Shown here: piece after piece, positions 1-64,000 of the stretch | How positions within the stretch are numbered: position 1 is the stretch's first letter | Layout of the letters: every line of letters begins with the position of its first letter | Source of the DNA: Morinoia aosen | Taxonomy: Eukaryota > Arthropoda > Malacostraca > Amphipoda > Talitridae | Length of the DNA: 64,000 nucleotides | Reading direction: 5' to 3' | Assembly (NCBI GenBank): GCA_030386875.1 | Contig: CM059560.1 | Coordinates: forward strand, 22,996,683-23,060,682 | Made by a program: the position numbers and the translations under genes | Notes under the pieces: generated by a model | The model's input: only the letters and a program-made list of their open reading frames with translations | What the model was told of the DNA's origin: nothing | The model's database searches: none

Positions 1-599
1 AAGTCGTTCCATCTAGTATACTGCCTCCCTGCAACTTCTTCGTCGATTTTGGGCTGCTGCTACTTCCTCGTTCAAAATTGAATGAAAATGGGAAAACTTG
101 CGGTTATTTATATGTCAAATAATATCGACGTGGGAAGTAGTGGCAAAATTTTTTTAAATAATGTTTAAATTCAAAAAAAGAAAATGGAATAGCACAAAAT
201 ATGAAATTGCTACAAATGAGTCACGTTATCGTATGAATGGTTCTTACAAATTTGTGTGCATGAATTTGTTGAGAAATTCATTCATGCACGAAAGCACGTC
301 TCGGTAAACTGTTTCCTTGAACTGCTCAAAGGATCGCAATAATTTCACTATAATCGATCTTAATAAAATTTGGTTGATATGTGAAATTCTCAAATATGAG
401 GGAACATTACGGTCTCTGCTAGGAATGAACAAATGAGGTTCGGAGGGAATGTGTCCGCAGATTTCAGTTTTTATCGGTGTGATTTAAGAATCCTAATTTT
501 GGATATGTTTATTTGAAAAAAAAAATAATCGGACATAATTGTGAAGATGGTTTCAAATGTTTTCGGTGCAACATTTAATTCAAGATCTTTATTTAAAAT
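1..599. other. Unassigned AT-rich DNA
   Basis: I see no gene, exon with good splice sites, or recognisable repeat here. The short ORFs are of chance length. It ends where a diverged SINE-like copy begins. Confidence 0.5.
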
Positions 600-1291
600 C
601 ACTCAATGGGATACAGCTCTTGTACCTATAAGTATTTGCATTATCGGGGGAAAAATGTGAAGTCCAGAGCTAAAGGTTAGTTAAGCCAATCTTCTGTTGG
701 AATAAGGTATTTTTTCTTTGTTTCGTGGCAGACCGTCGTTTTTAGGTTCACTGGTGTTCGTTTTCAGCACGTATTCTTCAAGTTTGATCCCTCCAATCGA
801 CATAACTATTGTATCTATGGGAACTAACACTCCCAGGGGAAAAATGTGTGAGGGTTCAAGCCGAGAGCTAGGTATGCCTTTTTGTTGAAATAATATTTTT
901 TCTTATGTTGAGGACCACCTTTTTTCGGTTCACTGCTGTCCTGTTTTTCAACATCTACCACTTTATTCTTCAACTTTTAGCTTGTTTCATAAACTTCTTT
1001 CTCAACATACTGTTTCTATGTCCCTTGTGCATAGATTCCGCGTTCCCTAATCTCCATAGAAAATGATGTCTTCCTCCATCCTCTCTCCGGAACGCTTTTT
1101 CTTAGCGCTTAAGGAGGTTAAACTAACATCTAATCTTCAAGTTTCATCTTTTTTCATGAACCATTTATTTTCCGTTTTCCATATGCCGGGTGCAAGGACA
1201 CACTGTAGATAAATTCCTTTAATTCTATACGAAATAGCGCCTTCCGTTTTTGTGCTTTGGGAGGCTTGAATTCAATTATAATCTAATCTAG
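600..1291 (+). repeat. Old SINE-like copy, split by a younger copy
   Basis: The 5' part (about 600-785) and the 3' part (1135-1291) align to the family consensus: head, GGTTCACTG block, then GGAGGCTT and an ATCTAATCTA tail. A younger copy interrupts it at 786-1134. It belongs to the older subfamily, with extra sequence near 1188 (GGGTGCAAGGACACAC) where young copies have only a few bases. Confidence 0.75.
786..1134 (+). repeat. SINE-like copy inserted into a sister copy
   Basis: Full-length member of the family. It is flanked by a perfect 10 bp direct repeat, CTTCAAGTTT (776-785 and 1135-1144). This sequence belongs to the older copy, so the event is an insertion of one family member into another. 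Its 3' end is AACATCTAAT. Confidence 0.85.
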
Positions 1292-2013
1292 TCAAGAATT
1301 TCAGCTTTGTAGTTTTTGCTCAAGTTTGTACCAGTGTACGGTACGAAGTACTGAAGACCGGAGAAACAGTTTACAGTGTGTAGCTCTGTGATGAATTTGT
1401 TCCGCCAGTATATTGTGTGTCACCGCCTCAGCACATAGGTGTCGCCACAGTAGAATTCAATGCTTGCCGTAAATCTCTCTTCATCCGTCCGTATTAACGT
1501 ACGATTATAGCTTGGAGGTTTTACTCGAGTTTCCTATGTACGAGTGTAATAAATTTTAATGTTTAGCATGAGCTGCACGTAAGCTTGTTTCCAGCCCATC
1601 TTTATTGGATGGCTGCTGCTGTATCTCGCGTTTTGTTGCAGTGTGTAGCACCAGTTCCGTGTGTAGCAGATGCACTTTATGGGCCACGGTGTACTGGTGG
1701 TAGCGTAGATACGCAACTCCCCTCGCAGCAGCACCGTTCATCCCATGCTGTGCTTCAGAAGAGGCGCGCGTGTAGGGCGCAATTTATTGAGGGGATTAAA
1801 TGCCATTAGGGAGCCTAATTTAGGGAATTGGTTGCGGTGGGAGCGAGACGAGCTCTTCGTCACTGCCACCGGGTAACTTAGTGTGGTCCACCCGAGCCTG
1901 CCTGGCCGTTCATTTTTTTCTTTCCTTTCTCCTTCCTGCTCACGTTGTTATACTAAACCTTGATTTTTTTTCTGGAGTAGCTCGGTTATAGGTTAAGGGC
2001 CTTCATGGATGTT
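1292..2013. other. Unassigned sequence
   Basis: No gene or repeat recognised. Overlapping short ORFs on both strands at 1534-1809 are GC-richer than the surroundings but have no family signature. Confidence 0.4.
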
Positions 2014-2028
2014 TTCTATTCAACCTCT

Positions 2029-2396
2029 CCCCTCAGGGGGATACAATTAATGTATCTATGGGAATTGGCGCTCCCAGGGGGATAATGTGTGGGCCCGAGC
2101 TAAAGGTTAGGTAGGCTTTCTTTTTTGTTAAAATAGAATAGGATTTTGTTTTGTTACGGACCATCTTTTTTCGGTTCACTGCTGTCCTGTTTTTTCAGCA
2201 CCTACTACTTTCTTCTTCAACTTTGACCTTGTTTCATGAACTTCTTTCTCATCTTACTGTTTCTATGCCTTTTCTGCATAGATTCCACGTTCCCTTAACT
2301 CCATACTAAATGGTGCCTTCTTCCTTCCTCTCTTTGGATCTCATTTGTTGAGGATAGGGAGGCTTAAACTAACTAATAATCTAATCTAATCTAATC
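2029..2396 (+). repeat. SINE-like copy with 15 bp target duplication (reference copy)
   Basis: This is the clearest copy for defining the element ends. It is flanked by a perfect 15 bp direct repeat, TTCTATTCAACCTCT, at 2014-2028 and 2397-2411. The copy therefore starts with CCCCTCAGGGGG and ends with tandem TAATC units. A short-repeat tail and long, variable target duplications are typical of target-primed reverse transcription, that is, of SINEs moved by a LINE partner. I did not recognise a tRNA, 7SL or 5S head. The only B-box-like match is GGTTCACTGC, with one deviation from GWTCRANNC. Confidence 0.9.
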
Positions 2397-2411
2397 TTCT
2401 ATTCAACCTCT

Positions 2412-3460
2412 TTCGTGTACTTTCGAGCAAGTCGATTGTATTGTTCATTCTAAGAACGGGCCTAGCTCTGTATTCGCTCTGTTGTCTTCACTGCATTCAA
2501 CTTCGTTTACGTTAATTTTTATCGGTTAGCTGATTTTATAGAAAGCGCTCTGCGTCAAAAGTAAGCGGAGCTTTTTTGCTCTCAGAATGATGAACTCCAT
2601 TGAGAAACAATAGAGATTTTAATTCTTCTTGTTCTGGGGTTGACTTCCTCATCTTTTTACTCTCCTTTCGTGGAACATTTTTCTAACCGTTTAGTACAAT
2701 TTGAGTAGTTCTGTGTTCGTCGTTGTCCACCCGATGGGCGAGCTCGCGATGTCGCTCGTGTGCCTGCTGAGCGACGGCCACAGGAGTGCAGGTCCACCGC
2801 TTCCTGCCAGCGTAGCGACATGCAGCGGCCTGAGTTAGCGTGGCACCTCTGCCTCATTGCAGCACCCTGCTGCTTCTGCTTTTGTTCTGTGAAGTAATTA
2901 AGTTATTTCAATGGTTTACATTCAAGTTTTTTGAAAAGTGAGTTGAATAATTTTTGTTACTCTTGGGTAATTATTGAGCCTGCCCTCGTGATCTAGGTAG
3001 TAATTAATCAGGAACTGATGGAACTGTTGAGTGTCGTATGAAAAATTATTTGAATTCGTTACTTGATATCAAGAGCTGTTGATAGGAGGCTAAAAATATA
3101 GTTTTAAAATACAGCGTGAATAATTTCCGCTGGTCAATCGTTTGCTCTCGTACTTGCCTTTTACCTGTGTATGGCCAATGCCTAAGGTCGAATTTTCGCT
3201 GACTCCGAACATGGCCAATTTCTTTGACTTGGACGGAAACGATGTACGTCATTTGTTCGCAGTCTACTACCTTCGAAGGCTAATAAAAGAATTTCGTGTT
3301 CATCAACCTGATACAGGTTTTATGTATCCGAAATTCTATTCTAAGTGAACTGCCACTGTAATTGTGTGTTCAAAATTGATTTATTGCAACATTTGACTTC
3401 ACAGCACAAAATCTGCTTGATCCGTTATCATATCGATTTAGTGTTGCAGTCACCGAATTT
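2412..3460. other. Unassigned sequence
   Basis: There is no supported gene. A GC-richer patch at 2720-2870 encodes only a short arginine-rich ORF on the minus strand, which I take as chance. Confidence 0.4.
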
Positions 3461-3815
3461 CCTCTTTGGAGTACGACTATTGTATCTAGGAATTAGTGCT
3501 CGTGTGGAGGGAGAACGTGAGGTCCCGAGCTAAGCTTAGTCAGGCATTCCCTATGCTGAAATACAATAGGCTTATTGTGATGTTCCAGATCTTTTTGTTT
3601 TGTTTTATGCTCTTCAATTTTCATCTACGGCGTTTTTCTTCAACCTATCTTATCTTGATATATGAAATTTTTTATTTTTATGTACAGAATGTGGGGGACA
3701 CACCCTATGCATAAATTCTCCATTCCCTTAATTCTTTACTAAATGACACCTTCCTCCTTCCTCATTCGGAAATTTTTTGATCGCGGTAACTGCAACAAAC
3801 TTATGATGTGATGTA
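3461..3815 (+). repeat. Diverged SINE-like copy
   Basis: It aligns to the family from the TACGACTATTGTATCTAGG head through AGGTCCCGAGCTAAG to a degraded 3' end. It carries the older-subfamily segment GTGGGGGACACACC near 3690. No target duplication is recognisable. Confidence 0.75.
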
Positions 3816-5335
3816 AAATCCCGTCCCCCGCCACCGAATGGAGGCAGCAAATCCTTGTGTTGCTGGGCGGCACGCAAGACCCCGCTTAAAATGCGCGTAA
3901 ATCGACTGCAGCTTGCAGAAGTGAGGTGAAGTGATCAAGGCGATATTGCTCGAGTGTTGCAGTCTTCCTCATGTTTGGGGCCAGTTCATGATGTGTCACT
4001 CAACTATTGTTCACGCATGTTCTTGAAATTCGCGCACTGATCTTGAAGTATTTCTTCATTATTATTGTTTTAACATTGGTTATTTTATCAATTTGTGTGC
4101 ACTGTGACGTTCGTTAGAGTATTTTACGCATGCTAATCTCGTCCTAAGCTTTATTTGAAGCGTGAAACACAGTGAGATTTACTCACACGAGACTAGATAT
4201 GAGCAACCACCCTTCATCAATTTTCAAGCTGTTAAGAACGGAATGCTTAATAGGCAAACATGTTAGCGTTAGTATTTACTGCATATCGTTCGCCTGTGAT
4301 GACAATGTAAGTTTTCGCATAAAGTTCGGAAGCAAATGAGGTTTTAATTCGGCGATCGCGGCTCATAGAAAAGCCTGCACTGGAACATGACTGTAAGCTC
4401 GAGGTGGCAGTGCGTGTTACGAGAACTGGATGCATTTTGTGGTTTTGGCGAGAGGCTTTGGTTTGCCGTAGCGTGGGGTCGTAGCGTAAAGCCTGGCCAC
4501 TTTAATGGCTCTTAAAGGCTATTAAATGGCCACTTGGGTGCTCTTTATAGCCGCAGATGCCGCGTCGCATAAGCCCCAGCGCCGCTGCTGCCTCCTCGCC
4601 ACCAAGAAAAACATGTCAAATACCGCACTTCTAATTAAGGATTTTCTAGCTCATTTGGCTCGCTCTTATGTTCAACCAGAAATTGGTCGAGTTGTAGAAT
4701 CGAAATTCGAGATTATGGCTCAGTTCCTCCAAATTAATGCGCCGTGAAGTTGAAATTAATTTCTATACATACAAATTGTTTTTCTCTTTACTTTAGAACG
4801 TCGCAATTAGTAAAAGGCAGCACAGTGGTTCAGTATGATTGAGATCTTTAAAGTAATATGTCTACCATAACTCGCATTTTTCCCGGTGAATGAGTCGCTA
4901 TGAATGCCGAAGCACTAGCTGCTTCTGAAATGAATGTTATCTGCCAGCGCAAATTTTCTAATTCAGTTTTTTAGTTCAACATCTGTAGCAATGCTGTTTT
5001 GAGGCTGACGTTGATTCTATGTATATTAATGTTTGTTCGTATAAAACGTTCGATTCATATTTTTAGGAGAATGCGCGAGAGTTGAGAGACCCGCTAATTT
5101 TTGTTGGTAATTTCTTGACATCAAAAAAAATATTAAAACCATAACCATCATTGGAAAATTAGCAAGTGCAATTAATCACTGTGTATCATTGTGAAAATTT
5201 GTTGACAGCTCGCAAAAAATACCGTTCAAGTAGAAATAATTAGTTCCTTTAATACAGCTCTGAAAATGTTATTACGCATTTTTTGGTCAAGAAAACCGCT
5301 TGCCTAAATTTTCTGTGCATTTTGAGCGGAACGAA
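3816..5335. other. Unassigned sequence
   Basis: I see no gene. A GC-richer patch at 4450-4620 has a short ORF (4526-4747, +) without a recognisable domain or a good splice site. Confidence 0.4.
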
Positions 5336-6022
5336 CCTCTCAGGGATACCCTTAAATTAGGTAAATGTAACTATTGTATTTGTGGGAATATGTGTTCCTA
5401 AGGGAAACAAGTGAGGTCCCATGCTGATGGTTATGTAGGTTTTGTTGGTAAAATAAGTTTTGGGAGATACAACTACTGCATCTATGGGAATTAGCGCTCC
5501 CAGGGGGACACTGTGAGGACCCGAGCTAAAGGTTAGGTAGGCTTTCTTGTTGTTGTAATAGAATAGTTTTTTTTTTGTTTTGTTAAAGACCATCTTTTTT
5601 CGGTTCACTGCTGTCCTGTTTTTCAGCACCTACTACTTTTTTCTTCAACTTTGGTCTTGTTTCATAATCTTCTTTCAAAACTTACTGTTTCTATGCCCTT
5701 TCTGCGTAGATTCCACGTTTCCTTAACTCCATATTAAATGGTGCCTTCCTCCTTCCTTTCTTTGGATCGTATTTGTTGCTGCGGGTAGGGAGGCTAAAAC
5801 TAACGTCTAACGAATCAATGAAATAAGTTTTTTGTTCTGTTACGAACTGTTTTTTTTTCGGTTGATTAACGTCTTTGTTAGTGCCTGCTACTTTCTTGAG
5901 AGGGGACACATTTTGTGCGGAAATTCCCGTTCCTTCACTTCCATAATAAATAGTCTCTCACTCCTTTATTTCTTTGAAACGACTTTGTTGTGGTTAGAGA
6001 GGCCTCTGCTGAATATCTAATC
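5336..6022 (+). repeat. Old SINE-like copy, split by a younger copy
   Basis: The head (5336-5461) and the remaining 3' part (5821-6022, ending GAATATCTAATCT) form one diverged copy. It is interrupted by a full-length younger copy at 5462-5820. Confidence 0.7.
5462..5820 (+). repeat. SINE-like copy nested in a sister copy
   Basis: It is flanked by the direct repeat AAATAAGTTTT (5451-5461 and 5821-5831), which belongs to the host copy. The start GGGAGATACAACTAC lacks the first few bases of the family head, so the copy is slightly 5'-shortened. Confidence 0.8.
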
Positions 6023-6635
6023 TGTAACTTCCTTCGTTACCTTTGACCTTACTTCGTAAACATTTTTAATCTTGCTGTCCCCTCAGCTGCATTACACTTT
6101 TGTAACTGTGGGAATTAGTATTCCAAGAGAGAAAATGTGTGGTCCCAAACTGAGAGTTAAGTATGCCTACTTTTTGATGAAATAAAATGGTTTCATACTT
6201 TAAGGACAATTTTTTTTTGGTTCACTGCTGTCTTGTTTCTCAGCACCTACTGCTTTCTTCTTCAAAATTTGAAAAACCAATGATGAGCTTTTTGTATCAT
6301 CTTGATTGGAAATAATCTTTTTTTTCTTTCGTAACTTTTATCTTGTCTCATCAACTTCTTTCTCAACAGTATCTCCATTCTAAATGGTGCCTTCCTCAAC
6401 TAGGAGGAAGGTAAATTAGGATCGTCTTTGTTGCAAATAAGGAGTCTTAAACTAACATCTGATCAAATCTTTTAATCTTGCAGTTTCCATGCGCAGGGTG
6501 TACGGACATAAACATTATGCATAGATTCCCCTTTACCTGAATCCTATACTAAATGGTGCCTTCTTCCTTCTCGTGGGAACACATTTGTTGTTGCCAGGGA
6601 GGCTTTCAACTAATGTAATATAGCCTCTCAAGGAA
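6023..6635 (+). repeat. Old SINE-like copy, 5'-truncated and split
   Basis: The segment 6023-6078 matches the family's middle, and 6485-6635 matches its 3' third, including the older-subfamily insert GCGCAGGGTGTACGGACA. The two parts are separated by an inserted copy at 6079-6469. Confidence 0.65.
6079..6469 (+). repeat. SINE-like copy nested in a sister copy, rearranged
   Basis: It starts with CCCCTCAGC and is flanked by near-identical 15 bp repeats, TTTTAATCTTGCTGT (6064-6078) and TTTTAATCTTGCAGT (6470-6484). The middle, around 6270-6345, contains about 60 bp of unrelated sequence. The region before the terminal block is shortened, so this copy has been rearranged since insertion. Confidence 0.7.
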
Positions 6636-6867
6636 AATGCAAGTCTTGTATCTTAACACATTCCCTGCGTAGGGACCCACCGGTGGTCACTTAGGTGATT
6701 TTCACAGTGCTGCTGACCCACCTGCAGTCACCAACTCATTTTTAATTAATACCTTATGAAAGCTAAATAAACGCCCGATCCAGTTTATGTTAGCTCTTCT
6801 CAAATTTGATTACCACAGTTGACTTTAATTTTGAATTGAATGTTGAACCCATCGCAGTTAACGTGTT

Positions 6868-7183
6868 GAAAATTGGTGCCCCAGAGGGAAGATACAAGCT
6901 CCCGAGCTGAAAATAAGGCAGGTTTTCCTTTTTTAAAGTAGAGTAAGTTTCATGTTTTGCTGCGGACCAAGTTTTTTTTCGGTTCACTGCTGTCGTTTCT
7001 TCAGCGCTTATTGTACAATTTTATCTTGTTTCTTGAGATTTTTCCAATCACGCTGTTTCTGTACGCAGGGCATGGGGGGACACACCTTATGCGTAGATTC
7101 TCTGTTTCTTTAATTCTATGCTAATGCGTGCCTTCTTCCTTCCTCCCTTTTAGAGGACACTCGTTGGAGTTAGATAAGCTGTA
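6868..7183 (+). repeat. Diverged, 5'-shortened SINE-like copy
   Basis: It aligns from the GCCCCAGAGGGA part of the head to a decayed 3' end. It has the older-subfamily segment GCAGGGCATGGGGGGACACACC near 7064. Its 3' end abuts the next, younger copy. Confidence 0.65.
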
Positions 7184-7199
7184 TTTAAGAGCGAGGAAA

Positions 7200-7569
7200 C
7201 CCCTCAGGGGGATACAACTATTGTATCTACGGGAATTTGCGCTCCCAGGGGAAAAATGTGAGGGCCCGAGCTGAGAGTTACGTAGGTAGGTCTTCTTTTT
7301 GTTGAAATAAAATGTTTTTTTGTTATGTTAAGGACCATCTTTTTTCGGTTCACTACTTTCCTGTTTTTCAGCACCTCTGACTTTCTTCTTCAACTTTTAT
7401 CTTATTTCACTATCTTCTTTCTCAACTTACTGTTTCTATGCCCCTTCAGCATAGATTCCTCATTTTCTTATCTCCATACTAAATGGTTCCTTCCTCCTTC
7501 CTCTCTTCGATACGCTCTATTTATGTAGCGGTTAGGGAGGCTTAAACTAACTTATAATCTTATAATCAT
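7200..7569 (+). repeat. SINE-like copy with 13 bp target duplication
   Basis: Full length from CCCCTCAGGGGG to a TATAATCTTATAATCAT tail. It is flanked by the perfect repeat AAGAGCGAGGAAA at 7187-7199 and 7570-7582. Confidence 0.9.
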
Positions 7570-7582
7570 AAGAGCGAGGAAA

Positions 7583-8465
7583 TTTTTATGAGAAATTGTG
7601 TGTGTAAACCTAGTGGCGAGGAAAGTCAGTATGAAAATGCAGCAGTATTTTCATAAGGAGGAAATGGCCGTATTGCGGAGAAAAAAGCACCTACGGAGCA
7701 GAGAGACAGACCAGCGCCGCAGACCCTTGATTTCCCTTGAGCGAGCTTCCACGTCGCTCCGTTAAGTGCAGTATAGCCCGCTCTGCACCGCAGCTATGAA
7801 TACATTACCTTATCTCCTGCGTGGCCGTTGCTGTCTTGTTTTCTCGATATTAGCGCTAGAAAACTACTATCAAACTTGCGGCTTGAGTGCATTTGTGCCA
7901 CTTGCAACTCCTGCTGTGCGAATGTTGTAATTTCCCCCAGCGGTGTGTGTGTTGGAGGGGGGGCTTTCTTCATTGTGTCGTGTGCGCTTAGCGGTGCTAG
8001 TGTGTTGCCAAATTTCATGGTTGCCTAGGGAGGAGGACTGCTGAGGAGGAGGGAGTGTTAACGGCTGGAGTCGACAGGAAATGCTCTGTATGCACAGGTT
8101 GGGGGTTGGCAAATCGTGCTGTTTAGCTCATCTTCCCGCTGCAAATTCGACTACGACGTTCGTTGCAGTACTTGCATATGTTGACTAAGTTCTATTATTA
8201 GGTGCACGCGTAGAAGCTTTTACAAATTCTAATTTATTTCACAAATGCAATTTTTCGGAGATGTTTTTGCTCGAACTTGCGCACTTTTAACACTTTCATT
8301 GCAGCAGGTAAAACTGAAGCCTAAATTCAACTCAAATTTAAAGTCGATTGTTGTTAACAATATTGAAAACGGCAAGCATTAACTGGATCGAGCATTTATT
8401 TAGTTTTGATAGAATATTTATGAAAATTGAGTTAGAGACTACTCGTCGGTCAGCAGCATTATGAA
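7583..8465. other. Unassigned, partly GC-rich sequence
   Basis: The stretch at 7660-8110 is GC-richer than its surroundings, and short ORFs overlap on both strands. None shows a known domain or paired splice sites. A host exon or a decayed repeat are both possible. Confidence 0.3.
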
Positions 8466-8479
8466 AATCCCTTCCTGTC

Positions 8480-8826
8480 CCCCTCAGGGGGATACAACTA
8501 TTGTATCTATGGGAATTAGCGCTCCCAGGGGAATATGTAAGGTTCTGTGCTAAAGGTTAAAGTACGCCTTAATTTTGTTGAAATAGAAAAGTTTTTTGTT
8601 TTATTACGGACAATTTTTTCGGTTCACTGCTGTCCTGTTTTTCAGCACCTCTGACTTTCTTCTTCAACTTTTTTCTTGTTTCATGAACTTCTTTATTAGC
8701 CTTCTGTTTCTATGCACCTTGTGCATGGATTCCACATTTCCTTAACTCCATACTAAATGGTGCCTTAATCCTGCCTCTCTTTGAACATCTTTGTCGTGGT
8801 AAACGGAGGCTAAAACTCTTATAATC
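8480..8826 (+). repeat. SINE-like copy with 14 bp target duplication
   Basis: Full length. It is flanked by AATCCCTTCCTGTC (8466-8479) and AATCCCTTCCTATC (8827-8840). Its 3' half, from TTAGCCTTCTGTTTC to ACTCTTATAATC, is nearly identical to the inner part of the mosaic copy at 54597-55025, so both come from a recent common source. Confidence 0.9.
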
Positions 8827-8840
8827 AATCCCTTCCTATC

Positions 8841-9891
8841 CACCGGTGGCTCAAGTCGCAGTGAAAGTGTTAATTACACTTGACGAGGTAGTAGAGTAGC
8901 AAGTTAACAAAGTATGTTATAGCATTGATCATGATTCTTGTGATTGGGAGTCGTCAGTAGTAACTAGAGTATTTTGACATATGATCGAGGAAAGTCATTT
9001 TTCAGAGATGAAGTACTTCGTGAAACCGTAAATTGAGTCGACATTTGATATGGAAATAGCGCGTGTTGACCAGCTTGTGAGCACGTGCCTTTGTTTAGTT
9101 GGTAGCAGGAGTGCAAATTTTCATCGATGCACAAAATATTCACTGTAGAGTGAGGAATTATGTATACTTTTGGATCTGTGCTGAATAGCACGCGCTGACG
9201 AGGGTTGCCACCTGTTTCCCTATCTCGGGGTAAAGTTCATTTGCGAGCCGCTCAGGTCACGTGTGCGCTCGCTGGCACGTTATGATGTTGTACTGCAAGC
9301 GGGAGCAATTACTAGAATCTGCTTTGGGTTTATGTGAAGAGATTAGTTACAATTTCTCTCGCTTTATCCCGTTATTTGGTAGACTGAGCTATATGAGGTA
9401 ACGGAACGTGTCGCACGCGTGCCACTTACTGTCTTTACTCCTCAATATAATTATAGTAGTCATTATTTGTTCATTCTATGGGCTTGTATAAATGCAGTAT
9501 TTATTTAAACCTTTGACGTCCGCATTTTGTACTCGTATCACAACCACCTTCATTAAACTGGCACCGGCATCATGTAGTCACCGACTTCAAAACGAGGAAG
9601 TGACTGCCACTTGACATTGAACTTCGAAGAACACATTAGGGCACAAATTTCACAAGGAATAAAATATATTAGAGCTGTTTACGAAAGTGGATTTTGAAGT
9701 ACACTTTGATGGTAGAGGGTTAAGGATTTTTCTTTTGTGATTTAATTGCATTCATTTTAGCTGTACAAATGTGTATTCCAGAAAAGTGAACTTTCGCGTT
9801 GATTTTAGTATGTGGGCGAGTGACTTCTGAGGTCAATTTTGTACCATAGCATGTGTAACCATGTTTGATCTGCATTTTCTTTGTATTTTAG
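8841..9891. other. Sequence upstream of the candidate exon, probably intron
   Basis: No repeat or gene is recognised. It ends in a pyrimidine-rich tract and TTTTAG, which would be the splice acceptor of the exon starting at 9892. Confidence 0.4.
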
Positions 9892-10137
9892 GCATGAGTG
9901 GCAGCAGCAGCAACATGAGTAGCAGCAGCAGCAGCAGCTCGAGCAACTTCAGCGGCAGTCTGGGGAGGAGCAGACCGCCACCGCCGTCCACTGACCACCA
10001 CTACCTCCACCTCCATCACCACCAACATCACCACCATCACCAGCAACAGACACCACCACAACCGCCACCGCAGCAGCAAACTCAGCACACCATCTCTCAC
10101 GAGGTCTTTTTCCTCACCCCCATACTCTGCAGACACT
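9892..10137 (+). CDS. Candidate internal coding exon, low-complexity Ser/Pro/His/Gln with a possible C1 zinc-finger start
   Basis: A TTTGTATTTTAG acceptor precedes the exon and a strong donor, GTGAGT, follows it. Only one + frame stays open through the 246 bp. The exon begins with two bases completing a codon, followed by ATG (9894), and ends one base into a codon. The protein has Ser runs (about residues 2-20), a Pro run, a His-rich tract (about 36-49) and a Gln/Pro tract. It ends in HTISHEVFFLTPILCRH. The His, Phe, Pro and Cys spacing, with the next codon starting in T (so possibly Cys), resembles the start of a phorbol-ester/diacylglycerol C1 domain (H-X12-C-X2-C), but one residue of spacing is off. 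Codon use is GC-rich, unlike the AT-rich flanks. The gene identity is not recognised. It could instead be a first coding exon starting at the ATG. Confidence 0.6.
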
Positions 10138-11398
10138 GTGAGTACCCCGAGCCTCGAAATTTTTTTGGCTATTTCAGCCATTGTTTCATGCTTAAAATGC
10201 GTGTTAGCCTGCGTGACAAGCCATGAAGCAGGCTTTTCGTTGTGGTGCTCATTGAAGACTTACGGTATTTTTTATGCCAATTTTTGTTAATTGGCTTTGT
10301 TAATTTCTTCAGCTACAAAAAGTGAACGATTAGGATATGCCAACGGAGGATGGTTGTGTTCGATTCGAAATTAGAATCAATAATTTTACTTCGATTCTGG
10401 AATACGTTTTTTTGCATGGTGTTGGACTTGGCGCGTGTATAATCTGGTTCTCTCTAGATTTATTATCTTAGTTTAATGCTGCATTTTCACCCGTCGCGTG
10501 ACTCACGAGTTATGGTACATTGCCGCCGTCGCTGGTGCTGCCATTAGCAGCACAACATTCAAATCAAGTCCAACCCATTCCCTTGTAATTGTTTTTGTAC
10601 TAACTTATTTCGTCCAGTGCACTTCGCTTTTCATCCTTTTCAATTTCTCAAGCTGAACATTGCTTTAAGGTCCTAGATGCCGATTCTCTTATTGAGGCTC
10701 GAACTCATTAGTAGGCTTACGCTGTTCTTGTGTTCCGAACTCGCCATCTAAAACTGCATGACATTTTTATAAGCAGCACCTGTCATTAGCTCCTATGCAC
10801 CGACTGTTACCAAGGCAGTCCTGTTGAGCTTGTGCCCCTTAACAACGGGAACTTTTTATTCTCGCTTAATATTTGCAGTCATTTGATCACGCCACTCTTG
10901 CTGTTGCTACGGTGGATTATAATTTCAAAAAAATTCATTTATTTCTTTTCTTGCATTACATGCATTACCCAGTTTACCGTCTTAACTCTACCGGTAATGT
11001 AAACGAGAACAAATTTTTCTTTTCAGAATCTCAGTGTTCATACTTGGGTGTTTTGTTGTGGTCAATGACCAGTCTCCGGCCTCATTGGGACAGTCATATT
11101 TAGCAGACCTAGGAAATGGAAAAAAGTTTTGCTTCCTCTTGATCTAAGGTCTACGCCGTTTCCTTTTAACGGTTAGAACTCGATCGTCTATTTGCTCCAC
11201 TAGATATTTTCATAGTACAATGCACACTGAAGCTCACTAGTACTGAGACATCTGACAGTCCAATGGAAAATGAGAGATAATGCATACGCACTTGGGATTC
11301 GAAGGCTCAACAAATTAACGCGAAGTTATATTTCGATAAGGTGATTGAAATACGAGCACTCAACACTCGCGTTTTAGTTCTCTGTCGACTAAATCAGT
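10138..11398. other. Unassigned sequence, probably intron
   Basis: It follows the GTGAGT donor. I see no further exon with convincing signals and no known repeat. The 76-codon ORF at 10873-11103 has no family resemblance. Confidence 0.4.
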
Positions 11399-11756
11399 CC
11401 CTTAGACTGGATACAACTCTCGTATCTAGGGAAATGAGCATTCCCACGAGGAAGATGCGAGGCCCTGAGCTGTAGGTTACATTTGTTTAAATACAACAGA
11501 TTTTCAATTTTGTTATGGACAATTTTTGGATTCACTGCTGTTCGGTTTTTCATCACTTGATAATTTTTTCTTCAACTTTTATCTTGTGTCATAAATTTAT
11601 TTCAGTGTTGCTTTTTCTATGCGCAGGGTGTGGGGGACACACATTGTGTATAAATGTTCTACTCTTTTAATTTCATTCTTAATGGTACCTTCCTTCTTCC
11701 TTACTGGGCAACACTTGTGGTTAGGGAGGCATGTATATTAACTAATTAAATCTAAT
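11399..11756 (+). repeat. Diverged SINE-like copy (older subfamily)
   Basis: Nearly full length, with a degraded head (GGATACAACTCTCGTATC) and the older-subfamily insert GCAGGGTGTGGGGGACACAC near 11625. It ends AATTAAATCTAATTT. No clear target duplication remains. Confidence 0.8.
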
Positions 11757-12848
11757 TTGCTGAAGTCATTGTCTCCTATTTTATTGTGCGTTTAGCTAAT
11801 GTGGGGAAAACTTAAGCATGGCAATTTATCACTTCCGTGCCATCCTTCTTGCCCAGCAGCTGATCTTGAGTGTCCAAATCTTAATTAAAGAATTAAATTG
11901 CAATTAATTGAAAATTGATCGTATTCAATTTTTTACTTCGGCAAAGCGCCAAGTTCCTAGAATGAACTCGGGCTGCAAACAACCTGAATGGTGAGTAGCC
12001 TCATACGACACGCGTGTTGGTTGCGGAAGGTGTGCAGATTATTTTCGGGGTTCACAATTCTGGATCATGCGCTATGTATGAAATATTGACGAACGACGTC
12101 AAGGATCCGGGAGTATCATTCATGTTCTCTGCGTATACGTTCACTTATGACTGTTGAGTGGTATAGCGACAGGCTGAACTGAGAAAATGTAAGGAGATAT
12201 TTCCTCCTGAATGACTATGCCTCATTATCTCTAGCGTTTTTGTATTCGGCTCCTCTTTTGATCGGAAATAAAATGAGCACACATTCCTTAGGACAAGTCC
12301 ATTTCAAACTAAAACGGGTTTATTTAAAGTGTAAGAATGTTGTTCCGATTGAAATGATTGAAGAATTACGAGTAAAACCTTAAAACTTTCGTTGCAGTTG
12401 TAGTAGGACCTAATCCGGTACTAGGGCTTCTTTTTAATGGCGTCAGGGTGCTGAAGAGTGAATCTGTTGAAACCATAGTCTGGACTGTAGCTACCAGAGC
12501 TGTTGGACCTAATCAATGAAGTTAATGCTCCAGGCTTGTTGCTGAGAGTTGAGACCATTTGATAGCACGAGTGAGACCCTATTCTAACGTCCTCTTCTCT
12601 GTGGAGCGAATCTGTCAGCATGTTTTTCACTTACAGCATCATCATGATCACCCCATTGGCCCATATTGCTGAATCATTAATGCTTGATTTTGAGCTCTCT
12701 TCTTCTTTTTTTTTTAAATACTGAATTGGCTTCATGATAAGATTTACGGTTGTATGAGTTAATTGTTTTCCTTCATATTACCAATCTACGACTTAATAGT
12801 ATAAACGGTAAAAATTGGAAAGCTAAGTGGCTCATTCCAGGACCAAAA
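11757..12848. other. Unassigned sequence
   Basis: No gene or known repeat seen. The minus-strand ORF 12421-12630 is short and unrecognised. Confidence 0.4.
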
Positions 12849-13413
12849 GTCATATTTCTGTGAGGAACGTGGGTTTATTACGAGACGAAGCAGCATCCAG
12901 AGGTTTTTGCACAACGGCTCATATGTCTGGTGCCATTTACGTTGCTCAAATGAGTTGAAATCTTTGCAACTTGTTCAATTGAAATTAAGATAGTTTCTCA
13001 AACATCGTCCTTTACTCTAGGGTGGTTGCTGGGATGAAAAATTTTCCCTGCTCATTATTTTGTGAAATTATCGTCTCGTAGAGAGGATGCAATTTCCATC
13101 CTGGCTGGCGCTGCCTCTGCTTTCGTGGCTGAGGAGCGCGTGCAACTGACTAGGTGACACATGCCCACAAACGAAGCAGGATTGCGCCCGGGGCTGACTT
13201 ACTGGGCTCGCTCTCGTAAATTTGCACAGCGCGTCTTTATCGGGGCTGTTGATCCAGGCAGAAAAATTTGACTTCTCATTGGTGGAAAGTTTCGTGGAAA
13301 TACGCTCATCACTCGTGAGTTAAACTTGACGTCAGACATAGAAGCCATCTCGTAAAAACCGCTGAATACTGCTTCGTCTCACACTAAACCCACGTTCTTC
13401 ACAGAAATACGAC
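12849..13413. mobile_element. MITE-like element with ~60 bp inverted ends
   Basis: The left end (12849-12907) and right end (13355-13413) are inverted copies of each other. They share GTCRTATTTCTGTGARGAAC, followed by GTGGGTTTA and GAGACGAAGCAG. The interior is GC-richer than the flanks and has no ORF of note. No target duplication could be fixed, so the superfamily is unknown. Confidence 0.65.
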
Positions 13414-15633
13414 GAGAAATGTTCAGCGCCTCGACGCTCTGTGTATCCGATTCCTGGAAAGGCTGCGCGCTTGTATCATCGTTTCTGGGAGATGCTCTCA
13501 TACCGAAATAGGTTTATTTCGTTCATTATCTTGCCTTCACTTCTAGGCTTCTACGAATGTCGATGAAACGTAGAAGCGTTAGTGAGGCATTAGAAACGCG
13601 TAAAACCTGACCTCTGAGACCCTATGAGTGCTATTACTTGATATTCAGGAACTGGCTTCCTTTTAATGATTGATGTAGTAGTTCCACGTTCTTTCTGCTT
13701 CTGTGGGCATGAATATTTACAAATGAATAGAAATTTTTGCAATTTATTGATCATTCGTGTCACCATTATTTTTGTGACTAAATTTTTTGTTTTACGGTGA
13801 AGTTTTGAAGTATACGTCAATTTCAGGTATAGCTTCAGATTTCTTATGATGAGCTTGCTGCTCTACTCATCGTGATTAGAGGAACTTGTGTAAAATTGAA
13901 GATTCTTGAGCCGAAATTTTAGTTTTATTAGAGGAGCTTCGGTTGGAATTAGGAAGTTCTTCTGCAGAAATATCTTTCGGAAGGTCTGAATTTTTTAATT
14001 TCATGACACAAATTCCACTTTTTTTTAGTTTGAAAGGAGGACTTCGTAGGGGCAATGATGAGAATATTACCAAGATGGCTAAAAATTTAAAATTTGGATT
14101 TTGTGGAGTCGAGTTTTATGACGAGAAAGTGTAGTTGTGTATTGTAGTTACATACTTGTAGATGGGGATGAAAAGTTATGTAACTTTGTATATGTAGAGA
14201 AATAGACAGCTTGAAAAATATGCGTCGAGCATAGCAACAGTATTACGCCGTCGGTAGTTACTACCTTGCTGGAACGTCGGTGTTTGTGTTCATAGATTTA
14301 CTTGCACTGATTTGGGAAGTGTTTGTTCTTCAGTAAGAACAGTGCGGAGCGCCAGTCCTCTTGTATGAATATGCTTACACATAGCTAAAATTCTCTAGGT
14401 ATGTTTGCAAGTAAATATCTCAGATTAATTTCCGGCCGTAGTTCAACTGAAATAAAAATTATTTTGAAACTTCACGAAGTTTGAAAATATTTGAAATATT
14501 TCGGAGAAGATAGAAAATAAAAATTGACAGGATTCAGTCGGAAAGAACATTAGCCGCTCTCAAGGTACGTGTTGAACATGACGTGGGCAAGAACGTCTAC
14601 GAGCGTTCAAGATCCCATAACGGCTGCTAAAGGCGCAAGAGATGAGCTGAAGTGTAACGCAGGAAGAAAGATATATTAGAAAAATTAGTTGTCGAGGCTC
14701 GAATTTCTCCTTGAAATATAGGAAGGTTATGGTATGATTTGGGAATATCTCGCGAATACACGGGCGACAACTTCTTTCCCAGGCCACTGTAGTCAAGAGA
14801 TTAGCTAAAGCAACTCTTTTTTCCTGAAACGGATGAGAGAGGGTATGCCTATAAATGATACGTATGTGTATGTATGTTTGGTTAAAAATAATGGCGATAT
14901 TTGTTGATACAAGTTATTTTTTTAACATCTCGATGTTTCTAAAATAATCAATAGTTTCAAGAATAAGAGTTCAGACTGATTACAAATCGTCAAATTTAGA
15001 AAGGATTGTCGGGATGCGTTTCAGTGTTCATTTGCCATTGTCAAGCGGAAAGAGAAGCAGCTGAAGTTGTAATGTTTTCAAATCAGTTGCTGGCTGCTGA
15101 GTGAACGCCTTGAAGTCTGATCCGGTGTACAGGGCCATGATACAGGCCAACTCTTAAGGCTGGCACCCTCGGAAATACAACGTTAAAAAGCTTGAGAATG
15201 CGATGGGTTCCAGTTCTCTGATTGTTGATGGACGGCTTCTGTTACTGAATTAATAGCGCTTCGTAGATTTAATGTCGGCTGTAGTCTGGTTCGTGATGCG
15301 GTACTTTTGTGTTAGCCACTAGTTGCTCCCAGGGGGTTAAAATTCTATTATGTTTTTTTTCATAATTATTTTGAGCCCCAGAACATGACTGCATAGTTAG
15401 TCGTTTAGAAAGGGTGGTAGTTGCTACGTCGATGTACGAGCGCTTATAAGATTCAGAGTCCTCATTGTTGCATTTGTACTAGAACACGGCGTTAGCTTGC
15501 TTGAGCGCTCAAAATTGGCATCTTTCGTTGTTCTTTCAGATTAGGCATTTTTTTTTTTAAACCAAACTTGTATAAAGGAAGGACTGGTCCCCAAATATGT
15601 AAATGTGTATAAATATGTGTGGATAAATAGATT
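13414..15633. other. Unassigned sequence
   Basis: There is no supported gene. A short match to the SINE head (GCTCCCAGGGGGTTAAAAT near 15326) may be a small fragment. The rest shows nothing I can name. Confidence 0.35.
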
Positions 15634-15641
15634 ATGTATAT

Positions 15642-18600
15642 TAAGGTGGAGTTTATTTGAGGGTAAAAAAAGTTGACATTTCTAAGCTCTCATGCTCTGT
15701 AACAAGTCCACTTTGCCTAGAAACGTCACAGCCAAAATTATATATTTAAAAAATAATACTTAGAGAGGTAGTACAGAGCCCTTGAAAATTATGAATTTCA
15801 ATAAAAAACCTACTATTTAGAAATCTCGGGTGTGCTGCTCAAAGACAGATTTCACAGTCACCACTCCGCTCATTGTGGCTGGGTTTGAGCCAACCAATCT
15901 GCCTTTCTGGCGTCGAGGATGGTGCGCCGATGTCCTGCTACCGCTTGAAGAAGAAGTAATAACTGCTCTTTATTCTTTCACTTTATTGAACTGTTGGATA
16001 AGAGCTATCTTCCGCTCCGCATGGTCGTTAACCACTCGAAGAACCATCAATTGCTCTTCGGCAGCTCGGAAACTTTGGTTCACTTCCCAAGAGGATAGAT
16101 CCGCGTCCAGAAAATCTGTGGAAAGACTAAGCTTTTGAAAGAGGCACACAGTGTACGGCAAAGCAAATTAATATAGATGGCTGTTAGCTATGGTCTTGAG
16201 ATCGTAGTCGCAGCGCTTTTCGGGCTTCTCATCTTCATCGACTTCATCACTCCTCATGCTTATCAGAAATCACTTGTTTACTGACAAACTCACTTCTTCA
16301 TCGAATAGCAATAAGCCGACGTTCGCATCCAAGAGACCACAAGTGGCCTTTCAGTTTTTCGGACGGGGCCGCAGAAATGTCAGAATTTGTAGCACTGTAG
16401 TTGAGGAGAGCTTTCATCAGGTTAAGTCGCGGCAAGGAGCTTGGACAGCACCAGGAGCGGTGAACCAGCATTCCACATAAATGAGAACAACAAAGTAGCA
16501 CATCTCCCGTAGGCCTTTCTCTTCCCTTGCTGCCAACTTGAACTTACGCCGGAATTGTCAGACTTTGAAGAAAGCTTTTGACATCCAACAGGCATAATGC
16601 ATTGGGCCACGAGGGACGAAAGTGAACTCCTTGGGAGGGTTCAGCTCCAATAAACAAGATCGTGAGCTCTCGTAGCTCCCGAAAGTTATCTCGAGGTTGA
16701 TGTGATGTTGACTGGCTGTTGGTAAATGTGAGGATGCGCTCGCTTTCTCTGAAATCCGAGGTCGAACCACATCATCTGTCAATCCAGAATTACAGGTAGT
16801 TCAGCCTGGAATCCCAGTCAGCCTGGAATCTCTTGAATAGCAGTATATCGGGCCTGGATGAAACACCCATGCAAGTTTGAATGCAGGCGCAAGAATATGC
16901 TCCATTATATGATGCCGACATGCAAAGTGGAGGAGGTCTCGCCCTAGCTTCTGTTCAATGAAAACACAAGCACCTCCTCGCATTCCAGTGTTAGCTGCCG
17001 TGGTATCGAAACTTAGAGCTGCAAGCCCCCTTGTCATTGACCCCCACTCAGTTAGAGCGTCGACAACAGCTTGGGCATGACTCTCCTCGGCCCCGAAGGG
17101 ATCTTGGGGACTCCTAGAAGCTGACTGACCCCTTGTCCAGAGACCAAGATGGCCAAACGATACACTCGCGAACTCGAGGTCAGGTCTGCAACAAGCTTTC
17201 CATCCCAGTGCACAGTCAGAGGAATGTTGGCCGAAAACTTCTCATGCAGACTTCTTACAAAAGTTGCCCTGGTTTGGATTTTCTCTCTCCTTATTGAATC
17301 CCTGTTAATATTGAACTCAGCTCCTGACGCTCCTGATCGCTTCAGTGATTATAATGGTGGCTTTCCTGTCTGATGCTTGGGTCCGGGCAACAGCAGCAGC
17401 GAAAGTCGGTGTAATGGCGTTTTTCGTGCCTCGAGCCCTTTTTCGGACTGGCAAATTTTGGTTACCTTTGAACACAACTTGATCATCACTGTCTGTGCAT
17501 TCTACTTGGCTATCACTTCCACTGCTGTTTGAGGACAGCACAGCTTTCGAAGTAGAGGCCTGGCACTCCATCAATGACATAAGTTCCTTTTCTCCCCAAG
17601 TTACTTCACCTCGGCTCTTTTCTCCTTCTTTGCCAAAACTAAATCTTGGCATCCCAAGGTCCCACGACGCCCTCTCTCTCGCTGGTGAGGTGAAAATGCC
17701 TGTCCTCTTCAATTTTGATTTTCTACAATGCTTCTGCATGAGCAATATCGAAGAAGTTAACCAGTTCGTCTTTAAATGCATCCTGCTTGCAGGTTTGAGT
17801 TGGAGTCTACCTGTTCTGGAGACGCTTCAGGTGTTGCATTTCTGGGAACAGAGTTTCCAATTTCTCTTTAGACTGCTGTTCTGCTTTAACAGGGATTCGG
17901 GCTTTTCCCACCCAGATGGCTTGAACTCGACGAACAGTCTCAATGGATGCCTCACGAATCGTTTTCTTTTCCTTGTTATGAAGGTTAAAAAATACACCAA
18001 CCACTTCACGATTAGATGGAACTTTGGTACTGCCATTTTAATCAGGTAGATTGCCCGACGAGAAAAATTTCAATTTACGCTCGTGTAGCCATGGAGGGAA
18101 GCAACTAAGTATTAGCTTGATATCTATTTCAATGTTCATTATTAATATACCTAAAGAGAGAAAAAAGAAATAATTAACAAAAAACAAAAAATGCGATTCT
18201 TATATACTAAAATATAACTTTTTTTAAAATAAAAATTCAAAAAAGTGTACCACGGGTTTGTAGAGCATTAAATTCTGCTTTTTGTGATACCAAACTCATG
18301 TACTCCACAACTCAAGGAGCCTTAAATTAACAAGTGAGCATTTTGGAGTGCGAAAAACGGAGTGTACAGGAGAGTGGCAGCAACAAAGCAACTACGATAG
18401 CGTGCGGAGATCGTCACTTGCGAACACCCTGTTTACGACGTGCCTCATAGCACACTAAGCTACTGTCTTTTTTCGCACTGTCTGACACACAGGCTATGCT
18501 AGGTTGCCAGTACAACCAAATAACCATCTCGAATACACGTGTATTTTGTAAAAATTGTTAAATTTTACAAGCGAAGGTATCTTAAAAAATGAAAATGCCT

Positions 18601-18719
18601 TGACTAACCTCTCAATATTCTTCGAATTGCCTTTAAGCTTGAAATTTTTAGGCCTAGTGGACTCTTTTTAGAAGGTGAGAGCACAAAATTTATAAAATTG
18701 AAAAATTAGCTCCACCCTA
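15642..18719 (-). mobile_element. hAT-like DNA transposon, decayed
   Basis: The ends are inverted: TAAGGTGGAGTTTATTT at the left and, read on the minus strand, TAGGGTGGAGCTAATTTTT at the right. The flanks are ATGTATAT (15634-15641) and ATGTATAC (18720-18727), a near-perfect 8 bp target duplication, the length typical of hAT elements. The TIR boundary could shift by one base, which would make the duplication 6-7 bp. The interior holds a broken transposase on the minus strand. A mariner-like derivative inserted immediately beyond the right end. Confidence 0.75.
15835..18036 (-). pseudogene. Broken transposase of the hAT-like element
   Basis: Fragments lie in order on the minus strand. The N-terminal part (about 18036-17317) includes FFDIAHAEALSKIKIEEDRH-like sequence and an acidic/Ser stretch. 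The central part (about 17190-16801) reads LVSGQGVSQLLGVPKIPSG and then LSFDTTAANTGMRGGACVF, followed by LGRDLLHFACRHHIMEHIL. A frameshift follows and the sequence resumes as PDILLFKRFQADWDSRL. A further part holds RGPMHYACWMSKAFF, and the C-terminal end (16161-15970) reads VVNDHAERKIALIQQFN. The FDTTxxNTG and CRHH blocks are the recurring core of a transposon protein family found in many arthropods. I interpret them as equivalents of the hAT second catalytic Asp and C/H motif; this assignment is inference. Several stops and frameshifts show it is dead. The + strand ORFs here, including the 184-codon one at 17495-18049, are antisense shadows. Confidence 0.75.
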
Positions 18720-18726
18720 ATGTATA

Positions 18727-19263
18727 CAGGGTGTTTCAGAACAAGAGGTACAAAATTGTACACCAAGTAGAAAATGGCCAAATATACACCAAATGGCCAA
18801 ATTGCTGTTTATTGTTTTAAAGGATGAAACTGAATTACACAATTACTCGCAATAATTATTTTGAACTTACGTTACAAACACGTCTATTCGAAGAGAGCTT
18901 AGAATAATAAAATTGAGGTTTAGTGATATTTGATAAAATAAATTTATCAAGGAGTTAAGATACACCCATTGAATCTGAGGAAGGTCTCGTGGCCAGAATT
19001 GCAGTTGCTGCTGGTAAGATTTCTGAAATGCCAGACATGTTTCCTATTATCTGGCAGTCGTTAAGCCTAAGATTTGAAAAGTGCATTGATGTCGGTGGAA
19101 CACATTTTGAACACTTTGTTACGTAAATTCAATATAAATTTTACAAGTAATTGTGTTATTAAATTTCATCCTTTAAAACAATAAACACTTGATATTTCAA
19201 AAACTCGAATGGCTATTTTTTACTTGGTGTGCAATTTTGTACCTCTTGTTCTGAAACACCCTG
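18727..19263 (+). mobile_element. Internally deleted mariner-like element
   Basis: It has TA target sites at both ends (18725-18726 and 19264-19265). The ends are long inverted repeats, starting CAGGGTGTTTCAGAACAAG and continuing through GTACAAAATTGTACACC. At 537 bp it is far shorter than an autonomous element, so it would need a transposase supplied in trans. Its only coding remnant is the transposase tail at 18959-19126. Confidence 0.85.
18959..19126 (+). pseudogene. Mariner-like transposase C-terminal remnant (55 codons)
   Basis: This open stretch has no start codon. It reads DTPIESEEGLVARIAVAAG, then a short linker, then RFEKCIDVGGTHFEHFVT and a stop. The ending R-x-x-x-C-I-x-x-x-G-x-HFEH is typical of the C-terminus of insect mariner-like transposases with a DUF4817-type N-terminal helix-turn-helix. 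The DNA-binding and catalytic parts are missing. Confidence 0.75.
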
Positions 19264-19265
19264 TA

Positions 19266-20097
19266 CAATGAAGAAAAATTATTCACCATTTAAAAAAGCT
19301 TCCAATCATCGAAGAGATTGTGTACTATCTCAAATCTTTGAATAAGTTTCTCAAGTATATGAGATATTTAAAAACTCAATGCAGATTCTTTCCCGATGGC
19401 TTGGGCTTATGTTTTTAAAAAATTTGGGAAGTCTACTCTTTTTCTAGAAAGTGTAAAAATTCGGAAAGCAGTGTGCGTAAAGGACATTTTAAAAATAAAT
19501 TGAAAAATTGGTATCATTTTTCTATTGAAGGGTGCTGTTCGCCCCATCCAACTAGAGGGGGCGATAAGTTACACTGGCAATGAGATAGAGCAGTTGTAGA
19601 GACAAAAACCTGGACTTCATTATCAACGAAAATTGACCTCTCTCTTCATCGGATATCAATTCCTTGGATATCTTTTTAATCTAAAAACAAATGCATGTAA
19701 GCTGTGACACGAAAGTAGTTCAAAACTTAGACAAAGCTTCTATCCGTACAACCATCGACATCGATCTTAAGTGACATAGGTGGCGTGTAGCGACTCGGAG
19801 CAATTATATTGAATGATTTAATTGTTCATGTTTTGTTTATTCAGTTATTGAAAATAAAAATTTTGTATTGATAAATAATTAAGAATTACTGTCATTTTGC
19901 TCAGTCACAGTGTTTATGTTTCATCCGATATATTGGTGGCCAGACTAGCAGATCGTAGGATTACGGAAGGTTTTTGTATTTGGGACTATGAATTGAAGAG
20001 AAAATGCTATAAATCTGTGTTTTTACCTGTTACCTGATGTTTGCTCACTGTAGGTTACTCGACTATGCTTTCTGTCCTATTTCTACTGTTTTCTTAA
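19266..20097. other. Unassigned AT-rich sequence
   Basis: No gene. A small GCCCC...GGGGC inverted repeat near 19541-19563 is the only local structure noticed. Confidence 0.4.
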
Positions 20098-20445
20098 AGG
20101 TATTTAATTATTTCATCTATGAGAATTAGCGCTGCCAGGAACAAAACGTGAGGTCCCAATCAGAAAGTGTGGCAGGCCTTCTTGTCGTTGAAATAAAATA
20201 GTTTTTCTGATTTTTTACGCACATTTATTTTTCGGTTCACTACTGCTATTTTCAGCACCTGTTTTTCACATCTTAAATTTTTTTTTTCATTAATTTTTTT
20301 TTCAGTCTTGTTTCTATGTGCAAGAAATCCGGTATAGGATCACTATTGTGAATAGATTGCCCGTTCCCATATTGCCATGCGGAATGGAGCCTTCCTCTTT
20401 CCTTTCTTCAGAATGCATATTATATGATTAGGGAGGCCAACAATT
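20098..20445 (+). repeat. Diverged SINE-like copy
   Basis: It aligns to the family from a decayed head (TTTCATCTATGAGAATTAGCG) to ATTAGGGAGGCCAAC. The position of the older-subfamily insert holds a different sequence, GCAAGAAATCCGGTATAGG. Confidence 0.75.
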
Positions 20446-20639
20446 ATTAATACAATTGCAGCTGCTCCGTGATTTCGGTAATTCAATCTATTTAATTCTT
20501 TCTGTTTTGTGCTTTCCTTGGTTTGTTGAGCCAATCAGTTTTATTGTATCGACTTGGCAATTTATGCTTAGTGATAATTTAAAATATGAAATGTCTCGCA
20601 ATTTTTTTATACCAGCGGCATATAGTTTTGCTTTTTACG

Positions 20640-21005
20640 CCCCTCAGGGGTATACAACTATTGTATCTATGGGAATTGGCGCTCCCAGGGGGACTATGTG
20701 AGGGCCTGAGCTAAAGGTCAGGTAGGCTTCCTTTTTGTTGTAATAAAATAGGTTTTTGTTTTGTTACGGACCATCTTTTTTCGGTTCACTGCTGTCCTGT
20801 TTTTCAGCACCTACTACTTTCTTCTTCAACTTTTTTCTTGTTTCATGAACTTCTTTCCTAGCTTACTGTTTCTGTGCACTTTGTGCATAGATTCCGCGTT
20901 CCCTCAACTCCATACTAAATGGTGCCTTCCTCTTTCCTCTTTCGGAACATCTTTGTCGTGGTTAAGGGAGGCTAAAACTTTCTTATATAATAATAATAAT
21001 AATAA
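20640..21005 (+). repeat. SINE-like copy with (ATA)n tail and 13 bp target duplication
   Basis: Full length, starting CCCCTCAGGGG and ending in a run of ATA/AAT units instead of TAATC. It is flanked by the perfect repeat TTTGCTTTTTACG (20627-20639 and 21006-21018). Together with the copy at 49861-50212 it defines a young subfamily with TTTGTTGTAATAAAATAGG in the middle. Confidence 0.9.
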
Positions 21006-21018
21006 TTTGCTTTTTACG

Positions 21019-22941
21019 TTTACTAATTTATGTAAAAAGTGTGAGGTTTGCTAGTACCAAATCTAATAAATTTCTCTCCTGAGTTATCGTCCAGCGTTTG
21101 GTCTTTTGAAACGAATTTAGGTGAAGTGTGTTTGCTCATCCTTGACTCACTTGCTTTAATGATCGACGTTTCGATTTATCGCATCGCCGTAATTGCAGGC
21201 AGCCAGCCGTCGCCCTTGCAATCGTAATTTACCAGCTACGTTGCCTGCCCACTTCAGGTACTGCAAATGAAATCAGCGATCGCGTTTTTGAGTCCTCCAG
21301 CTCTCACGTCTTTCCATACAATTAGGGAAATTGAATGGGGAACATGCGTTGCCGGTTGTGTAAAAAGATTTAGCCAGAATTTCCTGGTTCGGATTACGGC
21401 CTTGAGACTAATTCATTTTTGCAGTAAATCGTACGAAAGCGGAAGTGGTGAATCCTTGAATTCTGCGGACCAACGTTCATGTCATTAGATAGCTTGTTTA
21501 CTGTCCGTGTTTATGCCGTGCGTGAATGCGCGTTGGTCAGTCCTCAATTCTTTTTTTCTCGTGATTTTGGAGGCATCATGGAAATGTCTCGAAAGCTCAG
21601 AAACGCGTAGCTTTATGCTTACCTCTTCGCTACACTTGTTTGTGTCAAGGTGTGCGCTGAGATGTTCTCAAGCCTGAAGTTTTAATAAGCTCTTAATTAG
21701 ATGAGTTTCCATTTTTTCCTTCTGTATTCCTACTTTGTTACCAATGATGTACTCTTCTGCGTAGACAGATTCTTGCGCGGGATTTTTTTCTAGTGTGTTT
21801 TTTCATTTGTTTCATAAGTGGGTATTTTAGTTTGAAGTGGATACTCGTTTGTTGGTGTAATAGCGCGATGCTTTTTCAGTGTGTCCTATTTCTGATTAAG
21901 TTGCGCCTCTTCTGCGGCCTCTGGGAAGCGAAACATTGACGCTTTGCACCTTCATAATTGGGCCATTTTCTGCACAGTTAGTGATAGTATTTTTTCATTA
22001 AGTGCACCTTAGGTTATTTATGTGCTGTAATTCAAATCCAAATGGTTGAACACGAGTCGGGCACAAATTAAATATGATTGAGCACAAATCAGTCATTTGA
22101 ACACTGCCTCTATATTTGTTGCAAATTATTTGGTATTACTGTTTTTTCCTCGCTTTTTAATTTTTTGTACCAAGAACTTGGTGTGTAGTAAATTTTTTAT
22201 TGTCTCAGATCCTTAGTTGATAATGATACAAACGTTAAATTTTCCGATCAACCTTTTAAGTAAAATGTTCTCATTCAAAGCCTTGATCCTCTCGTCGTAA
22301 TTTTTTCTCAAGCTTTGTGTGAAAATACAAATAATTGTAAAAAAATATTTTACTTCAGCTATTTGACTCTCGAGTCGATTTCATACTCTGCCCTAACTTT
22401 CTCTGAAGGGTTTAATTCGTGATTATCGTGCAACTAATGATGCCGCGATCACTGACTTCTGGGAACTGTACATGACATTTACCGGAGAGATCACTCAATT
22501 TTTCTTCCATTGTAATTTTTCCATTGCATTTGCATCCACTGCAAGTTGAATGTCATGACGATTATAAATATATTTGTATACTAGTTTTATTTTATGCTAA
22601 TATGTTGGCAAGCACGCACTCATTAGTGCACTTTTCCCCTCCCAGGAGGTCGGATGAGGAGGGTTGCTTTTCACTTTGTTTTCGAATCCTGGTGTCTTTT
22701 GGGGCGATGAGTGATTCCTGTTTTTCTGTTCAGCATTCCCTGTTTATATTCCTTTCATTTTACTTTTTCATTGACCTTGAACTGCAGACACTGTTTTAGC
22801 TCGCTGTAGCGGTGTACGCCAGCATAGATTCGGTTTAACTTGGGAAGCGTTTCAGGTGTCACCTGAGGTGTCAGATGTTGGATTTATGTCTGAGTTCCAC
22901 AATTATCGCAATTGAGTCCAAACTGTGTTGAAACCGTGACT
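21019..22941. other. Unassigned sequence
   Basis: I see no supported gene, RNA or repeat. The 91-codon ORF at 22524-22799 (+) has no recognisable domain. Confidence 0.4.
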
Positions 22942-25900
22942 CAGTCTGAATTTTATCTCAGTCAAAGAAAATTTATTTTGAAATTTTACATTAACACAGA
23001 AACATCAAAACAATTCAAATATAAAAATTATGCAAGTGAAAGGACTGTCCAATGAGCAACATATAGCATTAGTATTGAATCAGAAAGAGTTAAATACTTC
23101 ACATTTCATCAAGACAGGTCTTCCATATTTGGAGTAATATTTTACTTGAGGTATTAGGCATGACATTATTGGAAGAAATGCTTATCCAATCTTTCAACCT
23201 TGCGAAACTGTTCCAGTTCAACACGTGTTAAAATACGAAGATAATCTCTTATCATCTTTACTAAAAGAACACTCAAATGTTAAAATTCTAAATCTGTCAA
23301 TTTCTAAATGCAACATTTCGATATTACTAACATTATTTTCAGGCTGTAAAATAAAGAAGAAACACTTAGTCACATTGGTGAAACTATGTAAGTGCAAAAC
23401 TTACACTACATCAGTCTGGGTAAAAAAATATATATATAGGTAATCACATTACGAGAAGACTAGATTGGACTAATTTTGTACAAGATTGAACCCATAACTG
23501 ACTAGTTGTTATTGCACACCAGATATTCACTTGCTAATGGCACCAGAGATAGAGGCTAAGTGGACGAACGGAGGTTACAAACGTGTAAGCCCCAGTCCTA
23601 CTGGACAACTTTAACCCGTCGCCACGTCCTGGACTCTTAGAAAGTCGGCAAAGCTAGTACATGTTTCACATCAGCAAACCTAGGGTTGCTATATATGGTC
23701 TTAAGCGTCTCGTTGAGCGCTATTCATTGGTGTAAGGTAAAATTAGGTGGGGGAAACAGGGAAGGAGAGGTAACAAGCTCAAATCTGTATGAATTCTTCT
23801 GCTCAGTCTGGAGTGTAGTATACCGGCGCTGCACAACCTCTTAGAAGGCCAGCAGTGTAGCTGAGACATACCAGCGCACACTTTGCCCCTAAGAAGGTCG
23901 CCATCATTTTTATTTTCTTATGTTTTTTGTTCCAAAAATGGGAGTCCAAATCCACAGATTTACTCCTAGGCAAAAAATAATACCACCATTGTATTCGGGA
24001 GGAAAAGCTCTATGCATATCAAACTCTTTACAAACAATGAAACTGCTTGATAACGGCCTATACACAAAATGAACTATAAAATAAAAACTGTGTTTTACAT
24101 ATAGTGCACATAACTCCGGAACTATAGGACCTGAAAAAAAATTCACATACTACAAGATTCAGCAACTCAGAATCTATGAAAATGCATTATAAAAAAACAT
24201 GAAGGTGCAATAAATAAAAAATGGCCAGTGATTTTCTGATTTCTGTTTTTTGTATTTTACCGAAAGAAAAACTCAAATTTCGTAGATTTTCATTGGGTTA
24301 GCAGCATTTTTTTCCCCACTGACAGAAAGAGCAACTCTCTCTCTTTACCATAAACCCCCAATGAAACTTCTAACATGATTAATGAATGTACAGTAAGTTG
24401 CACAGTTGACCCATTTTCTTCAAACCTCTTGGTAGGTCGACCATGTGGAGACGGGTTAAAGCAAAAATGCCATGAAATGAACTTCTGTCTCGAGGTTCAG
24501 ACTCACGCAATTCTAGAAAGACATCACTGACTGAGCTCAAACATTTTTCTAAAGTTTTACTGGTTTACTCTGAGCGGTTATCAATGGGAGCATCACAGCT
24601 GAATTTTGACAGTTCATTGGAGCAAAGTTATTGAAGAAGTCTACGCTTTTATCAGGAAGGGACAAAGAACAACTCTGAGCCGTTCCCTTCATTTGCACAT
24701 TGGATGATTCCGAGATCAACCAAGTTCATCTGGGCATGTATGATTAACTAATTCAGATCTGCCATCATTAGATTGAGAATAATCTTCTGAATTAATGCTA
24801 ATGACAATCCTCTAATGCCTCTACCACATAGGCAATGTAGAATATAATTTGAGCTTTTGCAAAGACATTGTAGATAGGTAGTGGCAAGTTAACAAAGCTA
24901 TAACAGAAAGTAACTGTCACTACAAATAAGTTGGAGTGAGTGTGAGAAAAAAATTAATTTAATTTTTGCCTCAAGATATTGCTGGTGTCCATTGAAAGTT
25001 AGATAAAAATACACACTTTATCTCAAACAACACAGCTAAGGTAAATTAGAATAGCAATTGTAATGTAACAACATGTGTGAAAATCAGTTCTTGCTCACTT
25101 CATCTTTTTTGATTATTGTATACAGTTGAAAATGCTCTCTTTGTCGCTTTATCTTCGATAAGTATGTCTAGATATATGAATATATTTACATATTAAGTAT
25201 GTTTGCACATATTTTTCACAAATACAAATATATTACTGGAAGGTAATTTCCTGCAGTGAATGCACTCGGTAAAACTTTCCCTCAGAAGGAAATTCACTTA
25301 GAAATTTAACATTTACCCTCAATTTAATCCAAAAAAATATTACACCAACACTATGAAAATAACATGATAGAATGAGAAACATTACCTTAGTATTCAATGA
25401 ATGAGCGTTGAATTCTTCACATTTCATCAATATTGGTCTTCCAGGGCTAGACTCTATGGTAATATTCTATCTCATATACATTCAGTTATCTGTGAATTTT
25501 CTCACTCAAAAGAAAAAAAAACAATTTTTACTATCACAAAAACAATTTAAATTAGTATTAAGTTAACAAAAATTTATAGATATTTAACTATCAGCACAAA
25601 TGAGTCTGAGAGTGTAATAAAATATTCAATTTAAATTAGGCTCAAACCATGATTTTGCTGGCAAAAATCAGCAGCTGGATTCAGATATACACCCACTTTC
25701 CTCCACACTATTCTAAGAAACACAGCTAAGGTGAATCAGAATATAAATTTGAATGGTAGCAAACAACCTAATAACTCTTTTATAACTTAATACTTGTTTA
25801 TTATTGTAGTCAAAACTTTGATGTCTATCTGTAAAAAATATATAAATTACACACCCTCACATGTATACGTATAAAAAACAATTTTCTTGTTTGAATGCAC

Positions 25901-27071
25901 AGGGAATAATTTTAAAATCTTTCACAAGAAAAGAAAATCAAAATAACTTGAATACCATCATTATAAAAATTAAATCTTGGTACATGTAACATCAGCTAAG
26001 CAAAATTTTAATATTTTGAAGCAATCTCAACAGTAAGCAGTATCAACGTTCAAACTTGGAGCACCGCAATTAACAGCAACAAGCAATGTGATACCATAAC
26101 ATTACGCACAATCTTCAAACTTGAGCTCAAATGAGAGGACAAGTACACGGAGCTACCAATAATTTTTCTTACATTTGTTGACTGATTTGAAATCAAACAA
26201 AATGTTATTTTCATAAGTGAGTATTAGCTAGTATGTTCGTTTTTAATGACTTCACATACGATTTTTTTTTTGAAATTGTCATTCAGGTTCAAGATTGTGA
26301 TGGAGACAAGCATGATTAACATTTGAACCATGGTATTCTAACTCTGAGAAACGGGAAACTTTATAAAACCTGAGTTATATAATGAGTAGAGCCTGAAATA
26401 CATTTAGTTTATTCGAATCAAATATAAGAGCGCATGAATGAGTTATTTGGCAAGAATGTTCGTATTACCGTAATTGTCCTCCATTTTTCAACTTCATCCT
26501 TTTATTTTCAATTTAAAGTATAAAGAGTTTAAATTAAGACATTTGAAGTTGAATTCAAAACATTTGAAGCCTAAATTTAAGGACATAAACTTCACATAGC
26601 AATTTATAAAAATTAAATCAAAAGGTGTAAATATTGATTTATATGTGACGATGCAATTGAAATATCTCGACTTCGAATTAAAACTTTTCACTTTCTTCAT
26701 GAAAGAATCGAAGCTCAAATTACATCATGTGATGGTAACGTAAAATAATTTCTGCCATTTCATTAGACCGTGAGAAATACATAACGGAATCTGATCTGAC
26801 TTGTCAATATAACTAGACGTGGGTTATCAAGTGTTATGGTTAATTTCAAATTATGGACTATAGTCTGAGAAACGACCGCATGTTTACCGTCGTTTTTCTG
26901 CGGTCGGAGCGACCGTCGGAAATCGACGGTAAATGAAGGTCATCATCGTCGGGAGCATTTCAGCGTCTGAAATTTACCGGTTATCAGCGGTAATATATTT
27001 ATCGTCGGAATTCTTACGATAAACGACGAAAACTGATAATTACCGGACAGCCGACGAAAAAATTCAGACTG
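22942..27071. mobile_element. Possible 4.1 kb DNA element with CAGTCTGAATTTT ends
   Basis: The left end reads CAGTCTGAATTTTATC and the right end, on the minus strand, CAGTCTGAATTTTTTCG. The interior is very AT-rich and has no recognisable transposase. It contains two diverged direct repeats about 0.7 kb apart, each with AACACAGCTAAGGT (near 25030 and 25713). It also contains a pair sharing CTTCACATTTCATCAA near 23098 and 25415. No clear target duplication was found, so the boundaries are tentative. Confidence 0.4.
26870..27071. repeat. Cluster of short interleaved inverted repeats (TTTACCGTCG/CGACGGTAAA)
   Basis: Within 200 bp the motif ACCGTCG, its complement CGACGGT and close relatives (TTATCGTCGG, ACCGGTTATCAGCGGTAA, TACGATAAACGACG) recur many times in both orientations. 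It forms the right end of the candidate element and resembles subterminal transposase-binding repeats. Confidence 0.6.
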
Positions 27072-27429
27072 GGAGTGTTATGTGAAAAATTCTCGTGTTC
27101 CATCATTTGATGCTGTAGTGATCAAGTGAAAAATAGGCGATCAACCATGATAGTGTTCTTCATTTACATCTGAGGAATTTTTCTGAAGCTGGATTAACAT
27201 CCTGAATCATGATACGCAAATTCTGTAGTGATTTTTAGAATTTGTTGGGAAGCAATTTCATTGATTTGAAATTGTTTAAAAAGATTTTCCTTGTTTCTTA
27301 GGATTTTTCACTTGAGTTCCGTTAGTTCCAACTTATGTGGCCATGATAATCTCGCTTTTTCAACTCTCGCTTACTTTCTTAAGACTTGTGAGTTCAAATT
27401 TTTCTAAGTGTTGCGTATCTCGCTTGGTT

Positions 27430-27761
27430 GAAGGAGAAAGAGGGGGGCGTGGAGGGCGGGCCGTGTGTGAGTGAGCCGGGACGAGAGCGAGGGGAGGCCC
27501 TCAGGCTGCGAGTGTAGGGCTTTCATCTGGCACTAATGACGGCGCTGGGGCTGACGGCCGAGAGCGAGAGAGAGGGAGGAAGAGAGGGAGAGAGAGGGGC
27601 CAGTTCCAAACTCGGCGTGTAGGCCGGCTGAGGGATTGCTGGGCACTCATGAAATACCTGGCAACATTTTCAGTAGTCAAGCAAAACTGTAACGCTTAGT
27701 TTATTTTCAGGAGTATGTAGTTAGCTGTGGAAATTAGAGCTTAGATTATTAAGCGCATTTG
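27430..27761 (+). promoter_or_regulatory. GAGA-rich, GC-rich block with a downstream GTAAGT donor
   Basis: The stretch at 27430-27640 is purine-rich, with many GAGAG units, and is much GC-richer than the AT-rich flanks. About 120 bp further on, TTTG is followed by a perfect GTAAGT at 27762. This arrangement would fit an alternative first, noncoding exon with GAGA-factor sites. No TATA box or start codon supports it, so the regulatory reading is inference. Confidence 0.25.
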
Positions 27762-28378
27762 GTAAGTACCTCTGAGTCCTTTAAACTCATGAGTACTGTT
27801 TTGCTGAATTTACTTAGTTTTAACTACTTATATGGAACTTCTGAGAGTTTTTGTTTGAAATTATAGTACACTGGAAAAATTATTCTATTTTCCCTAAAGG
27901 TGCGAAGCTTACATTTCGACTGCACCGTGGTTATCAATTATGTTACACGTAGTTGGATAAACTTCAGAAAAAGTTATAATTTTTTTGTCGTTGCAGTCGT
28001 GGGAGAAAACGAACAGGCATAAAAGTAACGCGATTTGTGTCAAATTTGAATTAAAAGAAATCCAAAAAGTATTATAGTCCATAAATATCTCGCTTATTCT
28101 TAGAGTGCAGTTCCAGATATAGTATTGAATTACGTAAGTGCATGATTTTTGTTGCCAATATCGAATATATGGGCACAATTAAAAAAAATTGATTCCACTC
28201 TTGATACGAGTGGGCTGCTTCTCTTTGAAAAATGGAAGGAAAGGTTAATTCCTCGCTATATGGCGTTTGGCTCCACAGAATCATGGGACGTACGCCGGAG
28301 TCAGTTGTATTGCAGCGGAACTGCTTCATAGACTTTAGGTTTCTTTTGAAGAGAAAGTTGAAAAATTCCTGCTTGTAG
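27762..28378. other. Unassigned sequence
   Basis: No supported gene or known repeat. Short ORFs on both strands overlap and have no family signature. Confidence 0.4.
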
Positions 28379-28694
28379 CCCCTCAAGTGGAAACAACTGT
28401 TTTATCTATGGGAATTAGCGCTCCCAGGGGATTATATGAGGGCCCGAGCTAAAGGTTAGGTAGGTTTTTTTTTGTTGAAATAGAATAAGTTTTATTTTGT
28501 TACGGACATCTTATCTCGGTTCACTGCTGTCCGGTTTTTCAGCACCTAATACTTTCTTCTTCTCAACTTCTTCTTGTCTTATGAACTTCTTTCTCAGTTT
28601 ACTGTTTCTGTGCGCCTTTTGCATAGATTCCGCGTTCCCTCAATTCCATACTAAATGGTGCCTTCATCCTTCCTCTCTTTGAACATCTCTGTCG
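28379..28694 (+). repeat. SINE-like copy, 3'-truncated
   Basis: It starts CCCCTCAAGTGG and aligns to the family as far as CTTTGAACATCTCTGTCGT. It lacks the final GGGAGGCTAAAACT block and tail. A SINE loses its 3' end only by later deletion, so this copy has been clipped. Confidence 0.8.
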
Positions 28695-29123
28695 TAAATA
28701 TGTTTAAATTCAAATTTTGTGTAATATTCCCAACAGGGGAAAGCGGTCATTTTTGGTACTATTCATTCCAAAATAATGTCGTTTATGAGGAAAGTTAATG
28801 GTGCACTTTTGTGTATGACAAATTCATACTTTTCAATGAGCATTTTCCATATCGGAGGAAATTATTTGTGCATTTTTTTAAATTTCAACCATTTTTTACA
28901 AGTATTGGATTTAGTTCATTTCTCATGGGAAAAATTTTCTGCGTAAGTTGTTGTTCAAGTCCGTACATGTTGGTTCGTTTATCAGAATGAAATTGACTTA
29001 CATTGCCAGTATTTCCTGTTATGATTCATGATTGACCGGTTATGGTTGACTGAAGCGTTCTATTTAATTTCCTTCCAATGTTATTCGTGTGGAAAGCTCT
29101 GTGGTGGTAGGCATGTTAGTATA

Positions 29124-29700
29124 CAGGGTGGTTGCTAAAAGTGTATACCTTTTCTAATTGCTATAACATGTTTCACAGGCAAGATAGGGACATATAACTG
29201 GTATTATTGGAAAGAAGAAAGTTAATTTTTCATTTTTATTTTGCTTTGCTAGACCTACGATTCAAAAGGCCCGCCACGAGCTATGATGCATTTCAACATT
29301 TCCGCAATTCGTTCGGAAACTCTTTTTCTTGATCTTCCTTTATATATTTCTCACAATAAACTGGGTTTGCCACTTATGAATGTTCCTCTGAATCGTTATT
29401 TTTTTAGGTTTGAATTGGTATTCCAAGAAGAATTTCCTCTGAGTCCCGAAAATGGATCCAATTTTCGTCATTTCTTTGATGATAAACTTGCGTTGTTGAA
29501 GAGTCAGTTGTGCCATGTTTGCTGGTAACAATAGTCATCTCATCTGCACCCTTGAAGTTTATGCATATTTGGAGGGTGTCCCAGATATGTAAGAAAACAT
29601 TGAATTCTGTACGTTCGGATGTTTTGTGTTATAGTCTCATATTTCACATATTTTAAGTTATTGGAATTTTAAACGGTGTTCATTTTTAGCAACCACCCTG
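29124..29700 (-). mobile_element. Internally deleted mariner-like element
   Basis: The inverted ends start CAGGGTGGTTGCTAAAA and are flanked by TA (29122-29123 and 29701-29702). It is 577 bp long. The interior is a transposase gene reduced to its two termini. Confidence 0.85.
29265..29531 (-). pseudogene. Mariner-like transposase: N-terminal helix-turn-helix joined to the C-terminus
   Basis: The N-terminal part (29531-29340) reads AQLTLQQRKFIIKEMTKIGS, then QRKFFLEY and ITIQRNIHKWQ. This matches the DUF4817-type N-terminal domain of insect mariner-like transposases. In a shifted frame (29338-29265) RKRVSERIAEMLKCIIARGG is followed by PFES and a stop, like the family's C-terminus. The catalytic core between them is missing, and a stop separates the two parts. 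The + strand ORF over the same bases is a shadow. Confidence 0.7.
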
Positions 29701-29702
29701 TA

Positions 29703-31738
29703 TTTGTCGAGGTGTTACATTTTAAGATAGCTTAATTGTTTGAAACTCTCGTAGGAGGAAGAGAAGCTTTAAATTTTAACGTCTGCTGAGAATGTAGTAC
29801 TTTCATCTATTAGTTCCTACTTTGTATAGGGAATATATCCGATTTTATCAACTGTGGTATAATATTCGTACGATATCGTTCAACCATGAATGTGATGATT
29901 TGACGAAGAGACTTTTCTTCCCATTATTTGCCTCAAGGAGCGGCATGTGACGTGGGATGCTTGTATACAGCCGGCTAGAAGCGATGAATCAAGTAGAGTG
30001 TCAGTCCTGTTCCGTGTTTGCGACCACCGCGGTTGTGTCGCGCGCCGCCGAGCAGCCTAAATGAGGGAGTTCTGACAGTCGTGACCATCCAACTGTGGCC
30101 GTGTGTGATTGACCATATAGTGCGCGTGTCTAGGTGACCTACTAAGGCACAGGCATGGGGTCAGCGACCTCCGGTATTTTTTGCACTACAACACCCAGTT
30201 GAGCTAAATCTTGCCTACGTTTTAGCTTGTGATATCAAGACTTCGGCATTAACACCAGGTTAATGAGATATGAGATATGTATTATCTAGATAATACATAT
30301 CTCACTACTGAGATATGTATTATCTAGCGAACTGCTGAGTGCACGCTTTGTAGGGCTTAATTCTGTGCTTAATTGCAACTTACCTGAACAGTTCATGCCT
30401 TGCCAGTTTTTAGAGACGATTGAATGAAGTTAAATAAGTTGAAGGACTCTGTTAGTTATGCTAGACGATTAATTTATTTGATGGATGAATTTATATCTGG
30501 AAAACCATTTTTACGAACATTGGCAGTGCACAGTGCACCAAACTGCAAATAGATAAAGAAGGAAATTGTAACTGCTTCCTAAGCAAATTGAAGAAAATGT
30601 TAGTCTTTTGCTCTTGAATATCGTCTGAAATCAGTACAACTGAAAGAAATGGGCTGAAAACTATTAGGGAAAACGATATGAAAAAATTGGTCAAAATATG
30701 TCTAGTCGTGATTTAAATTGTTCGAAATTCATTTTTCGGTATAGCAGAGGAAATTTTGAGCACAATCTGAAGTTAAATTTTATTTCACTGGCTGTGTTTT
30801 TAGTGGACAGCTAGCGTTGGTGTTACTTGTGCTGGACAGGAAAGTCTGCCTGGCGGTGGATTTCAATGCAAAAAAGTACCATTGTAAACTTTCAAATCGT
30901 ATCATTTCACTCAGCTAAACCATGCGTGTTCCGAACAGCGCTTGTGTTTTATGTTCCTGTTTGTAGATAATCACATTGTTGTTCACTCTTGCAGTTAATT
31001 TAGCGCACAAGTCGTACTTAGTGGGAAGACTATCCAAACATACAGTACATGTGAATACGAATTGCATTTAGCTAGAAGAAATTATGTGTTAGGTTCTGTT
31101 GGTGAGAGCCAAATCGTCAAACTGGCTTATATTGGCTTTTCAGCCTCGAAAGTAACGAAAAACTTGAAATGATTTAAGGCCGTGAACGTTTCGCGAGTAT
31201 GGCATGAAGTAAACTTCCAGGCGATGTAAATAAATCGGGTAAGTTTAGAAGTTTAGGAAAAAGTTGTATGTTTCCTGAGCAACAAAAAAATTCATTATTT
31301 TCAAGAATTTTTTCCCTGCATCTTCAAAATTAGAACATTTTAACTACTGACCGAGTGTGTTAATAGAATGATTTTCCAGATTTTCAGTACCTATTTTATT
31401 TTTCAATATTTATGTGACCTGGCGTCTTTTATACTACTCCAGTCACTGTCACAAATATCTGTTTAACTCATAGTGTTTACTACAGTATTAAGTTACGATT
31501 TGTATTGAAGTGCTACGTATCCAAGCTCATATGAGATCAAAAGCTACGATCTAGACATTATTAGGAATCAAGCACTTCTTGAGGTTGGGTACGTAATCAT
31601 GCGCTACAAGTTTCCTTTACTGAGTTCTTGGAGTCGTCGTGGTGTTCGCGTATTTTATCTTATGTATTTTTGATTAACTTGTAATGCCCTACAGGTAGCT
31701 CTAAGATTCTGTGTAACTATTTCCAATTAAGATGTATG
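29703..31738. other. Unassigned sequence with one palindrome
   Basis: No supported gene. Apart from the palindrome at 30271-30304, I see nothing I can name. A GC-richer patch lies near 29940-30170. Confidence 0.4.
30271..30304. repeat. 34 bp perfect palindrome plus a third half-copy
   Basis: TGAGATATGTATTATCT is followed directly by its exact reverse complement, with no spacer. A further direct copy of the half-site (TGAGATATGTATTATCTAG) lies at 30309-30327. This could be a cruciform-prone site, a tail-to-tail micro-duplication, or a dimeric binding site. Confidence 0.9.
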
Positions 31739-32328
31739 GCTAGAAATAATGATGTTCCGATGTATCGGTAGCGGCAGTATAGGTCATTTTTACTGGTATC
31801 GGTATCGGCAAAATCCGGCCGATACTTTACCGATACTTTCCAATAATATGTATTTTATCATGAAAATGAAGGTCACATGAAAGTAAAAGTATAATCAAAT
31901 AAAGAGCCTATTCACACCGAATAAATTAGTTAGCTAGCTGTTGAATTACAGTGTTTAATCAGGCCCGCAAACTGAATTAACTACTTTGGATTCCCTATGA
32001 GTTACGTACGGTCAGTAAGTGAAAACTATGTAGCATGAATAGTTAAACACTATAGTGGCATAAAATTATTATACTTTTACAACTTGAACCTACATAGTTT
32101 GGCCCAATTTCCATTTCGTAAAGTATGTGACATGATAACCAAAATCAGACCAATTAAATAAAGTTGAAGATGCACTTTAAAGTTTTTTTAAATTTAATAT
32201 AGGAGTAGCTGAAAATTCTATTTTAATTTAGCTTGTAAATCGCCGTACATTACGAATCGTGCTTTTTTCTTCTATTTTAAGATGTTTGAAAAATTTACGA
32301 ACAATCCTATAGTTGGTTGCGTGTTTGC

Positions 32329-32818
32329 GGATCTTTTCGGTTTCGGGGCTTATCGAATTTTAATGTTTTCTTTTCGCCAAGGTATGTATTTTGACGTGAG
32401 AAACACGAAAATGATAACCATTTTGTGGAGAAATTTTTCATAGAGTGTTACTAACCTAACCAAGGGTATAATTTCAAACACCTCACTGTCAATCCCAGTG
32501 GAAACTTCGTAGACCCTGCAACAGGTGCACACACTCAAATGATTGAGAGTGTATGGCATAGTCTAAAAACGAAAAAAAAACGTCTGGGAGGCACTCACCG
32601 ACAAATGATAGACTCGTATCTGTGTGAGTTTGCGTGGCGAAAACGTACCGAGAAACCGCAGTATTTTCATGAAATATTAATGGATATAAGCAAATTTCAG
32701 GCTTAATAAATAATTTCTCCACAAAATGGTTATCATTTTCGAGTTTTTCAGATCAAAATACATACTTTTTCGAATAGAAAACATTAAAATTCGATAGGCC
32801 TCCAAACCGAAAAGAGCC
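32329..32818 (+). mobile_element. Merlin (IS1595-like) element nested in the hAT-type element
   Basis: It is 490 bp long with inverted ends of about 115 bp, starting GGATCTTTTCGGTTT at the left and GGCTCTTTTCGGTTT on the minus strand at the right. The flanks GTGTTTGC (32321-32328) and GTGTTAGC (32819-32826) form a 7-of-8 target duplication. GG termini, long TIRs and 8 bp duplications are typical of Merlin, and the internal protein remnant agrees. Confidence 0.85.
32455..32706 (+). pseudogene. Merlin/ISXO2-like transposase C-terminal remnant
   Basis: An open frame without a start reads NQGYNFKHLTVNPSGNFVDP, then ATGAHTQMIESVWHSLK, then GGTHRQMIDSYLCEFAWRKR, and ends in a stop. The NFVDPxTGAHTQxIES block with its last catalytic acid, and the YLCEFxWR block, are diagnostic of the DDE domain of ISXO2-like (IS1595/Merlin) transposases. 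The first two thirds of the protein are deleted. Confidence 0.85.
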
Positions 32819-33365
32819 GTGTTAGCTTTTCCTGCACACTGTGTATAGTACATACGTATACTCACCATACTACTTGCGTTCACGCTGCTATTTCTGAGAC
32901 TAAATGCTACATTATATTACTAGTTTACGCCTATAAATGGTGAAAAATATAATTTTGTAATTAAATTTAGTTGGATGATAACCTCAGTTGGCAAATAAAG
33001 ATTGATAAACTGTGAATACTTATTTGTTCACACATGCTGATTACGGTATCATACGACAGTAAAGCGGAAAGATGACGCAATCGAAAAACTTTGTGAGAGA
33101 AACGAACCAAACGATATAGTTAACATAGAAAGAACAGTTTTATTATTCCTAATCGAAAACTTTATTGTCAATATTGGTATATTGTTAGATATATTAGTAA
33201 ATAATTGTATTACAACACCCATGTGGAGCTTATAATGGTTTTATTATAATATAATTGTAAAAGTATCGGTATCGGTTGTAGTATCGGTCAATGTATCGGT
33301 AGTTCCAATCATCGGAGTATCTGTATTGGCCAAAAAATGCGTATCGGTACATCACTAGTTAGAAG

Positions 33366-34600
33366 GTCTTCCAACTCTCTCCTTTTTTTCGTAATAATGC
33401 CAAATGTTGTCTCTTTTTGTTCCTAAATTTGAATATTTGTTCGTGTTTTTATTTCTCGTGATTCTACGTAAACTATTGGATCATCTCTGTATTGTAACTA
33501 TGGTAGTTTCTACTTGAGTATTGTATGAAAAGAAGACTTCATAGTTTTGGCCGGCCTGTATCTTCTGGATGCTTATTTCTTCTCACTTGAAACTACTTTT
33601 CGTCGCTAATTTGATAGCTTTTTGATGTCTTGGCTTCCTAACAGTTAGTTACTGAACCGCATTTTGTCGATCAATTTCTGCCTCGATTTACGATCAAGCC
33701 AGCATACTGTCGGAGTTACTCTCAGTAGTCTTTAGAAAATTTACTACTTGAGTTATTCATGCGGCTGAAAAGATTTTATACTTCAGCCGTACTTCAAGTA
33801 AATGTATACTCAAACAAAAAACACGTTTGTTAACATGATCGAGTGCTTTTTAGAAGTGAATTTTTTGTTTGATGATTCCTTTTCGTATTATGACAATAAT
33901 TAACGCATTTCTTAACGTAATGAGTGCTATGTATAAAGTCGTAGAATACGAAACACGGTCTCGTTTCTAGTTGCTACGCACCGTGCCTGCGTTGCTGGCA
34001 CGCTGCAAGCGAAATCATGCGGCCGCTCCGTGTGGCGGCGACCTTAGCAACAACTCCAGCGCCGCCGCCGCCACAGCTCCTTTTATTTCCTATGAGCTCT
34101 GTTGCTGTGCAGGGCACTGCGTGCTTCAAGCGCTGCTTTAAGTCTTCTAGTAACGAACTTTACGTTCCCGGAAAAACAGTGAAAGCGCTGTCGCTTCTGT
34201 TGGTCTTCGCTTCGTGTCATTTTGCACGCACGATGGGGCTGTGCTGGTTATTGCTGGTGCCACGTCTCAAATACGGGGTCAAAGCCATTATATATGCTTG
34301 TAGAATTTATGCTGACCTTGGTAATCTTCTTTTCTTCATCGTTTCCTCACTGAATGTGGGCACGTTTAGTATTGCGCAATGTGCCCATCAAATTCTGTGC
34401 AACAAAATCCACTCGGAATATTTTTTTGGTAGAAGTTTTGAACGAAACTTTTTGTTTCCATCAGGACAAGCCCATGTGGTTGATGTATTTGCGTCAGGAA
34501 TGAAGTATTCTTGAGCAAACTTATTGCAACAAAAGTTTTCTTACAAAACGCTTCAAATATGTTTTTTTCATTCCTGAGATTTTCTGTCTTGAGATGAAGA
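33366..34600. other. Unassigned sequence
   Basis: It contains a 165-codon ORF at 34017-34514 (+) with a GC-rich start. The predicted protein has hydrophobic stretches but no family resemblance, and an ORF of this length is about what chance gives in a window this size. I do not call it a gene. Confidence 0.4.
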
Positions 34601-34832
34601 TAGGTTTAATAACTGACTTTTTCCGGTTCACTGTTGTCTCCTTTTTCTGCACTCTTTACTATAATAAATTTTGATTTTGTGTCATAAACTTCTATCTTAC
34701 TATTTTCATGCTCAGGGTGTGGGGGACGAATCTTTAGCATAAATTTTTTATTTCCTTGATTCCATACGAAATGGTGTTCTTCTTCCTCTCTCAGGAACAA
34801 TTTTTGTTGCGATTTGAACTAATCTATTATAT
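34601..34832 (+). repeat. 5'-truncated SINE-like copy (older subfamily)
   Basis: It starts within the family near TTTTTCCGGTTCACTG and runs to GATTTGAACTAATCTA. It carries the older-subfamily segment CTCAGGGTGTGGGGGACG near 34711. Confidence 0.75.
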
Positions 34833-35310
34833 TTTCAAAGCATAGATAAACTATTGTTGGCTCAATGCTTCGAGGTCAGTTAGTGCTGTTGATATATTTT
34901 CACATCTCAGTGCATCGAAAATTTAACTGTTTGGGATATATCGCTCACCGAGTAGTGTATAATCAACTATTCTTATGGCCAAAGGTATTTGATTTGAAGC
35001 TTCAGTTTGGTGGGGTAAGCTTTTATTTCTTTGGATCGTTCACCATAATTATCTGGACTGGGAAAATTGAAGACCAGGCATGGCTTGATTTGCGGTTCTT
35101 GTAAACAGCTGCTTCTGAGCTGCAGTCTCGCACACTTCCAGTCATAATACACTGCCTAGTTAAATACTGGTTCAATACTAGTTCAATCCTACACTTGTTG
35201 TTCTAAGCCACTCTCCCTACACTCTGTGCCCCCTTGACACTGTACTCTGCGCGGGCGCTCTCTCACTCTGCCTTCACGATGACCCACACTGAGCACTGGT
35301 TGATTTGAAG
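34833..35310. other. Unassigned sequence
   Basis: No supported feature. The C/T-rich stretch at 35200-35280 lies just upstream of the candidate exon. Confidence 0.35.
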
Positions 35311-35417
35311 CGGTGACGGTGCCCCAGAGCGCAGGCTCCCTCACCTCTGGCGTACCCTGGCAGCCCCACGAGGCCCCACAGCACGCGCAGGCCTCCCGCC
35401 ACCACCCTCTAGCGCAG
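35311..35417 (+). CDS. Possible internal coding exon (Pro/Gln/His-rich)
   Basis: A GC-rich block bounded by a weak acceptor (GATTTGAAG) and a good donor (GCAG followed by GTGAGG at 35418). In the frame read from 35313 it encodes VTVPQSAGSLTSGVPWQPHE and then APQHAQASRHHPLAQ. Its phase (two bases before the first full codon) fits splicing to the exon at 9892-10137, which ends one base into a codon. A second frame is also open, and the acceptor is poor, so this is tentative. Confidence 0.25.
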
Positions 35418-37261
35418 GTGAGGCGCCCTCGCGCCTGTGGCTGCCGTCCTCGTTTGATCGATCGTCGCAGCTCGTCCGTCTCTCAGTGTCAGGGTCGCTG
35501 AGCCAATGACCTCGCGGCCTCCTCCCGCCTCCAGCTCCCCTTCTCTCTTTGTGTGTGTCCCTCTTTCTGTCACTGGGTGATCTGGTGGCTCTTGCTCCAG
35601 TTAGCTCTGCGCTTTATTGCCCGTCTTAAGGTTTTCCTCTTTTCCGTGCCTTTCGTGTTCAGGTGAAACTGCTCTTCATCTACCGCCTATTTCATTTTCA
35701 TTCCTCATTCAACATAATATTTTTGCAAGAGATTCTATGCTTAAATTCGTTGCTCCTCTTATATTTTTTCTCTTTTTTACTTCTGTATCAATTAATTGCT
35801 CTTCTCTTGATTATATCTCATCTGACTGTTGATAGTCTGACTTTCCAGTTAAGGATTTTAATTTTAAATTGCATATTATTGTCTAGTGCCGTTTTGTCAT
35901 TTCGCATTTTTCATTTTTAGAAAAGAACGGTGATGTTCTTTGGCTTTAACTGGATGTCAACGCAAAGATGCAAAGAGCTAAACATTTCGAAATTTTTTTA
36001 TTTTTTTCGCAAATTATGCGTCGCAGTTTATCTTCAAGCGAATTCTGCGGATTTAGTAATAGTCGGGGTACCGTCAAAATTTTGGTACTTTTTTCAGTTA
36101 TGTATTCCAATTTTGTATTTTTTTTCTGTATGTTACAACAATATTGTGCAGATACCTTGCTGGAACTGCCAACGAACGAAATGAGGAATGCGTTTTTGGA
36201 AGTGTATAATGAATTGAGTTGTTCAGCCCGAATGTTTCTGACCTCTTCCACGATTAGTTAAGTCTTTTCTTTGGTTTTTTTATTTTATTGTTTGTTTTTT
36301 CGAAGTGTAATGGCCAACTTGGCTTCATTTTGCGTGTTGTGGCCAGGGACATGAATTATGCGCCCATTTCCTGGCGGTAGTTGGTACTTTCAAGTGAACA
36401 TAGGTAATGAAACTTGTTTGAATTAGGATTTGACTTTTAGTTCCTAATTGCGAGAACTGTAAACTGTCAGTGTTATCTATATTGGAAAAACACGAGAATC
36501 CGAAGTATTCTCATAATTATGGAATAAAAGTCAATTTCTAATTGAAGCTCCATTATTAATTTTAGTAAATTGGATGGGCCTTCATGAATGTTGTATATTT
36601 AGACGCTGTTTTCTAGTTTCCAACTCTGATGTTAATATTGTAGTGGACTGTTTGAGCTGCAGGAAAGTAACGAGTGTCATGTTTGCTCACGAGTGGAAGC
36701 ACGAGTAAAGAAGCGAGGCATGGCTTGATTGTTGAAACTTCAGCTTGTTTCCATGCAAGCACCGGAATGTAGTTGCCTCCAGCCAGTTGGACGAGGGGGG
36801 AGGGGCGGCGGTCGCTGCCTGCCCCGCTGCTGCAGCTGCCTGAGCAACAAGCCTTTGCCAGTAACTGGGACCTCTTCATTGACGGATGTGGCAACTCGTT
36901 TCGTAATAGTCCTGTACTTGGGCTGAATGTCTGATTTACATCTGTATTTTGGTATCTTCATTACATAAAGTTTTCAGTTTACAGGTTTTCCACTATGATG
37001 AATTACGTATGTGTATCAAAAGGCATTTTACTCTGTTCTCTTATTAGTTAATGAGTTGGTAATTAACCAACACAGTGTGCTGCATGAACATCCATGAAAA
37101 CAAACGAGAGTATTTGGTTTTGTGAATTATGTCGTTATCTAATTTTCAAAATAGTTTGTACTCAGATGTCGAAATAAATCAAGTGTACAGCTTTGAGTCG
37201 TGTACCCCTTCAGTTGCACGCACTTGTTCGTTCAGCCTTTTTGATCGCAGACACTCTTCTG
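35418..37261. other. Unassigned sequence
   Basis: It contains pyrimidine-rich DNA (35520-35860) and a GC-rich patch at 36760-36860. No gene is supported. Overlapping ORFs near 35946-36261 on both strands look like chance. Confidence 0.35.
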
Positions 37262-37622
37262 GCGGCTACAATTATTTTATCGATGGGAATATAATATTAT
37301 GATATTTTATCACTACCAGGAAGAAAATGTGAGGTCCCGAGCTTAAGGTTAGGTTGACATTCCTTTGTTGAAATAAAATATTGTTTTTTTTTTGACGGAC
37401 CATCTTTTTTTTTGGTTCTCGGCTGTCCTGTTTTTCAGCACCAATTACTTTCCTCGTCAATTTTCATCTTGTTTCATAAACTTCTTTCTCAACTTATTGT
37501 TTCTATGCCCCTTCTGCATAGATTCCGTATTCCCTTATCTCCACACTAAATGGTGCCTTCCTCCTTCTTCTCTTCGATACGCTTTTTTTTGAAGCGGTCA
37601 GGGAGGCTTAAACTAACATATT
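37262..37622 (+). repeat. SINE-like copy with altered head
   Basis: It aligns from a rearranged head (GGCTACAATTATTTTATCGATGGG) to GGGAGGCTTAAACTAACATATTA. About 20 extra AT-rich bases lie within the head. It directly abuts another partial copy. Confidence 0.75.
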
Positions 37623-37846
37623 ACCTAATGTTTTTTTTCGTTTCACTGTAGTCCTGTTATTCAGCATTTAGTACTTTCTTCTTCAACTTTTATCATGTTC
37701 CATGAACTTCTTTCTTAATTTTCTGTTTCCATGTACTTTACGTATGGATTCCGCTTTCCCTCAAGTCCATACTACATAATGCCTTCGTCTTTCCGTTTTT
37801 TTGTAACGATGAAGTGAGACTTAAACCAATGTTTAATCTAATTCGA
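37623..37846 (+). repeat. 5'-truncated SINE-like copy
   Basis: It starts within the TTTTTTTCGTTTCACTG block and ends AATCTAATTCGAG. It lies immediately downstream of the previous copy in the same orientation. Confidence 0.7.
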
Positions 37847-37899
37847 GAGGATTCTTTGTGGCTCAATATTGAGGACCAGTAACTTCAAGAGCGAAGCTG

Positions 37900-38017
37900 C
37901 CCAGTTTTACTTTTTCGCCGCCTGCATGCATCTTTTTCTCCGCTTAAGCGATTTAATAGCTCAAATCGCTATGGCGGCGAAAAACATCCATGCAGGCAGC
38001 GAAAAAGTTAGACTGGG
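37900..38017. mobile_element. 118 bp hairpin MITE
   Basis: The two arms (37900-37943 and about 37974-38017) are near-perfect inverted copies sharing CCCAGTYTWACTTTTTCGC and then GCCTGCATG. The ends resemble those of the candidate element at 22942-27071 (CCCAGTCTGAATTTTTTCG), so the two may be related. No target duplication could be fixed. Confidence 0.7.
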
Positions 38018-38548
38018 TATAGGCCGGCTACCCAGTTGTGTTCGCTATCATGAACGCATTTTTGTCGTTTCGTCCCCTTGAAATATTATATAGGGCAACG
38101 TTTATTGCCTCTGACAGTTGTAGGTTTGAATATGTTGTTCAAGTTTTGTATTCCTCATTTTCTTTTCGGAAAGAAACACTGATTTTTGTTGCTCCTGCTT
38201 TACTGATCATCAGGTGCGTTAGTTGCTACTCATCGATGCTTGACACAGTAGGTAAAGGTGTATTGAATTGTACTTACAATCATACATATTATTTTATTTA
38301 GCTATCTAGTACAGAAATGAAACTTTATTGAGCTGTTATCTTGTTCTGAAGGCGTTCCTTGTTTTACGACGGAAAATTGTAATCGTATCTGACTGGAAGT
38401 TTAATGAAGTACTGATAGTACCACGAATCTATATCACTAATCGCTGTTGACGTTCTTAAGAATAAAATAAAAATAGTTATAATACCCTTTACTATTAACA
38501 GTTGTCCTTAGAAACTGCAGCGACATCGTGTGAGCGAGTTGAAGTGAG
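38018..38548. other. Unassigned sequence
   Basis: No supported gene or repeat. Confidence 0.4.
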
Positions 38549-38910
38549 CCCACTCTAGTGGATATAACTTATGTATCTACAGTATTGGAATTAGCGCTCC
38601 CAGAGGAAAGTTGAGGTTTCGAAATGAAGATTAGGTAAGCCTTTTTATGTTGTGTTTTGGTTTTGTTATAGACACTAATTTCTCCGTTCACTTTAATCTT
38701 TTTTTCTCTGCTCTTATTAATTTTTTTTTCAACTTTTATCGTGTCTCATAAACTTTCTTCTTAACTTTGTGTTTCTATGCGGAGGAAATTTTGTGTGGGA
38801 ACGCACTTAGTGCATTAATTCTACGTTACTGTAACTCCATAACCTTAACTCTCTTCCAGCACTTTTGTTGTAGTTAGTGAGGCGTAAACTAACTTCAAAA
38901 TCTTATCTAC
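38549..38910 (+). repeat. Diverged SINE-like copy
   Basis: It aligns from CCACTCTAGTGGATATAACT to AGTGAGGCGTAAACTAAC. The variable site holds a longer sequence, GGAGGAAATTTTGTGTGGGA. Confidence 0.75.
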
Positions 38911-40194
38911 GCTAAGTACTTCGGGGTTTCTTCTTATCTTCCTCACTTATGGTAATGTTCCACTATCCTTTGTGTAAAAAAATATTAAAATGCAGGTATT
39001 GGTATTGTTCATTAGGGGCGTTTCTGTCGTAAAAGTCGAGTCCTTCCTTGAGCTCTAGCATGCAATGTCCATACACGTGTGTCAATTGCAATAATTTTAG
39101 CCATTTTTGCAATTTCATGAAGATGCTGACATATTCTTCAAATCTTTGATCGCATGCAGCATATAGTCTCGTGATAGAGATCGGTTACCGTGGCATCACA
39201 AGCAAACGTGCGATCTGCAGGAATATCCAGTTTCGCGTTGTGCAGTATTTTTTTTAGAACGAATATCCCATGTGCCAACGCTCATTTTATAGTTCATCAA
39301 CTTATTGCTCTTCAGATGCAATCGAGGTATACTTGCCAAGAAATTCTAAGTACTCAACTGGTGGACGACGGTGTGTTCTCCTGCAGGAGGTCATGCCGTA
39401 CCTACTTGCTTTCGACCGCAAGTTCACTGACTCCTTAATGGAGAGACGAACTTGAGGAAAAATAATGAGGGGTTATCTGCAGTTGTCCTTGCCAAGATGA
39501 TTTCTGCTCCGTCGCTCAAAGCATTCAGGCACCACGGGCTCAGTTCAGGCGCTAATATAATGACAACTATATTTGTTCTTTTCATTCGTGCTGTAAATGG
39601 TGCAGTGTTTTGAATCAATTTCAATTTAGGATATTTCGCAGGTGTCATTTTAGTGGTAGTACAGTGTAATTTTTAAAAAGGAGAAATATTAATTTCCACA
39701 AGCGATTTTATAATATGAAATTGTGTACATCGCTTATTTTTGAATTTTTCGAAAGTTGCTAGGTGCCACCAACGTGCGACGCTACTGTTGTTGGTACTTT
39801 TGGCTGCCTGTTCTGCTCCCTAAGCCGCCAGTATGAGAACTTTTCCGACGTCTTTGTGACCAACTTCGACACTTCGTGGCTGTGGCTCTAATGGTTCCTT
39901 ACGATGACTCGGTGCTGCTATGAAACCCTGGCTACGTAGTCTGTCAGCAAGTTGAGGCGGGGCTCTCCAACCAAATAAATATGCAGGCAGTGTTCTTATA
40001 ATCTTAGCATTGCTGCTTATGCCCGCCGCACCTCCGCATTGTGCACGTCGTTTGCTGGGTATTGAGCCAAGTGATCCAAGGCACAGCTGAATTATACTGC
40101 AAATTGCTGCGGAAATAAACGAAGATAGACTAAGCTGGGGTAAGCTATTTCAGTTGTGGTGAACGTTCAAGGTTTGTTTAGCATTAAATTTGAA
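38911..40194. other. Unassigned sequence
   Basis: No supported gene, RNA or recognised repeat. Confidence 0.4.
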
Positions 40195-40284
40195 TACAGG
40201 GTGCGTGAGGTATCTGAAGGCATTTATATTTCTGTAATTTATACTAACCCAATAATAATTACTTTTTTTATTTCAGAAGATTCC

Positions 40285-41305
40285 ATGGCGGATACTACTA
40301 TAACTAATGAAATGAAAAGACACGCTGTAATAGTGTCTATGGAAGCGAAACACGTCAATTTTAGAGATTGCAAGATTTCTAAAAGTCGCCAGATCTTTTG
40401 TTTGCAAAGTTAGAACGGAGCTGAATGAAAACAATGGAGATAAATTGGCCAAGAGTAAGAGAAAACAGCATTGTCAATGCTGTGACTCAATCAGAACACC
40501 TGAGTTTGTCAGAATAGTGCATGGTTTTCGATGTTTTTTTCATCATGTGTAAATTACGGAGAAATTCGCTCGACATTTTTTATTTGAAGACTGTCATTTG
40601 TTAAAATGTAATATCTCTTGATTCTATATAGCGCATCGTTTCGGTGTACAAACGTCATCAGGCTGATGATGATTTTGTACATCGAAACATTGCGTTTTAT
40701 AGACTTCAAAGGCATTACATTTTAACGATTGACAGCCTTCCAATGAAAAACATTGAGTGAATTTCTCCGTAATTTAACCCGTGATAACTTCAACGGTATT
40801 CGGTTTTGTTAGCAATGGAAGGCACATCATGCCTCCTCGATTTTTTCACAGGGTTTTAGTCAATGCAGATGCCTAGATGCCTATGTCGAGACTCTTTAAA
40901 CCATTGTTAAGCCTTGGATATGTAGACAGCGTAGCCAATGGAAGGGTCTATGTCTTCCAACAAGATTCGGCTCCATCCTTTGAAGCTCTCAAAACCCAGG
41001 ATTGGACGGTCGAAAATTTTCATGATCATGTCGCACCAAACTAAAGGCATCCTAACTTACTATTGACCTTAATCCTTTGGATTATTAAGCGTGGGAGCGT
41101 CGATGGGAAGGAAGTTAATAAGCATCCCCATAACAACAAATCATCTCTGATAGAAACAATAGCCCGAGCGACGGAGGACATAAACGAAGACCACCTGATC
41201 AAAGCTTGCAGTCGCTGTCGGACTCGAACTGAGTCGGCGATAAAAGCCGAAGGACTCAAAATATTATGTTTGTTTTGTTACAGTTTGATTTTCTGTTTTT
41301 CTTAA
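40285..41305 (+). pseudogene. Mariner transposase pseudogene
   Basis: The N-terminal part (40285-40412) reads EMKRHAVIVSMEAKHVNFRD and then a short basic end, as in a helix-turn-helix domain. After a frameshift, 40406-40528 gives KVRTELNENNGDK, then SIRTPEFVRIV. The foldback follows. The catalytic part (from about 40859) reads VNADA, then VANGRVYVFQQDSAPSFEAL (second catalytic Asp in QQDSAP), then KTQDW and FHDHVAPN. A further frame gives DLNPLDY (third Asp), and the first frame gives the tail DHLIKACSRCRTRTES and IKAEG. Motif order and spacing match mariner DDD transposases. Several frameshifts and stops make it inactive. Confidence 0.85.
40541..40786. repeat. 246 bp foldback inserted in the mariner
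   Basis: The left and right halves are inverted copies over about 115 bp each, beginning TGTAAATTACGGAGAAATTC and including TTAAAATGTAAT. At the centre are two divergent CTGATGA...GAAAC motifs: 40663-40688 on the + strand and 40661-40638 on the minus strand. These resemble hammerhead cores, so the foldback may be an inverted pair of Penelope-like element ends. Confidence 0.7.
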
Positions 41306-41342
41306 AGCGCATAAGGTGTCATCGTATACCTTACGCACCCTG

Positions 41343-43077
41343 CATATATGTTGGCTCCCGATTTCTACTTGAATAATTCATCAATGCAGTATCTTTAACT
41401 TGACATTTTTGTAATTGTATCTGTTACGTAATTTTCCTTTCGTGAATACTGCATTCGAGCTTGAAATGTTTTCTTAATATTCCTCCTTTGATGTTGGTTT
41501 CGAATTACACCCATGTTATTTGCTTTGAACAAAGAATATTGAAAGTAATCTTTATCACCATATTTTAACCTTTGTTCTTTACGTTTTCTGTTTCTAAGTT
41601 TGGTCTTTACATCGCGAACGTTTTTTTTTACTGTTCAGATTTGGTTATTTTTGGCTTTTTTAATACCATCTTGCTCCGTCGCTTCGCGTTCAGTGGGCTT
41701 GATGCCCGAATAGAAAGCGGATATGCCATTTGTTAAAATAGCACATAAAGGACGTTTCGCCTTTCCGTTTTTGGGATATTAAGTTGAGTTTTATTGGAAT
41801 CTACTGATTCGAATGCCCTCACAGTACTATGAACGGGACAGGGAAAAGTGGTATTTCTTCCAGTGAATGCACTATTCTTCAGAAGATCTTGTTCTTATAC
41901 TTGTTGGCTTAGGAATGTTATATCACATCTACCTTTTTTGCGTGTAAGTTATTCAGTTCTTAAGTGAGAACCCGCTGCGCATTTTCTCCTGCTCGTGCTC
42001 AATTATTGAGAGGGTGTTATTCCACGTATTTGACATCACGTGCCGTCCGTCGTCTTTAGCTTGTCGTTTTTGTTTTCCGTCCTTTGTAAAACAAGCTGCT
42101 ATTTGAACACATATTATGTGGTTGCTGACAATGGAACTCGTTCAATTTAAAAATTTATGCTACCAGTTATGTTACTTGCATGATGCAACGATGCTGAGGA
42201 ATTGTTTGAATCCGTATGGAACCACTCTTTCATTTATTTTTGAACTACGTTTATAAGTCTATGACGTGAAAGAGTGACTGAATGAAAGTAATTTCAATTT
42301 GGTTTTTCTGAAGAGGTTCCACTTGTGGTATGTCTAAGCCCTTCCAATAGTTGCCTGTCTTCGACCTGTTCTGACCCTCGTCCACATGTCAATAGCAGTT
42401 GATAGCAGCAATGAAGCTCGGAGCAAAAACCGCGAGTTTTCGTTGCCGCGAGAAGGATGGACAAAACCGCAACGGGGTGGCGTTCACGCGGGCCACCTGA
42501 TTCGAGCAATGAGAGCGCGTGACCGTTCGCTTCCGTGCACTCGACGCTTTTACCGGCCGCTGCTTGAATTATTGAGTTGCCTGACCCACTGATGAAGCGC
42601 TCTTGCGTGCTTGCTGCCCGTTAATACCTTGCTACTTACACGCGCTCCTCTTTAGTCGAGGCTTGTGTTGTGCCGCTCTCTTGCATTCTTCATTATCCTC
42701 ATACCCATCTTCCAACCGGGTGCCGCATAATATTAGTTGTTCCAGGTATCATTTGGTGTGCTGTAGCAAATATTAAGATGTATGAATGTTGCGCGCACTA
42801 TTACTGTGCAAATATTTTCGGTAGTCCTCAATTTTGTCAATTCGTAATGCGTGTTTGTTCTATCAAGTTTAGGTTTTACGTCATTTCTCGTTATCACGGT
42901 TCAGTTCTGTCTGAAATTGAACAGCTACGTTTCATTTCCCTTGCGTTTGCTTGTCGATTTATTATCCGTCATTCGTTTCTTTCTTGATATTTATGATTGA
43001 ATGTACGTCGAGAACTAATGCCTGCAAATATTTTCATTAGTAGTGTCTTTCGCATATTTTCTCTTTTTTCGAGCTTG
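41343..43077. other. Unassigned sequence
   Basis: No supported gene or known repeat. The 105-codon ORF at 42670-42987 (+) has no recognisable domain. Confidence 0.4.
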
Positions 43078-43388
43078 TGAAGTCTCCAGCTGAGAGTTCG
43101 ATATACCTTCTTTTTCTTGAAATAGGGTTTTTGTTTTGGTAAGAACAGTTCTTATTAAGGTTCACTGCTGTCGTGTTTTTCAGCACCCCTTTCTATCTTC
43201 TTTAATTTTATCTTGTTTCATAGCCTTCCTGCTCACATTGCTGTTTATATGCGCAGAAGACCCTGTGTTGGAACGCGTCTTGTGTGTAGGTTCTTTATTC
43301 CTAAAACTTAATGCTAAATGGTACCTTCATTCTTCCTCTCTTCGGAACTCCTTTATTGGGATGAGGGGGGCTGAAACTAACCTATAGT
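43078..43388 (+). repeat. 5'-truncated SINE-like copy
   Basis: It starts within the family (AGCTGAGAGTTCGATATACC) and ends GGGGGGCTGAAACTAACC. The variable site reads GCGCAGAAGACCCTGTGTTG. Confidence 0.75.
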
Positions 43389-44350
43389 TTTTTTCCAGCT
43401 GCTCAGGGGTTGAGTTGAAAGACTATTTTTTCGACATAAAATATTAAGGACGGAATGATGGTAAATTAAGGTTGTGCTTCTCGCAAATGAGGTATGATTC
43501 TGTTTCTGTCACACGCGGTCTTAATTTCAAAATACCTTTATTTGGAACGTAAGATGTTAACCAAATATATCAGTAATTATGTTTCGGTGCTAGTGGAGTA
43601 AAGAGAAAGCGAAAGCATGCACATTATAATTATTATTGTTAGTTAATTTACAATTCCCTCGTCACAAAAGCGATCTCAGAGCAAAAAGATGGGATCATTT
43701 AGCATGGATTGAAAAAACGGAATCTACTAACAAGATGTGTCCTAATACAGAGTGTTCAATGTAAAATTGCAACTAATAATTCCATAACTGCTGAAGCAAA
43801 AAGAAATGACGAACAGGCGTTGCAGTCAAGTCAATTTCACGTTGAGATATGAACATGCACAATGCTGGCAAATTTGCTGCCGCAGCTGAGATATGGACGG
43901 CAGTGCTGAATATGAGATGACTATATTCCTCTTCCATCGAGCTCGAGGTCCAGCGACTTGGAGCGTCAAGCTTTAAAAGCGCACAAGAAATAATATCGGT
44001 GAACCAAAGGCCATAAACGTACTTGCATAGCTTTCCTGATGAGGGAGTCCCCACTTACAAGCAGGAACAGCGCCTTGGCTTTGATAGTGAGCGGCTGCTT
44101 CAGGTTTATGCGAGCAGGGATGCCTTTCTCTTGTTCTTCAATGGAATCTGTACACTCTCAATTCAGCGCATTTATTGCCTTATATTGTTAAGGGTTGAAA
44201 AGTTCTATCCCATGAAGAGTTGAGACGCCTAGTAAGCGGACAGTAATGCATTGCCTTGAATATTTGAACCCATAATTCCGGCCGTTTCTGAATAATTTGA
44301 CGCTATGGGAGCATTTGAATGACTTTTAGTTTACAAGGGAAGGACGTTCT
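43389..44350. other. Unassigned; possible one-sided transposon end
   Basis: The sequence CAGAGTGTTCAATGTAAAAT near 43748 resembles the outer end of mariner-like elements seen elsewhere in the window. No matching opposite end was found, and the minus-strand ORF (44054-43773) shows no clear motif. Confidence 0.3.
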
Positions 44351-44363
44351 TAACCTTTCTCTG

Positions 44364-44719
44364 CCTCTCAGGGGGATGCAACTATTATATCTATGGGAAT
44401 TAGCGCTCCAGGGGGAAAATGTGTGAGGGCCCGAGCTGAGAGTGAGGTAGGCTTTCTCTTTGTTGAAATAAAAAAGTTTTCGTCGTGTTAAGGACCACCT
44501 TTTCTCGGTTCACTGTTGTCCTGTTTTTCAGCACTTACAACTTTTTTCTATAACTTTTATCTTGTTTCGTGACTTCTTTCTCACATACTGTTTCTATGCC
44601 CCCTTCCGCATAGATTCCGCGTTCACTTATCTCCATACTAAATTGAACCTTCCTCCCTTTCTTCGAAACGCTCTTTTTTTTAGCGGTTAGGGAGGCTCAG
44701 ACTAAATTTTAATCTAATC
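44364..44719 (+). repeat. SINE-like copy with 13 bp target duplication
   Basis: Full length from CCTCTCAGGGGG to TTTTAATCTAATC. It is flanked by TAACCTTTCTCTG (44351-44363) and TAACCTTTATTTG (44720-44732), identical at 11 of 13 positions. Confidence 0.85.
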
Positions 44720-44732
44720 TAACCTTTATTTG

Positions 44733-45160
44733 ATAATGTAGGTCGAATATTAATTTTTTCTAGCGATAGGGCTGGCATGACATTTTTTCAACTTCCAGTC
44801 TCTTCAAGCCAGTACCATATCTTACTATCGCAAAGATAGCGCTGTGCATTTTTCAATTACAGGTTTACCTTTTTCTTCAATTTATTACTATTATCCGCTT
44901 TTGATGTTTTGAGTTTTTTCTCTTATCTATCTCTGCTCACTTGAATTAATAAAACATGAGGCTTCGCAATCGTATATGGCCGACTTGGTTGCCTGTTAGT
45001 GTGGTCACGGACCATTCTTCACACGATCAATATCCCCCTGGGGAGCGCTGCATGCGTGATTTTTTATCTCTTTTAACTTCTGTCGTTAATGTGGCGGTTC
45101 GTGCACGAAATGCCGTTGTATTCACTGGACGAATGTCTAGTGAACAAAGTGTTTTTCAAT
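44733..45160. other. Unassigned sequence
   Basis: No supported gene. A 16 bp match to the SINE head on the opposite strand (CCCCCTGGGGAGCGCT near 45036) is too short to call as a copy. Confidence 0.35.
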
Positions 45161-45433
45161 AAGATATTGGTTGCTCTGAATCTGAGATTCTAAAGAGAAT
45201 TATTATATTGGGATAAATATTTTTTGTCGTTTGTCATGTACGTAGATTCGACCATTTCTTGATGTAGGCACAACTAAGCGGTAAATTACCAGTAATAAAG
45301 TTATTGGTTGCTTTGAATCTGAGTTTCTAATGAGAATTATTATATGGGGCTAAATATTTTCTGTCGTTTGTCATGTACGTAGATTCGACCATTTATTGAT
45401 GTACGCACAATTAGGCGGTAAATTACCAGTAAT
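45161..45433. repeat. Two-copy tandem duplication, 137 bp unit
   Basis: Copy one runs from about 45161 to 45297 and copy two from about 45298 to 45433. They share long blocks such as GTCGTTTGTCATGTACGTAG and GCGGTAAATTACCAGTAAT. They differ at only about ten positions, so the duplication is fairly recent. Confidence 0.85.
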
Positions 45434-47457
45434 ATTGGAGTTTCTTGATTTTCAGATTATGGGAAACAATTAATACATCAGTAAATATTTGAATGCTTGT
45501 TTTCTAGGAGGATGGGTTGAAAGGGATTATTGTTTAGCTCATTTGACGAATGAATAGTTAACAATGTGTGTAGGATCCTCAACTTCATTTGAAGAGATGC
45601 CTACCCGCCGTCTGTCCAACTGGGGAAACGAATCGCCCTTTAGAATATTCACTACAGTTAACTGCGTAATTACTTGTTGCAAAATACTGGTGAACGTTTA
45701 AAGTTCAGAGGGTCCAAAATTTACAATTCCTATTTGTCATCTTCGCTCTCGGAGTATGCTGGCCTTCCGTAAAATTGGTCGCTTGGACGAGCATTTGTAT
45801 TAACTTCGTGTGTCTAATTTCTTCTTAGATTTCTTCCCTTGGTAAATTTCTTACTATTGTTAATACATTTTGAACGAATGCGACCATTTTTTTGGGCTTG
45901 TTACAAAAAAGCGTAAGATATGAGGTGAATCAATGTCACGTATTAGCTGAGCAGTGTCCTTTCTCTCAGAGATAGACAATGAGGCTAATTTTGCTATCAA
46001 TTCTCGAGATATATCAGGAATTTTGTACACGCCGGAGGCACATAAATTTCCGACTAGTTTTTTGCCACAAAACTTGTGACGGCTGTTAACCTTAAAAAAT
46101 TCTTACGGCCTGCCTGAACATTTTATGCTCAGATCTATTACTTGCGTCTGAGAGCGGCTGTTGCAAATAAGCATTTGAGGCATCTTATGGACGGCCCAAT
46201 TTGGCTTGCAATAAAATTTGTCATGCAATATTTGGAAGTCTTACTCGGGGTATTACAAACGAAAACAAAATTAAATCCTTTTAGAACTCGTACAGCTTCA
46301 AACCATGTAAGTACTGTAAAAATAGAGCTTACTAGCCTTATTTTCGCGCGGTTATCCTGAGGTACTAGCATAGAAACAATACTAGCCCTCTAATTAATAG
46401 AAAATGTGCTGCATTTCAGTAGTTACCAACCACTTGATGTAAGTATTTAACGAGGTGAAAGCAATATTTTAGAGGATGATCGGATATCAGTAGTGGCTAC
46501 ATATTAGTACTGCATTTTTGAATTGTTGCGAATGTGGTCATAAACGGCGTCACCAGGATCCAGTTGCGTAAGTCATATCTTTGATCATATCTGAGTATCT
46601 CAAGAATATATTCTGCGCGCGTGTTTCAGTGATTTATTTTACTTGTGGTGCATGCTAGTATGCAGATGCATCTCATTCTCTATATTTCGCCGGAATTTTT
46701 TGAAGAAAACTCAGTCTCATAAACACAGTTTTAGCGTAGACGACGCGCAAAATCAGCGATGATCGTGAATTTTATGTTAAATTATTTCATCATTTGTGCC
46801 TTTTATTTCAATTGATAATGCTATGGTTGATAGAATTGCCGTAATTTTAAAAAGTTATTTGTCCTTGGAGTTTAGTTATTTTCATTTGATTACAGTACAC
46901 ATAAGTACATTTATGTAAAGGTAAAAGTTCCCGAATGTTCATTGCTGACCAATGACCTGATTACAAAAGTCGTTAAGCTGCTGATTGCAAGGCTATAACC
47001 GTTCAGTGAGGCTCTATTTCGCTTGTAACTTTGTTTTCGGTCGCTTAGCAGCGGTGTGTCTTTCATTACTATTGACCCGTTATTTTATACCGTCAGCAAT
47101 CTCAATCTAGCAGGGTAGGGCATGCTTCTCAGGGAACTGGGTTACACCAGCGCCATTACATACGTGACACTTGCGCCTCATCATATCCGAGCGACAAAAT
47201 CCACTTAGCTATCATCAGTCTGAGATTCTGTTAGCGTTTTAAAGTGGTGTCTTGCATGCGCGATTCACTTTACCTCTTGTAATAGGTATCGAACCCAATG
47301 AAATTCTGATGTAAATTTAGAGCTAATTGAACACTGTCTAAACCTTTCTGATCATTTAGTGACCATTAATTGATCGTGTCAAGTTTGTGGAAGACACCAT
47401 CTGCATGGTATTCAAGCCAGTATATTTTAATTATTGTTATTGTTTTCCCTTATAAAT
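45434..47457. other. Unassigned sequence
   Basis: No supported gene, RNA or known repeat. Confidence 0.4.
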
Positions 47458-47800
47458 TACAGTCCCCCCAGGAAAATAATACTATTTTATCAATGGGAAT
47501 TAGCGCTCCTAAGGAGAATATGTGACATCCCGAGCCTAGAGTTAGGTAGCCTTTTTTTGTTGAAATAATGTTTTTCGTTATGTTAAGGACCATCTTTTTT
47601 TGTCGGTTCACTGCTGTCTTGTTTTTCAGCATTTGCTACTTTCTTCTTCTTCTTCAACTCTTATCTTTCTTCATGAACTTTTTCTTAACTTTGTTTCTAT
47701 GCACCTTCAGCATAGATTCTACGTTCCTTCAACTTCTTGCTAAATAGCGCATTCCTCCATACTCTTTGGAACACCTTTTTTGCAGTCAGGGAGGCTTAAC
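47458..47800 (+). repeat. SINE-like copy
   Basis: It starts CAGTCCCCCCAGG and aligns to GTCAGGGAGGCTTAACAC. Its tail is lost. No clear target duplication. Confidence 0.8.
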
Positions 47801-48415
47801 ACGTTCTCCGCGTTTCCGCGGTTGTTAACGGTTGGTTTAGTTGTGTTGTAAGTAGCAGAATTGAGAAATCGACTTCTATGCAGTTTTATGCATTTTATAC
47901 ATTTTTATCTTTCTCAAGACAGATGGATATTCAATTTTACGATAACATTTGACCTCGTATGCTAACAGTTTCTTCTTAAAGAGCTCACGAAGCAGGTGAA
48001 ATGCCATTCATTTATACCAGCGCGTGAATGCGCAATATACTTAGTTGGACACATATGGCCCAATACGCGGGGAACATGTTAAGTAAACTAACAGTCTAAA
48101 ATTGCAGTTATCGATTTCCCCACACTTGTGTAAACTTTCGTCCATCTTCCATTACTCACTGGCAGCTCCTGTAAAATATTCCAGTGAAGATATGTTGGTA
48201 CGAGACACAGCCACGTAGAGACAGCCTAACAAGGGTTCCACTTCGATTCTATTTGAGCCTGGGTCATCTTTCCGCCCAATGCCATTTTCTTGCTCGACGT
48301 GCAGCTAGTTTCCTATCATGAATAATTAACAGAGTTTTATTTGCAAAGCTTTTGAGAACTGCTCGAGAAATGATGACGAAATTTATCTGTTTCAATGTTG
48401 TAAAGATCCAGAGGA
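47801..48415. other. Unassigned sequence
   Basis: No supported feature up to the 8 bp duplication flanking the hAT complex. Confidence 0.4.
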
Positions 48416-48432
48416 ATCGCAGTTATAGACCA

Positions 48433-48518
48433 ACCGGGACCCCGGCCCCGGCCAACCCCGGCCATTTTGGCTGACCCCGGCCCCGGCAAGCCCCGAAAAT
48501 TTTTGCAGACCCCGAGTC
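48433..48518. repeat. CCCCGGCC subterminal repeats, left end of hAT
   Basis: Two to three units of ACCCCGGCCCCGGCC, separated by short spacers containing ATTTT and GGCTG or TGCAG. They sit directly inside the left end and are CpG-dense compared with the AT-rich surroundings. Confidence 0.85.
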
Positions 48519-48557
48519 AAGTTCAAATTAATGCAAGTCAAATTCAAATTAAACGTG

Positions 48558-49403
48558 CTAAGTATCCAGCATCAGCAGGCAGAATGTGATGCAGTTTTTT
48601 GAACGTAGTAACATATAGAAATCAATTATAAAAATTTCGTATTAACTATACATTAAAGTTGTTTTTGGTATTCAAATATTTATATTCAAAGACAATTTTA
48701 TGTTACATATGCACATACACATAGTAGTATCGAGGATTTAATTACTCATATAGAGATTAATATGCGTGAAATTTCGTTTTATCGCATATATAAAGTCATA
48801 TATGTATGCAACTACGAAAGATTACATTTGGATGATATGTAGATTTAACCTTTAAAAGAAATATAGCAACGAAGTCTGTTTTGCTTGTTCAAACGATTTT
48901 TGTATAAACAAGTTTCAATTTTTTCATCAATCTAGATATATTTGCCTAGGCCTATTCATTTGAAGGGATGGCACAATTTTTATTTGCTATTGCAGGATTG
49001 TATCTGTGTAGTAATGTACTCATATAAGTTGTAATCAAATGGTATCGTACATAAGTACTCAGTGAATCGCATTTGCTCATTTCTTTTAAAGGTTAAATCT
49101 ACACATCGTCCAGTGGCAATCATTTGTAATTGCATGCACATATGATTTCATATATGTGAAAAAGTGGAATTTCAGGCATGTAAATCTTTAAATGAGTGTA
49201 AATAAATCCTCGATACTATGTGTATCTGTAACATAAAAGTACCTTTGAACATAATTATTTGAATGGATGCATACTGCCATTAATTTAGAATTATAAAACA
49301 ACTTTAATGTGTGGTATAATACGAAGTTTTTATAATTGACTTCTAACTGTTACTCAGCTCAAAAGTCTGAATCACACTCTGCCTCCTGATGCTGGATACT
49401 TAG
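48558..49403. repeat. Large inverted repeat inside the hAT, arms ~310-330 bp
   Basis: The left arm (48558-48867) and right arm (49075-49403) are inverted copies. Examples are GCTAAGTATCCAGCATCAG and GTAGATTTAACCTTTAAAAG in the left arm, whose complements lie in the right arm. They are separated by about 207 bp. Scattered substitutions show that it is not recent. Transcription of this segment would give a long hairpin RNA. Confidence 0.85.
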
Positions 49404-49565
49404 TACATTTTACTACAGCTTGTTTTAACACAGCAGAAATTTTATGTATTCCTTGCTGAAAGGAAAAACGTTTTTCTTGTTCATCACATCTAATGGATAC
49501 ATTTTTAATACAAAAAACGCTCAAATTAACGAGAGATTTATCTCAATTCTTAACTCAACTTGGAG

Positions 49566-49680
49566 CTGGATTAATTTGAACTTGATTTGGATAAATTTGA
49601 ACTTGATTTGGATAAATTTGAACTTGATTTGGATTAAATTGAAGTTGATTTGGATTAATTTGAACTTGACTTGGACTAAT
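49566..49680. repeat. 21 bp tandem repeat, about five units
   Basis: Units of TTGAACTTGATTTGGATAAAT with small variations. Because 21 is a multiple of three, the frame stays open and mimics a seven-residue repeat (WINLNLI), but it is not a gene. An inverted related sequence (CAAGTTCAAATTAATGCAAG) lies near 48524, just outside the large inverted repeat. Confidence 0.85.
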
Positions 49681-49860
49681 AGTTTGAAGTGAATAAAGCG
49701 TAGTGTGCCCGGCTACCCGCACGTGAAAAATTCACGTGTCTGTAAAACAAATTTAAAACGATTTCTTAAGAGATTTGCGATTTCATTGCAATCCTGAAGA
49801 ACATGCCGTCACTGAGTAGAAAAAGCAGTATCTATGCTACCATCCAGCGTAATTATAATC

Positions 49861-50173
49861 AGGTAATTAGCGCTCCCAGGGGGACTATGTGAGGGCCCGC
49901 GCTAAAGGTTAGGTAGGCTTCCTTTTGTTGTAATAAAATAGGTTTTTGTTTTGTTACGGACCGTCTTTTTTCGGTTCACTGCTGTCCTGTTTTTCAGCAC
50001 CTACTACTTTCTTCTTCAACTTTTTTCTTGTTTCATGAACTTCTTTCCTAGCTTACTGTTTCTGTGCACCTTGTGCATAGATTCTGCGTTCCCTTAACTC
50101 CATACTAAATGGTGCCTTCCTCTTTCCTCTCTTGGAACATCTTTGTCGTGGTTAAGGGAGGCTAAAACTTTCT

Positions 50174-50212
<39 letters not shown>
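49861..50212 (+). repeat. SINE-like copy, 5'-shortened, with (ATA)n tail and 10 bp target duplication
   Basis: It starts AGGTAATTAGCGCTCCC, missing roughly the first 35 bases of the head. It ends in a run of about 12 AAT units and is flanked by AATTATAATC (49851-49860 and 50213-50222). It is nearly identical to the copy at 20640-21005. It interrupts the hAT transposase just after the TADIRTSPSRDS block. Confidence 0.9.
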
Positions 50213-50215
<3 letters not shown>

Positions 50216-50221
50216 TATAAT

Positions 50222-50923
50222 CCAGTGCGCAGTTATTGACATGAAAGAATCTCGACTTGGAGAGGTCCTAATATCAGCAGTTATTGAGAAGACGCTATTT
50301 TCGTTAACTTTCTTTTATATTTCCTCTAAAATAGCAAACTGAATTGGGATACTGGGGTCCGGAATTAGTCTTGTTGTAATTACTTTCTCTGATGGAACTT
50401 AAAACTTCTTATTCAAAAACCCTACAAAATTAAAAAAGTTTCCTTTTCCATAGGGTCGTAAGGATTGAGCGCGTTACAAAGCCAGTAAATTAACAATCTC
50501 TCTCTATGTATTTGGTCAGTATATTTGGCTCACAGTTTTCAGATTGAGTAAATGTTTCTTTTAAAGTCAGCTGTTTGCCAGTAGACGAAGACGACTTGCT
50601 ACAATCGGCAGTTTTGTCACTGCTGCAGCCTAAACTGTCTTTGTTTGTTTTCAATACATAGACATTTGGTTTTTCTTCTTGTTCGTTTTGTTTCTATTTT
50701 TCAATTCTTTTTCGTTGTTTGGTTTTTCTTCAGCTTCCAGGAATTGATCATTTTGTGTCGATTTTAGATGGCCTCATAAATATTTAGTTGAGAAAATTTT
50801 CTAAGATGCACCAGCCGCTTCTCGTCGTATATTTGCTTCACAAATGGTGCACCCTTCAATTTCTACACTCTTCACCGATATGTACAAGTAATCCCATACT
50901 GCTGACGCACTACTTTTAGTCAT
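50222..50923 (-). pseudogene. hAT transposase remnant: BED zinc finger and start of the hAT core
   Basis: The start codon is at 50923 (minus). The protein begins MTKSSASAVWDYLYISVK, followed by the zinc-finger Cys pair in GCTICEANIRREA, then a stop at 50803-50801. In a shifted frame GHLKSTQ supplies a likely final His of the BED finger. Further on, near 50310-50225, SVFSITADIRTSPSRDSFMS and ITAHW match the hAT block that carries the first catalytic Asp. The SINE insertion lies immediately after it. BED fingers bind DNA and are common at the N-terminus of hAT transposases. Confidence 0.8.
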
Positions 50924-51248
50924 TATACCGGGTGTCCCACAAAAATGTCACTGAGTTTTAATCGATTATATTTCCGCTTTAAATTTACATATTTTAATTT
51001 TTATTTTTTCACAATGTAGTAAATTTTATTTTATTTTCGAATAATTTATGTTTTTGAAAATCGTTTAATAACCACTTTACATTGATCGATTACCTGACAA
51101 GAATAGAAAAACTAATTTTTCGAAGGAAAACATTTCAAAACAATGTTGATATTCTTCCTTATTTTGCACTTTTCAAAAAACCGAACGAACAAAAACTTAA
51201 AAGAGTAACAAATCAATACACTAAATAAAGTTTAATTAAAAAAGTAAT

Positions 51249-51460
51249 TTAGTATCCTTCGACATACCCACCATTTCTCTCAAGGCAAGCATTACTTCTA
51301 GCCACTATCAAACGAAGAGTTTTGCGGATCATTTCACAGTTTTCTTTTAGTTCTTGAAACACTTCAACTCGTTGTCGAAGAATTATTAGTGATGGAGGCG
51401 ATGTTTTGAAAACGCGTTCCTTCACAGTAGGTAATGAGAAATGAAGAAGATCACCACTGT
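51249..51460 (-). pseudogene. Mariner-like transposase C-terminal remnant
   Basis: On the minus strand it reads GDLLHFSLPTVKERVFKTSP, then LRQRVEVFQELKENC, then RSNACLERNGGYVEGY and a stop. The VF-x-P...LR-x-RI and the closing C-x-x-x-NGGY-x-E are typical of the C-terminus of these insect transposases. The rest is replaced by the Penelope-like insertion. Confidence 0.75.
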
Positions 51461-51519
51461 TGTTTTTAAAACTTTTCCTTTGAACAAATAATTAATGGAA
51501 CATTCTTTTAATGGCAAAC

Positions 51520-51547
51520 GTTTCGGAATCTCTGATTTAATCATCAG
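51520..51547 (-). ncRNA. Hammerhead-ribozyme-like motif, left copy
   Basis: On the minus strand CTGATGA (51547-51541) is followed by a 16-base spacer and GAAAC (51524-51520), then GTTTGCC. One arm of helix II (GATTCC) is intact; the other (AAATC) has decayed. Confidence 0.55.
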
Positions 51548-51607
51548 TGCTGTAAAACAAGGAATAAAATACCTACTGTGAAATACCTTGTGAAATACCT
51601 ACTGTGA

Positions 51608-52075
51608 ATGTATCGTTCACAGAAAGAGGCCCTAAAATTTCTCGACTACGTAAATGGATATCACGCCAAGATAAATTTCACAATAGAAACTGAGCAGAAT
51701 GATAAATTGCCATTTTTAGACTTTCTCGTAAAGAAAACCAATTCAACGTTCGCCACCTCTGTTTATAGAAAACCTACATTTACGAGATTATGTACCAATT
51801 TCTTCAGTTGCATTTACATGGGTTATATTAAAACAAGTGTCACTACATTATTGCATAGAGCATACCGTATTTCAAATTCATATAAAATATTTCATGACGA
51901 AGTGAAATATATCACAAAGTTACTTGTGCAAAATAAATACCCTTTATCTTTAATTAACAATCTGGTTAAAAAGTTTTTAGACAAAAAACTTTCCCTTCCG
52001 TGTACAATTCTGACTGCACCAAAGCAAAAAGTGGTCGTCGAGCTCTCTTTCTTGGGCTATCTTTCAAGGAGATGA
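51608..52075 (+). pseudogene. Penelope-like reverse transcriptase C-terminal remnant
   Basis: The 155-codon frame includes EALKFLDYVNGYHAKINFTI, then LPFLDFLVKK, then ATSVYRKPTFTRL and LLHRAYRI. The order LPFLD-V, S-V-Y-R-K-P-T-F-T, then L-x-HRA is characteristic of the segment after the catalytic domain in Penelope-like reverse transcriptases. The YADD-containing catalytic part is absent, so the fragment is inactive. Confidence 0.85.
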
Positions 52076-52186
52076 GAAAGGATCTTTTATCTCTGATACA
52101 CTCTCATTTTCCTTTCATTGACGTGTTACCATTACAAATATAGACATTGTTTTAAAATAAGTTCATTTTTCAATAGGAAATAGCGT

Positions 52187-52594
52187 TTGGAAGAGTGCCT
52201 GAGAAATGGTTGTGTCTACTTGTATAAATGTGATTGCTGCCTGCAGTCCTATGTTGGAAGTACCACACTCCAGCAATTGATTCGTCACAGCCAACACTCT
52301 GGTATCTCCCATGGAATCGGCCGTCTATACTCATCTCCCTCCCAGTCAGCCATCAGAGATCATTGCCATAGTTCAAACCACCCTTTCAAAAGTTCCAATT
52401 TCTCCATACTTTGTAGAACTGCTGAGGAATTTGACCATAGAATTTTGGAATCATTGTTCATTTTTACCCATAAACCTCAGCCAAATAATGATCAAAGTGC
52501 GATGAAATTAAATATTGCCCCAACTGTGCAAATAAGAGTGTTTTGGAATGTGTGTGTGTTTTTTGTGAGTGTTTTGTCTGTGTATATGCAGTAA
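52187..52594 (+). pseudogene. Penelope-like GIY-YIG endonuclease remnant
   Basis: The frame reads NGCVYLYKCDCCLQSYVGST, with VYLY and YVG standing for the GIY-YIG motif. SAIRDHCHSSNHPF and FDHRILESLFIFTHKPQPN follow, the latter with the conserved ILES glutamate, and the frame ends near NIA. It lies downstream of the reverse transcriptase remnant, in the normal order, but in a different frame after about 110 bp of broken linker. Confidence 0.85.
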
Positions 52595-52808
52595 TGTTAC
52601 TTTGTGTGGATGTTATTGTGTGTTGGTTTGATTGCTAGAATTTAGGTGTGCGTGTGTGTACGTATGGCTTCGAAAGTGTTAGAGAAATTGTGTTTTTACT
52701 TTTAATTGTTAGGCATAGCTATTTTTCGACGTAGGTATAGTGATATTAATTTCTTATAGCTTTTTCGCAATATGTTCATTATCGTTTTTTATTCCTTGTT
52801 TTACAGCA

Positions 52809-52836
52809 CTGATGATGGAATCAGAGATATCGAAAC
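52809..52836 (+). ncRNA. Hammerhead-ribozyme-like motif, right copy
   Basis: CTGATGA (52809-52815) and GAAAC (52832-52836) are separated by 16 bases. Bases GCA before the core can pair with TGC after GAAACGTT to form a short helix I. The GGAATC arm of helix II is intact; its partner has drifted to GATATC. Minimal hammerheads of this kind are known in Penelope-like elements. Confidence 0.6.
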
Positions 52837-53228
52837 GTTTGCCATTAAAAGAATGTTCCTTTTATATTGGGTCTTCTTTTCATTTTAGGTATTAGATTTC
52901 CCAAAAAATCTCACTTTTAATTCTATTAAATTATTCGAAAAGGAAACAAGATTTACCACATTGTGAAAAAAAGAGAATTCAAATATGTTAATTTAAAGTG
53001 GAGATAGAATCAATTAAAAAGTCGGAGACATTTTTGTGGAACACCCGATTCATTTAATTACTATAATTGTTTCTATATTAATTAATTCAACGAGCGCTGC
53101 AACTGCAAGTCTACAAACTTTATTGACTTGACATAAATACACACCCAACCGCAACCGTAATTCAACATGCATTGAGCCACTAGCCGGCGTTATGCATTAC
53201 GTCATCGTGATACCACCTGACACCGTCT

Positions 53229-53340
53229 GAACCCCGGCCCCAGCCCCGGCCCCGGCCGTGGTAAATTTGATAACCCCGGCCCCGGCCATGATAAATTTGT
53301 TGACCCCGGCCCCGGCCCTGGCCAAATTTTCAACCCCGGT
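53229..53340. repeat. CCCCGGCC subterminal repeats, right end of hAT
   Basis: Three to four units of about 31 bp, each with ACCCCGGCCCCGGCC followed by a short AT-rich spacer such as ATGATAAATTTGTTG. They run in the same orientation as those at the left end rather than inverted. Confidence 0.85.
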
Positions 53341-53357
53341 CGATCTATAATCGCAGT

Positions 53358-54585
53358 ATCTCACGTACGTTGTAACGTGTCTACTTACTTTATCTGAACT
53401 TGATTTGGTTCTTTGTAACCCTAGAGACGGACAGAGTGCACAACTTATAGCGAAGTGTATGACTAGATGCTCCCCAACTGTGGGAAAGATCGCACCATTT
53501 GTTGATGTTCTTGCGACGATCGAGCTTCTGGATCACTACCCGCGGTGCCTGCACCTGACGCCGTCACTTTCTCCTCGGCCCTCGTTTGTGTGGAGTGCGG
53601 TCCTCCGCGGCCACGTCATTCTGCGCACGTCTCTGCGGCTGCTGCTGTTCGTCGTTAGGCTTATTCTTTGTGTTGCTGCTGGTGGTTGTAGCTGTTGTCT
53701 TTGGGTGTTGGTTTCCACTGTTCTTATCCGATGGTCAATGAATGCTACCAGCATGGATATAGAAATGGCTCTGCTTGGTAGTTGCTGATATTGCAATATT
53801 TTCAATAGGTACGGGCTGTTTTGTAATTGCGATGTTTTTGAGTTTTTTTAACAGACACCGCTGTTTGTTGTATTGCAAATTGTGTTGCTCGTGATCCAAG
53901 TTATGTTGTCCTATTTCGGTAGTTCGTGCGATTAGTATTTATCCTGGTGTCTGAAATTATTTCTTTTACTTTTTATTATTGCTTTTGCAGTTATTTTCTC
54001 TGATGTTACAGCTTCCCATTCAATCTACCTGCTATATCGTCACTCCTTATAAAGTCAGTTACATGGTTTCAATGTTTCCGTTGGTTTGTTCATTTAGTTT
54101 AGTTTTACACTACAGGTGTACCGCTATACGAATAAGTACACCAATGCCATAAGCACACCTGTGCCGCCTAACAGGTTTCTTTTGGATCATATTCGTTGAT
54201 TCCAAAGTTGATATTAGAAAACTGCTGTCATAAAATTGCTATAGTATAGCAACTTGCCCTCTCAAGTTTTCGCGCTTGTTAGTTTCTCGGGCTTGGAGCC
54301 CAAGTTTCGTTTTGGGGCCATCAATTTTCTTTTTAGGGGCGCAGTTGAGGCACCAATCTTCTTGCACTGCTGTCTACTTCTGACTCAAAATAAATTACTC
54401 TCAGGCTTAATAAATGACTTCTTTTGGTGCGTCTCTTCCGCAACATTAACTCAACTCCCTGTCTCGCTCGAACCACAGCGCAGCCCCGTGTAATGTTCAT
54501 GCGTTTCCACAAACTTTCTCGGCCGCCTCATACTCCGCTGTCCTCCTGAACTCCGTCCTCTGCCCTCCTAGTCGCTAACTTGTAT
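53358..54585. other. Unassigned sequence with one dispersed repeat
   Basis: A GC-richer patch at 53480-53650 has ORFs on both strands, with no domain or good splice pair. A 57 bp repeat lies at 54091-54147. Confidence 0.35.
54091..54147. repeat. 57 bp dispersed repeat, copy 1
   Basis: It matches 56806-56862 with a single difference. It contains an internal inverted pair, GGTGTAC and GTACACC, able to form a small stem-loop. The surroundings of the two copies are unrelated. Confidence 0.85.
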
Positions 54586-54596
54586 TTGCAATTAAT

Positions 54597-55025
54597 CCCC
54601 TCAGGGGGATACAGGTATTGTATCTATGGGATTTAGCGCTCCCAGGGGAACCATGTGAGGGCCCGAGCTAAAGGTTAGGTAGGCTTCTTTTTTGTTGTAA
54701 TAAAATAGGTTTTTGTTTTGTTACGGACCATCTTTTTTCGGTTCACTGCTGTCCTGTTTTTCAGCACCTACTACTTTCTTCTTCAACTTTTTTCTTGTTT
54801 CATGAACTTCTTTGTTAGCCTTCTGTTTCTATGCACCTTGTGCATGGATTCCACATTTCCTTAACTCCATACTAAATGGTGCCTTAATCCTGCCTCTCTT
54901 TGAACATCTTTGTCGTGGTAAACGGAGGCTAAAACTCTTATAATCAAAATGGGGCCTTCCTCTTTTCTGTCTTGGAACATCTTTGTCGTGGTTAAGGGAG
55001 GCTAAAACTTTCTTATATATTATAC
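54597..55025 (+). repeat. Mosaic SINE-like copy with two 3' ends and 11 bp target duplication
   Basis: The whole unit is flanked by TTGCAATTAAT (54586-54596) and TTACAATTAAT (55026-55036). Its 5' half matches the (ATA)-tailed subfamily (20640 copy). From about 54810 to 54946 it matches the 8480 copy through to its ACTCTTATAATC tail. From 54950 it returns to the 3' end of the first subfamily and ends TTTCTTATATATTA. Confidence 0.85.
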
Positions 55026-55036
55026 TTACAATTAAT

Positions 55037-55923
55037 TTTTATTATCGCTAAATTTTATTCTTTTTAGTAATGAAATTTCAACGATCTCTGCGTCTGGTTG
55101 TAATTATTTGATGAAAAAGCACCTGTCTCTGGATAAAATTTGGAATTCTTTTTTAATAACTCGTTGCGTTGCCACTTAGTCTGTTTTATACAGTTAGGGG
55201 TTCATATAAAGTTGCGGACGTGTGAAAACACAGATGAGGTTTTGAAACGCCAAATTATTTTAGTCATACAGGGACACCGGGGAGAGGCGGGAGGGAGAGG
55301 ATGATGTTGGGGGTCAAACATAAAGTAAACGTCTGCTAACCTTCTACGACCTTGAGCCTTGTGCTAAGATTGAATTTTTAAAAATCGAAGACACAGTCAG
55401 GAAGCTGAATGGTAGAGGGCAAAATACAAATGGATGAGTAAAATTTGATAGAAAACTTCTGAACAGCGAGGCGAATGAGGTTATGGTGAATACTAGTTGG
55501 ATTTGCAAAAAAATAATTTCTAGTGCGGAAGAGCAAAGAGGAATATACCGTTTGGTGATAGAAAAATTGACGGTGATACACAAAATTTCTTGAAGCGTGC
55601 AACAGTTCTAAAGAGTTTATTTCTAAGCGTTCATCTATTTTTTATACTTTATGAATGGAGTTAATTTCGCAGCTTCACGAATGAATGTATTTTTTCTCAC
55701 TACTTCCGGTTGTCTTCTCTTCAATTTTAATAATTTCTATAGTAATACACCGACCAATCTGAAATCAAATTACAAATATCCTTCTCACATCTCCTTGTGT
55801 TAGTCGTATTTTAGGGAAATACCGTTATATGTAGGTTGGTACTGATTTTAATGTTAGTTGTTCAGATTTTACGTTTGCACTTAGTATGCAAAGAAATATA
55901 TCGGTCCATTTTAAAGTTTACGT
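55037..55923. other. Unassigned AT-rich sequence
   Basis: No supported gene or known repeat. Confidence 0.4.
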
Positions 55924-55937
55924 CTTTACTTGGGTCG

Positions 55938-56296
55938 CCCCTCAGGGGGATACAACTATTGTATCTATGGGAATTAGCGCTCCCAGGGAAAAAATGTGAG
56001 GGCCCGAGCTGAGAGTTAGGTAGGCCTTCTTTTTGTGGAAATAAAAGTTTTTTTGTTATGTTAAGGACCACCTTTTTTCGGTTCACTGCTGTCCTGTTTT
56101 TCAGCATCTCTCACTTTCTTCTTCAACTTTTATCTTATTTCATGAACTTCTTTCTCATCTTACTGTTTCTATGCCCCTTCAGCATTGATTCCTCATTTTC
56201 TTATCTCCATACTAAATGGTGCCTTCCTCCTTCCTCTCTTCGATACGCTCTATTTTTGTAGCGGTTAGGGAGGCTTAAACTAACTTATAATCTAAT
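55938..56296 (+). repeat. SINE-like copy with 14 bp target duplication
   Basis: Full length from CCCCTCAGGGGG to AACTTATAATCTAAT. It is flanked by a perfect CTTTACTTGGGTCG at 55924-55937 and 56297-56310. It is very similar to the copy at 7200-7569. Confidence 0.9.
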
Positions 56297-56805
56297 CTTT
56301 ACTTGGGTCGATGATTTATAAACTTGATTTGATTGAGATTAGTGTTAAATTTATGTAATGTTTCAGAACGTCGTGTTTGTTCAAATTCAATCGAAAATTC
56401 CTCAGATTAATTTGCATTCTTTACTTCAAAAAATTGTAGTCAAGTATTCTTTTTATTATTCTGATGTTTATGAATTTCCTTTTGTTATCGGAACCTTCCA
56501 TGCTCGTTTTGAACTGAATACTGCACTGGGTATGCAGTCCTCACAAGAGCTTCAATGTCTGTCGTGCGTGGGGCCTCATATGCATGATCAATTTTAATGC
56601 AATTTGTGTCTTGGAAATAGAATCAAAATTGAATTCATTTCAAAGTTTGTTCAAATTTTTGAATAGTTTCTTTGGCATAGGAAAACTTATGATATCAATT
56701 GCAAGTATCATTTTTGGCTGCCAGGGCTGAAATTTTCTCTCTCAAGTTCCAGTTCAAGAATTTCAGTGGAAATGGAGTTAATTATTCTGTTGGTGCTACG
56801 TGATT

Positions 56806-56862
56806 CATTTAGTTTAGTTTTACACTACAGGTGTACCGCTATACGAGTAAGTACACCAATGC
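56806..56862. repeat. 57 bp dispersed repeat, copy 2
   Basis: Same orientation as copy 1 at 54091-54147. The single difference is CGAGTAAG versus CGAATAAG, within the loop of the possible stem-loop. Confidence 0.85.
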
Positions 56863-57832
56863 ACATCCCGCTCTTCTCGAATCGGGGTTTTGTATGTGGT
56901 GTATTAGTGGGATTCACTGATGGATTGGTAGCAAACGGCTGTGACCATAAATATTCGAAAGTCTGAACGAGAGGAAGTATATTTGATATTAGCTGGTGAA
57001 TGTATGGAATGCTCGGGTTGGCTATTACTTTCTCTAGTTCTGTTAGCACTGAAGAAAATTTTAAGTGAAGCGGATCGTGCTGTTCTTTCAATCGCTATTG
57101 CATGAAGACTGATGCAAAAGCAGGCTCTTTGAGTTTACGCTTAATATAAGAAATAATTTTCTTGCGAATGCACTCTTTACAGAAATAGGAGTCCTGTAAT
57201 GCGTTGAAATTCAGAGTAATTTGTATGGAATTAGCACATACTCTTGATTTTTGCTGCCGTCATTTTATCATATTGCCAAAGTTTATTTGCTCTTTGTTAT
57301 TAATTGATATTGCTACAGATGAATAAGTCTTTATAGTTTAGAGGACGTAGTAAATTAATTTGATACTTAGTTTAGTTGTTCAATTGAGTCATCCACTGGC
57401 TTACTTTGATTTTGCGTGTAAATTTAGGATTATAAAATTCAGTTAAAATTCTATGACACTTCTTGTGTATGCGAAAGTTGTAATTAGGTGGCTTTCTACT
57501 TGAAGTCGTGTTTACTTCACATGTTGATTCTACTTCGTTGTATCCCTTGTAAGAAAATATAGGTAAACATTTATGACATTGTTAAGTGACACGTTAAAAT
57601 ACACTGTCGTACACATTTTGCAATCGCTGAATTGAGCTCGCGAAGCCTCGAGTTTGCCACCCCTTGAAATGAAGAACTTGAAAGCTGGAAAAGTTCACCC
57701 CTTCATTTGTGGTCTGAGAGGCTAGATGAGACTGCAACTTGTGCCATTACCACCTCTGGCGACGAGGTGCCTCATGAGCTTCTGCTTAGAATTCAGCTCC
57801 GGAGTTTCTCGCCCCTCTTTTGTTGTATTGCC

Positions 57833-57861
<29 letters not shown>
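57833..57861. repeat. (CTG)n microsatellite, ~9.7 units
   Basis: An uninterrupted CTG run. The ORFs over it give Leu, Cys or Ala homopolymers depending on frame, so none is evidence of a gene. Confidence 0.95.
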
Positions 57862-57865
<4 letters not shown>

Positions 57866-58156
57866 TGCGTTCAAGGCTCGAGTCGTTCGTTTTTTTTATC
57901 GTTTATTTCGTATATTATTCATGTAGGTCGGATCAATTTTTTTTTATCATGGTACCATGTTTTTCTAGTTTCTTTTGCCCATCTCTTTTACGCGAAGTCC
58001 AAACATTTTCTGATGTATTGTTAAGCTTTTAGATTACTTCTATTTGTTTTATGTTTTTCTGTGTGCAACACCTCGAACGTGCGATTCAAATTAAATAGGA
58101 GCTACCAACTAGCTTCATTGTTAAACTGGGACATTTTATCATAGCTTATGAAAGTA

Positions 58157-58491
58157 CCCCTCGGGAGATACAATTATTGTATCTATGAGAATTAGCACTT
58201 CCTGGAGGAAAATGAGATTAGGTTAGGTAACAAGGTTAGGTAGGCCTTCTTTTTGTTGAAGTTAAATGTTTTTTATGTTATCACTTTTTTCGGTCCACTG
58301 CTATAATTTTTTTCAGCCCTAGTAATATCTTCTTCAACTTGTATCTTGTTTCATAAACTTCTTTCTCAGCTTATTGTTTCTTTCCCCATTTTGCGTAGCC
58401 TTTTTTTCATACTAAATGGTGCATTCCTCCTTCTCTTCGAAACGCTTTTTTTTTTAGCAGTTAGGGAGGTTAAAACTAACATCTGATCTAT
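58157..58491 (+). repeat. SINE-like copy with 13 bp target duplication
   Basis: It starts CCCCTCGGGAG and ends ACTAACATCTGATCTAT. It is flanked by GCTTATGAAAGTA (58144-58156 and 58492-58504). It has a small internal duplication of the GGTTAGGTA motif. Confidence 0.85.
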
Positions 58492-58504
58492 GCTTATGAA
58501 AGTA

Positions 58505-60149
58505 GTAAAACCTGCAGGGAATGAATAGCTGTACTTCACGCTTCCTTTGTTCGTTTCCCTTGCTTTTCAACCCTTGAATCTCAGCAATACAGTTGATGTG
58601 AGGCTTTATTTTGTTCATAAGGCTTTTTGAATGGTGCTATTCTTCAAGTGTTCTCATTTATGTTTGGTTTTAGTCATATTTCGATGGCTGTGGATTGCTG
58701 CTTCTTGATTCCTGATCTGCTGCTTGTACATATGTATTTACGAAATATTACATTAGACTTACATACGTTTCGTTTTCAAACCCATCATGTTGGATTATAA
58801 CATGTCGCGCTATTTTGAAGGCAAAATTCACAATTGTTAATTATTTTTTGTTGTTCTTATATCACCGTAACCTTTTGGTTTATTTCCATCTCTTCAATTT
58901 TGTGCGGTTTTATTCTCTCGTGATGTATGCTTTAGTTGCGCAATAGCTCTGAAATTAGCCGCAGTTTTTGAAGTAATTTTTTTTCTACTTCGTTTTTGTT
59001 ATCCTTCGCTGCACACGACGGCGACGTTGACGCAGATTTTTGATGATCTTCATTAACGCTACGTCATCTTCGGAGCTTCACGAATGATGAAACGTTCGAA
59101 AATGAAGGAACTTAATTTGCATTCCCAAGAATGATGTGACCTTTCTAAAATAGTCGTTGCTGCAATCTGTTTTGTTTTAGCATTCAAGCGTTCATGTTAT
59201 TATCGACTTTCTTGGACCTATTTTGTATTGTGACACGGACATGTTGTGTAGAGAAGAATTTTTCAGGGAGACAGTAGAGAAAAAGTTGGTATCGTTTGTT
59301 CATGGTGAAACCGGATGCAGCGAAATGAGCGCTCAAGCGGAGGTGCTTTCCTCTATTATGGTAGCAGTTGAATTTAGAATCTTGTTTTGATTTTATTGTG
59401 TTGCATATTCGGGACCATTCTGATTTTCAACTCGATTATTATGTATTTTTCTTACTGAAGTCTGTGCGCATTTTATCTTTCTTCCGATGTTACATTCAAT
59501 CCCTCTTTTGTCTGTGGAATCTCTAAAATGGGTGAATATTTAAAATATTGGGACTGTAAGAGCAGTTAGCAATTCCCATACGGTCTGTCACTGTAAACCT
59601 CTCTGCGTCTCCCACTAAATGGCCCAATTGAAGGTGTGCATTACTAATTTTATAACATTGGGTCAATAGGATGGAGAATGACCCGCCTCCTACCATTTGC
59701 TGCTACTGAGCTTTGAAGAACTTTGGAATCAATCCTGTGAGGTTAACTTGTATGTGTCATCCATACATTTGGGGTTATACGATAAAACATGGTTTCTAGA
59801 GCGTATATTTTGAAGAAGTAGATTCTAAAACTACTAACTCCTTTCAGTCAGATTACCTTGATGTCTTTTGTATCCCTTCCGTTCCGATGAGCATTCTGAG
59901 CTACCTGCAGTAGATTTAATAGCCCCGGGCGTGATAACCTATTGTGAGCTTTAGCGTGGAGTGCCCTTTGAGAAGGCAATAGGTTTAGGTTAGTTAGGGT
60001 TGTGTGTCCTGTGCTATGGGGGCTGCAGGCGCCTTAAAGTTGGATACTGTTAAATTACCTCAGTTATGAGTAAGCCTTCGGGACTTCTAGTTTTAATGTC
60101 CACTTTGCTTCTTTCCGTTTTCATGCTTTCTTTGCTTTTCTCTTTTTTT
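58505..60149. other. Unassigned sequence
   Basis: No supported gene. ATGAAACGTTCGAAAATGAA near 59089 recalls the ends of Penelope-like elements but lacks a recognisable hammerhead core. Confidence 0.35.
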
Positions 60150-60298
60150 AACTTGGTGTATCTTCGTGCAGGGTATTTCTTAACACATCTCCTGCATATA
60201 TTTCCCGTTCTCTGAAGTTGATACTGAATGGTCACCTTCTCTTTTCTCTCTTGGGATCGCCCTTTGGTATGGCTAGGGAGTCTTAAACTAATGTAACA
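60150..60298 (+). repeat. Highly diverged SINE-like 3' fragment
   Basis: It aligns only to the 3' third: CTGCATATATTTCCCGTTC, then ACTGAATGGTCACCTTC, and finally GGGAGTCTTAAACTAATG. The 5' part, if present, is too decayed to trace. Confidence 0.6.
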
Positions 60299-60745
60299 GT
60301 AACAATTACTTCAAGTGTAAAGAACCTCATTTATAATTTTCATCTTCTTAAAAGTAGCCTGCGTGTTGTAATGAACTCTCCTGCTCGATCACCGCTACTC
60401 TTTTTCTTAGTCTTTCAGTATTTTTTCTGTGTCGTGGGTTTTACCTATAAGTGGTACCTCGAGATATGAATTAAATTCGTTCTCTGACTTTGCTCGGATC
60501 TCAAAGCAATTTTCTCATTTAAAATAAATTTCAGTGTCATTAATCCGTTTTTTAGAACAAAATGCACCCCAGTTGTCTTTGTAACGTGTTTTTGAGTTAT
60601 AAAAATGTATTTATAAATATAAATAACAAATAAAAAATAATAAAAGAGAATATCAAGAAATAATCTGGTTTTATAAAATGTATTTACTTTATAAATAAGC
60701 CAGCTTAAGCTTACGGAAGAAGTGGTGGAGATACGCGGAGGAGCT

Positions 60746-60876
60746 TTACATCATCCACTTACTCATTGTGCTGTTGATGTTGAACTTCTCGGTCACTTGG
60801 ATTCGCTTACACCTTTGATTCGCACTTCTTCTTCATGTTTTTCTATGATCTCACGCTTTAATTCAATCGACATCAT
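60746..60876 (-). pseudogene. pogo/Tigger-like (CENP-B N-terminal type) transposase remnant
   Basis: On the minus strand MMSIELKREIIEKHEEEVRI begins at 60876. After a frameshift RIQVTEKFNINSTMSKWMM follows, ending at a stop (60748-60746). The K-R-E-I-I-E-K-H-E-x-x-V-R-I start, followed by the F-N-x-N-S-T-x-S-K-W helix, matches the N-terminal helix-turn-helix of pogo/Tigger (jerky-like, CENP-B-related) transposases. The DDE domain is missing. TGGTACCTCGAGATATGAA near 60453 may be the edge of the element. Confidence 0.65.
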
Positions 60877-61079
60877 CTTCAATAGGCAAAAAGCACAGAA
60901 CTCGTACACAACTTATCAAAAATACTTCCTCAGCGAGACAAACGAGCGCGCTCACTGAGGCGCGGGAAACCGGGTCGTGTGCAGCCCGCCGACCTGTTGA
61001 CCTGGTTGCTCGTATCTCAATTTTCTCGTATTTCGAAGCAAAAAATCGCTGGATCGACGACTTTTCTCTCAAAAATCTC

Positions 61080-63696
61080 TTAGGTTAGGGCACTTGTGTG
61101 GCAAGCTACCATTGTACATTGAACATAAATCCTCACTGAACAGTTGTCCTGTGACCACTATGTCACGAGAAGAACGGGTCCCTTCACCTCCTTGTTAACA
61201 TTTCATTAACAAGATCAGGTTCTCGGAATAGAGGAATGGCACACCTCCAGGTACATTCCTAAACACACAAAATCAAGAAAATAATCAACATTACAGTACA
61301 TATACTAAAACAAACGGTACTCACCGATGACAGCTGACCCACTTACTCAACGCATTTTCTGAGCGCCCTGAATTGCTGGAAGGCCTATTACGAGGGGATG
61401 TATTAATACTGCAGAGGTTATCGGAGAGATTTTATGCTCACGGCCAACACATGACAACCTGAACAAACTACCCTTCTCAAGATCCTAACACGACTGCCAG
61501 AATTACAAACAAAATTCGAGCGTCATAGCGTCATGATAACACTACCCTAATAATACGGGTTGGCCAACCCTCTGCGCATCAATTGAATTGAGACACATGA
61601 CAAGATGCAACCTATTTTTTTATAACGTTTCCAACAGCACAAAGCACGGTCATAGCTTCAAATCACATGCGTATTCTCAGGCACCGCTTCAGTTCCGATT
61701 CCCTGAATTATTCACAGTTCAGTACAGTATCTTTTGATGATTGTATGACAGCGTCTCGTAAATTTTCTTCAAGTTGAAATTGACTGTGAAGAACTGCCAA
61801 GAGAGGAGTAAAAAGAGAGACCGCCCTCCTGCAAAGATACAAACATTTAACCCATTACTTTGATTGCAAAAATGTGCTCATTTAAACATTTAGTGTTAAC
61901 TTTGAATGACAGTACTTTACATCACATATTTTTTGAACAGCATATCTTGTACAACTAGAAATAACTCCTCACCCGCCCAACAACGTCTACACTTTATTTT
62001 CTGATTCTAATGTCTCGACCCCGATGGTCGTGCGTGAGACTTCTCTTCTCTGAAAATGGAAAGTGTTCACATTAAATTCTAACCAGTACAATTACACTGT
62101 GAAGCAGGCTATTTGTTTTCCACGTATTTTTTACAGAGTGTATTTTTCAGTGCACGCTTCGCCCTACCGAACCTTGTCGGACGGCTCGCCTAAACTCACT
62201 AACTCTTTGGTCTTGTGTGCTGTGAGGGCTGCCCTCTTTCATTCGTGAACGCCTACAATTTCTCTGATTGGCGGTTCTCCACTTCGAAAATCTTTCCAAG
62301 GGTGCTCTGACCATTACATTGGCTGTCAGCCCTCTGATGAGAACGTATAGCCGACTCCGCCCTCTTTCAGGAACACTAGCGATCTTTTTCCATGAAATTC
62401 TGGTCTAAATTTTTCCACTATGTTTTTCTAATGCCTGGTTGTTTCGTATCCTGCTGTGTCAACAATCTTGCCGCTTCGAGTGTCGCTCGTCCCCAACCCT
62501 CAGCTTGAGTGCTCTATACATCCTTGTCACCCTTGTGGTTGACTGTTTGGGGCGCCTATGCCTCTCCAAAAGGTCTTAGCTAATCATAACAAGTTCATGT
62601 TTCTCACGTCTTCAACACAGGACCTCTTTGTGTGGCTGTAAGTTCTCCCCGTCGAATGTGGTTTAAGGAAACAGACTCTCTTGTCCAAGAAAGGCTCACA
62701 CACAAAATTCCTTCCAAGCACAACACCAACACAAAATGTAGCACACAACTCCAGCACATGTGAAAACAAGCCACCAGGCACACATGTTAAGCGATCAGTC
62801 ACACATGTTAAGCGACACGCTCGTGCTGTTGGAATACGCAAGTACTACAATATTCTAAAATTTACAAAACACAAGAGCACAAATCAGTTTACCGAAAAAA
62901 AAGGACACAAACCAGTTAAAAATTTCCCAAAATTAATGTTTCTCTACAACTATTGATTTATAATTTTCTTTTTATTCTACACAATGCTCACGATGAAACA
63001 CTGCCGCCGACCCTGTGTGTTCCAGTTTCCTGAGTGGAGTGAATTTTCACCTTGTAGTTTTAAATACTTCAGCTCGCTTGTTTAGGTGCGTATTTGTACG
63101 TTCATTTTGTTATGCGGTTGGTGTGAATATTCCACCGATGGACATCATTGTTATGAGTACGGTTTTTGCAGAACGTTAGATACCATTGTAATGAGTTCGT
63201 TTCAAGTGTTATATCTTCCTTTCTATTCCAAGGTCATATTTTGATTATCGTCATCGCGACCTTTTTCATGTCACTTCAGTATATTTCATTAACCATTCGC
63301 AAGATAAATAAGTCATTCGCAATTGATATCAAATCATCAAATATCTTTACCATATTCTCAAGGTCGGATAGGACTTCTCTATGTCCTCATCCCGCCAACC
63401 GTCATGTCTTCTCTTTATTAAGTACGTAGTAGGTTGCCCCCAGTCTCTAACGAAACAAATTATGTTGAGTATACAGATACTTATTCGTATGGTAAGGTAA
63501 TTATTATTAAGGTAGCGTTCGAATTATTATCAACTCTTATAATGTCATCGACAGCTCATAACTCATCCTTAACCGAAATTAAATACGAGCCCCATTGATG
63601 TTTTATTTGCTTAAAGGAAAGAATCTTAAAACTACCTAGCGCAACAGAGAAAATTCTAAAATGCCAAAATGAACCTAATGCATCTAAGATAATCCT
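61080..63696. other. Unassigned sequence
   Basis: No supported gene or known transposon. A short two-unit tandem repeat (CACACATGTTAAGCGA, period 20) lies at about 62780-62817. Confidence 0.4.
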
Positions 63697-64000
63697 CCCT
63701 CAGGTGGATACAACTATTGTATTTATTCGAATTAGCGCACCCAGGGGGAGTATGTGAGGTCACGAACTATGGGCTAGGTAGGCCTTCCTTTTATTGGTAT
63801 AGAAAAGGCTTTTTGTTTTGTTACGGACCATATTTCTCGGTTCACTGCTGTCTTGTTTTTCAGCACCTACGTTCTTCTTCAACTTTTATCTTGTTTCATG
63901 AACTTCTTTCTTAGCTTTCTGGTTTTATGCTCCTTGTGCGTGAATTCCGCGTTCCCTTTAACGCCCGACTAAATGGTGCCTTTATTCTTCCTCTCTTTGA
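63697..64000 (+). repeat. SINE-like copy running off the window
   Basis: It starts CCCTCAGGTGG and aligns to the family as far as CTTCCTCTCTTTGA at the window edge. The tail and any right-hand target duplication lie outside. Confidence 0.85.

Follow-up and report, generated by a model that had tools for sequence, protein, structure and literature searches.

Why do nearly all copies of one repeat in a 64,000-nucleotide stretch of the genome of the amphipod Morinoia aosen (contig CM059560.1; hereafter the window) point in the same direction? An earlier note, made from the letters alone, had counted about 27 SINE-like copies and had seen no minus-strand copy. We searched the window with nhmmer, using a model that was built from four copies chosen by the earlier reader and then rebuilt from the window matches. 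The search returned 33 fragments, which merged into 32 copies, 31 of them on the + strand; the family was real, the first count was somewhat low, and the statement on minus-strand copies was nearly right. The sole - match is a weak 102-bp remnant of 21 bits at 43636–43737 (model positions 237–352), and the several minus-strand copies that the earlier note had named as evidence against its finding were not found in the window.

All other fragments were detected by nhmmer on the + strand, and target duplications were added by a duplication search. Full copies are located at 2030–2384 (target duplication TTCTATTCAACCTCT), 7201–7562 (TAAGAGCGAGGAAA), 8481–8826 (AATCCCTTCCTGTCC, 1 mismatch), 44366–44717, 54598–54947 and 55939–56295 (TCTTTACTTGGGTCG), and near-full copies at 792–1135 (TCTTCAAGTTTGATC, 1 mismatch) and 5462–5811. 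Partial copies were found at 600–789 (model positions 1–197, 127 bits), 1133–1286, 5360–5456, 5868–6006, 6080–6267, 6323–6467, 6470–6617, 34611–34814, 37632–37841 (directly behind the copy at 37258–37628), 54945–55018 and 60144–60296, and old copies at 3462–3811 and 38551–38899. The remaining copies are at 6868–7180, 11408–11747, 20097–20452, 20641–20993 (target duplication TTTGCTTTTTACG; a member of the youngest subfamily that matches copies on other contigs at 98%), 28380–28700, 37258–37628, 43075–43388, 47465–47799, 49862–50183, 58159–58489 (target duplication GCTTATGAAAGTA) and 63697–64000, the last extending 45 bases beyond the window end. The window also holds another repeat element at 23610–24460.

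The element is about 355 bp long (about 358 model positions), T-rich, dispersed and present in high copy number, with 27,037 exact genome-wide matches to one of its 22-mers, which agrees with the size and abundance of SINEs. Its target duplications measure 10–16 bp and differ in sequence, and its 3' tail is made of short repeats (TAATC/AATCT or AAT units), again as in SINEs. As for a tRNA-derived head, no tRNA was found by ARAGORN; as for an RNA-derived head, no Rfam match was obtained at the gathering score (window) or at E ≤ 1 (one copy). The consensus body contains runs of five or six T, and such runs would end Pol III transcription. Judged by these sequence features, the element is a short non-LTR retroposon, SINE-like.

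Target duplications with a score of at least 9 were recognised in 7 of the 16 near-full window copies; the earlier note was right that such duplications are present, and its number of twelve was not reproduced at this score. When the flanks were included, 17 of 46 near-full copies had a target duplication; among 230 permuted flank pairs there was none. Copies with target duplications of their own are independent insertions, and ages and subfamilies differ as well, so that the earlier claim of independent insertions rather than one tandem array holds. The nearest relatives of the youngest copy lie on other contigs. When 42 in-gene copies were compared with seven distant ones, which had been selected by their similarity to a single copy, only 11 had a better match among the distant copies than within the gene. 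Some clusters in the window (e.g. 5360–6617 and 37258–37841) consist of copies abutting head-to-tail, and isolated copies show the same polarity.

Analysis of the surrounding sequence indicates that the window lies inside the + strand gene of a PI3K regulatory subunit (p85) and is probably intronic throughout. On the contig that carries the window (C5), the gene runs from its SH3 exon at C5:22965440 (-31242 in window coordinates) and reaches C5:23359145 or beyond, where the cSH2 reading frame lies (362463 in window coordinates); the distance between the SH3 exon and the last SH2 exon is about 394 kb. The SH3 exon is 31 kb upstream of the window and the SH2-iSH2-SH2 exons are 297 kb past its end. 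The presence of SH2 exons on the + strand of C5 past the one-way domain had been set as a test beforehand, and the exons were then located by search. Two SH2 domains flank the iSH2 coiled coil on the same strand, as expected for p85; the nSH2 domain matched solved p85-alpha chains with E 2.7e-36, PI3K_P85_iSH2 was above cut-off in two consecutive reading frames, and the end alone of the RhoGAP-like BH domain was detected. The SH3 exon scored weakly (Pfam 14.9 bits, cut-off 30; best solved match p85-beta, E 0.06), and its strand, place and splice donor (it has an ATG and the donor CAG/GTAAAA) fit p85. The search that failed to pick up the SH3 exon detected no p85 exon in the 64-kb window either. 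An intron of a + strand gene had been among the guesses of the earlier note, and a p85 gene on that strand does surround the window. We are highly confident that the gene and the polarity of the SINE-like copies are as described.

Of the 94 copies in the first 195 kb of the gene (-31 to +164 kb), 91 are sense. Under random orientation, the probability of three or fewer minus copies among the 94 would be 7e-24; the earlier note had likewise called 27 of 27 extremely unlikely under random orientation. Further on in the gene, three of five 3-kb samples hold copies, all sense (8/8), and two hold none. Upstream of the gene the orientation is 6:3 (Fisher p 0.008). The uninterrupted one-way stretch starts roughly 8 kb downstream of the SH3 exon and persists at a point 14 kb short of the SH2 exons. 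An antisense copy of fairly young age, in two fragments with a summed score of 251 bits, is located inside the gene 27 kb upstream of the window. Separation by age revealed 19/20 sense copies in the youngest class (n=20 only) and 69/71 in the three older ones. The copies are also denser in the gene (94 per 195 kb) than upstream of it (9 per 69 kb), and five arbitrarily chosen 8-kb pieces contained 0 copies. The T/A ratio is 0.99 upstream and 1.22 within the gene. Other repeats of the p85 locus, which may be mostly DNA transposons and were compared within this locus only, occur both ways, with 14/22 pairs inverted (5/10 among pairs more than 20 kb apart), which indicates that some property of the SINE-like element matters.

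The 22-mer matches are balanced over the whole genome (13,400/13,637 by strand). The earlier note had named the same bias across the genome, irrespective of genes, as evidence against its finding; an overall bias is absent, and one-way domains nevertheless recur on another contig, C1. There, 133 of 185 neighbouring copies agree in orientation, and with two motifs 68/99 and 73/99 adjacent pairs agree, more than in all 20,000 shuffles (in a separate shuffle test on C1, 7 of 100,000 reached 68 agreeing pairs). One run on C1 comprises 22 - copies over 1.2 Mb and would require a gene, or co-directed genes, of that length. A link between orientation and genes outside p85 was seen for two copies, in one of six intron pieces of channel genes: this was the one piece holding copies, and both are in gene sense. 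A donor-motif test across the genome gave 16 sense and 42 antisense places and did not support the gene link; without 30 hits of identical length the numbers were 16 and 12, of which several and two, respectively, are repeated sites. The gap used was 300–330, and the distance between motif and element differs between the two orientations. An excess of T over A was also tried as a general mark of the sense strand and was rejected, since it held in 3/6 channel pieces only. We judge it somewhat more likely than not that one-way domains follow transcription generally.

We propose, with a probability of about one half, that the window is p85 intronic DNA in which polarity was mainly fixed at insertion via transcription. 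The retroposon has inserted into the introns of this gene over a long period, about 100 times in the half covered by the analysis and nearly always in the sense direction. A copy that integrates in sense by target-primed reverse transcription has its first nick and the start of its cDNA on the template strand of the gene, and the element's machinery would reach that strand during transcription. The raised density in the gene favours insertion as the cause, since the purging of half of the insertions would lower it, and so does the similar bias of youngest and old copies. That insertion rather than purging is the main cause has, in our judgement, close to an even chance. The enrichment itself might reflect chromatin, independent of strand. 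More tentatively, the element's endonuclease or a host lesion may open the template strand of active genes; new copies would then almost always be sense, and the family would document, permanently and across the genome, in which direction germline transcription runs. Against this proposal, no other retroposon is known to us that prefers one strand so completely when it inserts.

Purifying selection is the main rival, and a less likely cause. Both orientations would insert, and antisense copies, being purine-rich and exon-like or otherwise disturbing the transcript, would be removed from transcribed introns, while sense copies would resemble ordinary T-rich intron. Purines indeed make up 61% of the consensus when read in antisense, where one GTAAGT as well as GAAG and AAGAA motifs occur, and the both-way occurrence of the other repeats in the locus is consistent with such removal. 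In repeat-free sequence of the gene, the strand ratio is somewhat below the base-skew expectation for GTGAGT (0.97 vs 1.30) and AGGA (0.64 vs 0.71), but GTAAGT, GAAG and GAAGAA track the base skew. Two studies document that intronic elements are purged according to their orientation (PMC3446317, PMC3088655). Against this explanation, nearly all antisense insertions across about 390 kb would have to be harmful, the youngest class is already almost entirely sense, and density rises in the gene rather than falls. In the consensus it is moreover the sense strand itself that carries an AATAAA, present in 20/71 sense copies, and the best acceptor-like site, present in 40/74. The antisense GTAAGT donor was considered as the harmful feature, as the clearest in-gene antisense copy is without model positions 218–287, and was then set aside. 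Since GTAAGT is intact (as ACTTAC) in only 11/76 sense copies, its absence from the antisense exceptions is uninformative.

Replication direction is an improbable cause. If the element used a strand that forks expose, such as the lagging-strand template, orientation would mark replicon arms rather than genes, and the domains, from tens of kb to 1.2 Mb, are of replicon size. Replication effects on retroelement insertion have been reported as slight, and this explanation fits poorly with a one-way stretch that begins inside the p85 gene, past its SH3 exon, and persists close to its SH2 exons, next to mixed copies upstream. Human L1 endonuclease activity has been tied to replication, according to a title cited in PMC10030826.

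An asymmetry of the target sequence is very unlikely to suffice. The element would need targets that are T-rich on the top strand, and the gene sense strand is T-rich: the surroundings of the nick are rich in T at 25 target sites, the T/A ratio of the gene is raised, and sense-strand flanks had T>A in 7/7 copies on other contigs (three by less than 0.03). However, a weight matrix from the 25 sites predicted 62.7% + copies, compared with the 97% seen, which contradicts target sequence as the sole cause, and part of the T excess of the gene may itself be decayed copies.

Local amplification, in which copies multiply through tandem or segmental duplication, or through insertion into each other's tails, and inherit their orientation, would account for the abutting copies at 5360–6617 and 37258–37841 and for two + matches upstream of the gene (-55.1 and -46.9 kb) whose scores are identical and which resemble a single segment that was duplicated, but we give it almost no weight as the source of the polarity, given the copies' own target duplications, the shared polarity of isolated copies and the relatives of the youngest copy on other contigs.

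Whether insertion or selection is the source of the orientation bias of intronic retroelements is an old question, and a hard one at biases of about 40:60. In the p85 gene the bias is about 97:3 at all copy ages, next to mixed repeats of other kinds, and one-way domains recur elsewhere. Should these domains coincide with genes, copies of the family could reveal on which strand unannotated giant genes lie.

In the literature that was covered, no retroposon with near-complete sense polarity is named; most subscription journals are outside this coverage, and the absence proves little. The p85 gene, together with the 2/2 copies in one other gene, shows an orientation bias of intronic retroelements, and unequal orientations relative to the gene are likewise described for intronic variants in mouse, where the sense share is 41.6% for SINEs, 41.7% for LINEs and 32.6% for ERVs (PMC3446317). 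That bias is moderate and an antisense excess, whereas the p85 copies show a sense excess, in a long and nearly uninterrupted one-way domain. A sense excess of a SINE in introns is shared with human SINEs 20–200 bp from exons, a pattern attributed to cryptic acceptors in antisense Alus (PMC3088655). The human effect is described near exons, whereas that in p85 extends over hundreds of kb, with the element's best acceptor-like site in sense. With L1 the element would share a strand preference at target-primed reverse transcription; its polarity is nearly complete, whereas the preferences described for L1 are weak. Work by Flasch and by Sultana (both 2019) reportedly linked the insertion preferences of L1 to replication, these preferences being weak. 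Unistrand piRNA clusters carry many element families antisense to the transcript. Such clusters, flamenco being an example (PMC10643416), resemble the p85 locus in that insertions point one way over a few hundred kb. The p85 locus differs in that one family is sense and the others are mixed, and in that it is a protein-coding gene.

To locate the copies of the element, we searched both strands of the window (C5:22996683-23060682) and 100 kb on each side with a profile seeded with the four copies named in the earlier note and rebuilt from the window matches. In the window this gave 33 fragments, merged into 32 copies, of which 31 lie on the plus strand. The single orientation reported in the earlier note is thus confirmed for 31 of 32 copies, but its absence of minus-strand copies has to be corrected for one weak remnant at 43636-43737. 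In the 100 kb downstream of the window, all 51 fragments keep the plus polarity. Five 3-kb samples were taken farther downstream: all eight matches, at 23.20, 23.26 and 23.34 Mb of the contig (C5), are on the plus strand, and no copy of the element was present in the samples from 23.45 and 23.60 Mb, both of which have a reversed T/A skew. On the upstream side, the antisense matches closest to the window are 24 to 27 kb away from its start.

A plus-strand reading frame resembling an SH3 domain is located 31 kb upstream of the window (Pfam 14.9 bits, below the cut-off of 30), with p85-beta as its best solved match (E 0.06); it has an ATG and is closed by a CAG|GTAAAA donor at C5:22965641. SH2 exons on the plus strand beyond the one-way domain had been predicted before the genome-wide SH2 search, whose 41 matches include C5:23357415-23357636 and C5:23358548-23358664, both on the plus strand. 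The DNA at these matches codes for the end of the BH domain, nSH2, iSH2 and cSH2, with similarity to p85-alpha (E 2.7e-36; tblastn 3e-61 with a human query sequence) and PI3K_P85_iSH2 above the cut-off in two consecutive frames. Since the SH3 exon upstream and the SH2-iSH2-SH2 exons downstream are all on the plus strand, the window, for which the earlier note had considered a plus-strand gene, lies within a PI 3-kinase p85 gene of about 394 kb, and the element copies are sense to it. The weakest link is the score of the SH3 exon itself, although strand, location and splice site all speak for this exon. A search of the interval from -31 to +164 kb (relative to the window start) revealed no p85 exon, but it also missed the SH3 exon; weakly conserved exons may therefore have escaped, and any length given for the first intron would be provisional.

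Between -31 and +164 kb the gene contains 94 merged copies, of which 91 are sense (binomial 7e-24); the three antisense ones lie at -27.3, -24.2 and +43.7 kb. Of the 66 copies that cover over 250 positions of the model, 65 are sense and the lone exception is internally deleted. Upstream of the gene there are six sense copies, two of which look like one duplicated segment, and three antisense ones (Fisher p 0.008 versus the gene).

The earlier note's view of independent insertions rather than a tandem array is supported by target duplications (score at least 9) in 17 of 46 near-full copies of the window and flanks (7/16 in the window alone), versus 0/230 permuted flank pairs. Identity to the consensus ranges from 67% to 92% (59 alignments over 200 bp), and the nearest relatives of the youngest copy, at 98%, are on other contigs. 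The copies are therefore not a local array, despite some that abut others head-to-tail. Size, dispersal, tail and target duplications are those of a SINE, but it is doubtful that the element has a Pol III head, and SINE-like retroposon is therefore the more cautious name. The sense strand of the consensus carries AATAAA and an acceptor-like site. The acceptor-like stretch (CACTGCTGTCCTGTTTTTCAG, model positions 141-200) is within the best-conserved parts of the copies.

Biased orientation of intronic retroelements is already known. One report gives 41.6% sense for mouse intronic SINE variants, a moderate antisense excess (PMC3446317), whereas the p85 gene has 91 of 94 copies sense; another describes a short-range sense excess of human SINEs near exons (PMC3088655).

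We favour, with a probability of roughly 0.45-0.5, an orientation chosen at insertion and coupled to transcription. Purging of antisense copies by selection is the main alternative and less likely; it would lower the density in the gene, and we found 94 copies per 195 kb there versus 9 per 69 kb upstream. Purging also predicts a weaker bias in the youngest copies; with bits per position as age proxy (fragments of at least 100 positions, four classes), the sense share from youngest to oldest was 19/20, 20/20, 31/31 and 18/20, although 20 fragments leave room for some difference. In repeat-free sequence of the gene, GTGAGT and AGGA are slightly under base skew on the sense strand, as purging would allow, but GTAAGT, GAAG and GAAGAA track the skew, and the sense consensus itself bears splice-acceptor-like and AATAAA signals. 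Composition targeting predicts only 63% plus copies. Together, the raised density, the equally biased youngest copies, the low compositional expectation, the signals of the sense strand and the motifs mostly at base skew favour a choice at insertion. Replication direction is an improbable cause of the polarity.

Across the genome (1.99 Gb, 29 contigs), exact matches to two element motifs are nearly equal on the two strands (13,400/13,637 and 5,655/5,875), so there is no overall bias. Among the first 100 places listed per motif, all on another contig (C1), neighbours agree in orientation in 68/99 and 73/99 pairs; 20,000 shuffles gave at most 67 and 70, and 68 was reached in 7 of 100,000 shuffles for the first motif. 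Among these C1 matches, agreement is 54/65 in the stretch listed for the second motif only and 133/185 for the union (shuffle maximum 118), where it falls with distance, from about 0.87-0.90 (up to 20 kb) through 0.69 (20-50 kb) to 0.50 (400 kb-1 Mb). Their longest one-way run holds 22 minus copies (C1:13.04-14.25 Mb).

From an ion-channel search with 79 matches we took 2.4 kb of one intron from each of six genes of known strand. Copies occur in one piece (two in 14.4 kb, both in gene sense), and T exceeds A on the sense strand in three of six; 40 kb of arbitrarily chosen pieces held no element copies. A genome-wide donor-motif test, in which the motif-element distance is unequal between the two orientations, gave 16 sense versus 42 antisense places and no support for a link to genes. 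Thirty of the 42 share one length, 351, with AGGTAAGT at constant distance from the antisense element core, a sign of a composite repeat not recognised so far. One-way polarity may be a general property of genes, as we infer from the C1 domains and two copies. The ion-channel exon sets at C7:21588792-21651683 recur at C7:22276688-22339570, shifted almost uniformly by about 688 kb and with equal or nearly equal scores, and SH2 matches form equal-score pairs on contigs C2, C8 and C9 as well; these are either recent large duplications or haplotypes retained in the assembly.

Other repeats of the p85 locus were compared with the element masked, excluding 54 same-strand tandem-array pairs before 6.7 kb. 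From there on, 14 of 22 pairs are inverted, several close ones of which could be two arms of one element; at more than 20 kb apart, 5/10 are inverted. The best-defined repeat (850 bp, 93-94% identity) occurs in both orientations, at window-relative positions 23610-24460, 64264-65114 and, inverted, 91784-92639; with its inverted ends TTTAACCCGTC it looks like a MITE-like DNA transposon. Frames that we take to be LINE-type lie in the gene in both orientations (plus, about -19 to -13.6 kb; minus, about -8.1 to -5.9 kb). Two plus-strand frames at 51608-52594, without Pfam match above cut-off, are reminiscent of a Penelope-like element whose end is of the GIY-YIG type, and two long minus-strand frames at 16801-17826, without match in a Pfam search, resemble a decayed mobile element. 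A 137-bp unit is tandemly duplicated at 45161-45434 (91% matches). The flank downstream of the window contains two directly repeated copies of a 1,299-bp sequence (window-relative 140412-141710 and 144477-145775), 100% identical and about 4 kb apart, which are either LTRs of very recent origin or a duplication created in the assembly; there, a 1.3-kb minisatellite at 104177-105577 has several open frames, one strand reading repeated MELSA/TELSA.
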